Origin: Cucumis sativus
Taxonomy: Eukaryota > Streptophyta > Magnoliopsida > Cucurbitales > Cucurbitaceae
DNA: 64,000 nucleotides
Direction: 5' to 3'
Assembly (NCBI RefSeq): GCF_000004075.3
Contig: NC_026657.2
Coordinates: forward strand, 36,938,732 to 37,002,731
Shown here piece after piece: positions 1 through 64,000 of this stretch; within the stretch, counting starts at the first letter, position 1; each line of letters opens with the position of its first letter. The translations under genes and the position numbers were made by a program. The notes below the pieces were generated by a model. It did no database searches, was not told the origin of the DNA, and saw nothing but the letters and a program-made list of their open reading frames with translations.

Positions 1-88
1 GTACTAGTAGAAAGGAGAAGATTACTTAGGATAGGACACAGGGTTTGGAGTGACTTCGTCGGAGAGGAAATGTTCAGCAAGTTGGATA

Positions 89-373
89 TTACCTCTGCTG
101 GTCAGCATACCCTCTGCCATTACATCCAGCGTTCTTGTAAAGGGGTATTTGGACTTGACCAGCTTCTATTTTTCTGACATCTCGTACTAGTAACTCATAA
201 AGCCTTCTTGCTTCCTCAGCGGTTTTCCCACCACCAACAGCCCTCGCTACTTTCTCAAAACGGTCTGGTGTGTCCTCGTCAAAGAAGGCCAATGCCTCCT
301 CAAATTTCTTGTTTTCCTTTTTGGTCCAGGATGAGTAAAAGCCATGTGTCGACGTGACAGAGCTTGACGCCAT
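89..373 (-). CDS. RADIALIS-like single-repeat MYB/SANT protein
   Basis: A 94-residue protein made almost entirely of one SANT/MYB repeat (about residues 14-66). It shows the family signature: SSWT at the start, EEALAFFDEDTPDRF, VARAVGG and KTAEEARRLYELLV, followed by the short tail KIEAGQVQIPLY that RADIALIS-like (RL/RSM) proteins carry. Members are small nuclear proteins that compete with larger MYBs such as DRIF/DIVARICATA for partners and affect floral asymmetry, seedling light responses and ABA signalling (family knowledge). Deviations from the usual sequence: the second repeat aromatic is F instead of W, there is an extra Gly in the VGGGK turn, and L replaces the common H in RRHYE. The ATG at 373 fits a TATA box about 140 bases upstream. 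A further 3' exon is possible in this family, but the frame closes properly at 89. It reads away from the lectin cluster and probably marks its left border. Confidence 0.9.
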   Translation of the reverse strand: MASSSVTSTHGFYSSWTKKENKKFEEALAFFDEDTPDRFEKVARAVGGGKTAEEARRLYELLVRDVRKIEAGQVQIPLYKNAGCNGRGYADQQR

Positions 374-510
374 TATTTTCAGTTAGTTTGGCACTGAAAA
401 AGGGGAATGAATGATGGTAGTTGACAAAGAAGGTTGGGGAAAAGTTTGTCTCAATAAGTGGGGAAAGAAGGAAGAAGTTGAGGGATGGTAAGAGCATGAT
501 TGTCCTTTGC

Positions 511-520
511 TCCTTATATA
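511..520 (-). promoter_or_regulatory. TATA box of the RADIALIS-like gene
   Basis: On the minus strand the sequence reads TATATAAGGA, a near-ideal plant TATA box. It lies about 140 bases before the ATG, which leaves a 5' UTR of about 110 bases. Assigned by motif and distance only. Confidence 0.55.
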
Positions 521-557
521 CTGGAGGTGGAGTGTTTGTGTAGTGGGATCGATGCAA

Positions 558-3500
558 GTTGACGAATATATATTTAAGGCTAAAAGATATGATTCATTTT
601 GTTGAGCAGACGCTAGAAAGAGTGTGGAGAGGACTGGCTGTAGTGAAATCCTTTAAAAAGTCTCTTTTCTTTTCATTTAAAATATCATCAGCAAGTAGAA
701 TTTTCTCGAGAATTTACAGCCTGGTGGAGAATTAGATCCAATTCTTAGCCTATCTCTTGACACATAGATGCGCCCATAACAAAAGTTTCAACCCAGCTTT
801 GAATGTGTAAAACAGGCTAGTGAAACTTACCCTTCCTTTTTATGGTTGGTTTTCTCTTTCTTTTTCTCATTCAGTTGCATGCTATAATATACCATACATA
901 TTCCATCTTTAGTAATGATTATTCCTTCTCTCTTGGAAATAGATACTCAACTACTACTAAAATGACTTTATCTACAGTTTCATGGAAATGACAGCTGCTT
1001 GGGAGCAAAAGATTCATCTTTCTATGCGCATACACACAGGTTTAAATATGTTTTAGTGCCTAAACATCTATCCTTTTTTCTTTTGTTATTGCGATCTCCA
1101 AATTTTTTTAAATTCTGATTTTATTCTTCGAATCAATATTCATATTCATTTCGATAATAATTCAGTTTTAAAATGTTTGTTGGACTTCAGTTTTCTATAG
1201 ATTTTTTTATTGATTAAGTCCCTGTCTTAAAATTTTACTCTAATTTATTGAAAGTAGGTTCTCACACACCATCAATTATCTATGTATCATAACTTGAAAA
1301 TATACCTTTTAGATATATAAGAATTATGACTTAGAACTGAAGGCTGTGAGAACTGAAGTTGAAGTTTAATATAAAACTTTAATGTGAGCGGTTAGGCTAT
1401 CAATTTAGAAGCTGGTATAAGCTATTAAAGTTGCAAATCCATTTTTCTACTTATTTTATACTTTTTACATTTATCGAAAACATAGGATCCAAGTTGTTTG
1501 GGACTTGAATCGCATGTATGTGGAGTGGGTTAGAGGTTTGGTGTTCCAACTCTCTAAACCACTCGTTTATACCATAAATAGTATTTTGTAATCTCCAATT
1601 AATTAGCTACAATTATCATCATTTCGAAATTATTTTTAGTACAATATTTACTATTTGCTATACTAAAAGAATCATTTTTAGTACAATACTCATTACTTGC
1701 TATAATTTTTAGTATTTTACATTTATTTTCTTTTTTCTTTACATTACACCTTTTACTATTTCTTACTTAAACTCAATTAGCATACATCTCAAACACATAG
1801 TATTATAATTTAAATTATAACAATCTACCCCTAAACACAAACTATTATTGTGCACAAATTATATCATAACTACTTAAACTCCAACTTTTCATTTTAATTT
1901 CAATATATTAATGTCAATCAATAGCTCAAACGGTGACTAATTCTAATAAAAATAAGTGGGAATGTTCTAGAAGTTTGAGAATTAAAATAAAAGCAAATAA
2001 AAACTATGAAAAAGATTAAAGACTAAGACACAAAAGGGTTCAAAGTTGTATAACTTCAAGTTTAAAAGTGAAATCTATACTAAACATGTGGCTTTGTTTT
2101 TATAGTTTACAGACCAAAGAAGAGTTATATATAAATAAAAGCAAACTATTATATTCATATACCCTCTGATGTTCAAACATAAACTATGCAAACCTAAACT
2201 TCACAATTTCAGGCTTTAAAGCAGCACCCAATGTTAGAATATCAAGATCGGAATTAATCAACAGTCTTTGAGAAGATTGATGATTATTTTGAAGACTAAA
2301 TTGTATAATATACCTCTAAGCTTTGTACTATGTGTCAAAATTTTAGTATTTTTGTATAAAAAATAACCTTAAATTTTCTAGAGTTACATTTCAAAAATAC
2401 TTTAAAACTAATTAAAAAAACCCTTATTAATATACGGGTAGAAGCATTGTCTTGCTTCTCTCTATTTTTCTTCCCTTTTTCTCCCCACTTCTTCAATATA
2501 AAATATAAAAATTTTAAAAAATAAAATCACTTCACTAAGTATATATATGGATTATAATAAAAATAATGGAAAAATTTTACACACTTCAAGAATAACATAC
2601 AATTTTGATTTTGAGAGATTTGGAACTTTGTGAAGTTATGTGAAAATTTTGATTTTGTAATTTTGTGAACCATGTGAAAATTTGATTTTGGAATTTTGTA
2701 AGATTTGGTGGGATTTAACTTAAAATTTTGAAAATTCTTTTAAGAAAATGATACTATCTATATGAAAAAAGAAAAAGATTACCTATGTAATTTAATTTAT
2801 GTTTTTAAATGGATTGTTTTTTTTATTGTTGTAAAATTTAAATTACAAGAAAATTTCAAATAATTTTTTATTTAGAGTCCTTTTTGTAACAAGATATTAA
2901 CATAGTATTTTTAAAAGTTTAACCGTATTTTTTGAACTTTTATAATTCATGAGTATTTTTTGTTTATTTTCATTTAAAACTAACAAAGTACTTTTACCTT
3001 CTTGAGAGGTTATTTTCAGATAGAAAATACAAATTTAAGATATTTTTTTAATAATTGAACCTATTTTTTTAAAAAATAAATTGGATCCGCATAACCTAAG
3101 CAACTTTTAGCTGGTGATTTGTGAAAGTAACCAAAAGGTGGAATTCCACCTCCATATAATTGTTGAAGTAAAACGAAAAAACCCATATAATGAGTGAAAA
3201 GAATATGTCTAAATGAATCTGTCCAGTTATGGTTCAATTTTATGCTTCAAAAGCCGAACTTACTGTCAGTCGAAATTATGGACTTGTGAATTTGAGAGCC
3301 ATACACTATTTAAGTACCATTTGTGAATTGCATGACTCAAATTCATCGCTTGAGTTTATTATTAATTAAAACGATCTTTGAGTTTTGAGCAACACTTCAA
3401 AATTTTTCCTCGTTGTCGTTCGAAATTAGCAGTCATGCGTCCCTGTACTTTACGAAGTTGGTCTTGTTGAATTCGTTAGGGAGGTTTTGGGATATTAGTT

Positions 3501-4383
3501 TTTGCAAGGAGCAGCGCCCAACAATGGAGTTATTTGAGCACTATAGCTAAATTAGATTTTGAGCAGCATGATTGAAAAGGCAAACATCTTAGGCAGCCTA
3601 GCTACCAATTGAATTGGATCTGGAGATCTCACCAACTGTTTGTTTTGGTTACTATCATAAGAAGCCTCCATGTGAGGGACTTTGTACTGTTGCTTCTTTC
3701 TTTCATTGCTCCGAATTCGAGTCTTATAATAAATCAAACTGTCACCTGATCTATTCTCAACGGTAGATTATGCTGCCGCTGATGATCTATAACATACTTG
3801 AAAGTTGAAATTTTTCTTGCAGAAAATCAGAATGGGGGTTTTATGTAATCAGCCATAGAATTTTGGAAAATCATCTATGTACAGCCTCATAGGGAATCTA
3901 GATTCCAAAATAGCAATCCCTAAATAAATAAGTAGTTAAGGTTCTTACGCAACTTGGATGAATTTTTTAGTGTTGAAGAAATTGATAAAAAAGAAAGAGA
4001 CACTCACATGAATGAAATAAACTTTTATTAAGAAAATTTATAAATGATGATGAACGCTTTTGGAGAGAACGCTCCTCTACTCTCGAAACACTTACTCATT
4101 TTCATTCAAAGTTTCTCTCTAACTCTTGTAACTTTATTTCTTTCTTACTTTGCCTTGGTTCACGAATGAAGATCATACCTAAGTACGAAATCCTTAGAGC
4201 CCAAGCCAAAGCCAAAGATTAATCTCATCATATTTTTAATCTCATCCTTGTAAAGAGAATTTTATTGAATGAAAAATTTCGACCAATTAAATTCAGTTAA
4301 TTCATTACAATAGAAGCTCAAGTCCGACTATCAAAAAAATTAAGGGTTGACTAGGGATATAACATTTATTCTAAACTAATTAA
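558..4383. other. Intergenic region, no gene seen
   Basis: About 3.8 kb of AT-rich DNA upstream of the RADIALIS-like gene. Both strands hold only short open frames with no recognisable family. Positions 2500-3080 are strongly T/A-biased. Positions 4010-4260 look like old repeat debris, but I cannot name a family. Confidence 0.5.
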
Positions 4384-7309
4384 GGATATAGCAAAAGTTT
4401 AAACAAATTGCAAATATGGAAAATCTTAAGTACAACACAAGGTTAAAGACCAAAATGTCCCTACAACAAGGAGAAGATCCATTTCACGCTTCCACCACTT
4501 CATTTTCTGATTTCAAAACAAGACTTTGTACTATTTCTTCATCTTCCACTTCTGATGCCTTCACGCTTCCGTCACTTCACGTTTTCCTTCCATCTTCCAC
4601 TTTCATTTGGTCTTAGATACCTTCGTTTCATTGTCCACGTTGTTTTCGATTTATCCACTTCATCATCTACAGACTTCGTTGCTTTTCGTTTGAAATCGTA
4701 AGTTATTTTCGTTCTTCCGGTATCTTTGTTTTCCATTTGGTTGTAATCTTTTTGAAATAGATTTTCTTTCTTTTTTTATTTCTTTGAAATCGATTTCTTC
4801 ATTTTCTGTTTGGTTATGCTCTGTTTGTTTTTCAATTTGTGTGTTGTTACTTAGGGTTAAGGTCTATAAGTGATATGTTTATATCACTGATAGACTTGAG
4901 GGATGTTTAATTTGTTTGCATTGGAATGTTAGTATATGATTTAGTTTAATGTACATTTTTATGTGATGTTGCTTAGGGTCTATCGGTGATATGTTTCTAT
5001 CACTGATAAACTTGAAGGATGTTTAGTTTGTTTGCATTGGAATGTTAGTGGATACTTTAGTTTAATGTACATTTTTTATATGTTATTGTTTAAGGTCTAT
5101 TAGTGTCTAGTGATACGTTTCTATCAACTTGAACAATGTTTAACTTCTTTGTGTTGAATTGTTAGTAGATGTTTTAGTTTAATGTGTAGTTTTTATGTGA
5201 TGTTACTTAGTGTCTATTAGTGATATATTTCATCTTGATACATTTGGAGAATGCTTAACTTATAATTCACGTTTGGATGTTAGTAGAGGCTTTAGTTTAA
5301 TGTGCATTTTTTATGTGATATTGCGTAGAGTCTATCAATTATATGTTTCTATCACTGATAGATTTGAGATTTGGAAGATGGTTAACTTATTTGCATTGGA
5401 ATGATAGTAGATGCTTTAGTTCAATGCGTATTTTCTATATGTTGTTGCTTATGATCTATTAGTGATATGTTACTATTACTGATAGACTTGATAGACTTAG
5501 ATGATGTTTAGTTTGTTTGCACTAGTGTGTGTTAGTAAATGTTTTAGTTTATGTGTATTTATGTATGTGATGTTTCTTAAAAACTATCAATGATATGTTC
5601 TATCATTGATAGACTTGAAATATGTTTAGCTTGTTTGCAATGGGATGTTAGTAGACACTTTAGTTTAATGTGCATTTTTTATGTGATGTTGTTTAAAGGT
5701 TTTTCAATGATTGGTTTCTATCACTTATGGACTTAAAAGGATGTTTAATTAGCTTGCTTGCAATGTGATGTTAGTAGATACATACTTTAGTTTAATGTAG
5801 AATATTTTTTATATGTTGTTGCTTACGGTCTATTAGTGATAGGTTTCTATAACTAATAGAATTGGAAGATCCTTAGATTGTTTCCATTATAATATATATT
5901 TATAAACCCTAATTCAATATTATCATTTCAGGTCATTCAAGAAAAAAAAAAAATGAAAACTATGGAAATAGCAGATAATGTTAAAAATGTTAGGACGTCG
6001 AAGAGACAACTTAATCGATCAAATAAAATGTTGGAGAATGCAAAAGACTACAATATTGCTAGAGACCGACTCATCTGTCCCTAGTTTTGATTTGCAACTC
6101 TCTTATTGAGTAAATGGATATTGTACTATATTAGTTTTGTTGATATTTCATGATAGAAAAGATCAATGATAAACTTCACATTTTATTTAATTTTGTTCTA
6201 TTGATATAGAAAAGTGTTGGATCACATGTTGAATATTGCAAATTATGCCTCTTTATATTCTTAAATAGTCGTGACTCTTCAATGGATGTCAAAGTTTATT
6301 AATGATAAACCATAACGGTAAAAAACTTTACAGTCACATTATCTCTTCATATTTAGTTATGTGCCTTTTGTGTTTCCATTGAGAAATTAGTATTAATGTG
6401 TGCATTTTATTGAGAAAAAGTTTTGTTAATATGCATATTGAAGTCTATCATTGATAGAAACTATCAACGATAAAATTCATAGTAAGTTCTATAACTGATA
6501 TAAACTATCAACTAAAAATTAAACTCCATTATAACATTACCTTATATTACTCCTTTACAATAAGGTAACTACTACTAACAAGAAAACGTACTCTATCTTC
6601 AAGAAGAATGATTCTTATCAACAACGTAACGTCACATCATTTTGTAACATTAGTGATAACTTAGGATATTAGTGATGCAATTGGATACAAAGTCTATCAA
6701 TGATAGACTAATATCACCATGCTCATATTAACTAATCTAACCATAGTCTATCAACGAATCTTGTATTCATCAATATTTTTAGAAAAAAAGCTCAATTTCT
6801 TTTAACCTAAAAACGTAAAAGTGATAGAAAAATTCATAATAAGCTCAATTTCTACAAAGTCTCACACTAATGAAGTCCAATACAAGTGGAGTTTATAAAC
6901 ACATTAAAACCAATTGAAATGAACAAAATCAAACATATGGGGATGAAATTAAATCAAATTGTAAAATTTGGACGAAGTCAAAATTTTAGGGAAAAATCAC
7001 ATCTGAAAACAAATATCAAATTGAGATGAAAGAAAATCGTGGAGAAGGAAGAAATGATGGTCAAGATGAAGAGGAGAGAAAACAACGGTGAAGATGGAGA
7101 AGGGAGAAAAAGACGGAGAAGATGAATGGAGAAAATCCTCAAGAATATGGAAAAGGAGAAAATTGTGGAGCAGAGAGAAAATCGGGGAGAATGAGAAAAT
7201 GGTGGAGAAATGGAGTTTACTTTTAAAACAAGGACAATTTTGAAATATTTTAAAAAAGAATACAAAAGTTGCTATATTTGCAAATTGTTTAGAAAATTGC
7301 TATATATTT
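4384..7309. mobile_element. Putative non-autonomous DNA transposon with terminal inverted repeats
   Basis: The left end (4384-4422: ggatatagca, then aaacaaattgcaaatatgga) is matched in reverse complement by the right end (7264-7309), which reads aaatatatagca, then aaacaatttgcaaatatagc. The arms are about 40 bases and imperfect. The 2.9-kb interior has no transposase frame. It holds a ~120-bp minisatellite (4857-5890), many CTATCA/TGATAG inverted motifs (6150-6760) and a purine-rich block near 7015-7215. I could not identify a target-site duplication, so exact ends and superfamily are open. Confidence 0.45.
4857..5890. repeat. Minisatellite, about nine units of about 120 bp, each with a hairpin motif
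   Basis: Units begin with a variant of GTCTATCAGTGATA near 4861, 4978, 5095, 5212, 5330, 5453, 5582, 5697 and 5828, a spacing of roughly 115-130. Each then carries TTTCTATCACTGATAGAC, TTGGAATGTTAGTAGA and TTTAGTTTAATGTGCATTTT. The paired TATCAGTGATA/TATCACTGATA words make most units able to fold on themselves. Units differ by point changes and small indels, so the array is old. Confidence 0.8.
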
Positions 7310-7659
7310 AATATTTTATGTCAAAAAGCTATGCATTATAAAATCTCAACAATTAATTATAAATAGATTGGATCAAGTAATTAAAATACTGGAGCCTAAC
7401 CCAATTTAAGATAGAGATAACTGTGAACATGGAAAAATAATAGAGTACAATTTGGAAAATAGCAAATTCGAAAAATAATTTGATTTTTAGCAAAATCGTA
7501 TAAGGCAGATTTTCTTTTTGACAAATTTTCAACAGATTTTACCCTTTGATAGTCTGAAACTCATTTTTTTCTAGTTATAATGTATTTGTGCAGCGTAAAA
7601 TAATGATATATAACACAGAATTGTGATTACAGTGTATTTGCATATCATTCAATTTTATA

Positions 7660-8900
7660 ATAATATTAAATAAATATTTATGTTTCATATTGATCTAATT
7701 TAACCAATATATGCTAGATTCATACCTTTAATTTATAATAGATTATTGGATTTGTACACTTCAAATCAAATGCTTAACAAATTATTTTTAATAATACATA
7801 TTTATTTCATACTATTTAATTCACACCGTAAAATATTAACTATTATATTTTCGGGATTGACAAGATTTTCTCAATATCCTCTAAATATATGCCTATAATT
7901 TATAATAAATTTTTGGACTTTTAATATTTAAATCAAATTAACATTTATTTATTTAATTCATAAAAGATGTTTAATAAAGATTTCTCTAAAAAATTGCTAA
8001 AAAAATTTCAACTGTTACCTATTCATTAGATTTCATAATATTTTGAATTTGAATATTATGAAATTTAATCCCTAAAATAATGACAATCACTAATTCAATA
8101 TTTTTCGTATGATTTATATTTCAAATTATTTTAAAAAAATTATTAGATAACAAATAGTATGCATGATTAATATAAAAAATGGTTACGAGAATTTCAATCA
8201 TTCTCGAGTCATTATATTTTATCCCTACAATCGTGCTCTTGATGATTGTAAAAAAAATTAATTTATTGTGCCTCTTGTATCGAATAATTATTTTTTCACC
8301 TTGTGTTTTTTAATTACGTTAATATTCATATTTATTTTAATTAGACGTTTTATTTTATTTGTGGCGTTTTATTTCCAATCATCCTCGCTATGCATGTCTA
8401 AATCAAGAAGTATAATACGCGTTATACCTTTTTATGTAAGATAATACGTGTTTTATAGATACAGAGTATTTGCATAATATAAATAATAAGCCCAAATACC
8501 ATACAGTAACAAATGTATTTGCAAACTACAATCAATTTTGAAAAATATTAACTAATGATATTTTCGGAATTGGCAAGATTTCTCCAATGTCTCCTAAATA
8601 TATGCCTATAATTTATAACCATTTTTCGGATTTTTAGTATTTAAATCAAATTAATTAACATTTGTTTATTTAATTCATAAAACTTATGTTTAATAAATAT
8701 TTTCCCTAAAAAATGGGGGATTTTCAACCATTTATCGATCTAATCTCTCAAATAATTACAATCACAAGTTTGAATTTGAATTGATTATATTTTAAACAAT
8801 TGATTATATTTTATTATATACAATATTTTCAAATTTGTTATATTTTAAATCATTTATTAAATAATACATAATATATATTTTTAATAATAATTTGAATCCA
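7660..8900. repeat. Dispersed AT-rich repeat, two diverged copies in direct orientation
   Basis: Positions 7840-7990 and 8545-8715 share the same order of words: attttcgg(g/a)attg, caagatttt, cctaaatatatgcctataatttata, tttaaatcaaatt and tttatttaattcataaaa. A third, more diverged copy lies at 53055-53240. No coding potential. It is probably a relic of a transposable element, family unknown. Confidence 0.55.
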
Positions 8901-10309
8901 AAATTTAATATATATTTTTAATAACAATTTGAATTTGAATTTTATAATTTAATTATGTCTCAACGACATTTTTGCAATTATTTGAATCTTCATATTTTAG
9001 GTTTTATTAGATAAAAGAAAAGAATGAGATTGAGAGAGAGGCAACCGATCAGAGACAAACACAGTGAGAGAGATAAACTTTTTCTTGCAAACAAGAGAGG
9101 AGAAGAGTTCAAATGAATCTTAAATGTATGAAGAACTTGAAAAACTCAACGATTTGAGTGGACGAACTCACTAATCCGTATCTTGCTAAGATATATACAC
9201 GTTTTGAATTCTATGATATAATTTCATGATTTTATCTTTATTATAATATCAACAATGCTCCCCTTTTAAATTCTTGTGATGAATTGATGTTTTCAAATGG
9301 TTTTCAAACTTGCTATAGGGTTTCGAATTAAAGAAGGAAGTAAGCGATCAAAATCCAAGTGAAAAAATGATCATTTGCAGAGGTTTTAAATTTTAAGCTT
9401 CCCATTAATGACAATTTTTCTAATCTTTATGTTTTTTGGAAAATTTTTATGTAGTAATACATGTTATTTCAATTATAATGTATTTGAGGTTTAGGTGAAC
9501 AATTGTATTTTACATATTAGTTAAGGGCATTCGAGGGATTGTTACATTTATTTATTTTTTATTTTAACAATTTAAATTTAATTTTGCTATTTTCCCAAAG
9601 TAAAAGTCATAATTTACCATTTTCTTAGTAGCCCTTCATAATTTACTCTAAATTTGTTATATGTTAAGTGTTAACTCTATTTTTGGAATAACTTTGTCCT
9701 AACTCCATTATTTGTGGAATTAATGCCTTCTCTTCATAGGTGTTTACATATAAAAGTAATTCTACTTGATTAAATACAAATTTTGTTTACTTTATTAAAT
9801 ACTAATGTTCACACAACATTACCACATAAATTTAATTTGTGGAATTAAACTTGTATTGATATTGATTAGGATGCGATGTGATCCGTTTCGGAGTATTTGA
9901 TCTTCTGATTCTATCTCACCTGAATGTTTATGCAAAGCGAAATATGTGATATTGAAATGTTTTGAAAAAAAAATTTGTATATTCAAAGGAACTTTAATCT
10001 TTGAGGGTGGTCGACTTTAGAAGTTGGAGTTTTCTGGGTTTTGAAAAAATACTTTTTTTTTTCTCCACAAATGAAGAGAACTATAAAGTTCTCTAGTGGG
10101 CGTTATGGACTTGAGTTTGGTGAAGAGAACTGTAAAGTTCTCTTGTGGACCTATTGACTTGAGTCTTATCAGCATTTAGGCTAAATTAAGTTTTTTTTTG
10201 CTTAATTGAACTTTACCCCAAATAAATAATATTTGGACCAAAATAATTAACTTGATCAAATGTTCATAATGAAAACATGTGACGTCATCAAAAGTAGCAC
10301 ATTTTTTTA

Positions 10310-11135
10310 ACTCGTAAAAGATTTTTTCTCTGATTAATCTTAGGCGAGATTAACCACCGACATATTCCTTAAATATTAAAATTTTCAACTTATTGGAGAT
10401 TTTCCTTAAATATTAAAATTTTCAACTTATTGATTGTTTTGTGTTTTGTGGGTGCATCTCGGTAGACAATTATATCGAGATTCTACCATTTTTCAAATCT
10501 TCTCCAATCTTATTTAATTTGTTTCATCTTCTTAAAAATATAATTCAAACCTTTCCAAATCTTAACCAATTTTCACAACTATTTATTGTAAATTATAATT
10601 TTTTCTTTTCCTAATTCTTCTCTTTTTCAACCCAAAACCTTCTTTCACATTAGTCAGTTACAGCAAAAGTTGCCACTCCCTTTCTTTCTTGCTTCTGCTT
10701 GGTTGATTCTTCCATGCACCTCTCATTTCTCCTACTTCTTTTTCTCTTTTTCAAATTCTTTCCATCCCCATTCGAAGTTACGATAAGATAATTGAATTGA
10801 TTAAAGAGAGGGACTGAATTAGGAAAAGGAAAAATGGCATTTTAAAGTAATAGTTGAAGAAATTGGTAAAATAGCAAAAATTAGTTAAGATTTGGAAAGG
10901 TTTTGAATACTTTTTTTGAAAAGATAAAAAAAATTAAATAGGATTTGTAAAAGTTGTAGAACCTCAATCTAATTGTGTATTGAGATGCACCTCAAAAAGC
11001 CAAAACATTCAATAACTTGAAAATTTTTAATATTTTGTATCGATCTCATCCTTAATTGATTGAGAGTTTGTCCGAGATTGACAAAGAAAAATAATTTTAC
11101 GAGCCTAAATGGAATGTACTATTCTTGAAAACCCA
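10310..11135. repeat. Long inverted repeat (foldback or MITE-like element)
   Basis: The left arm (about 10310-10640) and right arm (about 10800-11135) are imperfect reverse complements of about 300 bases around a loop of about 160 bases. Shared landmarks, read along the left arm and in the reverse complement of the right arm, are ctcgtaaaa, aaatattaaaattttcaa, gggtgcatctc / aggtgcatctc, gagattctacc / gaggttctac, and caaacctttccaaatcttaac / aaacctttccaaatcttaact. The left arm has an extra internal duplication (10369-10435). A transcript would fold into a long hairpin able to feed small-RNA production. No open frame is present. Confidence 0.65.
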
Positions 11136-12050
11136 ATTTAATTGTGTCAACTTCCCATAATTAAAAGGGCTGTTGTAAGTTTAAGAATTAAATAAATTAC
11201 AGAGAAATTAGTCGTTAAACGCAACAAAACTGTTTTTCTAAATATTTTTCTAAATGTCTATTGCTTCTTAGCTTAAAGAAACAAGAAACATAAAACAAAC
11301 AAAGAAGATTACAAAGGAAGAAAGAGAGAGAGGGGAGAGTTGAGAAATTGGTGGAGGTCGATGAAAGACTCTTGAGCTCGTTGGAGTAGCGCCGCCGTGA
11401 ATAACGACGCCGGAAGTAGTTGGAGCTAACGAACTTTTAGGCAACAATTCAATTTGGTAATTTTTTTTTTCTTTTTGTGAAAAACTTCGATGATGGTTTC
11501 ATGGGTTTATGGTTTATGTCCAATAATTTTTATAGTTTCTTTCCATAGGTCAAGAAATTTGTTATGAATTTTGATGTATTTCATAATTTCAGTTGCCTCA
11601 TATAAAAGACAAGATGAAATTGATCAAAACCTAAATTTTGGTACCAAGGGAAAGTAAGGGCAGAATACAAAAAAAAAAAAAAAAAAAGAGAGAGAAAGTA
11701 AGAAAAAGGAACGATTGGGAATAAGTGATGTTGAAGATTTCAATAAACTTATGCATATTCAATAAATTGTATTTCTTTTTAAGCTCAACTTGGAGAATTG
11801 GACCGACTTCTTGGTGGGTCAAAAATTTATTTGAGTAATGAACAAGTTGGATGAAGAAAATTTAGTATCTATAAAAAGAAAAAATTTATCTTAACAAATC
11901 TACTTCTTTGGGATAATCTAAAGTTATGATATTTCTCTCTAATAATAATTAATATTGATATTCCTACATTGTGAAGAAAACAAAAAGTATATTGATATTC
12001 ATATTTGTTGACAGCAACTAAGGTAAAATGGACAGTTAAGTAGAGATGAA
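11136..12050. other. Upstream region of gene 1
   Basis: AT-rich DNA between the inverted repeat and the first chimeric gene, with an A-run and purine-rich stretch at 11670-11700. No convincing gene is seen. Promoter elements are likely here, but none can be assigned with confidence. Confidence 0.4.
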
Positions 12051-15000
12051 ATGGAAGAAATTGGTAATTTTAAGAAGCTGCACAATCACCCATTGATCCT
12101 TTACCAATACGGAAACCATAAAAATGGTGACGAGGTTTATTGTTCCAAGTGTCGTAAACCATGGCTTCCACCAGCGTTCAGTTGCTCTGACTCCGGCTGC
12201 AACTTCCATATCCATTTATCTTGCGTCGATCTTCTTCCCCAAATTCACACCCCTTTTCATTCCCATCACAAACTCCCTCTATCTCTCGTCCTCACCAACA
12301 CATTCTGCAAGTGCTGTGGCCAAAAGCCGACCGGAAAATCCTACTCCTGCCCTCAATGTGATTTCGTTATTGACCTACAATGCCTCATCGCCGACACCAA
12401 AGCCACCGGCTTAACCAAAATTCCCGGGGGTGACCAATTTCACCATTTTACTCATCCCCATCCGTTAACCTTTCTACAGCAACATTGGGGGAAAAACAGA
12501 ATCATTGTTTGCTCTGTGTGCCAGTTGCGTATCAAATCAGGTTCCGATTCTATTTCTTGTTACTTTTGCTCTCAATGTGATTCCCACTTTCATCAACAAT
12601 GTGCTGAATTTCCTCGTGAGATTATAAATTTTCGTTATCATCAACATCCATTATTTCTTTTTGCTCGATCATTTGAGAGTAACATACTTTGTAATAACTG
12701 TAGAAACAGTTGCTTCAATTTTTTCTACAGTTGTCCACCCTGTAAATTCAATCTTCATGTATCGTGTTTATCCTCATTCCACCACCAACATGACTTCATT
12801 AGATTGCACAAGGTATTTCCTTATAAATGTCAAATTTGTGGCCAGAATTCTGAGCCTGCAGTTCCTTGGTTCTGTAGCATTTGCCATCTTTTCGCGCATA
12901 AAAGTTGCGCCGAGCAACCAACCATTCTCCATACATTTGATCATCGTCATCCTTTAAGTCTAACGTTCTCTTGTCATCGTGATATTTGCAAAATCTGCAA
13001 TGGAAAGATAAACATGTCGTTTGCTAGATATGCTTGTCGGATTTGCAGTTATGATGCACATTTGAATTGTGCTAAGAGTCGAGAAAAAGAAGAGATGAAG
13101 GAGGAAATAATGCTGACAGAAGAAGAAGTTGGTGTTGGCATGAACAAAATTTTGCATTTTAGCCATAAGCATGAGTTGATTCTTCGGCCGGGGGAGGATA
13201 ATAGGATCTGTAATGGGTGTATGCAATTTATAGTGACTGAATATTATGGTTGTTCAAAGTGCAGGTTCTATTTGCACGAAGAATGTGCAAGATTCACGAG
13301 TCAATACAAAAAATTACTTTTTCATTCGCATAAGCTGAATATGGTTTATATCCCAGATTTTATTTTCTCATGTAGTGTTTGTCTTCAATACTGTCAAGGC
13401 TTCGCCTATAACTGTAAAGAATGTAGCTTTGCAATTGACATTCGCTGTGCTGCAATTACATTCCCATTTACACATTCAAGTCACAAACATCATCCCCTGT
13501 TTCATTACAGAGATAAAGGAAAACATAAATGTGGAGGTTGTGGAGAAGGGTTGAAGAACAAATTTGTATTTGGATGTGATGATTGCAACTTCTATTTAGA
13601 TGCAAAATGTGCAAATCTGCCACTTGCAGTAAGAAATAGATTTGATGAACATCCTCTAAGCCTCACATTTGTGAATAAAGACGAGGAAGGTGATGATGAA
13701 CATTATTGTGATATCTGTGAAGAAAAAAGAGAAAGAAATGAGTGGTACTACTGTTGTAAGATGTGCTATTTTGCAGCACATATGAAGTGTGCTCTTGGAG
13801 ATTATCCATTTCTGAAGTCAGCAAAGTTTGAAGGTCATAGGCATATGCTCAATTTGGTGAAAGAAGGTAAGAAAGGGTACTCTGCTTGTGGTAGTTGTGG
13901 TCATTCTTGTGAAGGCAATTTGGCTTTTGAATGTGGGAATTGCATTTGTAAGTTTAATGTTCATGCATTTGGGTTGTGCTATCACAAGCTGCTTACACAA
14001 GGCTCAATAACTTTCTCCATGCCTTCTCTTCACTCTCGTTCACTTCCCCTCTACTTGGACCCAATTCAAAGGTAAACAAAAGAGCGTATGAAGTGTTTTT
14101 GAAAGTGATCTAAAATTAGTTTTGAATGACTAAAAACATGTTTTTGAAGGTTAAGAGATTTGATTGGAACCCATGCTTTTATTTGTTACAAATGATATAT
14201 ATTATATATATATAGTATAACCTTTTCTTGGTTGATACGTAGAAAAAGGAGCAAGATTATTATGTTGTTGGAAGGAGAAGTGAAGCAAGGTGGTTGGAAG
14301 GAAAGAGGGTTCAATGGAATCAGAGAGTTCATGGTGAATCATGGACGATGGGCTGATTCCATTGGGATACAATACGAGGAAAATGAGAAGTCATCAGAAG
14401 AAAATCATGATGAAGATGATGAAGATACTGACGTGGAGATTCCAAATGTGGCCATGTCATTGGGAAAGTACGGAGGATTTGAAGGGGAGTATTGGGATGA
14501 TGCAGCCTTCTCTTCAATACAGAGCGTGGAGATTACTCATGAAAAAGCCATAAACTCCATAACAATTAAATATGACCAAAACGGACCGTCTGAAAGGCAC
14601 GGAGGAAATCGAGGTCGTCACACATCTACGGTCAGTAATGCTTATTTCAAGATTTTCATTTTTTTTTTAATTTAACAAATATATTGCTGAACTAAAAAAA
14701 AAAAGTAAATAAGAATTTTTTTGCATGAACTCTTCTTTTTGCATCCCACCTTCGTTACTCACATTAAACTAGAATTAAAATATTATAAAAAAAGAGAAGA
14801 ATTTTCCACATAGAACGTACGAAAACAAATATTTTTAATGTCTTTAACTTAGTTTTGTGTCAGGTAGATCTCCACTATTAGTTACTTGATTACAATGGCA
14901 TTTGATGTGGTGGTGAAAGCACTCAACTCACGAAACTAAAAGTTACAAAAATGGAAGAGCTTGTTAAAAGGAAAGTTATTATGAATAAAAAAATGAAAAA

Positions 15001-15455
15001 TATTTTTAAAAAATATAACAAAATTGGAGATTCTATTAATGAAATTTGCTACTTTTGAAAATGCGTCAAATGCAATGCTTTACTAGCTTGCTAGAAGTAT
15101 AAATATAAACGAGGTAAAATATGAGCTATTTTAAAATCCACCAGTAAGGTTATATATTAATGTTATAACAAGTGAAGAAAAATGACAGGTGGATCTTGAA
15201 TATCCAGATGAATACCTAATTTCAATAGTTGGATACATGGGTTACTATGGACAACACTATGTGATTCGATCCTTGAGTTTAGAAAGCAATAAACAGATTT
15301 ATGGGCCATTTGGTAGAGAAGAAGGAACAAGATTTGTGTTTCCTACAAGTGGTGCTAAGATTGTTAGTTTTCACGGTACATCTGGTCTTTACCTCAATTC
15401 TATTGGAATCAATGTTCTCCCCCTTCAAAACAACCTCAAAACCACTCCTCTTTAA
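12051..15455 (+). CDS. Gene 1: DC1-repeat / jacalin lectin chimera
   Basis: Three exons give an inferred 891-residue protein: 12051-14071, 14243-14630 and 15189-15455. Exon 1 encodes about eleven DC1-type zinc repeats (residues 12-665), each of the form HPL, CxxC, CxxC, then H/D-xx-C. Its donor (AG|GTAAAC) overlaps the stop codon AGG-TAA. The acceptor at 14242 follows a T-rich tract and restores the frame exactly. Exon 2 encodes a truncated jacalin N-half (about residues 685-722), an acidic stretch (723-738), then the N-half of a complete jacalin domain with GKYGG. Exon 3 gives its C-half (VDLEYPDEYLISI, YGPFG). The sugar-loop motif reads GLYLN instead of GxxxD, so binding may be weak or lost. 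No signal peptide is visible, so nucleocytoplasmic location is likely. If intron 1 is retained, a 674-residue DC1-only protein results. The domains are certain; the joined transcript is inferred from splice sites. Confidence 0.82.
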
Positions 15456-16119
15456 TCATTATGTTATGTATTATACCTTTTCTTATTGAATTGAAATTTT
15501 AGTTATACATTTTAATATTGCTTGTACTTATAAAATATAGTGTTTGAAATAAGATGTTTCAACTTTGGATTCAACCTATAGTATGAATGGGATCCATGTT
15601 AATATTAGAGAAATTGCATTTGATAGCAAGATGTACTTGTATATTTGCAAGCATATATGACTATATTTTTTTAAATTTGCTAGCAATATGATTTAAGAAT
15701 ATTGAAAGAATTTTAAGTTTGAGGGCAATAAAGTAAATTACCCTTAATGACAATTTTGAAAAGATTGCCCTTAATGACCATTTTGAAATTATTTCAATCT
15801 TTCTCTAGGTAGCCAAACACCACATGTAGAGAGATTTTTAGAGCGAAGTTCATGGTTACTTTCTCGATTACTACAAGCCAGTGGAACCTCCTCTACGATA
15901 ACAACACAACTTGAACAACAGATGAAAATTGGAAGTCGGTGGCGACAACGACTCGCAAGCTCTAGGGGCGATGCAATTAGGAACATACAAAAGGGAGAGC
16001 CAAATAGCTGTTGAGCTTTAATCTATATTTGTGGTAGGACAACGAGACCTCCCACAACGACTAGGATACACAACAACAAGTGGATGAGACCCAAGGCGAA
16101 CGATGGAAACTAGTTGAAG
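15456..16119. other. Intergenic region after gene 1
   Basis: About 660 bases of 3' flank and AT-rich DNA with no gene seen. A segment at 15610-15690 (gcaagatgtac, tatttgcaagcatat) resembles the ends of the inverted-repeat elements described elsewhere in the window, but no partner end was found. Confidence 0.4.
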
Positions 16120-16321
16120 ACATGGAGGATGACGATTGGATGAGTTCACCAAGAAGAAATGTTCTCTTTTGAGTAACAATAAGTTTGATTGAAATGTGTT
16201 TATGAAAATGCTCCACAAAGATTTGATATCTTGGAATGTGATGCTTAGTGGGTATGTGAAGAATGGGAACCTTAGTGCGACTTGATATTTGTTTAATCAT
16301 ATGGCTGAGAAGGATGTTCAC
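16120..16321 (+). pseudogene. Pentatricopeptide-repeat (PPR) protein fragment
   Basis: In one frame 16197-16320 reads VFMKMLHKDLISWNVMLSGY, then VKNGNLSAT, a stop, and YLFNHMAEKDV. This is the L-S motif pattern of a PLS-class PPR protein, in which D-xx-SWN-x-M-xx-GY followed by NG and the next F-x-xM-xx-KD repeat is diagnostic. The bases before it (from about 16140) also fit (LLSNNKFD, then a stop). Two stops in about 60 codons and no flanking PPR sequence show a dead fragment of an organellar RNA-binding protein gene. Confidence 0.75.
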
Positions 16322-16506
16322 TATAAGAACTTCTAGGTCTCTCGACACAGATTTACACCATTGGAGAAACAAAGTCAAAAGATTAAGGCATCTTCTGACG
16401 TCGAAGTTGAAGTCGAGAGATATAGGATCTCAACGCATTAAAACGATGTTGGCCATTAGTATGGATCTCTTGATGTTGGGTTGTGTAGGCGTCGGAAGAT
16501 AGAAAC

Positions 16507-17790
16507 TGTCACACCCAAATCCGCAATACGACCAAAATGCCGAAGTAAAGCGGAAAAGGATGCGATTAGCTTAAACTTTGAAATTTTCTTACTGCAAATT
16601 TTATTCTCCTTCTTTTAAACTAACAACAAAACTCAAAATGCAACGATGATTAGCTTAAACGCCAAGTATAATAAATACATAAAAAAACATATACTTTATT
16701 AATAACAAACATTTAATACATAATTACAACACTTTGACCAAATAACTAAAGCCAACTTCTTATCACCATGTAGTCCCGTACACCCACTTTATGTGTACAT
16801 AAAAGTTAGTATCATCTCAAAGAAACAACTAATGGTTTGAAAACCATTTTATAGTATTGAAATCATAATTATCAAATCAAGCTTTAACATTATAAATCAT
16901 ACTTGAAACATATAAACTTTCATAGAAATCTCTTTTGAAACATTTTCATTTGAATTCTTCCTTCAAATTAGTAAAGAGAAATCATAATAAAGTTTTTAAC
17001 ATAGATTCATTTAAGACAAAACACTCATAAAACTTTGAAAGAAAAAGCACCCACCACACTTTACAGAAAATCCTCCCCCTCCTTCTTTTCTTGTGGAGCC
17101 CTCTTGCAGAACAAACTGCCGTGCTAAACACTTGGTTTTTCCTCTTCTCGCTAAAGCAAAACAATAGCATTTTTGCTTTTTTTTTTAATTAAAAAACTCT
17201 TGTGCTGACTTAATGACCAAGTCCTCTATTTATAGAGGCTTTAAACTATCATAGTCTTGCCTAAACTCTTCTCAATTCACTAACTCCTGCTTAGAACTTT
17301 ACACGTATAAATTTAATATTCAACCCAACTATGCTTAACAACTTAATATTACACGTTAACCTCTGTCAAATCAGAAATCTTCGTCAAACCTTTCTTCTCC
17401 TCTAACTCTATACTGTGAATAACTTTAACCAGTTAACACTTCTCGCAAATAACCTTATCGTGTGGTTATATTTTTTACTACAAGAAACCTTCCTTGCGAA
17501 CTAACCAACTTTTACTCGCTTAGAACTCTTATCGCGAACTTAAACTTCAAGGCTTCCTCGCAGATTTCTTCACCGTGAAACACTTGGTTCTTATCGTGAT
17601 GACTACCTAAACACCTTGTGTAACACTTAGTCAAAACTTCACTTCTTAACTTGCGCGAGGACTTTTTTTCTTCTTATCGCATTTCTTTTGCGAACTACTC
17701 ACTTAATCACAAAAACTTATACTTACCATAAAAGATTTTATCATTTAATCCTTTCCGCGTATTTTTTCAAACGTCAATTTCTTAATACAT
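16507..17790 (-). mobile_element. LTR-like repeat, copy 1 (3' truncated)
   Basis: It starts at TGTCACACCC and shares long collinear stretches with 53600-55028 and, inverted, 29150-30502: aaaatgcaacg, acatatactttattaataacaa, acataattacaa, taatggtttgaa-accatttta and a run of tcgcga-type motifs. All copies keep a TATA-like block; read on the minus strand it is CTATAAATAGAGGAC here (about 17224-17240). The LTR sense strand is therefore probably minus, giving TG...CA ends. The last ~80 bases present in copy 3 are missing. No coding capacity is seen. Confidence 0.6.
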
Positions 17791-18070
17791 TCAAATTATT
17801 TATCAACTTCAAATTCAATAAAAAAAAATCATTATAGCCTCACAAATATCAATACATTCAAATTGTTTATCAACCTCAAATTCAATAATATTAAATAATA
17901 CTCAATGTCAATCTTAAATCCTAAAATTAATTCAAATTTAATACTAAAATCTAAAAAGCAATTCAAAATTTGAGATTAAATTCGAATACATATATTATAT
18001 AAATACATAATATCAATACATACATTACATACATACATTTTTCTAATACATATCATATATTTAAATTCAA

Positions 18071-18952
18071 GGGAAATTGCATAGAATAGCATTTTGAGAA
18101 TATGATATAGCAATTATAGCACATTGTTTTAGAATTTTGCAAATATGACAAAATTTTTACTTCTCCATCTTAAATTTGATATTATTCCTAAACTACCATT
18201 CAATAACTCATTTCTTTTTTTCTTTTCAATGTCCTACTCATTATTTATTTATGTTCCCCTTTTTAAGGCTTTAATAATTTGAATTTGATTACAAATGGTT
18301 TTGTTTTATTTTTTTACATTAATTTTTTTGTTTTACTTTGTCTCAGTTTCGTATATCAGTGTTGTGATATACTTATATAATATGTATTAGTTGGTTAATA
18401 TACTTACTACATGATTTTTTGTTTCTTCAAATTTTATGCAGTTCATTAGAGTATTATTAAGTATATGAATGATGTAACTCAGTATATCATTATCAAGTAT
18501 ATCAACAATATATTGTTAAAATATATCAGTAAAGTGAATCATTATTAAGTATATGAATCAAGTTTACAAGTGTATATCAATAGTATATCAAGTGTATAAG
18601 TAGGACTTCAAGCGTATCAAATGCATTTAATCAATCGATTGTATAAGTGAAGAATACTAAATGTATCTGCAGTGTATCAGGTGTATTAAACTTATATTAG
18701 TAATGTTTTGATATCAAGTGTATCAAAGAGTATCAGGTGCGTCAAGTGTATCAATCAAATGTATTGGATGTATCAAGAAGTATCAAGAGGTGTATTAGGT
18801 ATATTAGACGTGTATAAGGTGTATCAGACGTGTATAAGGTGTATCAAACGTATATTAGTAACAAGAGCATTTGTGACATTTTACCACTTGATGTGTGGGT
18901 TGAGCTTCGTTTTTGTCATTTTTGCAAATAATAAAATATGTGTGCTATGAAC
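18071..18952. mobile_element. Non-autonomous inverted-repeat element with internal GTGTATCA minisatellite, copy 1
   Basis: It begins gggaaattgcatagaa. The subterminal segment atagcacattg-ttttagaattttgcaaatatgacaaa matches the reverse complement of the right end (about 18911-18950: atagcacacat-attttattatttgcaaaaatgacaaa). From about 18480 to 18860 the interior is built of degenerate GTGTATCA(A/G)G units about 8-20 bases apart. Two related copies lie in tandem at 35081-37310. There is no transposase frame, so it would have needed proteins in trans. Confidence 0.6.
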
Positions 18953-19557
18953 TTAATTAAAATTTAAATCCCAAAGACATATATTTTATCATATCCATAC
19001 TTCAACTAAGCTAGGTTCCCAAATGGTAACAACACGCTAGTCAACAAGTCAAGTTAGTTTGAAAATAATGAGAAATACGAATGTTTGATGTCATCTACAT
19101 GAAAAAGTAGCCCGAAATGCAAAACTAAGAATGCATAAATGATGTTAAACTTTAATCTTAGCATGATATAAAAAAGATGCCTATAAATGGTGTAAAATAT
19201 GTAGTTTTGAATACAAATGCCTGGTAAAAAGATAAGAAAAAGATAGTTCTATGACAAATTTAGTATGAATCTCAAACAAAATTCATTACAAATCTCGGTC
19301 TAGATACATGTCATTTCTTCTTCTTCTTATTGTTATAATAATAAGAATTATTATTATCATATATTGAGATAGCTTGACCTATGAATAGAAAATGAAAAAA
19401 TATAGGAAAATGGCAGATGAGAGGTCATGTTCTGCCTCCCAAACATATGGATTCATTAATATTTTGTCAGAATGGACTTTAATTGTAAATCTTACTTCAA
19501 GGGGTTGGTTCAATTAACATCTTTTGTTGCTAGAAATGTTTTGAGGCAACGAGATTA

Positions 19558-20144
19558 ATGGGCGGAATTAAAGAAGCAAAAAAAGAGGAGGGATGTGCGA
19601 AAACCTTGTCGTTTAAACCAAAAGGAAGTAGTGGTGGGAACGATTGGGATGACGGAGTTTATTGTGACATAAAAATGTTGGAAATTCAATTTGGAGGAAG
19701 GTGTATTGATGCAATTCGATTCCAATATGAAGACAAATATGGAAATTCTATTACGCCTCAAAAACATGGTGGAAATGAAGGCAAACGAATCATTCAGGTA
19801 ATATTAACTTTTCCCTCAAACTCCTTTTTCTACTCTTGTTCAAAAACCCTTAATTTATAAGCTTAAAAATGCAGATTGGATTGAATTGTCCAGATGAATA
19901 TCTTATTTCAGTTCATGGGTACCATGGCAACATATACGATCAATTTGGGAATCCCACGCACGTGATTCGGTCATTAACTTTTGAAACCAATAAACAAAGT
20001 TTGGGTCCGTATGGGATTGAAGAGGGAATCAAGTTTTCGTTCCCAACCACTGGACTCATCAAGATTGTTGGGTTCCATGGCAGGTCTGGTTGGTTCCTTG
20101 ATGCAATTGGATTCCACTTCCTTCCCATATCCATTTCAAAATGA
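19558..20144 (+). CDS. Gene 2: single-domain jacalin-related lectin
   Basis: Two exons, 19558-19797 and 19875-20144, give a 169-residue protein that is one complete jacalin beta-prism. The N-half has SSGGNDWDDG and QKHGGNEG. The intron (CAG|GTAATA to TGCAG|A) sits in phase 0 just before the LNCPDEYLISVHGY strand, as in every jacalin domain of this cluster. The C-half has RSLTFETN, GPYG and the sugar-loop GRSGWFLDAIG, so GxxxD is intact and mannose-type binding is plausible. There is no signal peptide, as in the nucleocytoplasmic JRL group. An in-frame stop at 19531 limits upstream extension. Because genes 4, 6 and 7 start with a tiny separate exon, an extra upstream start exon cannot be excluded, but this ATG is adequate. 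Confidence 0.88.
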
Positions 20145-20713
20145 ACATGTATACCCACTTTCTTTTATATATATATATATTCGTGTTTTAGTTTCAATTC
20201 AAGTCTATGATGTGTATCAACACATTTTTAGAAATTGCTAGAAATCGACTTTGTGAGAAATTTGCATCATATTGCTAAATCTATCTAAAAACCATATAAA
20301 CTTTATCATTATAATGCTTGTTGAAAAGTAGAAGTTTCTTAACATTTTTTAGTAGTGAAATTACCGTTTTCTACCTTGGATTACAAACACATCATATGCT
20401 CCCAAAGAATTCCTCCTTCCCCATCCGTATCTTTCTTGTCTCCTTCTCGCGCTCTCCCATTTCACAATATTGTTGAACACTTCTTCACTACTTTAAAATT
20501 GGGTTTACTTGGTTTGTGTCCGGGATATCCAAAAATGCTAATTTATCAGAACTTACCACCTGGGCTTTACACAAGTAGCAACACTAACGAGCAAATCACG
20601 TTGAATTACAAACAAGAAAAGCTATCTGAAACAAACCTGCACTTTCTCATAATGCTTGTGTAATATTTCATAGAACTGATAAGCTACATGCATATTTCCC
20701 AAGATAGAAATGA

Positions 20714-21240
20714 TCAACCACATACAGTCGCTGCAGCTCCAAGGCTCATGGAGCTGTAGTCATCGGTTGTTGGGACTACAATATATGTATTGACCATGTA
20801 TAAGAATGTATTTCCTAGGTTCAAGAAAAGAGACACTGGAGTGATAATTGCTAACATTGACTTGTTCCCCAATAGGAGCAGACAATTCTTCTTGCATAAT
20901 GAGGGCATGTTGTGCTAAAAAGTTTAATATTTTTGTTGAGTTACTTAGCCTGTCCATAGCAGCTCTAATTGGATTGAGATTACAGGGTCCTGCAAATGGG
21001 AGTTGGAAAAAATAAAATAGTTAAAGTAACTTTTTGAGTACTGCTAGATTAGTTAGGAAAACTATGAGAAGTGTTAACAACTAAACCAAGTATCAATAAA
21101 ATGAGTGAACTCCTGCAAACCTGGAGAGGAAGAACAGGCTGAACATATATCGATAGATAGCTTCTTCCTTGACGGTCCTAGAGTTCATGCAAGTTCCGTG
21201 ATATGGCTCCAACAACAGGTCCTATTCAACAAAGTTCATT
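20714..21240 (-). pseudogene. SPX-MFS vacuolar phosphate transporter (PHT5-like) fragment
   Basis: Two decayed exons on the minus strand. The 5' one (about 21240-21121) reads VVGAISRNLHEL, a stop, DRQ, then SYLSIY and QPVLPLQ. The 3' one (about 20989-20714) reads [19 protein letters not shown] and MQEEL in one frame, then [20 protein letters not shown] and [10 protein letters not shown] in another. These are the end of the SPX part and the first membrane segment of plant SPX-MFS proteins, which move phosphate into the vacuole. An in-frame stop, at least two frameshifts and the loss of all remaining exons show it is dead. The intron between the two blocks remains, so this is a DNA-level duplicate and not a retrocopy. 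Confidence 0.8.
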
Positions 21241-21529
21241 TTAGCTAGTGAAAATTCACGAAAATTAAGCTTACAAGTTGTTCTACACGTAATCACTACA
21301 CTTGCGCCAAAATCAGACGTGCAACTTAAGGATATAATTAACAATATTGAGAATTCCAAGACATCATATCTGTAATCCCTTGAAGTAATATATATGAGAC
21401 AAGAAAATATGAATTCAAAAGTCGTCCGACTGTGACATACTCATAAAGACCTTTTATATCCTATAGACTTAGTATCATACTCATGAAAACATTATTTTCA
21501 GTATTAGGTCATCCCCAATAATTAGTATT

Positions 21530-21670
21530 GGAGTATTTAGAGTATTTTATGAGATATTATTATGTCAATTCTTTACCTAAGAATTCCTCGTTTAGTATAT
21601 TTAGGCTTGTATCTTTGCTAAATGATCAATGAAATAGAGCTTAATTCTAGAAAAACAACAACTAGAATTT
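21530..21670 (+). repeat. Possible solo LTR remnant
   Basis: The stretch resembles the transcribed part of a copia LTR: a T/A-rich block with ttagtatatttaggcttgta, then gatcaatgaaatagagctta. It is judged on general form only. No partner LTR or target duplication was seen. Confidence 0.25.
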
Positions 21671-22101
21671 GAGGGAGGAATTATGTTTCTTAAAGGAAGA
21701 AAACATTAAAAAAAGGATAACCATGTGATAGCCTTTCGATAGTCCTATGATTATCGTCTAGTAGCCGCCTGATATTATTAAGTTTGCTATATTCGCAATG
21801 TGTAAAAAAAATAGGTGTCATAGGATGTTTTTTTAGGTGTTTTTATCCTTTGATGTAAATTTCAAAAAAAAAAAAAATTTATGAACTTTAGAAAAACCTG
21901 GAGTAGTTGGGAAAATCTTCTCACCTTACTTAACTGAATTATTTTATCTTGAAATTTGTACCAACTAAATTAACATCGTGTTATGTATCTTCACTACAAG
22001 CCAATTTTTATTGTGTTTCAAGGGTGAGGGTCAATTGAAAAATGTTAAAACACAAATTACACTAAATTGTAGGGAAAAAGAAGGGCATGATTCATGTGGA
22101 A

Positions 22102-22112
22102 GTATTTATATA
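22102..22112 (+). promoter_or_regulatory. Candidate TATA box of gene 3
   Basis: TATTTATATAA lies about 220 bases before the gene 3 ATG and is the best TATA-like word in that upstream region. A 5' UTR of about 190 bases would follow. Motif evidence only. Confidence 0.4.
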
Positions 22113-22328
22113 ATGAGCCAGCTGTATCCTTGAGTTTGCAATAAATAAGAAAAATACAGCCTCGATTTTGCTTGGTTTAATAGTAGTTAATAATTGAGAG
22201 AAGAGATGATTGATGATGGAGAGATCATGCTATGTGTTCACAATAAAATATGATAGACAAATAATGAATTTAATTGTTATATTACAAGCATTTGGGAGTT
22301 GAGAACAACCAATTGATCAGAGTTAGAA

Positions 22329-24356
22329 ATGATGAAATGGGAAGCTTTGGAGAAGCCACACCCACATCCATTGACATACATAGAAGAAAAGACAGAGAGC
22401 CAAGAAGATATGTTCTGTTATATCTGCAAAAAACCACTGTATCCCCCAGCTTTCATTTGCTCTACATGCAAATTTTACGTTCATCAATCTTGCATCTACT
22501 TCCCTCCTCAAATCCAGTCTCGTTTCCATCCACAACATTTTCTTTCCCTCGATGAAAGCAACACCGACCATTGCCATTGTTGCTGGCAAATGCCCCGTGA
22601 TTGCTTCTACACCTGCTCCCACCCTTATTGCAGATTCATCATTGACATCAAATGTCTTCTCGCTGACACTAAAACTCCTGGCTTGAACTCAATAGGCAAA
22701 CATTTCAGTCATTCACATCCTTTCATCCTTGAGAAGGATATATCTACAGCAAAGTTGGTTGTTTGCCATGTTTGCGGAATGCTTCTTCCTTTTGGTCCTG
22801 CTTACTTTTGCTCGGAGTGTAATATCCGCTGTCATAAAGCTTGCGGCGATCTGCCGCAAGAGATATTACAACTCAACCAACACTATCACCCGCTCTTCCT
22901 TTTTCCCTATGCTAAGCCAAAATCTTTTTGCAATAGCTGCAAAAATGAATGTTCACAATTCGTTTACAGTTGTGTTCAGTGTAATTTCAATCTCCACGTG
23001 ACGTGTAGAGCATCTTCAAATCACAAACACAACTTCACTAGACTTCGAACTATGATTAGATTTAAGTGTCTGTTATGTGGTTGGTGGGGACATGATTTTC
23101 CATGGTTTTGTAATATTTGCCATCTCTTGGCTCATGAGAAATGCGCTGAATTGCCCCCATCCCTTTTGGTTGTTGGACACGACTGTCCTCTCAATTTCAC
23201 ATACTCTCACCCTTTTGTGAATCAGAGCAAGTTAGCTTGTGATATATGCAGAAAGAAAGTTGAACCACAGTTTGCAGCATACAGTTGTTCCAAATGCAGC
23301 TATATCGTTCATTTGAATTGTGCTGGGAAAAAGTATTTGAAGGGACTACAACAACATGATGGGCGTTTATATATAACCAAAAAAGACACATTAAAAACTT
23401 CATTTCAAACCTACTGCATCAGAGATGGAGAAGCAATGCCCAATGATTTTTCAAACAAAACGCTTGAACTTCAGACTCTGCATTCAAATTGTGAACAGGG
23501 GTTGATCCTAAACAAAGACGAGCGTAACGATGATAAACAATGTCATGGATGTATGCAACGGTTTCCAATCACTGAGCCATCTTACTCTTACAATTGTGCT
23601 AAATGTGGTTTTTTTCTTCACAAAGATTGTGCTGATTTGCCAATTACAAAGAGGCACCAACTTCATAAACATTCTTTAACTCTTGTAGCAACACAAGATG
23701 TGGCATTTCAGTGTCATGCTTGTCTGCAAGTCTGCCATGGCTTTGCCTACCATTGTGAAAAGTGCCTCTATACCCTCGACCTTCGCTGTTTCATGATCAA
23801 AACCAAGAAATTGAAGCATCCAAGCCACCGGCACCTACTGTCTCTTGCTCAAAACCACGATGACCAACAATGTAAAGGTTGTGGCCAGAGCAACAAGACA
23901 GTGTTCGAATGTGACGATGGCTGCAGCAACTTCTCTTTGGACTACAGATGTGCAACTCTGCCGCAGAAAGTGAGATGCAAGTTCGATGGTAGTTTGTTGT
24001 ATTTGCGTTTCTATGTTGAAGATGAAACAGGTGAATATTACTGTGATGTATGTGAAGAAGAGAGAAACCCAAATGTATGTTTTTATCACTGCAAGACATG
24101 TCATTTAATGGCCCATCCTGAGTGCATTCTTGGGGAGTATCCATGGCTCAAGTATGGATCATATGAAACTCACAAGCATCCGTTGGCTCTTGTGACAGAG
24201 GGGAAGAAGAATTTCTCTGATTGTGATCATTGTGGGAAACCTTGTACCGGCAACTTGGCCTATGAATGTCGTCGTTGCAAGTTCAATGTCCATGCTATTG
24301 GGCGATGTTACCACGATCAGATACTGAAAGGCAAACTAAGTTTCATGATCAAGTGA
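22329..24356 (+). CDS. Gene 3: DC1-repeat protein without a lectin domain
   Basis: A single uninterrupted exon encodes 675 residues with about eleven DC1-type zinc repeats. Examples are HPLTY followed by CYIC, HPFILEKD with CHVCG, HPLFLFPY with CNSC, and the last repeat HKHPLALV with CDHCG and KFNVHAIGRCYH. DC1 repeats coordinate two zinc ions through Cys and His and are related to diacylglycerol-binding C1 domains. Some plant members act in defence-related cell death or gametophyte development, but most are uncharacterised. It closely matches the DC1 parts of genes 1, 5 and 8 along its whole length. It stops in KLSFMIK, about 16 residues before the point where the others splice to jacalin. 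The next 8.5 kb holds no jacalin exon. Either it keeps the pre-fusion state or it lost its lectin exons. The first of two adjacent ATGs is chosen. Confidence 0.88.
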   Translation: MMKWEALEKPHPHPLTYIEEKTESQEDMFCYICKKPLYPPAFICSTCKFYVHQSCIYFPPQIQSRFHPQHFLSLDESNTDHCHCCWQMPRDCFYTCSHPYCRFIIDIKCLLADTKTPGLNSIGKHFSHSHPFILEKDISTAKLVVCHVCGMLLPFGPAYFCSECNIRCHKACGDLPQEILQLNQHYHPLFLFPYAKPKSFCNSCKNECSQFVYSCVQCNFNLHVTCRASSNHKHNFTRLRTMIRFKCLLCGWWGHDFPWFCNICHLLAHEKCAELPPSLLVVGHDCPLNFTYSHPFVNQSKLACDICRKKVEPQFAAYSCSKCSYIVHLNCAGKKYLKGLQQHDGRLYITKKDTLKTSFQTYCIRDGEAMPNDFSNKTLELQTLHSNCEQGLILNKDERNDDKQCHGCMQRFPITEPSYSYNCAKCGFFLHKDCADLPITKRHQLHKHSLTLVATQDVAFQCHACLQVCHGFAYHCEKCLYTLDLRCFMIKTKKLKHPSHRHLLSLAQNHDDQQCKGCGQSNKTVFECDDGCSNFSLDYRCATLPQKVRCKFDGSLLYLRFYVEDETGEYYCDVCEEERNPNVCFYHCKTCHLMAHPECILGEYPWLKYGSYETHKHPLALVTEGKKNFSDCDHCGKPCTGNLAYECRRCKFNVHAIGRCYHDQILKGKLSFMIK

Positions 24357-24769
24357 TGAATTTTCTACTTTCCTTTGTAGTTGAGTCTTGAGAAACCATA
24401 AGGTCTAACGATTGGCATGTACACACGTGGTGGCATTCTTATATACCATAAGGAAATTTAACCAAACACTCGAATACCAAAAACACTGCTGAATGGAAAG
24501 GAATGAAGGAACAGAAAACAAAGCATGAAGTGCATGTTTGATAATCCATTTAATTTATGTTATTTGTTTTTGAAAATTAATTTTTAAAAAACACGTGGCA
24601 TCCATAACTATTTTATTTTTGAAAAATTGGCACCCAATAGAACAAATTAGAAAATAAATATAATGTATCGCCATTGTTTGCAAAAATGATAATTTTTTAC
24701 CACTAGATCATATGGAAAATCATTTTAATGTCAATTCTTCCCTTCAATTTCCTTCCTCTCATGCGGTTA

Positions 24770-25690
24770 GTGATAACTTCTATCATTGATAACATGCTAT
24801 CAGTAAATAACTTCTATCAACGACAGTTGCTCAATATATCAATGTATTTTTCATGAATTTATCATTGATAGTTTGACCTTTGAATTTATATATGATATAT
24901 ATGTTGATAGCTTAACCTGAAATCAATGATTTATTTCAACAAAAGTTGCAAATATATCAATTTTATTTATACTATTAACGATAGAAGCTATCATATATGG
25001 GATGCTATCTTATTAATAATGATTCAAAGTTATTATATTAGTGATATAACATGTTAATTAATTTGATATCTTTTCTCTATCCATTTATGCTAAAAGTAAA
25101 CAACCAAAATATCACTTTAAAGTAGTATTACCTTGATATAATTCTTATATACTAAACTATTAGGAATATTACTTATAAATGTTATCAGTGATGTTCTTTT
25201 GTTTCTATTTTATTAGTGATCACAATGAAGAATATTATCGATAGTAGCTATCAAAAATATCAATTGATAGCCTAATTAAACCTCATCAATTCAAAATTAA
25301 TATGCTTACCAAGGAAATATCACTTATAAAAAATATCCTTGTAATGAGTGATATCAATGATAGCAACTGAACCACATTTCTCAAATTGAAAGTTATTACT
25401 GATAGCAACTATCAACGATAATAGCCAACTATAACATAAATGGACAGAGAAAAGAGATCAAATTAATAAAAGTTATCACTGAATATCAACTGATAATATA
25501 TTTCTCAAATTAAAAGTTATCATTGATAGCATCTATTAGTGATAATAACGTATAACAACTATCAATTGCTATCAAGATAGCTTTCAATTTAAGAAAAATG
25601 AAAAAAAAAATACTCGTAATAATGACAAGTTATCACTGAAAGTAGTTGTCATTGATAACAACCGATAATAGCTATCTGTGTTTGGCCTTT
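24770..25690. repeat. Region rich in short inverted motifs TATCA...TGATA
   Basis: Dozens of copies of TATCA(A/T/C)TGATA-like words and their reverse complements occur across about 900 bases, with no fixed period. The same words form the minisatellite at 4857-5890, so the two regions probably descend from related elements. No open frame is seen. Confidence 0.5.
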
Positions 25691-28600
25691 GATGTCGTTT
25701 TAAAACCGACATTAATGAGAACTTTAATGTCGGTTATAAACCATCAAAGAGACATTTAATGTCATTTTTAAAACGACATTAAAACCTTGTTTCTAGGTTC
25801 ATTTTTATTAATTTTTTGTATTATTGTCCATTTTTTTATGATGTTAAATAGTTAAAAATGGACGTTATGTCAACAATATTTTAGAAACTATAATATTTCT
25901 CTTTTACTTGTTTATATACGAAATGAAATCTTAATATTGTGTACATTTACCTATACAACTTGCTCCAAACACAAAGAAAGTGAGAAGCTTTAACTATTAC
26001 ATTGATCATCCTTTGCAAAAAAAAAAAAACAGAAAAACAAACATTAAGAGAGCAATAAGCTCCACAAATGACCAACTTCAAGATCTTGTCACAAAGATAA
26101 GAGCCTGACTAATTGTATTCGCAAGAATTTTCTTCTGTTGCAATCATTCATTTGTTGATTGCTCCTTGTGAAAGACATCAAGATAAGTTGACATTCATCA
26201 TAAACAATCAAATTTAAGCAACAAGAAACATCAGTGAACAATAATTCAAATTGTAAAACATCAGCTCCATAAGACCATCATGAATGCAACCTATACATTC
26301 TTTGTTTATAGGACAGGTAAAAGAAAAGAAAATCTTAACAAGAACCTTCATGAAGCCTCTATCACCAATAATCAAACCATATCTATGATCATGCTACCAT
26401 AATCAAAATCAATCTAAGGCAGTTGCTATTAGAAGGAAAATTAGGGGGAAAACTAATAGTTACGAAAATATTTCCTAAGAAATCAGCTCAAATTTACACA
26501 CAAAAAAGCATGGGGGTGGTAGGTACTTAACTAGAAATGTTTTATCCTTTTTGGTATTCTATATAGCATTTGATTAGCAGCCATTACAATACAAATTGAT
26601 TTTACAGCCTAAAAGAAAACTACATAAAAATTTAAGCTCAATAATGAAAAAACGAAACAGAAAGACGAGCAATTGAAATCCAAAAAATCATCACTTACCT
26701 GTTCCATCGAGTCAAAGAAAAGTGCAAAAATATACAAAATATACAAAAGAAAGAAAAGAAACACAGAGAATGACGGTGAGGGAAACGAAAGAGCGGGAAG
26801 AGTAAAGATTACCTTTGTGTTTTGACTCACTATCATCGAATATATATTGATGACTGCTATGAGAGAATGCCGTAAGGGAGATTGATGGTGAGCGAACAGT
26901 GAGGTGAGAACTCCAAGAATATGAGATCTTGATGACCCCTGTGATTGAAAATTAAGTGTAAATTAGACCCAGAAAGTATCATAATCAGTTCCTCATCTTT
27001 GTAGTTAATCAATGTCAAAGATGTAAAAAGTCAAATTACAAAGTACAAATATGGTTAAACAAAGGATGGTCATGAAAACAACATAAGCCTGGCAAGAGGA
27101 ATAATTTCTTATAAACATGGTTTACTAATAAAGTTCAAACAACAGTACCATGACCACAACAAACTTGAAATTACAATCCTCAAACTCCTTAGCCAACGTC
27201 ATCTTGTGAAACCCAAATGGAATCTGATAAAGACTCAATCCACTGGCAACTTCCATTTGCATCAAAACATAAAACATAAAAGCATGAACTAATAAAACAT
27301 CTCGAATCTCACAATTAACCGGTGAGATCCAAAGTGAAACTACAAACAAAACCTCCACTAAATGGCTAGAGACTATTGACAATAGTGAAGTTGTTGAAAA
27401 CTAACCAACTAAAGAGGAACTAAGACACTTGAACTATTACTCAAACACTAAACAAAAGCTCATAATCCTTGGGGGAATAATAAAAAAATCATTATTGAAC
27501 CATAATACTAGTAAATAAGAGGTGTTATGAAATTTAAAAATAAACATAGATGACCAAAATAATTGAACAAGCTAACCAATATGGAGGAATTTTAAAATGA
27601 GGAATAGAAATTCTAAAAGTCAGGTATGAGTGGGCGGTTATATTGATGTAGAAAAAATTAAACAAAGACCAAATAGAAAGTCAGAAGAACAAGAAACACT
27701 TTATATAATCTATTTTAGAATCAAATTCAATAAAACAAAACATATAACCTTCACTTTACAAATCACAAGAGAATCCAAGCATTTTATTCCACCTAAGTAA
27801 CAATTCAATAGACATAAAAAAAAAACTAATTATAAACAACTTAAACTAATAAAAGAAATTCACACAAATGAGTACTACTTGATAAACTTACCAAAAAATT
27901 ACATAATCCAATTGTGAAAGGCCTGAATACTGTTTTAGATTCTAATCCACTCGTCCAAGTTTCATTGTGCTTGAACCAAGTGTACTCCGATCTTCAAGTG
28001 GTGGCGGTTGAATCAATGTCTAGTAAGTTGCCCAAAAAATTTGTAGGGACATTCATTAAACATATCTCTCCTTCATCTCCCGATCATGAATAATATACTT
28101 ACAACGTACATGTAAGTTTATGTTAATTTGTGAACTTCAAAATTATTAAATTGGCGATCATAAAGAAAAGGAAAACAGATATATAATAAAGATACTAGTA
28201 ACCTCTTCCCATATTCCTCTTTCCATTCTCCTACAAGAACTGATAACTCTGCCATTCCCAATGCAAGACCTCCAGTTGAAAGTGTGCAAATTCCACCATT
28301 CAATCCTTTGCTTAAAGTGATCATGTGGAAGAAAACACAGAACTTCTACATTTAGAGTACGCAAAAGGCATAACATTAAAATACATATAACAAAATGACC
28401 ATTAAACAAGAAGTCAACAAAGATGTTGCATAACAGAATGACCATTAAACAAGAAGTAAAAAAAACATTAAAATACATAATAGAACCACTACAAAGAACT
28501 GGAAGTTGTAGCCAAGGCAGAGAAAAATCATTCCTAGAACATCCATGATGTGGTCTTGGAGAAATTAAATTCTTAAAGCCAAGAAACCAAACTTCAACTT

Positions 28601-28752
28601 CACCTTTGTCCTTGCAGATCTATAAAAGAATGATATGAAAGAAATCATTGAAATTACTCTCCAATCAGAGATTTAATATTCCATTAAACAATCATGCTAT
28701 GTAATAAATTCACAGTAAAAAAACTGAAGAGATTATCATTCAGTGTCTATAT
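25691..28752. other. Intergenic region, repeat debris
   Basis: No supported gene. An inverted pair near 25685-25785 (gatgtcgttttaaaaccgaca and its complement) resembles transposon subterminal sequence. Minus-strand frames at 26609-26836, 27125-27382 and 28118-28478 are short and hydrophobic, with no recognisable family. Confidence 0.4.
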
Positions 28753-28938
28753 TCATACCTCATGCGTGAATGTTCTAACAAGAATACCTAATGCTCTTGC
28801 CAGTCCAAAGTCAACAAGCTTCAGGGCATTGGTACGACGATCAATCAGTGGATTTTGGGGTTTTAGATCTCGGTGAAAAACTCTATGAGAATGACAATAT
28901 GCAATGCCACGAAGAATTTGATAAAGAAACATGTGCAT
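28753..28938 (-). pseudogene. Isolated CDKA-like (cdc2) kinase exon
   Basis: The minus strand encodes [46 protein letters not shown] and RTFTHEV, the catalytic-loop exon of a plant A-type cyclin-dependent kinase. HRD and DFG are kept. Several positions that are near-invariant in CDKA are changed: VFHRD for VLHRD, NPL for NLL, LVDFG for LADFG, ALGILV for AFGIPV. The 3' side still has a GAG|GTATGA donor, but no next exon (the WYRAPE block) follows and no acceptor AG precedes the exon. A lone exon without its gene is best read as a transposed or captured pseudogene fragment. Confidence 0.75.
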
Positions 28939-29149
28939 GACATAAGAGGAATTTTTTTTTGTTAGACAGCCAGTGAACCATTATATCGTTAAACCAAGAG
29001 TTATAACAACATCAAAGCAAAATATGAGGAAATGAAAGAAAGAAACGAAACAAAACCTTGCACATAACCCAATAAATCTAATTAGCTTACCTTTAACGAG
29101 GATGGTGTCTAAAGGTTTTGAGGTAGACTTAGAACTTCCAACATTTTGA

Positions 29150-30502
29150 ACAAACTGAAGTTTGAATCAAATCTTCGCGATAAGAACCCAAGGTTTCGTG
29201 ATGAAGAAGTCTGTGATGAAGCCTTGAAATTTAAGTTCGCGAAAAATGTTCTAAGCGAATAAAAGTTGGTTAGTTCGCGAGAAAGATTTCTTGTAGTAAA
29301 AATATAACCACACCAGAAGTGTTCAGTGATTAAAGTTATTTACTATATGGGGTTAGATGAGAAGTAAGGTCTGACAAAAAAAAAATGTCAAATCTGATTT
29401 GATAAGAGTTAACGTGTAAGATTAAAAAGTTAAAGCATGGGCGATTGAGTATTAAATTTACACGTGTAAAGTTTTAAGCAGCAGTTAGCAAAGGGAGAAG
29501 AGTTTAAGCATGACTAAGATAGTTTAAGGACTCTATAAATAAAAGACTTGGTCATTAAGTTAGCACAAAAAAGATTTTATTAAAAAAATGAGCTAAAATG
29601 CTGCTATTTTACTTTGGTGAGAAGAAGAAAAACAAAATGTTAAGTACGACGATTTGTTCTGTGAGAAGGCCCTAGGAGAAGATAAGGAAGATGAGGATTT
29701 TTGTTAATGTGGGGTGAGTGATTTTCTTCTTAAAAGTTTCGTGACTCTGCTTTACTATTTTGAAAGATGATTTCAAATGAGAAAGTGTTTCAAAAATAGA
29801 TTTCTATAAAAAGTTTATATGTGTTCAAGCATAATTTATAATGTTAAAGCTTGATTTAATGATTACGATTTCAATTCTATGAAATGGTTTTCAAACCATT
29901 AGTTGATTCCTTGAGATGATGCTAATTTTTATTTGCACATAAAGAGTCAAGACCACCATGGGGTGTTCGGACTACATGGTGATATATAAGAAGCTGGCTT
30001 ATGCGTTGAAAGTAGCGTATAAAGCATAGCGACTTGAGCAACGAGAGTAAATTTGTATGTTCTCAAATACTGTTGATACAATAGTCAAACGCGATGTAAT
30101 GAGACCAAGTGTAAAGAATGATTCAAGATCCTTGGCGAAAGGAATAACCATTAACTAATGTGTGTTTATGTAAAATTTTTATGTTATAAATGTGTTTGTA
30201 AAGCATAAAGAAAGGTTTATGCGAGATGACTCCGGACGTTTTGGAAATAATTAAGCATTGGTTATTTGGTCAAAGTGATATAATTATGTATCAAACGCCT
30301 GTTATTAATAAAGTATACGTTTTGTTAGGTATTTATTATACTTGGCGTTTAGGTTGATCACTGTTGCGTGTTGAGTTTTGTGGATAGTATAAGGAGTTAG
30401 AGAATAAAATTTTGTGATAAGAAAATTCCAAGATTGTAACAAACTCGCATCATATTCCTACTAATTTGGCATTATTGTCCCAATACGATTTGGGGTGTGA
30501 CA
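29150..30502 (+). mobile_element. LTR-like repeat, copy 2
   Basis: This is the reverse complement of copies 1 and 3. It ends at GGGGTGTGACA (30492-30502) and carries CTCTATAAATAAAAGAC (about 29532), the TATA-like block in the sense direction, as well as the shared blocks taatggtttgaaaaccattt (inverted) and ataaagtatac. Sense orientation plus matches a TG...CA LTR. No pol sequence is attached on either side. Confidence 0.6.
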
Positions 30503-30564
30503 ATCACTCACCACAATTCACCAAAGATCCTCCTCTTTCTAGGCACCCAACCTTATTCATACAC

Positions 30565-30775
30565 TATAGATCGTTTGGGCTATATACTCAAACTTGATCC
30601 ACATTTATGTCTCTACATAAATTAAAGTTCAAGGCTACTACATAACCCGGGGTCCTAGTTTATTGGATTCAAGATTATAATATTCTATTTTCACCGATAA
30701 GTCCTCAATAACAACTTTATTGAATATAATATAATTTTAAACTACAAACTACGCGACATAAATTCCAACAGAATG
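30565..30775 (-). repeat. Retroelement-like repeat, inverted copy of 44180-44375
   Basis: In reverse complement this matches 44180-44375: caataaagt-gttattga, ataatcttgaatccaataaact, ttcaaggct, actttaatttatgtagagac and ggatcaagtttgagtatata. Probably two fragments of the same LTR-type element. No coding potential. Confidence 0.5.
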
Positions 30776-32952
30776 AAATGAGGGCTTATGACCTAAGTAT
30801 ATTGACTTTGCAAATTATACTCTATTGTATGTTATTCATATTAAATTTAAGTACCGTTCTATTCAAATTAGATATGCATTCAGGTTGTCAAAATCAAAAA
30901 ATCATGTCATATATTATCATTTAGGGTCAACATACATTATGTATAGTTTGTAACCATAGTTGACTTACGGAGTCTTTGTCTTTTTTCTATTTGTGCCTTC
31001 AATTATTGTAAATCTAACATATTGATTATTTCGAACACGAAGATTATACGTTGGTACCTAAGCAATGTGTTGAAATTTAACATTGTTAAATACATCCTCA
31101 TTATCTGGAATAAGTTGGGATATGCTCCTAATTGCAGTGTAGTTTTCGTATAGTACTAAAAAATATAGTGTAGTTCCGAGAATGACTTGTCATGGACATG
31201 GTTTAATTGTATTAAAATCTCAAATTTGTCCCTCAGTATAAGATAATTCGTAGATTCAAAGTACAATGTATTTTAATGGATCCAACCTGAGGCAAGATAT
31301 GACGTATTTGAGAAATAATAGTGTATTTTATAAATAACCAACTTTAGTAAATCCTAACTTAATCTAGAACTTTTTTTTGTGAATGAGATTGTTGCAACTT
31401 CTCCTATAATAATGACAAATATATCTTCCATATTCTCGATTTGTTTATATCATAAACCATTTATTAACAATTTTGGTAATTTATAACTAAATAATACATA
31501 ATATATATTTTTAATAACAATTTAAAATTAAATTGTTAAGTAAATACATAACATCTATTTTAGATTAGATTCTGACAATTCAACCCAAATTTGGTATGCA
31601 TAATATGTTCATTAATATTATTATTTTTTTATTTTAGAATGTTTATTTTGGTAGTTATATCTATTTTTAAAAAACAAATAAAAAATATATATCAAAATGT
31701 ATATGCAGAATAGGTTTGTTTTTTTAAAATGTATGTTATTTATATCTATCTTTAAAAAATATTTCAAAAATATGTATTTTTTTATAATACTTTGAAATAT
31801 CATTATTCATGTTTTTTGTTTTTATTATTCTAACTCTTGTTTTTCAATGGATGTTATCAAACATCAATTTTACTAAATATCAGGAACTCAAGCGAACGGA
31901 AGAAGAATGAGGAAAACAAATATTTTTTTTGTAGAGGACGAAACTGTAGAAATCGTTTTGATGAAGAAGCCTCTCCACAAGAAGAAAAACCTGAATACTT
32001 CCCTACCTTGCGGCAATGTACGAAGAGTTTGAAGAGGACGAAGTTGGAAACTAGAATCATTCCTAGAGAGGACGAAGTTGGAATCATTACAGGTTTAAAG
32101 AATATCGGTGAACCTCCTTTCGCTGAACGTTTGAATGCTTAAAGGGTTTGAAATCTGTGAACTAAGGATTTGAAGGGTTTGATATAATGTATGATAATGT
32201 TCTTTTGTGCACGAGTTAAAGAAAATATGAAATGACTGTCCAAATTCTGTTTTAAATTTGAAGTTTTGAGATGAATTTCACATTTTGGGGGAAAATTAAG
32301 ATTTTGATAAGTTTTAATTGATTTGATTGGGATGATAGAGAAAAATTAGTAAATATATGTTTTTCTTGGAAGTTTGAGTCAATTTTGAGATATTTGTGAT
32401 TTTTGGAGTAATTGTATTTAAGATGCTAGTTTTTTCACTAGATTAAAAGATTAAAGGCATTTAAGACATTGTGCAGTAGTTTCTTTTTCTTTTTCATATA
32501 TTTCGATTTTGTTATTTTATCAATTTAAATTAAATTCGGCTATTTATCCCAAATACACCTTTGATTTTGCTAGTCCTTTAGTTTTTTTATTTTTTTCAAT
32601 TTTATAATGAAACATTTTCAAATATAAAAAGTAAACTAAAATATTTTTAAAATATAACAAAATTTTATTATATTTTAATAAATATTTAGTCAAATTTGTC
32701 ATTTCTTACCATTCTTTTATTATAATTCTTTTGCTAATTGTGTGAGAACATTAAATTTGGTCATTTAGGTATTCAGCCCTTGTATCTATCCCTTAATCAA
32801 AACTAATTTCTCTACCACATTGTTGCCCTGTTTGATTTACATCACAATCAAACCAATTTATTAGTCTCACGAAAATCTCTCTCAATCTCAACCTTATACT
32901 TTCTTATCCTTTCTCACAATCGAAGTTACTTTGCAGTGCCTGATCTAAAAAA
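30776..32952. other. Intergenic region upstream of gene 4
   Basis: AT-rich DNA with no supported gene. The 101-codon frame at 31837-32142 includes a local repeat of gaggacgaagttggaa and no known domain. No TATA box is obvious directly before gene 4. Confidence 0.4.
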
Positions 32953-34173
32953 ATGGTAAATATACATTAGCTCTTGTTCTGTCCTCGGGGGTCTCTGATT
33001 TAGCTTTCCGTTGGTGCAGGAAGATGAGGTGGTGGTGGTGAAGTTTGGGATACGAGGCTGCGAAGAGGCTCCGCGTCGTTGGGATGACGGAGCTCATTCC
33101 ACCATCAGACAGATCGTGATTACTCATGACAAATGTATCTACTCAGTCAATATCGAGTATGACAATAATGGTGAATCAATTTGGAAGCCCAAGCATGGTG
33201 GAAACAAGGGTTCCACTTCTGAGGTTACAACACAACAATCCCCAAATTATTCTATCTCCAGTACTTCTAAATAATATCTATTCATTTTATTGGAGTCGAG
33301 TGATAAATTGCAGGTTGTTTTAAATTATCCAAACGAGTACCTGATTTCAATCCATGGCTACTACAGTGACATAGGACACATGATGGAGAAGAGAGTTCTA
33401 ACTCCAACCACAGTGATTCGATCGCTAACTCTGGAAAGTAATATAAAAACTTACGGACCATTTGGGATGGACGAAGGAACCAAATATTCGTTCCCAATCA
33501 TGGAGGCGAAGATCGTTGGATTCCATGGGAGTTCTGGTTGGTTTCTTGATGCAATTGGAATCTATGTACAACCAATTTCCTCTTCCCAGTCGGTGCAACC
33601 TGCTCAACATAAATTTGAAATGACTGAAGTTGAAATTAATGAGCCTTTTAGTTTAGGAGAATATGGTGGGGAAGATGGGGAACCATGGAGTGAGAGTTTT
33701 CAAGCAATCAAACAGTTGTTGATTCATAATGATGAACATCGGATTGTTTCTATCCAAATGGAATACGTGGATGAGAATGGGCATTTTGTTTGGTCTCACA
33801 AACATGGTGGAGACGAAGGTTCTCCATCCCAGGTTAACTTTTGTTATTATTGAATAATTATTGATTTTTTAAACATTTACAAAGTTAACCTAAACAGACT
33901 CTTAATCTTAATCTTTCGTAGGTTGTTTTTGAATTTCCAAATGAGTATCTAGTTTCGATTCATGGCTACTACAAATCTGAACTGGGTACCATTGTGATCC
34001 GATCCTTGACTTTTGAAACCAGTAAAACTAGTTATGGGCCATTTGGGAATGAAGATGGAACCAATTTTTCATTCCCAACTGCTGGGTTGAAGATTGTTGG
34101 CATCCATGGAAGATCCAACACTTCGCATCTCAATGCCATTGGACTCCTTGTGGCATTGATTCAACATTATTAG
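32953..34173 (+). CDS. Gene 4: two-domain jacalin-related lectin
   Basis: Four coding exons: 32953-32955, 33020-33223, 33314-33832 and 33922-34173, giving 325 residues. The first coding exon is only the ATG, directly followed by donor GTAAAT. Exon 2 starts in phase 0 with EDEVVVVKFG. Domain 1 spans residues 6-158 and domain 2 about 180-324, each interrupted by the conserved phase-0 intron before VVxxPNEYL. Unlike genes 6 and 7, no intron separates the two domains: exon 3 runs from the C-half of domain 1 through a linker (SSSQSVQPAQHK) into the N-half of domain 2. Domain 1 keeps the sugar-loop GWFLD, although its N-terminal GG loop is replaced (GIRGCEE). Domain 2 has NTSHLN there, so it probably does not bind sugar in the usual way. 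No signal peptide is visible, so cytoplasm or nucleus is expected. Confidence 0.85.
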
Positions 34174-34712
34174 GACCTATGCATGTGTTGCTAAATCAAT
34201 TGTCCCTGTTCTTAATTTTTTACTCACTTCAAATTCAAATTGTGGCTATGTTTTGTTTTATGGCAGTGGAAAACACTTATCAAAACACTTATTCTTTTAT
34301 TGTAAAAGACATATGACTACATTCGATAGTTTTAACTTCTTTGTCTAATTAAAGTTAACTAAGGTACACAAGAAAGTCTATAAATATCATGTATCACTTT
34401 GATATTTCATACACATCAAAAACAAAAAATAAATAATACTTTGCTCCCAAAAGCACAACAGACGTAGGCATTTGCCAAACCACTTTAAAACGTTGTGTGT
34501 TCATCTTCCTTTCTTCATCTTCTCTTCATCTCACCATCATTCAAAGAAACGACAAAGTAAAAACCAGAAATTACAGCAAAGAAAGAAACGAGAAGAAAGG
34601 CCCTGAGAACTCTTCAATCTTTTGTAATCAAAGATCTACACCAAAAGGAAAGGGAAAAAGTAAAACACAAGTAAGTCTAGAGAGAGAACTCATTTTACAT
34701 GCAATTAGCTGA

Positions 34713-35080
34713 CACTACAATAAACCCGCTCTTCCCCAACGCACACCAATGTCGTCGAAAACCCAAAACAACATCGCGAAAAGCTACCGCGACGCCGCAC
34801 ACGACGTCGACAACAACGTCGCAAAACGTCCGTCAGGGATACTTTCTGCAACGCAGCGAATATTTTCCCGCGCACAATCCTAATACGTCGATTCCCCACG
34901 TACAGTCTTAATACATCGCGGGCGACTTTTGTGGCGCAGATGTCGCGAAAGGCATTTGCGATGCAAACGTCGCGGAAGGCTTCGACGACGTAGACATCAC
35001 ATAAGGCTTTTGCGACCCAAAGGTTGCAGAAAGTTTTTGCGACGCCGGCGTCGCATAATCCTTTCGCGACGTCTGGGTCG
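34713..35080. mobile_element. CACTA-type transposon end with subterminal repeats
   Basis: It starts with CACTACAATAAACCC and is followed by an unusually GC-rich tract full of repeated words such as GCGACG, GTCGCGAA, TTCGCGACG and TTTGCGAC in both orientations. Short repeated subterminal motifs next to a CACTA terminus are typical of En/Spm-like elements. The tract stops abruptly at 35080 where an inverted-repeat element begins, as if interrupted by it. No transposase is seen. Confidence 0.5.
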
Positions 35081-36172
35081 GAAAATTGCATAAGATAGTA
35101 TTTTGAGAATATGATATAGCAATTATAGCATTGTTTTAAAATTTTACAAATATGATAAACAATTCACTTCTCCATCTTAAGTTTGATATTATTCCTAAAC
35201 TACTCTTCTATAACTTATTTATCTTCCTCTTTTTAATATTTTATTATTCCTAAATTACACTTCATTAACTTATTTATCTTCTTTTTTTAATATCCGGCTC
35301 ATTATTTATCTATGCTTCCACTTTTTAAGGCCCTAATTATTTAATTATTCTTATACTAGAAAAATTATTTATTTTTTTTGTCTTAATCTTAATTTTAAAA
35401 TATCAAATAGTACAATAATTGTAATATGAATAATATAATATAATGGTTGTTGATTTGAGTAATCCTAACTTCATTTGTGTTTTTTTTTTTTTTTTACTTT
35501 TTTCGATGTGTATTTTGAGTTGAATTTGATTCCAAATGATTTTATTTTATTTTTTTACATTAATTTTTTTGTTTTACTTTGTCTCAGTTTCGTGTGTCAG
35601 GGTTGTGATATACTTATATTATATCTATTAGTTGGTTAATATACTTACTACGTGATTTTCATTTTTTAAAATTTTATGCAGTTCATTAGAGTATTATTAA
35701 GTATATGAATAATGTAACTTAGTGTATCATTATCAAGTATATGAATCGAATTTACAAGTGTATATCAATAGTATATCAAGTGTATAAGTAGGATTTCAAG
35801 CATATCAATTGTATTTAATCAATCAATTGTATAAGTGAATAATACTAAATGTATATGCAGTGTATCAGGTGTATCAAACATATATTAGTATGTTTCGGTA
35901 TCGAGTGTATCAAAGAGTACCAGGTGCATCAAGTGTATCAATCAAATGTATCGGGTGTATCAAGAAGTATTATGTGTATCAAGAAGTATTAGGTGTATCA
36001 TGAAGTATTAGGTGTATCAGGCTTGTATAAGGTGTATCAGGCGTGTATAAGGTGTATCAAACGTATATTAGTAACTAGGGCATTTATGACATTTTACTTC
36101 TTGATGTGTGAGCTGGACTTTATTTTTGTCATTTTCGCAAATAATAAAATGTGTGTGATATGGACTTAATTA
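35081..36172. mobile_element. Inverted-repeat element with GTGTATCA minisatellite, copy 2
   Basis: It starts gaaaattgcataagatag and ends near ttttgtcattttcgcaaataataaaatgtgtg. The ends are imperfect inverted repeats as in copy 1 (18071-18952), to which it is clearly homologous along its length. The GTGTATCA-type array spans about 35850-36065 and includes tight units such as gtgtatcaagaagtatta. Confidence 0.6.
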
Positions 36173-36210
36173 TTATAACTTATTTTACCATTTTTGCAAG
36201 CGTCCATTTG

Positions 36211-37310
36211 AAAAATTGCATAGGGTAACATTTTGAGAATATGATATAGCAAATATAACACATTTTTTAGAATTTTACAAATATGGTAAAATTTTCACTT
36301 ATAAAAATACTCTTCATCTTAAATTTGTTATTATTCATAAACTATCCTTCAATAACTTATTTCTCCTTTCTCTTTTTAATATCTTACTCATTATTTATTT
36401 ATGCTCTCACTTTTTAAGGTTCTAATTATCTATTTATTTTTATACAAGAAAAATTATTTATTTTTTTTTATCTTAATCTTGATTTTAGAAGATCAATAGT
36501 ACAATGATTGCAATATGAAATATAATGGGATAAGAGTAATTTACATTAATTTGTGGTTATTTTAAAACTTTATTCAATGTGTATTTATCTGATTCCAAAT
36601 GATTTTATTTTATTTTTTTACATTGATTTTATTTTGGTTTTACTTTGTCTCAGTTTTGTATATCAATGTTGTGATATACTTATATTATATGTATTAATTG
36701 GTTAATATACTTACTACATGATTTTTCTTCCTTCAAATTTTATGCAGTTTATTATAGTATTATTAAGTATATGAATGATGTAACTCAGTGTATTACTATT
36801 AAGTATATCAACAATATATTCTTAAACCATATCAGTAAAATGAATCATTATCAAGTATATGAATCAAGTTTGCAAGTGTATATCAATAGTATATCAAGTG
36901 TATAAGTAGGACTTCAAGCATATCAAGTTTGTATTTAATCAATCAAATGTATTAGTGAATATTATTAAGTGTATCTATAGTGCGTATAGTGTATCAAACG
37001 TATCAAATTTTTCGAGTGTACCAATGAAGCACAACACATTTATTAGTGGTGTATCAAACTTATAAGTGAAGTCTAATTAAGTGTATCAAACTAATCAAGT
37101 GTATCAAAGTCTAAGAGATATCAAGTGTATCAAGAAGAATCAAGTGTAATGAGGACTATTATAATGTGTATCAAGATGTTTCAGATGTGTATCAAAATGT
37201 ATCAAGTGTATCAAAGTGTATCAGGTGCATCAATTGTATCAGATGTATCAAGAAGTATCAGATGTATCAAAGGATAGTATGTGTATCAGACGTGTATAGC
37301 ATTGGGATAT
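36211..37310. mobile_element. Inverted-repeat element with GTGTATCA minisatellite, copy 3 (right end missing)
   Basis: Homologous to copy 2 and in the same orientation just 40 bases away. It starts gaaaaattgcatagggtaac. Its repeat array (about 36960-37305) is longer than in the other copies. It breaks off near 37310 without the right inverted end, so it is truncated. Confidence 0.55.
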
Positions 37311-37859
37311 CCTCTATTTTTTTTTAAAAAAAAATACCTTCCCATCATCATCATCTTCATGCTTGGGTAACTATCCATTTCATCATCTTTTTCAACTTCC
37401 TCCTCTTTTGCAACTGCTGTGTGCAAACGAACATATGCAAAATCTCAAACCACGAAAACACGCTAAGCAATAAGTAAACAACAACAAAAATAAAATCATA
37501 CTTTACTTTCTCAGCTCACCATTGTTGCCAAGAACATAAAGAGTGATTACAACACATTTCAAACTGTTGAATATAACAAAAACAAAATTCAAGAAGAAAT
37601 ATTGGGAGAGTTAGAATAAAACTAGAAACTCAATGATAGAAAAGAAAATTAAGAAAAAATTCAAAGAGGTTCATATTTCAGATTTTAAACTTTGAATTAC
37701 TTCCAACCAAGAGGTTGTGAAAGAGACAAAGACAGAGGGAGTGGCGACAGCAAACATAGTAGATGGCGATGGGTGGACGACGATCTCTCTCTCTCTCTCG
37801 GTCTCAAACTCAAATATGTAGGGAATTTTCTAACGCACTTCATGAACATCGGAAGATCC

Positions 37860-38475
37860 ACCTATTCTCGACGTCCTAAAGTACAATGTCAAGAAAAGTG
37901 TCCTCCATTCCCAACGTTTCACTTATGGCATTAGGAACGGTTGCATCATCCCCGACGTGTGTTAGCATGACGTCACGAATAATTAAAAATAAAATAATAA
38001 TATCTCTTTCCCCGATGCCATGAACAATGACATTGGGGGTCAGTTGACCATTCTTGACATTTCACTTATGACGTCGGGAATGGTTGACACCATCTTCGAC
38101 TTGTGCTAGCATGCATCAGGAGTAATTAAAAAAAAATAATATCTCTTTTTTCGACGCCATGAACATTGACGTCGGGGGTCAGTGGACCATTCTTGACGTT
38201 TCACTTATGGCGTTAGGAATGGTTGACATCATCCCTAACGTGTGTTAGCATGGTGTCAAGAGTACTTAAAAACAAAATAATAATATCTCATTCCCTGATG
38301 CCATGAACATTGACGTTGAGGGTTAGTGGACCATTCCTGACGTCTAAACGTAGACGTTGGGAATGGACATCTCCACCAATGCTTACCTAGTTGCATCGGG
38401 AATGGTGAGACATTTCCAACGTATGATTCACCAACGTCCATTTCGACATCGGGAATGTCCCAATTTCTTATAGTG
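37860..38475. repeat. Tandem repeat of about 142 bp next to a CACTA-like end
   Basis: The word ACGTTTCACTTATGG and its variants recur at about 37913, 38057 and 38196, with a last partial unit at 38339, giving spacings of 144, 139 and 143. Each unit also carries gatgccatgaacattgac and GTCGGG(A/G). The block ends at TTTCTTATAGTG (38464-38475), the reverse complement of a CACTATAAGAAA terminus. It is probably the subterminal part of a CACTA-type element. Whether it belongs to the same element as 34713-35080 is unclear, because the repeated words differ. Confidence 0.5.
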
Positions 38476-38545
38476 ACTAGTGGATTGGGAATTCATAGAG
38501 TTTACCTGTAAATTGGGATGGTGGATGATCTCCCTCCTAAGAGAA

Positions 38546-39660
38546 ATTCATGCAACTAAAGCAATCAAGAGCTCCATGTTTAGGTTTGTAGCAGAATTGG
38601 CAAAAATGTGTAGGGGGTGATCCAATAAGTCCATGCTATTGGAAAGATGATGGGCCAAAAGAATTGGCACGAAATGGCCTAGCTAATCCACCTACGTGAG
38701 AAAAAGGTTAAGTTGAACTACCATTGATGGACCTGCACGAATCGCTACCCCAACCGTCATCCTATCCACCTAACCTGCATGAACTAAAAAAGCCACCAAA
38801 ATGATTGAAGTTGGAGTTATCGCTTCATCTTTTTCGTTCGCATGCAGAAGTGTGTGAAAAAGGTTGGAACGTTGCCATAGCAATTGAAGAGGGATCTACA
38901 ACTGAGTGCTTGTTGATGGTGAATTCTTCCATGATTAGCAAGTTGTGGAGTTCTTTAAGGAAAATGGTGTCGTTGTGAGTTCAAATGGAGGTGCGAAATG
39001 TGCATTGAAGTTGGCTGAAAGATCATTCAAACTATGCACCAAAGTTTCTTCATCTTCAAGGAAATTAGAGGCGACATCAAGCTTGTGAACAAGTTCCTTA
39101 ACTCAACATGTATAGTTTTCAATGGTTTCAGATGTGGATTTTTTTATAGTATAAAGAGTAGATCGAAAACTTAGGATGTTGGATCTGGTGTTTGATGAAT
39201 ACAGTTTTTTCAAGGAAAGCCAGAGATCTTTTGAAGAGACAGAACCAACGACATGAGCAATGGCAGAGGTCAACAAGGAATCGTTGATTAAGGTACTAAG
39301 AGCAAGATCACTAGATACACATTAAAGATTTTCAGGGTGAATCTCAGAAGTGGTTGGACCGATGGGTGGGGAATATGTTTTGGAGGACATGGAAGATAGT
39401 CATCGAAATGACCAAATAAGAAATGAGCTTTGAAAATGGAGGAGACCCTGATACTTCCAAATGACGTAATTGGTGAAATTCAGACGAATGGGCACAAGAT
39501 TACAAATATTGGATACAAAGATAAGTGTGGAAGTACTTTCGAATAAAATCCGTTCATGAGGGTGAAGATTTGGTGGGGATAAGGATGGTAGGAGAGGGTT
39601 CATAACTGGTGTTGAGAGTTGCCATTGAAGAGGTAAGACGAATAAATTTCTAGGAAAAAA
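38546..39660 (-). pseudogene. Ty1/copia Gag relic
   Basis: On the minus strand the typical copia Gag order is readable with frameshifts and stops: LRLNFTNYVIWK-type start (as IRLNFTNYVIWKYQ, about 39490), then DLALSTLINDSLL, SKDLWLSLKKLY, STSETIENYT, a stop, VKELVHKLDVASNFLEDEE, and NDLSANFNAHFAP. It finishes with a CCHC zinc knuckle, CQFCYKPKHGALDC (38602-38561). Spacing from start to knuckle (~1 kb) is normal for the family. No pol follows on this strand, so only the 5' part of the element survives. Confidence 0.8.
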
Positions 39661-40309
39661 GGTTTAAAATTCTTGAGATCTCTCTAATACCATGTAAGAA
39701 CTAAAATAAATTGTTTAAAGAATGTATTTTACTTTGATTTTATTTCTTAGACACAATTTTGGTATTTATATACAATACAAGAGATCATGTATGGAAAAGA
39801 TTACAAATAAGTCAAATATCCAATTTAGGCATAATCAAAGGGCATAAATTATGGAGAGGATGGTAGAAGGGCACAAAAATGTTTATTAATTCTTTTTCTT
39901 TGATGAAAACTCACTTAAAAGTGTTTAAAATAAATTAAAATATTTATGAGCATTAATAAAAATTTTAGATTTTATTATAGACTATCATTAGCTATTAGAT
40001 ATCACTATTTATCATATGATCAAATGTTTGTTATCTATAAAATATAAAATTTTGATATAACTTCTAAATATTTGATCAAATTTGCTATTTTGAAAATGAT
40101 TGGAATTGTCAAAAAAAATGAAACTAGCAAAAATTGAAATTATTGGTTGCAACATTCCATTTCTTTTCTGGCAAAAGAAAGTGACACTTCCCTATAGATT
40201 TGATGCATTTCATTCACAACCTTCCCCCAAGGGATAAGATCATAAAACCAATGCCTATCTTTAATTTTTCTCATTATTCCAATTTTCTTTAATTTCTTCT
40301 TTTACATCC

Positions 40310-43261
40310 ATGGAGTTTGACCTTGTGAATCGTCCACATCAACACCCATTGTTCTTCAATGAAGACGGTAGAAAAATCAATGGTGAAGTAGCTTTTTGCT
40401 CCCGATGCCGTCAACCACTCCGGCCACCGGCGTTCACCTGCTCCAACTTCGATTGCAACTTCCACATCCATCAATCATGTCTCCACCTTCCTCCTCAAAT
40501 CCACTCCCCCTTCCACCCCTTGCACCCTCTTTTCTTAGAAACCAACAACTATTTCTGTACCGTCTGCTGGCAAATGCCTTCTGGCGACGTTTACCGATGC
40601 CGTAAATGCAATTTTCAAATCGACATCAAATGCGTTCTCACCGACACCAAATCCAGCGGCTTACGTCGTATCTCTGGCGATCAGTTTCGACATTTCAGCC
40701 ACCCACATCCATTAACTCTTCAACTAGAAGAAAACAGAGGAAAAAATAGAGTGGTTTGTTTTGTGTGTGATTTGCTTATAAAATCAACCCCTTCTTACTT
40801 TTGTTCACAATGTGACAATCATTTCCATCAAGGATGTGCGGAGTTACCACGCGAGTTGTATGATGTTCGATTTCATCAACACCCTTTATTTCTTCTTCCC
40901 AATCTTAGCTTTGCTAATTTCCTCTGTGATAGTTGCAACAACAACTGTAGAAAGTTTGTTTACAGTTGCCCTCATCCTCGACATTGTAAATTCAATCTCC
41001 ATGTAGCTTGTTTACAATCTTTCAATCACGAACATAATTTCACTGCGTTTCGGAATGCAATGGATTCTTTTGATTGTCGAGTTTGTGGTAAGAAAGGCAA
41101 TGGATTCCCTTGGTTTTGTGAGATTTGTCATATTTTAGCTCATAGAAAATGTGCTAAATCGCCATTAACTCTAAGGACAGTTGGACACCATCTCCATGAT
41201 CTTACTCTCACCTACTTTCGTGATAATGTCCCGAATCATACTCGTTATTGTAAGATCTGTGGCGAGAAACTAGAAATGAAATTTGCTGGGTATGGCTGTT
41301 ACGAATGCAATTACTTTACCCATCTGGATTGTGCTGAAACCCAACGCTTTGACCTACAATCTACTCCCATAGTTGATTTGACGACGAATCATTATTCTTC
41401 TAACAACGAACATGACAATGAGATTCAATGTTCTGTTCATTCCCATAACTTGAATTTGACGATGGGGATTAGGAGAAAAGGAGATAGAATTTGTGATGGG
41501 TGTTTAAAGGGTCTTTTAAGTTCATCTTATGGTTGTCAGCAATGTGATTTCTATGTCCACAAAGAATGTGCTAAATTGCCAAAAACTAAAACTCATTTCC
41601 TCCATCAGCATTTACTCACTCTCATCTCAATCCCGAATTTCATCTTCCATTGTGAAGCTTGTCACGAATACTTCCACGGCTTCGCATACCACTGTAAAAC
41701 ATGTCTCTCAACATTCGACATTCGTTGCACTTCAATTAAAATCCCATTTAAACACCCGGGTCATCAACATCCCCTGTCTCTTGACAGAACAAATGAAGAA
41801 CACAATTGTGAGGCATGTGGAGAAGGGGTCAGAAACAGAGTATCATTTCGATGTGTTGACTGCAACTTTTATTTGGATGCGAAATGTGCAACGCTGCCAC
41901 TTACAGTAAGATACAGATTCGACGCGCATCCATTGAATTTGACATTTGTAGAGGAAGAGGAAAGCGATGAATATTACTGCGATGTTTGTGAAGAAGAAAG
42001 AGAGCCATGGTTGTGGTCTTATAGTTGTCGAATTTGCTGTTTTGAGGCGCATTTGGGTTGTGTTCTTGGAGAGTTTCCGTTTGTAAAATCAAAGATTCAT
42101 GAAGCTCATAAGCATCCGCTGAGTATGGTAATGAAAGGGAAAGAACAAATGAATTGTGGGAGTTGCAATGAATGGTGTGATGAGAATTTGGCGTTTCAAT
42201 GTGGAACTTGTAAATTCAATGTCCATGCAATTGGACGTTGTTACCAACAGCAGCTAAAACAGGGGAAGCTTGCATATACACAGCGGTATTTTTACTCTCG
42301 TGGAGTTGAACTCTATGAGCGGCCAACTATATAGTAAGCAATTTCACTTTCATGCAATTCTAAAAAATGCAATTTCATCTATGCAATCCATTAAAAAAAA
42401 ACACTTTCAAAATGTTTATTTTACTTCTTTTACTTTGTTTTGATACATTGAAAATGCCTATTTTGGTGCTTATACTTTTAATAAGTTGTGAAGTGATCCA
42501 TTATCGTTTTTTTCTTAAATATGCATACAAAAATTGACAGAAGTTAAAAGGGTAAGGGCTAGAATGAATATCTTTTAGTGTATAGACCAAAACAAATTAA
42601 CCAAATTAGAAGTGAAGTATAATATAATTTATTGTTATTTTTTAACATTTTTAAATTTTTTTTCTGTTATTAGCCAAACTATAGTCTAACTAATAGTTAT
42701 TTGAAACAAGCTCCCCTATTCGTGAACCATTGAGGCTACATGGAGGCAAAGGGGGAAATTCATGGGAAGAAAAGGTTTTCACAACAGTTAGGACATTTGT
42801 TGTTTATCATCAACAATGTGTCCATGCCATTCAAATTTATTATGAGAAGAATGGGAAAGCTATTTGGTCTGCTAAGCATGGTGGAGATGGTGGAACCAAA
42901 TATGAGGTGGTTGTTTAAATTCTTTTTACTTTAAAGATTTGTTTGGATTGACTTTTCAAATGCTTGAAAATATCTATGGGATCTAAGTTAATTCCAATTT
43001 TTGTTGCAGGTTGTATTTGATTACCCATATGAATATCTTGTTTCCATTCATGGCTCCTATAACAATGTAATGGAACTTGAAAGAGTTGTTATCGAATCAT
43101 TGACACTAGAAACCAATAAAAGAGTTTATGGGCCTTTTGGAATTGAAGATGGAACAAAATTTTCAATCCCCAACAAGAGAGTGAAGATTATTGGTATCCA
43201 TGGAAAATGCAGTTCATATCTTGATTCAATTGGGCTCCTTACTCTTTCAACTCGATCATAA
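40310..43261 (+). CDS. Gene 5: DC1-repeat / jacalin lectin chimera
   Basis: Three exons, 40310-42333, 42711-42906 and 43010-43261, give an inferred 823-residue protein. Exon 1 encodes about eleven DC1 zinc repeats, from HQHPLFF with CSRC near the start to CGSCNEW and KFNVHAIGRCY near its end. Donor GTAAGC (42334) overlaps the in-frame TAG. The acceptor after 42710 (aaacaag) joins phase 2 to phase 2 and yields the bridge ERPTI-YSPIREPLRL. Exons 2 and 3 form one full jacalin domain (about residues 682-820) with LHGGKGGNSWEE, AKHGGDGG, DYPYEYLVSIHG and YGPFG. The sugar loop reads SSYLD where GxxxD is usual, so the Asp is kept and the Gly lost. The intron-2 donor (GAG|GTGGTT) is weak but in the conserved place. 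The ATG has good context (catccATGG). Domain content is certain; the fusion is inferred from splice signals and from agreement with genes 1 and 8. Confidence 0.83.
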
Positions 43262-43834
43262 TTTCATCTTCTTTTACTAATATGCCATAGGTTGTTGTAA
43301 ATTGTAATTATAGTAGGTCATACAAAATAGAAAAATACCACAATGCTCATCGTCCCAAATGTGTTGTAAATTTACTGTTATGAATGAATGTCAATTTTGA
43401 CAAACTTTACCTGTGCAAGTTTAAAAATTCCATTCATGTTTTGTCAAAGTTAAAAAAAAGTGTTAATCATATCAATGTACTATTGTATTAGAGCAAATTT
43501 AATAAAAGGACACAGGGATTTGACTCATGTATTAGAGTAGATTTAATGATTTGTTATTATTATAATCTAGTTTTAAAAATCTAAATTTGAGGGAGAGGAG
43601 GATTTGTACATATAAGAATATTATATATTAAGATAAAGATTGAGATACTTTGATCTTAGTTATATCTTTCTCACATATGGGTGGTAAATTTAATTATTTG
43701 ACTAAAGAAAAATCCATATTTAAGGAAATTAATATTTGGAGCACTTAAAATGAAGGTAAAACAAGTTATAATATTTAAATTTATAGTACACAAATTTATT
43801 GTTTGCAAAAATGAGAAAAACAAAGTTCAGACTA

Positions 43835-44150
43835 CATATATATAAAATGTAAAATGTCACAAATGTCATTGTTACTGATGTACATTCGATACACATAATA
43901 CTCCTTGATACACTTGATATATGTTTGATACTTCTTGATAACCTTGGACCTTGATACCACTACAAAAAATTTCGGATCTCCTAACGTCGAATTAGACCAT
44001 CGAGAAATGAGGGATCTCCTGAAGCAACAATAGAAGCATCGAGGCATTCTCATTATCCCAATGCGTCACCAAAAGCATCAGAAGATATATCTCAACTCTA
44101 GACGCTTACCCTAACGCATAGAGAAATAGTGGGCCAAAAAGAATTATTTA
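43835..44150. mobile_element. GTGTATCA-type debris next to a CACTA-like end
   Basis: Positions 43855-43957 carry the complement of the GTGTATCA words (cttgatacacttgatat, gatacttcttgata). A terminus CACTACAAAAAATTTCGG begins at 43958, followed by short repeats such as aacgtcga, catcgag and aacgca. The other end of the element was not found, so this is probably a truncated CACTA-type relic. Confidence 0.4.
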
Positions 44151-44179
44151 ATTAATGGTGATGTGGTTGAAGTTTATGT

Positions 44180-44375
44180 CCTAAAACTCGTGGTTTGTAA
44201 TCATATTCTATTCAATAAAGTCGTTATTGATACTATAATCTTAAAGCCAATAAACTAAGAATTCAAGGCTATTATTAAGTAAACTTGAACTTTATGTAGA
44301 GACATAAGAGTGGATCAAGTTCGAGTATATAGCCTAAATAGTCTATAGTATATGAATACGATTGGACACCTTATT
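44180..44375 (+). repeat. Retroelement-like repeat, second copy
   Basis: Inverted counterpart of 30565-30775, with the shared words attcaataaagtcgttattga, ataatcttaaagccaataaa, tatgtagagacataa and gtggatcaagtt. No coding potential. The following ~800 bases up to gene 6 hold only AT-rich DNA. Confidence 0.5.
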
Positions 44376-45145
44376 TTGGAAAGACTATGGATGCGACACG
44401 CTTTGTAGTTAGTACAAACGATGTGATCCTGAATTGTTTAATAGAGACGTGAAAGTGGGAGCATCCTATGTAAAAAGTTTACATAAAACTAGAACCATGA
44501 AATAGTCATTTTTAGGTTATAACACTGTTGACTTTAATAAAACCGACTATTTCGTTTATAGATATCTAGTGAAATTAAAGGTAGACGGCAGCAATTGAAA
44601 ATTGATTGGAGCTTGGTGATGAAGATGAAACAAATCGGCTGTTATGATAATTTAATTACAACAAATAAGCATATTCAATTATATTTTGTATTATATTTCA
44701 ATACAAAATATAGTCAAATAATTTCTATACTAATAACATTTAGAAATAATAACTATGACAATAAATTTAAAGTATCATTAATAAGAAAAGAATTTAAAAT
44801 TAATTATGAATATAATATATAATATAGAATTATTAGATGGTTATTATTATTTAAATTTTATAGGAAATTCTACTTTAAAAAATAATTTTAAATTTTAGAC
44901 CTTTGTGAAATATTATAGTAAACGCAGGCTCTTCGTCTGAAATGATTGTGAACAGGTGAAGTTTTGAATTGGAGGCTGCGCGTATTTGGGACGTTGAAAG
45001 GATTTATTAATCAACTTCTACAAAATAAGACAACTAGCCAAAAACAGAGCCCTCAATCCTCAAACAAGTTGCAGCCAGTCAGCATGTCCCATTAATACTA
45101 TATTCTTTACATGCCGGCGGTGGCTAGTTTCACCCACTATTCCCA

Positions 45146-45154
45146 TTTATATAC
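45146..45154 (+). promoter_or_regulatory. TATA box of gene 6
   Basis: TTTATATAC lies about 80 bases before the proposed start codon at 45228. A transcription start about 30 bases downstream would leave a short 5' UTR of about 50 bases, which supports the tiny first exon. Motif and spacing evidence only. Confidence 0.5.
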
Positions 45155-45227
45155 AGACATCGCACAATGCTCTTCTTCCCTATTCAAACTCGTAGCCCTT
45201 TGCTGCCACAAATCTACACACCTCATA

Positions 45228-47200
45228 ATGGCATGTTCAAATTTCATTTGTTACTTCTAACTCCTCTTCAACTTTCACTCAGCCAGTTTCTGATTTCATT
45301 TTTTCTTACCGCAGGAAAACCACGATCCTCAAAATCCGTTAGCATCTTTCACTTGGGACGACGGAGCTTATTCGACAATCAGACGGATCGTAGTTTACGA
45401 GAAAGAGTGGATCTGTTCGATTCAGATTGAATATGATGGGAATGGAGAATCAATTATGTCGGAAACACATGGTGAAAACGAAGGTTCTATGTCGGAGGTC
45501 AGTCAGAGCAAAATCCTAGATTCTTAAACTACCATTATCTATAATAATCAGTTTGCACATTCAAATCCCTTCTTTAAACCAATTCATTGTAGGTGGTCTT
45601 CGAGTATCCAGACGAGTTCTTAGTTTCTATTTCTGGATACTATGGTTCTATACGTAATTGGGGAGTCGATCGCATCGTCATTCGATCATTGACTTTCGAA
45701 AGCAACGGTAGATATTATGGACCCTTTGGAATTCAAGAAGGGAAATATTTTAAATCTCCAGGTACTGAGGGGAAGATTATTGGGTTCCATGGCATATCTG
45801 ATCCCTACCTCAATGCAATTGGAGTTCATGTACAAACAGTTCAAAAGTATGTAGCGAGATGTTATGCCCTTTTGAATCTATATATTTAGCATCAAATCAA
45901 GATAGGAATGGCATATACTAATTCAATTTATTGATTGAATATACTGACATAACGTGTAGATTGGGGATCCAGCCTGAGCCGCCGAAGCCCTTAAACATGG
46001 GACAATATGGAGGCAAAGGAGGAAATCCTTGGAAAGAAACTTTTGAAACAATCAAACGGGTGAGGATTTATCATGGCCTTTGGATTGACTCCTTTCAAAT
46101 ACAATATGAGGAAGTCGATGAAATGGGAACGTTAGTATGGACCGAAATTTATGGTGGTGAGGGAGGTTTTCTAGCAACGGTTAGCCCAAATCTTTCATTA
46201 TGTTGTTTTTTTGCCAGTTATAGTTTCATTTTATCATGCGAGGAAATTTACAAATAAAAATGTTATGGGATTTGACAATTTTGGAATGGAATACAGGTTG
46301 ATCTGGAATTCGATGAGTATTTTATTTCGGTTGAAGGCTACTACAGTGACCTACAAAAGTGGGGAATGGATGCGACTGTGATTCGATCCTTGACACTGAA
46401 AACCAATCAAAATACTTACGGGCCATTTGGGATTGAAGATGGAACCAAATTTTCATTTCCATTTAAAGGGCTAAAGCTAGTTGGCTTTCATGGAAGATCT
46501 GGCGTGTATCTGGATGCAATTGGGCTCTACTTACGACCAACTCCAATGTAGGCTTAGCTATATTTTGATGATGCCATTGAGTTATGATTCTGAAATGACT
46601 AATTGAGTTTCTCATGCAGAAATGGGACTGAGAAATTTAGCTTAGGAGAATGTGGAGGCGAAGGTGGAGATCCTTGGGATGAGAATTTTACGACAATCAG
46701 GAAATTGGTGATTAATCATGGACAGTGGATCGACTCCATTCAAATGGAATATGAAGATGAGAATGGAGAGGTAGTCTTGTCTGAGAAGCATGGTGGAAAT
46801 GGAGGTTCCGAATCAGAGGTTAGCCCAAAAATCCCTCATTAAGTTACTTTCTGTTTTTGGTTGTCTTGTTAACTTGCTTTTGTTCATTATTAGATGATGA
46901 ATGTTCTAGTTGTTTAATAATGTGATTAAAATGGAAGTGTAGGTTGTTCTAAATTTCCCAGATGAGCATATTGTTACAATTCGTGGCTACTATGATAATC
47001 TACGAGACTGGGGACTTGATACCATTGTGATTCAATCGTTGACTGTGGAAACGAACACAACAAGTTATGGGCCATTTGGGGTAGAAAATGGAACAAAGTT
47101 TTCATTCCCAAGTGATGGAGTGAAGGTCGTTGGCATCCATGGCAGATCTGGTTTGTATCTCGATGCCATTGGACTGATGGCAGTTCCAGTTGAAGACTAG
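45228..47200 (+). CDS. Gene 6: three-domain jacalin-related lectin
   Basis: Seven coding exons: 45228-45230 (ATG only), 45315-45497, 45593-45846, 45960-46179, 46297-46547, 46620-46818 and 46943-47200, giving 455 residues. Intron phases run 0,0,2,0,2,0, so each jacalin domain is a two-exon cassette. Domains lie at about 10-146, 158-303 and 308-455. Domain 1 lacks the usual N-terminal GG loop (it opens ENHDPQNP) and has DPYLN in the sugar loop, so it is probably a non-binding domain. Domains 2 and 3 keep GRSGVYLDAIG and GRSGLYLDAIG. The first intron would use a GC donor (ATG|GCATGT). That is the weakest point of the model, but ATG-only first exons are also implied in gene 4. The donor after domain 2 (AT|GTAGGC) overlaps an in-frame TAG. 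No signal peptide is seen. Confidence 0.8.
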
Positions 47201-47895
47201 TCCTACCCTCTTCCCACTTCTTGGCGGCAGCCTATTTTTATGTATGTTTTCAAACTCAGTCAATATATGTCGTTTTTTTAGCCCAACAATTGCATAAGTG
47301 AGAGAACAAGGTCATCTCAATTATTACTTTTACTATGTGTTATGTAGTTATTAAATCTTAAAATGGCATTTTGTATGTATTTATGTTTCGGAAATATCTG
47401 AAATATTTTAAGTTATGACTTGGGTTTGGGCATTTTATTGTGGAGATTGAGTACTCTTTTATCCGCCAGTGTTCATAATTGGATTATAGTATATTTCATA
47501 ATTTCTTATGTAGTTTTCTTTTCCAATCTAAACTAAATGAGATGAAAAGTCTCCAAGGGATCTAATTTCCAACTTCTTAAGAGACCAACACCGCATAGCT
47601 TTTCATGGCTTAGCTATTCATTTCCCAACCTCCTTATACATAATCCATATCTATTATTTTTATTGCATATTAAAACAAGCGATAATAATAATTATTAAAA
47701 AATGGCTTCTTACTTAAAATCTAAAATGAACGTTTAAATTAAAATATTTATAAACTATAGAAAAATTTTAGATTCTATCTCGAATTTATTATAAGTCGTA
47801 AATATTTTATATATATTTTTTTTAATTCTCAAGGGTTGGTAGTCATCAACCCAAAAAAAAAAAAACATCTAAAAGGGTTGAACTTGGTTTAGACA

Positions 47896-47976
<81 letters not shown>

Positions 47977-49973
47977 ATAGTTTATGTATTATCTATACCT
48001 AAATCTTTTAAATCTTAGCATAAAATATATTTCTTTATTTTTTTATTCTCACTATCTTTCCTGCTTTCTATTTTTCTTTTTCTTTTTTTCCAAGCAGATT
48101 TTGAGACCCATAATTAAAATTTGAAACATGCAAGATGTGTGTGATATGTAAGGTTTTTTAAACATGTGTAAAAGCACTCCAAAAAAACTTAAAAGAGAGA
48201 TAAAAATAGATTTGATTTTGAAACGGATAGTAAAATTTGAAACGTGCGAGATATATATTAGATAAAACATAAGTATTGAAAAGTTTTCTAAACATGGGTA
48301 AAACCCTCGAAAGCAATAGATGTTTGGAAGATGAAAAACAATAGCTAAAAAACTTCCTAAAACATCCTAAAATCACTGTAAACCACTTAAAAACAAATGT
48401 GAAGTTGATTTGGAGCAGTATATTTAAAGTTTTGAAATTGGGAGATACATGCAAAGATAAAATGCAATAACTAGAAAATTGCATAAAACATGTGTAAAAT
48501 CACCCTAGATACAAAAATAATAATAATATATATTAAAAGTAAAAGACGAGAATCACTTTAGTTGCAAGGGGGAAGCACAGCAACCAAATGGACGAACACA
48601 AAATTTTAAATTAGTTATGAATAATATTATAGATAACGTATTTAAATCAGTTCCCAAATGGATCTCATTGTTGCTACCCAAGTCACCGCCACTCCATCTC
48701 ATGGATTGTCTCCATTCCTTGGTTGCGACTTGTTCATTGATATGCAAATGGAGCCACCAGCGTGGAATATGTGTTGCACGAGGGAGAAATTGTGTGGATT
48801 TCAATATTTTAGAGGTTTTTCAAAACTAAAGGGTAATTTAGACATTTCACATGTTCATTCCTACACAACTACACTAAATAAATAAATTATAATAATTTTA
48901 GTCAAATGTACTTTTTTAAAAATTAAATTTAACCATGAATAATTAATAAGTATGACAACAAAAAATTTAATCTAAAATCTAATTAAATGGAAGAAATATT
49001 TCACAAACTCAATATTTATAAATCTCTACTTTAATTTTATTTCAGTTGACTTTCAAAACCTGCCCAAATAACTCAAAATCAATAAACTTTTTTTTACGTA
49101 TTAATCGTTTCTAAAATTATAATTGATTCATGACTCATTTTTTGACTAGAAATATCACTTTTACGTTTCCTTTATTTAAATTTTAAACACGTTAAATGGT
49201 CCTCTCATTTCTTTCCTCTAAGTTGTTTGGTATATGTAAATTACTTTTCTTTAGGTTGTTTTTTCCTTTCTTTTCTCTCATCTATTCCGTTTTAATTCAA
49301 AGTTCATCGTTTTCTTATTTTTTATTCATCGGTCATTTGAACTCTTTTTCTACTACTATTTAAAGATCTTCAAGATATATGCTTTCGATACTTTCGTTCC
49401 TCCAAAATAAAAGGTTCAAGGTATGCTTAGCTTTTCTAAACTAATCACCCATCAAAATGGACGTTGATATGAACAATTCTTTACATTTTATTAAGCATTC
49501 TCTTAACTTAGATTAAGCTCCTACTTGGACCAAGGCTTTTGAAAAGGAAAGATAAGACAGGTTCAAAGGTTGAAGATAGCTTAAATGATTGTGTTGTAAA
49601 TATAAAGTATGGTTTATAGTTTTAGAAATTATTATATATTTAAAAATAGCTCAATTTTTTTTTAATTATGTGCAATAAATTTGTATAAAATTTGTTTCTT
49701 TGATAAGTTTGAAGGATGTTGGGTTGTTGAATGAAATTTGGTGAGAAACATGAGAGTTGAAGATTTCCAAAGTTTAAGATATGGAACACACCTCACCCTT
49801 ATTTAATTCACTCTTTGGAAATTCCATTTCTTCGTCAAGAAAGGTATCGAACCCACCAAATAGAAACGTCAACATTTCACCTATGTGTTTCTAAAGATTG
49901 TCCCAACCAAAACCATCTTTTTTTATTCTTCTACCAATCTTCAATTTTGCAGTTCATCGCTACTCTCCAGACC
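47201..49973. other. Intergenic region between genes 6 and 7
   Basis: AT-rich DNA containing a long AT microsatellite (separate entry). Frames at 48052-48484 and 48553-48885 overlap on both strands and match no family. No other gene is seen. The promoter of gene 7 should lie before 49974, but no clear TATA box is visible. Confidence 0.4.
47899..47974. repeat. (AT)38 microsatellite
   Basis: An uninterrupted run of 38 AT units. Such long perfect runs are highly mutable, and the exact length may also be affected by sequencing. Confidence 0.95.
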
Positions 49974-52570
49974 ATGCTCGTAAGTGTACCTAATAGCTTT
50001 GCTCTATAACGGATTACCAACTATTTTTGTGATTTCCCATTTTCTTCCTGCAGGACGACGAAGAAGTTTACCCGCAGACGACGGTGAAGATTGAGGTGTT
50101 TGGAGCCAAAGACGGTGGTCAACCTTGGGACGATGGACCTTATTCCACCATCAGACGGCTTCTAGTTTGTCACAACCACTGTATCTGTTCCCTTCAAATC
50201 GAGTATGATAACAATGGCCATTTAATTTCTCCTTCAAAACATGGCGGAAACGAGGGTTCCTCTTCTAAGGTACCACCAAACCCTAATATTATTCAATTTT
50301 CTTATTCTCTTTGATATTTCTCGAACTGGTTTGATGGTTCTCAGGTTGTTCTCGATTACCCAAACGAGTACCTAATTTCAATTTATGGTTACTACGGCTA
50401 CATAGGTAAGTGGGGAATTGCAGCCAATGTGATTCGTTCCTTAACTTTCCAAACCAATAGAAAAACTTATGGCCCATTTGGGATGGAAGAGGGAGCCAAA
50501 TTTTCATTCCCGATTATGGGGGCTAAGATTGTTGGCTTCCATGGAAGATCTGGCTGGCTCCTCGATGCAATTGGCCTTTATATACAGCCAATTCCAAAGT
50601 AAATTACATCGCATACATATGATCTTCTACTTCTACTTGTTTGCTGCAAAATATGAACAGAAATTAATGAATGGATTCCATTGAGATTCTGTGATGCAGA
50701 GTCGAACTCAAGAACTTCAGCTTGGGGCCTTTTGGAGGCAAAGGTGGGCATCCATGGGAGTATGTCTTTCGGTCAATCAGACGATTTGTAGTTGATCATG
50801 AACAGTGGATTCACACCATTCAATTTGAATATGAGGATAGGAATGGAAAGTTATTATGGTCAAAGAAGCATGGTGACACTAATGGAAAATCCAAATCAGA
50901 GGTTATGCTTATACCTCAAAATCCTCTAATGAACTACTCTGCCCATAACTTGTTTGTTGAAATTCCCAACTTGGGCATTTTGCTTTCCATGGTAGGTGTT
51001 GCTAGAATTCCCAGATGAGTATTTTGTTTCTATTCATGGCTACTACAGCCACATACGTTTTTTGGAAGATTCTGCCACTGTGATTCGATCACTGACATTC
51101 AAAACTAATAGAAGAACATGTGGGCCTTTTGGAATTGAAGATGGAATCAGATTTTCGTGCCCAGTTATGGGGAGAGATATCGTTGGTGTTTATGGCAGAT
51201 CTGGTTTGTGCCTTGATGCGATTGGACTCCACTTAGGAACAACTCTAAAGTATGTAGCCCATCTTTATTCTTTAATTTTCTGGATATCATATTTTATTTA
51301 TTTGATATAAACAAATAGAATGTCTACCTTTTATGCTCATTTCGTTTGATTCTGTCGTCTGTGTCGTCTTATTATTTTCAGTTTTCTCTTGTCTTTTTCA
51401 TGTTTCAATTCGGTTTTCTAGAACATCATTTTTTTAATCAATGGATATTCAACAATATATACACACACATATATTTATAAAATGTTTATAGTATCGTTAA
51501 TGAATGAAATTATTACACATGGTCACGTGGAAGCGTTAAGTTAGTAAAATTAAAACTAATGCATGATGTGGACTTTCAAACATGCTGCTGCATTTATTAT
51601 CCAAAAACAAAAAACGTCTGGATCTGACGATTAGCTTCTTTTGAGCTATATTCAACTTAACAATTAATCAATGTATAAGCAAATTAGTTGAGCAATATAT
51701 TGAAATTATGGTTCATCATAGGTTACCTTACTTCAATTATAAAGATTTAGGAAGTTAATTACTGGTTTACCTGTCTTAAAATTTTGTTATATTTCTGATC
51801 AACCTTTTTTTATTATACATTTAAAATTTGTTTAAACAAAGTTACCCATTGAATATTTTCTTAATAGTAAATATGTTCTAGTCAACATATAAAACTTGTA
51901 ACTGTTTAATAGTAAGAAGTCATTGCTTTATGCAGCATGAAGGCTGAGCCGGAGCCTGTGGCTCCACCAGCACCCCAAATCCAAATGGAGCAATCTAAAC
52001 TGAGACAATATGGAGGGGAAGGTGGAGAGGGTTGGGAAGATATGTTTCAGACAATAAGACGGTTTGTAGTTCGTCATGGAGTATGGATAGACTCCATTCA
52101 AATTCAATATGAAGATAATAATGGAAACTTAGTGTGGTCTAACCAGCATGGTGGAGATGGAGGATCCAGATCAGAGGTTAACCCAATTCTTCCTTTTTAC
52201 TCCTCTCCCCACAATTTGCTTCCTCTTGCTGAAACTTTCAAGTTGCTTTTGTTGTTGGGTTAATCTAAAAATAATTGAATAAGAAATTCATGGTGTACAA
52301 ATGTAATTGCAGGTTGTTTTAGAATTTCCAGATGAGTATCTTGTATCGATTCATGGCTACTACAGTGATCTTGAACGATGGGGACTTGCAACAAATGTGA
52401 TTTGCTCCTTAACTTTGGAAACTAATAAGAAGAGTTATGGGCCATTTGGAGTTGAAGATGGTTTCAAATTTTCATTTCCAACTGTTGGGTTGAAGGTGGT
52501 TGGCATTTACGGTAGATCTGGTTTGTTTCTTGATGCCATTGGAATTCACGTTGTGTCGATTCAAGAGTAG
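49974..52570 (+). CDS. Gene 7: three-domain jacalin-related lectin
   Basis: Seven coding exons: 49974-49979 (ATG plus one codon), 50054-50269, 50345-50598, 50700-50901, 50996-51249, 51936-52176 and 52313-52570, giving 476 residues. The first donor is a perfect GTAAGT. Phases are 0,0,2,0,2,0 as in gene 6, and two of the phase-2 exons are exactly 254 bases, as is the matching exon of gene 6. Domains lie at about 13-158, 165-310 and 334-476, with a Pro/Ala/Glu-rich linker (EPEPVAPPAPQIQ) before the third. All three sugar loops keep GxxxD (GWLLD, GLCLD, GLFLD), so it is a possible trivalent, cross-linking lectin. Domain 2 has KHGDTNG where the others have KHGGxxG. Intron 5 is 686 bases. No signal peptide is seen. 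It is probably a tandem duplicate of gene 6 with a better-preserved first domain. Confidence 0.88.
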
Positions 52571-53599
52571 GTCGTAAATCTTCAGCCACATTGTGCCAAA
52601 GGAGCCTCCTCGAATAATTTGATATTCTCCACCTAGTTTATAAATTCTTGTGACTTTACTTTTGAAACCATCCACTCTCGATCACCTGCAAGAGCTTGCT
52701 CTATCAAGGCTCAGAGCAAAGCCAGATAAACTTTAGAACATCGTAGGATTTACTTGGGGCCAACCAATTGTCGTGCCCTTCATCTTCTCTCAAATGAAGA
52801 TATACTCCTATTAGTCTACTTAACTCAATAGATCTACTCTTCATCTAAATCCACATGCATCTCAAGTAGTATTTAGAGATAACTAAGAAAATAACAAAAT
52901 ATTAAATAACGAGCTAGAAAATAGCAAATCCACATAATATTAAGATTTATAATAAATTCTTCAGTTGCAGGCTTTTTTTTTATCTAATTCAGACACAGTT
53001 TTTTTGTATATTTTTACGCATATAATGTATTTGTATAGTTTATGCATACAGTGTATTTGCAAATAACATTATCTTAACTAAATATGATATTTGATAAGAT
53101 TGCACCAACATCTCTTAAATATATGGCTTATTCAAGATTTTCGGATTTTTAGAATTTAAATCAATTAATTAACAATTTATTTCTATAATTTATAACAGAT
53201 ATGTTGAATAATGATTTGAATTCAAATTTTAGATAACGACTTTAAAATAATGGCAAAAGAAGAAGGGTAGTCACAAGCTAAAAAGTATAGTAAGAGTTTT
53301 TCTAGTAAAAAAGATTGATAGAGAAGAGAGTGGGGTAGTGATTTCTAGCGTTCCAACGGGAAGAGAGATGTTGGTCGATGGAGAGAAAGATGTTAGAGGT
53401 TTGTGTGCACTAAAAAAATTCAAACGTTTCATCTTCTTCTTCACGAGAACCCTAGTCGCCACCCCCTTTGATCATCTCTGGTGACTGCCTGCATCAGGTC
53501 GTCGTTGCCATTAGTCTTTGTAGCTCGTCATTCCTCGATCATGCTCCGACGAAGCCATTTCGAGTTGTTTCTGTCTTCGTCTTCGTTGAAGATGAAACA
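52571..53599. other. Intergenic region after gene 7
   Basis: No gene is supported. Positions 53055-53240 hold a third copy of the AT-rich repeat seen at 7840-7990 and 8545-8715 (cttaaatatatgg, tttcggatttttag, tttaaatcaattaatt). Short overlapping frames at 53271-53720 match nothing known. Confidence 0.45.
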
Positions 53600-55028
53600 T
53601 GTCACACCCCAAATCGTATTGCAACCAAAACGCCGAAGAAATGGGATTAGGATGCGAGTTAGCTACAACCTTGAAATTTTCTTATCACAAATCTATTCTC
53701 AACTCCTTTTAAACTATTAACAACACTCAAAATGCAACGGTGGTCAATGTAACACCAAATAAAATAAATACAAACCAAAACATATACTTTATTAATAACA
53801 AGCGTTTCATACATAATTACAATACTTTGACTAAATAACCAATGCTTAACCATTTTCAAAACTCCTTGAATCACCTCGCTGAAAATCCTTCAACCTTCTT
53901 CTCTACTTGGCCTTAACCATTGCCAAAACTTCTTTTCATAATCATTTAGCAAAAATAATATCAAATCATTTAAACATACCGACAAATCATTTCATTTCGC
54001 ATAAACATTTTTTTTATGCTTAACAAATCATTTTTTTTTCAAGGATCTCGAATCGTTCTCTACGCTTGGCCTCATATTACCTCGCATTTAGACTAGTTAT
54101 CAACAACATCCAAGAACATACAGTTTCGTTCTTGTTATTCAGGCCACTAAGTTTTATACCTTTCTTTCAATGCATTAGGCAGCTTTTCATCATTATGTAG
54201 ACCGTACACCCCATGGTGACATTGACTCTTTATGTGCACATAAAAGTTAGCATCATTTCAAAGAAATAACTAATGGTTTGAAGACCATTTTATAATATTG
54301 AAATCATTATCATCAAATCAAACTTTAACACTATAAATTATGCTTGAAAACATAACATTTCATAGAAATCTCTTTGAAACATTCTCATTTGAATTCTTCT
54401 TTCAAGTAGTAAAGAAAAATCATAATACAGTTTTTAACATAAATTCATTTGAGAGAAAAGCGCTTACAAAACTTTACTAAAGAAGTCCTTCTTCTTCTTC
54501 TCGCATTGCTAAAGTAGCAGAACTTCAACATTTGAACAAAAATCTCATCATCACCTCCTTAGTGACCCAAATCATATTATTTATAGAGTCCTTAAACTAA
54601 CTTTGCCATGCATAAAATCTTCTCAGTTCGTCAGCTCCTGCTTAAAACTTTACACGTGTAAATTTAATATTCAACCTAACCATTCTTTATCCTTAATCTT
54701 ATACGTTAACCTCTGTCAAATCAGATTTGACATTTTCTTCGCCAGACTTTTCTTCTCGCCCAACTCCATTATGCCAATGCCAATACTTATAGGTCCTACC
54801 GCAAACCCTTCTTTTTTCAAATTTCTTAGAAATTAACTTCTTAATCACAAAACTTATATTTAACCATAAAAAAAATTATCTCTTAATTCTTTTCGCGAAT
54901 TAATTCAAATCTCAACTTCTTATCGCGAAGTCTTACTTCAAAACAACTCCTCTTATCCAAAACGCAGTTTTTCAAAACTTTTAACTAGATTTTAAATTCT
55001 TTAACTCAAATTAGAAATGGGTCTTACA
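53600..55028 (-). mobile_element. LTR-like repeat, copy 3 (most complete, about 1.43 kb)
   Basis: It runs from TGTCACACCCC to GGGTCTTACA, so it has TG...CA ends. In the minus sense it reads TGTAAGACCC to GGGGTGTGACA, with a TATA-like CTATAAATAATATG near 54575-54590. It is homologous to 16507-17790 and inverted 29150-30502. Flanking five-base words (aaaca left, atatg right) do not match, so no target duplication is seen. It directly abuts a copia pol relic on the right, which suggests insertion into or recombination with that element. Confidence 0.6.
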
Positions 55029-55034
55029 ATATGT

Positions 55035-57530
55035 GAGTGAGTCTACTGAACATTCTCAATCATCTTATCCACACAAGAACTAGACTGATCCCAGTCCCGC
55101 TACTTCAGGTGTCATTGTCCAATTAGGTATATCTCAATCCTTCGATCTAGTTAGTGTTAATGGAAAGAACCCGTGGATTTTGGATTTTGGATTTTGGATT
55201 TTGGAGCCACAGTTCATTTGGCTAGGTCCTCTGAACATTTTGTGTCTTATATTCCTTACGTCGGCAACGAAACAATTAGAATTGCAGTTTGCTCCTTGGT
55301 CCCTATTGCTGGAAATGAGAAGATTTCTCCCTATGCAGAGCTCTCCATACATAATATTTTGCATGTACCCAGACTTTCTTATAATTTTCTTTCTATAAGC
55401 AATATTATTCATGAGTTAAATTGTAAACCAATATTCTTACCTGATTTTGTCTCTTTTCAGGACTTGAGCTAGAGAACAATGATTGGCACTACCAGACACA
55501 AAAGAGGACCTTTTTACCTCCTTGATGAAGATACCTCTTCTAGTAGCATTTCTAGGACTAATATTTTATCTTCCTATTTTACTACTTTTGAACAAGACTA
55601 TATGTTATGACATTTTCATTTAGGCCACCCTAATTTCCAATATATGAAACATTTATTTCCTCGTCTCTTCTCTAAAATTGATGTTTCCACCTTATCTTGT
55701 GAGTGTGTATTCGGGCCAAACACCATCGAGTTTTTTTTTTCCTTCACAACCATACAAACTAACTCAACCTTTCACTCTTGTTCATAGTGATATCTGAGGA
55801 CCATCCAAGATAACAACCTCATCTAGAAAATGGTGGTTCATAACTTTTATTGATGACCATACCCGTCTTACTTGGGTCTTTCTTGTCTCAAACCTAAGGT
55901 CACCTCTGTCTTTTGAAACTTTTATAATATCGTAGAAACGCAGTTCAATATAAAGATTACTATTTTGCAAAGTGACAATTGTCGAGAGTTCCAAAACCAC
56001 ACTCTCAATGAGTTTTTGTCTTCCAAAGGCATTGTCCATCAAAGTTCTTGCGCTTACATCCCTCCAACGAAATGGAGTAGCCGAGTTCAAAAATTGTTAC
56101 CTCTTGGAAGCCGATTGTTCTCTTATGTTGTCTACTTCCCTTTTTTTCTATCTCTAGGAAGAGATCGTTCTCACTCCAGCCCATCTTATCAATTGAATAC
56201 CTTATTGTGTCCTACATCTCCAGACCCCCTTAAAGTGTCTTAAAGAGTCATATCCATCTATCCACCTCATGTTTGATGTTCCTCTTCGGGTATTCGGGTG
56301 CACAACCTATTATTGTCGAAAATAATTTGAAGCTCAATTTAATAATCAAGTTTGCAAGCTTCGGAAATCCTTATACGGGTTGAAACAATCACCAAGAGCA
56401 TTGTTTGACAGATTTTCCATTTTTATCAAGTCTTAGGGGTACAATCAGGGGCACTCCGATCATACCTTGTTCACCAAAATCTCAAGGCAGGGAAAATAGC
56501 AGTATTGATTGTATATGTCGATGACATTGTGCTATATGAAGATGATACTGATGAGATCATTCAAGTAAAGAAGAAGATGGGGTTTGAGATTGAAATCAAG
56601 GATTTGGGAAAACAAAAATATTTTCTTGGAATGGAGGTGGCCAGATCTAAAGAAGGCATCTTCATGTCTTAGAGAAAATATACCCTTGATTTGCTAACTG
56701 AGATAGGTATGTTGGAACGCCGTCCTACTGACACTCCTATTGAATTCAACTATAAACTAGAAAATTTTGATGATCAAGTTCTAGCTGATAAATATCAATA
56801 TCAACGCCTTGTGGGCAAATTAATTTACTTATCCTATACTCATCTAGATATTTTCTCTGTTGTGAGTGTTGTTAGTCAGTTTATGCAGGCTCCTTATGAG
56901 GAACACATGAAAGTTGACAATAGAATTTTGAGATACTTGAAAACAATATATGGTAAAGGGTTGATGTTTAGAAAAACACACAGAAAGACAATTGGGACAT
57001 ATACTAACTCGGGTCGGACATAATTTATTGTTGACAAAAAGACTACTTTCAGTTATTGTACCTTTTATTTAAGGCAACCTTGTAACTTTGGAGAAGTAAG
57101 AAGAAAAGTGTTGTGGCTAGAAGCAGCGCTGAGGCCAAATACCAAGCCATGAGTTTAGGAATATGTGAGAAAATTTGGCTCTAGAAAGTTCTGTCTCATC
57201 TTCATCACGAATGTGAGACACTATTGAAGCTTTTATGTGATAATAAAGCTGCTAGTAGTATTGCTAACAACCTTATTCAACATGTTGAGATTGATCGACA
57301 TTTCATCAAAGAAAGACTTGAAAGTGGGAAGCATATGCATTTTGTACACCCCTTCAAATCAACAGATTGTTGATGTTCTTACCAAGGGATTGCTCAGAGC
57401 ATATTTCGACTTTTATTTTAGCAAGTTCTGCCTCATTGATATTTACCTTTCAACTTGGGAGATGTTAGAATTGGATGGCTTGACTCTTATGGTATTTATG
57501 AAAAGATTATGGAAATATTTTCCCTAATTA
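55035..57530 (+). pseudogene. Degenerate Ty1/copia retrotransposon pol
   Basis: Family order is preserved but broken by many stops and frameshifts. The protease region has NPWILDF with the catalytic DSG replaced by DFG and a short direct repeat inserted (55173-55206). It is followed by HFVSYIPYVGNE, the LHVPRLSYNFLS-type segment, an integrase core relic (LQSDN then REFQNHTLNEF, 55965-56020), reverse transcriptase with the KSLYGLKQSPRALF block and LIVYVDDIVL (56511-56540), and RNase H with SSAEAKYQAMS (about 57119). Part of the segment between integrase and reverse transcriptase is missing. The 5' side is cut off by the LTR-like repeat at 55028. No matching LTR pair is visible. It is inactive. 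Confidence 0.88.
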
Positions 57531-59185
57531 TTCCTAAATCTTTTCCTTTCTTATTCTCCTATGTATTCTATTTATTCTCTTCATTGTATTTTTTATAAAT
57601 TTATTAGAAAAATAATTATTACATTGAGGAGACACAACCTAGTGGACCCATTATCATTTACTACGGAATACTATTAAATACTATTAAACGTATGACTTCT
57701 TGTTTCTAAACTATCCTCATGGGATGCTTACAATCACACCATTCAACTTTCAATTTCATTAGTCAATGTTTGCAATTAATTTATTGGTTTAAAATTATTA
57801 TTGGATATTTTAAAGAAAAATTGCATATGACAATAAAAAATTAGAAAAAAAACACTATATACCATTTTTTTTATATTGCGAATATGACAAATATGATAAC
57901 TAATTAATGATATTATGTGGCTATCGAAGGACTATAAGAGAGTCATTCCCTTTTATATTTGCTACTTTTGCAATTTAGAAAATATAGTGATATGAGTCCT
58001 ACTATTATTATTATTATTATTTGCTATCTTTACTAGCCCCTGATGGCGATGATATTTTTTAATTCATTTAGAAAACTTTGAAGGTGTTTTTGTAACTTTA
58101 AAAGCATTTTTTACTTAAAATGTAAAGTTTAAAGATATTTATATATATATAATTTAGCCTTTTTAAATCAACTTAAAGACCACATTGTCAACTTAAAGAC
58201 CAAGTAAAGAATATTTTATTTGAACAAAATAATTAACTTGATCCAATAGTCCTAATGAAAATATGTCAAAATTGGCTACTTTTTGTCTTCCATTTTAATT
58301 TAGAACACATGTAGTTTCTTTTAATTAATTTCAAATTTAGTTATTTCTGTTTTTCATCATTAGTTTAGTAAATGATGTTTCAAAATTTATGATCGAACAC
58401 ACATAAATTTTTAGAACTTCCTATTGAATGAATGGTGAAACTAAGAAAAGAAGGAAGAAATTATAATATTTAGTTGCTTTGTTTTGATAGTTATTGTGAA
58501 ATTGTGTTGTTGCATTCTGAGAAGAATAGCTATACTCAAATTGGTAATTATTAATTTTACTTCAAATTAAAACACGTTCTCATCCCCAACTTAGGTGGGA
58601 TGGATAAACGGGATGAAATAGGATGGTAGATGACAACCAAATAGTAATCAGGTTGTAATCAAAATTACAAATTTAATTATTAATATTTGAATTAAGTTGT
58701 GATTTGCTTTAAAATTTTGAAAATTTAGTTAGCGTTTTGAAATAAAAATAAATGGTGTAAAAAAAGAGAAAGAGTAAAATATAGTTTTCTTGTTATGGAA
58801 GAAAGTATTTGTTCCAGCAACAATGGATTGAAACCACTTTTGTTTGAAATATTTGATATGATAATTAGGATATTTTTTAAAATAATGTAAAATTTAAAAA
58901 ATAGATAAAAAAAAATAAAAGAGAGTTAGGAAAGGGTGCAGTTCATTCAACTCAGGGGGCCTACCTATTACCTTTGCCCACTTGGAGTATGTTCATTTTA
59001 TGAAATCTATTTGAATGAAGATATTTTTGATTTGGAGATGAATGCATGAATTCAATTATTTCACTCTTTGGGATTTGGATCCTCACTATCTACTTTCTTT
59101 TAATGGCAGGAAGCCCTAGTTTTGAGCTTTCATCTTCCTTTTCTTTCTCATTTCTGTGTTCTTCCACATAGTTACACTTGCACAC
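57531..59185. other. Intergenic region upstream of gene 8
   Basis: AT-rich DNA with no gene. Positions 58225-58290 (aaaataattaacttgatcc, aatgaaaatatgt, ggctacttttt) are similar to 10236-10305 just left of the inverted repeat, a dispersed repeat pair. The promoter of gene 8 should lie near 58900-59150; no clear TATA box is seen. Confidence 0.4.
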
Positions 59186-62154
59186 ATGGATTTTGACCTT
59201 CTCAACCACCCCCATCCCCACCCCTTGTTCTTCCTTGAACAATCCAAGAATGATGAAGTGGTTTTCTGTACTAGGTGCCGTCGACAGTTGCGTCCCCCGG
59301 CCTTCACCTGCTCTGACTCCCTCTGCAACTTCCATATCCATCAATCTTGCATCGATCTTCCTCCTCAAATCCACAACCGCTTCCACCCTCAACATCTTCT
59401 TTCCCGGACCACCAACAACTACCACTGTGTTCCCTGTTCGCAAATGCCGTCAGGTGATGTTTATATCTGCTCTCAATGCTGTTTTCAGATTGACGTCAAA
59501 TGCGCTATCGCCGACACAAAAGCCAGTGGTCTACGCAGGATGAATGGTAACGAGTTTCGCCATTTCAGCCATCCTCATACATTGACCCTTCTTCAGCCAG
59601 AACAAAACAGAGAAACTGATGAAATTGATTGTCTTGTTTGTGGATTGTTTATTAAATCAGGTTCTTCTTATTACTTATGCTCTTTTGGTGATTCCCGCTT
59701 TCATCAACAATGCGCTGAACTTCCGCGCGAGATGTTAAACTCTGATTTTCATGAGCACCCATTATTTCTTCTTCCCTCTAGCCCTCCCCAAACCATTTGT
59801 AATAGTTGCAAAAATGACTGTGGAGAGTTTGTCTATAACTGTTCCTTGTGTGATTTCAATCTTCATATCGCTTGCTTACAATCTTTCAAACACAAACACA
59901 GCTTCACCAAATATAGGAATAGGACACAGTTTTTTTGTCGAGCATGTGGTGAGAAAGGCGATGGATTCTCATGGTATTGTATCATTTGTCATCTTTCTGT
60001 TCATGAAAAGTGTGCTAAAATGCCGTTAACTTTGAGGATATTTGGACACCGACTCCATGATCTTAGCCTCACCTATTTTCGAGATAGGGTTGATTTTGTT
60101 GGCAACAAGATTGACTGCAAGATCTGCGGGGAGAAAATAAGGACCAAATATGCTGCATATGGTTGCTACAAGTACAATTGCAACTACTTTGTCCATTTGG
60201 ATTGTGCTCTAACCCAGCGTATCGACTTTAACTCGACAGTGGATGCTCTTGATTCTACCAATGATGAAGACGTCAAGATTGAGATTTCTGGCTCGGAGAT
60301 TCAACATTTCATTCATCATCATAGCTTAAATTTATTTTCCTCTGAGGAGGAGCTTGGACAGGACAGAGTTTGTGATGGCTGTATGAAGCGCCTTTCAGGT
60401 CCATCTTATGGCTGTGAGGAGTGTGATTTCTTTGTCCACAAAGAATGTCTTGAATTGCCTAGAAAGAAAAGGAACTTCATCCATCAGCATAGCCTCGATC
60501 TCATATCAATCCCAAATTTCGTCTTCCAATGCCAAGCTTGTCTCAAATATTTCAATGGCTTTGCCTACCATTGCAAAACATGTCTTTCCACATTCGACAC
60601 CCGATGCACCTCAATCAAAATCCCATTTAAACACCCTGCTCACCAGCACCCCTTATCTCTTGACCGAACAAACGAAGACCACAAATGTGAAGGTTGTGGG
60701 GAGGGGGTGAAGCACAAGGTAGCGTTTCGGTGTGTCGATTGCGACTTCCATTTGGACGCAGGATGTGCAACTCTGCCACTTGGGGTAAGATACAGATTCG
60801 ACCCACATCCTCTAGATTTGACATTTTTTGAAAATGAAGAAGAAGAAGAGTATTGTTGTGAAATCTGTGAGGAAAAAAGAGACCCGGGGCCATGGTTCTA
60901 TGGCTGCCAAAAGTGCAATTTTGCTGCACATTTGGACTGTGCTGTTGGGATGTTTCCGTACGTGAAGTTAAAGAAGCATGAAGCTCATAAGCACACTATG
61001 AAACTGGGAGTGAAAGGGAGGGAAGAGGATTGTATGGCTTGTGGTGAATCATGTGCTGAGGATTTGGCCTATGAATGCATTTCCAATTGCAAGTTCAAGG
61101 TGCACGCCACTGGGCCGTGTTACCACAGCCAGGTAGTTATGGGAAGCCTGGCTTTCACCAACCGTTGCTTTTACTCTCGAGGAGTTGGACTCCCCCAACA
61201 CACAATTCAAAAGTAAGTATGCCCATGATCCACAGTTTTAACTATCATTTGTGAACTATCTTGTATTTATTTTGCTAATTTGCTTCAAGATCTTTATTCC
61301 AGAAGAAAGTGATGATATATAAATATTTATGTTAGATGCTTTATCCATTGAGCCATACTCTGACAACCTTTTAGGTAGTTAGAATACGTAAATAAAGGTT
61401 AATAAACACTTTTGGTAAGGTGTTTTATCCATTGAGCCATGCACTTTAGTTCGATTTAATCCTATAACCTTGAATTTTGTAATTTGGTCATTCATCTTTC
61501 ACCTTTGGTCATTTGATAGCGAGCGCATTATTATTAAAATTGGACCCTATGGAGGTGGAGGTGGAACTGCTTGGAAAGAAAAGATTTTCACGTCAATCAG
61601 AGCATTTGCTATTGATCATGCAGCATGGATCTACTCAATTCAATTTCATTATGAGAAAAACGGCCAGTTGATATGGTCGGTGAAGCACGGTGGAGATGGT
61701 GGTTCCAAATCTGAGGTTTACTCTAAACTCTTCACAAATCTCCTATTGTTAAATTTGTCTGTCTCAATCAGATTGAGATTCTAATATAACTTGTTGGAAA
61801 TTCTTGATCTATCGTATTTTATGAAAATGTTTTCCAAGACTTAAAAGGAGATGGAATCTGATTGAAGTAAGTGATGCGGAATTGCAGGTTGTTTTTGATC
61901 ATCCAGATGAATATATTGTTTCAATTCATGGCTATTATAGTTCCTTAAGGAATTGGGGATTTTCAGGCTCTATTGTCCGATCACTGACATTGGAAACAAA
62001 TAAAAGAAGTTATGGGCCGTTTGGTGAAGAAGATGGAACCGAATTTTCAATCCCAACGGGAAAGAAGTTCTGTGGCCTCCATGGTAGGGCTGGTTCTTTT
62101 CTTGATTCAATTGGAGGCTACGCTTTTTCCACACGACACCCTCATCCTCTTTAG
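59186..62154 (+). CDS. Gene 8: DC1-repeat / jacalin lectin chimera
   Basis: Three exons, 59186-61212, 61520-61715 and 61888-62154, give an inferred 829-residue protein. The open frame continues upstream of 59186 without another ATG, so the ATG at 59186 (MDFDLLNHPHPHP) is the start. Exon 1 holds about eleven DC1 zinc repeats and is closest to gene 5: both contain FAYHCKTCLSTFD and HQHPLSLDRTNE. The donor AA|GTAAGT is near-perfect and overlaps the stop AAG-TAA. The acceptor tttgatag|C joins in phase 2. Exon 2 is 196 bases, exactly as in gene 5, and with exon 3 makes one jacalin domain (about residues 680-825) with IGPYGGGGGTAWKE, VKHGGDGG, DHPDEYIVSIHGYY and sugar loop GSFLD, so GxxxD is intact. 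Of the three chimeras this has the best splice signals and the best-preserved lectin site. No signal peptide is visible. Confidence 0.86.
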
Positions 62155-62943
62155 AGAAATTATATCAAAACTCAACACTTCAAAATTTTCTGATGCTAAA
62201 TATGTTATACTCTTAACAAAACAATAATGATAATAATCTATGTTCATGTATATTTGTACAACTTATAATGTAACTTACAAGCAAACAAAATGTTCAGAGC
62301 TTCTCTTTAGAACATGCAAGTATTATTCATTATTTAATGGTAGTCAAATAGAGTACAGTTGTGTTAGCAACCACAAAATCTATAGTTGAAATCTCTCCAG
62401 CAATTCGAATAAATTGTTTTTCTATGTCGAATAGCTACTCATTGCAATTTTTCAATAACTTTACAGAATTTGAAGTCTAAAATAAAGAACAAAGATTGTT
62501 ATTATTATATGATCTATGATTTTATTTAACAAGAATCATATGAATACTTGTTAAGTAAAACGATAGAATGGCTGAACATAAATTAATGTATTATAGAAAT
62601 GACCAAATTTTTCTTAAATCAGTATGTCTGTTTCCAGAGAGTTGGAAGAAAAAAAAGTACTATATATGAATAATCAAATCCTCTATTATTAATTGAACTA
62701 TGTTGTTTATTTTGTCATATCGTATTGAGGAAACAGATATATGAGGATAAAATCTGGTGTATTCGATGAATTGGATAATGCAGATTTGGGAGCATGTGCT
62801 CATTTTTCATATAATTTACTACCCACCAACGTCACTAATTGTCCGCATAATTATTGAAACATAATGTCTAAATTACGAAGCTTCTTTTCCATGACAATGA
62901 TATATACAGTTGGAAAATTTTGGAGCAAAGTTAAGTAATGAAC
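62155..62943. other. Convergent intergenic region
   Basis: About 790 bases between the 3' end of gene 8 and the 3' end of the Tubby-like gene. It contains only UTR-like AT-rich DNA. Confidence 0.5.
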
Positions 62944-63838
62944 TCATTCACAGGCTGGCTTCGTATCAAAGCTACTAAGACAAATTGCAAAGGCTTGGAA
63001 AGCTGAGAGAGGATACCGATAATCCATCGTAAAAATATCCTTCCCAATCTTACCAAACTGCAAAATAACTCTCTCTTGTTCGGCAGCCGATACATTTTGA
63101 CTCGTCTCCGCAGCAGCAACCAGCTGGAAGTTCTTCACTGACGCGACCGTGACACGCCCTTTGAAGTTTAAGCACCAACACTGAAGCTGCTCGTGCCATC
63201 TTGGAGCTTTGTTCTTCAATACCAATGGAGCTACCGATTCTTGAGAGTCGGGGGACTCGGTTGGGGACTCGGTTATTGCCTTCTTTCCTTTCAAAAGGGG
63301 TGTTGAGGGATGATACTCATCGATACAGTCTTTAAACTCCGTTGGAGTTGGGGCAGTGCCACCCTCCTCCACGGACGCAATAGGTATTGAATGCATGGTG
63401 CATCGCATTCTTCTTGGACCTCTCGTACGGAGGACGTTGAGCTCGTAAGCTACGGCAGCGACTTTATAGTTTGCTGGAGTTTTACTTGGAGAAACCTGTT
63501 TCAAATGGATTCTTCTTTTCGATCTACTGGTTCGCAATTTTGGGTCATGAGGAGGCTGACTGTCATAAATTGAAAACTTGGTCCCCAGAAAATTTGATCT
63601 GATTCATCATTAACACTCACCGCGTTAGTTAGTTAAAAAGAAAATAAACCCCCTGCAGTTTGTCAGGTATATAAAGAAACAAACCTACAATTGGCCCTGG
63701 CTTACCTCAACTTTCCCAAGTAATTGTTGCTTGCTCGAGAGAAGTCGTCTGGAACTAATGATATACTGAACTCTGTACTCATTGCTCGTCGAATTCTTTT
63801 TGCAGTTAGCAACAGTTTACTAAGATTACCCGACAGAG
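62944..63838 (-). CDS. Tubby-like F-box protein, C-terminal exons (gene runs off the window)
   Basis: Two exons on the minus strand: 63838-63706 and 63598-62944. The first reads [18 protein letters not shown], then [15 protein letters not shown]. It joins in phase 2 (AG|A) to [20 protein letters not shown]. The rest gives [26 protein letters not shown], the Ser/Pro-rich variable insert, [20 protein letters not shown], and the end [20 protein letters not shown], then FDTKPACE. These are the Tubby barrel landmarks and the family's fixed C-terminus. Plant Tubby-like proteins pair this phosphoinositide-binding barrel with an N-terminal F-box and act in ABA and stress responses. The F-box exons lie beyond 64000. 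The normal terminus is ACE preceded by L; here it is P. It forms the right border of the lectin cluster. Confidence 0.92.
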
Positions 63839-64000
63839 CTGTATGTATAAACGCAAAAGATGTGAATTAGATATAGATTATATAAAATGGAGAGGCAAAA
63901 ACAAGAAAAAAGATCAATAACTTAGTCCTTGTTTGATAAACCATAAACCATTAGTTTGTTGATCTTTTGTTTTGCAAAAACAAAAGCCCATGAGTTTCTT

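Follow-up and report, generated by a model that had tools for sequence, protein, structure and literature searches.

Plant lectins that join a jacalin domain to a second module have been described in several forms. The grass chimeric jacalins (dirigent-, NB-ARC- and kinase-jacalin proteins; PMC5485960) and NLR-jacalin (PMC4759884) resemble the genes described here in joining jacalin to a stress or defence module, but the partner in the grass proteins differs from the DC1 array found in cucumber. The dirigent-, NB-ARC- and kinase-jacalin rows of Table 2 in PMC5485960 stand at zero for cucumber. The same table (Van Holle et al. 2017) gives three cucumber proteins with the architecture C1-like(1-3)/DC1/jacalin and none in Arabidopsis, soybean or either of the two rices; five jacalin-only cucumber proteins are also reported, and the paper refers to an earlier cucumber survey by its authors (Dang and Van Damme 2016). 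The original prediction had treated a DC1 partner as an uncharacterised architecture; it is in fact already known and catalogued for cucumber. The available part of PMC5485960 gives this architecture and a jacalin tree, without junction, tail, intron phase or origin. No functional study of the DC1/jacalin architecture was found in the accessible part of the open-licence literature. On the DC1 side, plant DC1 (CHP/CHR) proteins such as pepper CaDC1 and Arabidopsis VLG and BNP (PMC10707348) carry Cys/His-rich DC1 repeats like those seen here. The cucumber fusions differ in combining 11 repeats with a lectin, a domain not mentioned for DC1 proteins in the available part of PMC10707348.

A mixed DC1/jacalin cluster in cucumber

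The window, the whole 64-kb stretch of cucumber DNA that was analysed and within which positions are counted, contains three DC1/jacalin genes (genes 1, 5 and 8), a fourth DC1 gene and several jacalin-only genes:

12051..14071, + strand: gene 1 exon 1, DC1 array with 11 C1_2 stretches and a jacalin-like tail
14036..14071, + strand: gene 1 tail, 36-nt end of the DC1 exon, interpreted as what is left of the end of a jacalin C-exon together with the phase-2 donor of that exon
14072..14242, + strand: gene 1 DC1/jacalin intron, 171 nt, phase 2
14243..14630, + strand: gene 1 exon 2, encoding in order half of a jacalin domain, an acidic linker and the N-half of a complete domain
14262..14387, + strand: gene 1 orphan jacalin N-half, grouping with non-first-type domains, in-frame ATG at its start
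15189..15455, + strand: gene 1 exon 3, jacalin C-half, GLYLN in place of GXXXD
19558..20144, + strand: cluster gene with a single jacalin domain
22329..24356, + strand: fourth DC1 gene, DC1-only, 11 C1_2 stretches, lacking the jacalin-like tail
32953..34173, + strand: two-jacalin gene without an inter-domain intron
40310..42333, + strand: gene 5 exon 1, DC1 array (jacalin-like tail 42298-42333)
42334..42710, + strand: gene 5 DC1/jacalin intron, 377 nt, phase 2, weak AAG acceptor
42711..42906, + strand: gene 5 exon 2, jacalin N-half, lacking an in-frame ATG
43010..43261, + strand: gene 5 exon 3, jacalin C-half, SSYLD in place of GXXXD
45315..47200, + strand: three-jacalin gene with two inter-domain introns, both phase 2; first exon of the model approximate
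49974..52570, + strand: three-jacalin gene with two inter-domain introns, both phase 2
59186..61212, + strand: gene 8 exon 1, DC1 array (jacalin-like tail 61177-61212)
61213..61519, + strand: gene 8 DC1/jacalin intron, 307 nt, phase 2
61520..61715, + strand: gene 8 exon 2, jacalin N-half, lacking an in-frame ATG
61888..62154, + strand: gene 8 exon 3, jacalin C-half, GSFLD as canonical GXXXD

The counts obtained here, three DC1/jacalin and five jacalin-only, equal those published for cucumber (PMC5485960), and genes 1, 5 and 8 are putatively identified with the published proteins of the same architecture by these counts. A match of 61 identical residues in 65 to the 'cucumber basic protein' of PDB entry 2cbp agrees with the species. 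No Rfam family matched within the window at gathering scores.

The three-exon models (12051-15455, 40310-43261 and 59186-62154) contain no internal stops, their jacalin reading frames are intact, and at the level of sequence both domains share one frame in every joined model. The predicted proteins are roughly 820-890 residues long, and inspection by eye showed no signal sequence. Each of the four DC1 exons, that of the DC1-only gene included, holds 11 stretches of the C1_2 repeat (PF03107; E values 2.5e-74, 8.2e-82 and 5.6e-79 for genes 1, 5 and 8). Cys or His occupies 84 of the 196 columns that are invariant across these exons, so that the putative zinc ligands are conserved. The joined jacalin parts match Pfam Jacalin (PF01419) with E values of 2.6e-39, 5.9e-39 and 9.9e-41, respectively. 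Mannose binding by jacalin-related lectins is ascribed to a GG loop and a GXXXD motif (PMC4059138); by eye in the alignment, all three fusions have the GG loop, while GXXXD is intact in gene 8 and altered by D to N in gene 1 and by G to S in gene 5. For DC1 and jacalin halves alike, dN/dS is below 1: 0.16-0.26 in five of six DC1 pairs (the sixth is saturated) and 0.26-0.43 in all three jacalin pairs, values that are rough, with dS mostly above 1.

Splice junctions

The joins proposed earlier, at 14071/14243, 42333/42711 and 61212/61520, are indeed in frame, have GT-AG borders and lie in phase 2. In-frame joining was nevertheless dropped as proof of fusion: around the junctions, 22 of 127 GT/AG pairs in gene 1, 12 of 198 in gene 5 and 17 of 171 in gene 8 are in frame and open. 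A small splice-site model, built from 18 introns of the cluster, places the predicted pair at the top by summed score in gene 1, in second place in gene 8 and outside the best five in gene 5. The splice sites had all been called credible. This description fits the three donors (for genes 1, 5 and 8, 0.2%, 6.8% and 1.4% of all plus-strand GTs across the window reach as high a score) and the acceptor of gene 1 (7.3% of AGs); it does not suit the other two acceptors, at 88% in gene 5 and 43% in gene 8. None of the 18 other introns shares the AAG context of the gene 5 acceptor.

The joins appear to exceed chance because the donors share position and phase, because they resemble the donors between jacalin domains, and because two of the three jacalin exons (genes 5 and 8) have no in-frame ATG; gene 1 has one, at 14262. 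The argument against chance that the original prediction drew from a common junction phase is supported, with phase 2 and a shared donor position in all three copies.

Several features of the first introns bear on what might be transcribed. Five, seven and six ATGs lie within those of genes 1, 5 and 8, respectively. Polyadenylation-type signals (AATAAA at 61391 and 61401 in gene 8, ATTAAA at 42390 in gene 5) make early polyadenylation possible in these two genes. With the intron retained, the reading frame ends at 14075, 42334 and 61216, a stop at the donor or one codon past it in every case.

A jacalin-like tail on the DC1 exons

In genes 1, 5 and 8 alike, the DC1 exon closes with some ten codons that look like the end of a jacalin C-terminal exon, in the register of the donor. 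In that register the last 10 residues score 15.2, 10.8 and 10.5, against 6.2 or less at 12 other offsets tested. The sum of these scores was reached by 1 of 20,000 joint shuffles, a post hoc statistic like the shuffle counts given below, as the resemblance was noticed prior to testing. A mere by-product of the donor consensus was considered as an explanation and checked by leaving out the residues nearest the donor: the signal was kept without the last two (10 of 20,000 shuffles) and weaker without the last three (69 of 20,000). At the DNA level, over 30 nt, the tails have a mean identity to the four jacalin exon ends that lies above that of every in-frame DC1 background window. The tail is gapless, with an identical breakpoint in all three exons. 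It is absent from the DC1-only gene, whose C-terminus scores negative in all nine registers tested. That this gene may itself be a fusion that lost its jacalin part was considered; its 3′ flank aligns loosely, requiring an 8-nt gap. The DC1 exon of each fusion seems to close with a fragment of an earlier jacalin domain.

Intron phase and domain relationships

Inter-jacalin introns of the cluster are in phase 2 in four of four cases, as are the three DC1/jacalin introns, while introns within jacalin domains are in phase 0 in 12 of 12, those of the fusion models included. Both inter-domain introns of the chromosome-2 jacalin gene are in phase 0, so the phase-2 introns suggest a source among the genes of the cluster itself. 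The tandem jacalin genes at 45315-47200 and 49974-52570 share domain exons and phase-2 inter-domain introns with the fusions, which they differ from in lacking DC1; the captured donor probably came from a gene of this type.

The complete jacalin domains of genes 1, 5 and 8 were never recovered as a single clade (0% of 200 bootstrap trees). The lack of such a clade is explained, with modest support, by the half domain that gene 1 carries. This half domain falls on the non-first-type side (84/95), and its top pairwise scores are with domains of the three-jacalin genes. Nothing links it to genes 5 and 8 specifically: it joins them in 20% of 200 bootstrap trees, with no starred branch and on a long branch.

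Probable origin of the fusion

We think it probable that genes 1, 5 and 8 are real DC1-jacalin fusion genes derived from one exon-joining event inside the mixed tandem cluster. The sequence supports such an origin, and the order of events given here is our inference. A single-exon DC1 gene would have become joined about 12 codons upstream of the 3′ end of the last exon of a jacalin domain that belonged to a tandem-jacalin gene. Through this join the exon of the DC1 gene would have acquired the jacalin exon's phase-2 donor and inter-domain intron, and would splice to the next jacalin domain. The fused unit would have been duplicated afterwards. Gene 1 may later have retained half of the captured domain, behind which a complete first-type jacalin domain now stands. 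The copies had been described as independent-looking; because breakpoint and gapless tail are common to all, they look instead like duplicates of one fusion.

It is unlikely, though worth weighing, that the fusion was formerly used and has a jacalin part that is by now degenerating or usually skipped, leaving the plant with a DC1-only product. The poor acceptors of genes 5 and 8, the stops met on intron retention in all three genes, the altered GXXXD of genes 1 and 5 and the DC1-only paralogue at 22329-24356 are consistent with such decay, which the intact frames and the jacalin dN/dS values argue against.

Three independent captures of a jacalin exon seem distinctly improbable. Such recurrence would accommodate the complete jacalin domain of gene 1, which lies outside the gene 5/8 clade, starred branches forcing two changes. 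It fits poorly with the shared gapless tail and breakpoint, and with the non-first-type half domain that gene 1 keeps beside its junction.

It is very improbable that the DC1 and jacalin exons belong to distinct genes, each under a promoter of its own, and that the in-frame joins are accidental: in-frame pairs are common, two acceptors are weak, and the ATG at 14262 and those in all three first introns would allow a private first exon, but neither gene 5 nor gene 8 has an in-frame ATG in its jacalin exons, donor and tail look like jacalin inter-domain exon ends, phase is identical across short introns (171-377 nt), and published cucumber proteins hold both domains joined (PMC5485960).

Possible function and significance

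In the fusion genes, a putative zinc-binding scaffold of 11 repeats would offer contacts to protein, lipid or nucleic acid, and the C-terminal jacalin domain would bring it to mannose-type glycans in stress or defence. The coupling of glycan recognition to defence or cell death suggested in the original prediction would be hypothetical, and two of the three jacalin domains depart from GXXXD. Diacylglycerol binding by DC1, stated in PMC5485960 and called unclear in PMC13033517, was set aside as a role, as these sources disagree in their available parts. Intron retention would stop the protein at the junction or one codon later and yield a DC1-only form. As a speculation to which we give little weight, exon capture long ago in the ancestry of cucurbits may have produced a family of lectin-guided zinc-repeat proteins, in which splicing would switch between a free DC1 array (captured intron retained) and a glycan-targeted form (intron spliced out). 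Its copies would have begun to differ in sugar binding, with the motif canonical in gene 8 and altered in genes 1 and 5.

The architecture is catalogued, and the structure of the junction makes transcript, glycan-binding and cucurbit-wide tests straightforward. The junction itself reads as a fossil of the birth of a chimeric lectin, in which the exon of a neighbouring gene would have inherited the splice donor and phase of an old domain.

Cluster organization and jacalin complement

All eight genes modelled in the window (C3:36938732–37002731; the genome has 88 contigs totalling 226.6 Mb) lie on the + strand, in the order DC1-jacalin (gene 1), single jacalin, DC1-only, two-jacalin, DC1-jacalin (gene 5), two three-jacalin genes, and DC1-jacalin (gene 8). 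The source is very probably Cucumis sativus: one plantacyanin exon in this genome shares 61 of 65 residues with PDB 2cbp, 'cucumber basic protein'. The genes needed for the comparisons below are as follows.

12051–15455, + strand, DC1-jacalin fusion (gene 1)
22329–24356, + strand, DC1-only gene, modelled
40310–43261, + strand, DC1-jacalin fusion (gene 5)
45315 onward, + strand, three-jacalin gene, modelled, first exon not fixed
59186–62154, + strand, DC1-jacalin fusion (gene 8)
C2:19030850–19033180 (L027), three-jacalin gene on chromosome 2 of the same genome; five modelled introns, all phase 0

A genome search returned at least 28 jacalin matches (match counts are lower bounds), all within the window or at the single chromosome 2 locus. 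Together these hold five jacalin-only genes and three DC1/jacalin genes, the same cucumber counts as in the table of commonest architectures, as distinct from the full list in Table S2, of Van Holle et al. 2017 (PMC5485960). The DC1-jacalin fusion is ordinary in kind among chimeric lectins and was catalogued before; what is added here is a proposed origin of its junction.

The two-jacalin gene lacks its inter-domain intron at 33314–33832, where domain 1 continues directly into domain 2. A Tubby-family exon (PF01167, E 1.4e-75) lies immediately downstream of the cluster at 62944–63603 on the - strand. A dispersed repeat, possibly a transposable element, occupies 16615–17602, 29172–30502 and 53600–54674; its pieces near 16.6–17.6 kb and 53.6–54.7 kb are each inverted relative to those at 29.2–30.5 kb, with 78–89% complementarity. 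A further 75-nt pair joins 30547–30621 and 44291–44365. Another repeat has three copies (18073–18959, 35082–36172 and 36212–37008; pieces 64–93% alike) and adjoins arrays whose short unit resembles GTGTATCAAG, at 35933–36060 and 37079–37270. Tandem arrays occur at 4857–5888, where a unit of roughly 117 nt is present in 8.6 copies, and at 37914–38343, where one of roughly 139 nt is present in 3.

The join between DC1 and jacalin exons

Genes 1, 5 and 8 each comprise one long DC1 exon, with 11 C1_2 stretches by Pfam, followed by two jacalin exons whose joined lectin part gives one Pfam Jacalin match. At the originally predicted junctions (14071/14243, 42333/42711 and 61212/61520), the exons join into open frames without an internal stop (891, 823 and 829 residues). 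The DC1/jacalin introns, of 171, 377 and 307 nt, are all phase 2, and the within-jacalin introns are phase 0. In-frame GT/AG joins near the junctions are obtained from 22 of 127 pairs in gene 1, 12 of 198 in gene 5 and 17 of 171 in gene 8; such chance joins are common, so frame by itself is little proof.

Three other features do more to support the join. In genes 5 and 8 the jacalin exons contain no in-frame ATG from the upstream stop to the exon end (that of gene 1 has three, the first at 14262). The inter-jacalin introns of the cluster's two three-jacalin genes are phase 2 in four of four cases, like the DC1 junction and unlike the chromosome 2 three-jacalin gene, where both inter-domain introns are phase 0. 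Finally, the DC1 exons end in a jacalin-like segment. The join in all three genes is very probably real.

Some of the splice sites count against it. The acceptors had been described as credible, a description that fails for genes 5 and 8: under a scoring model built on 18 introns, 88% and 43% of window AGs, respectively, score equally well or better. The gene 5 splice pair falls outside the top five of that gene's in-frame pairs, and its acceptor is AAG, a context that the 18 other introns all lack; the pyrimidine content there, 0.44, is inside the range of those introns (0.22–0.89), and CTRAY motifs occur 21 and 25 nt upstream. Genes 5 and 8 each have poly(A)-like motifs in their first intron, and retention of the first intron would end the open reading frame at the donor or one codon past it. 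Given the weak acceptors, these motifs and the early stop, a DC1-only product may be common.

Proposed origin of the junction

The last 10 residues of each DC1 exon, anchored at the donor and aligned without gaps, were compared with four jacalin C-exon ends, the score being the mean BLOSUM62. The donor register gave 15.2, 10.8 and 10.5, and the maximum at 12 other offsets was 6.2. Joint shuffles matched the observed sum in 1 of 20000 trials (10 with the last two residues omitted, 69 with the last three), figures that are post hoc in that the likeness was spotted prior to testing. The final 30 nt match jacalin exon ends at 15–21 of 30 positions, a mean identity above every in-frame background window from the DC1 exons. 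In the alignment, the DC1-only gene stops right before this segment, and its C-terminus has no jacalin likeness, scoring negatively in all nine registers tested. From these comparisons the DC1 exon end looks jacalin-derived, and another explanation for its register specificity is hard to find.

In the jacalin tree, the gene 5 and gene 8 domains pair (94/93) inside the non-first-type clade (96/96). Gene 1's complete domain lies outside this clade, and the three domains form a single group in 0% of 200 bootstrap trees. At the start of exon 2, gene 1 has an additional half jacalin, which a split supported at 84/95 places with the non-first domains; this placement is based on about 40 residues, with a long branch and no starred branch in the tree. 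Of 200 bootstrap trees, just 20% group the half domain with genes 5 and 8, and in pairwise comparison it scores highest against domains from the three-jacalin genes. At 14262–14450 this orphan half domain is followed by a strongly acidic linker. The DC1 exons are 43–62% identical with dS of at least 1.2, indicating that the copies are old. The simplest history would be a single fusion that was duplicated twice, with gene 1 rearranged afterwards. Overall, we consider it likely that these are real fusions whose junction arose as proposed, our confidence being held at that level by the low rank of the gene 5 splice pair among its alternatives and the weak half-domain evidence.

Selection and possible function

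Five of six DC1 pairs have dN/dS of 0.16–0.26 (the sixth is saturated), and the three jacalin pairs 0.26–0.43. Among 627 gap-free columns of the four DC1 exons, 196 are invariant, 84 of them Cys or His. GG is present in all three lectin domains, and GXXXD, a common carbohydrate-binding motif in mannose-binding members (PMC4059138), is intact in gene 8 only. By sequence, the mannose/glucose-specific lectin 1zgr is the closest solved structure to the lectin part of gene 8.

In the proposed mode of action, the lectin domain would take a zinc-dependent repeat scaffold to glycans, with the cytosol or nucleus as the predicted site because inspection by eye shows no signal sequence. Pepper CaDC1 is reported to be necessary for defence and cell death (PMC10707348), and defence modules are among the jacalin partners of other plants (PMC5485960), NLR-jacalin being one such pairing (PMC4759884). 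By analogy with these cases, defence would be the likeliest setting for the DC1-jacalin proteins.
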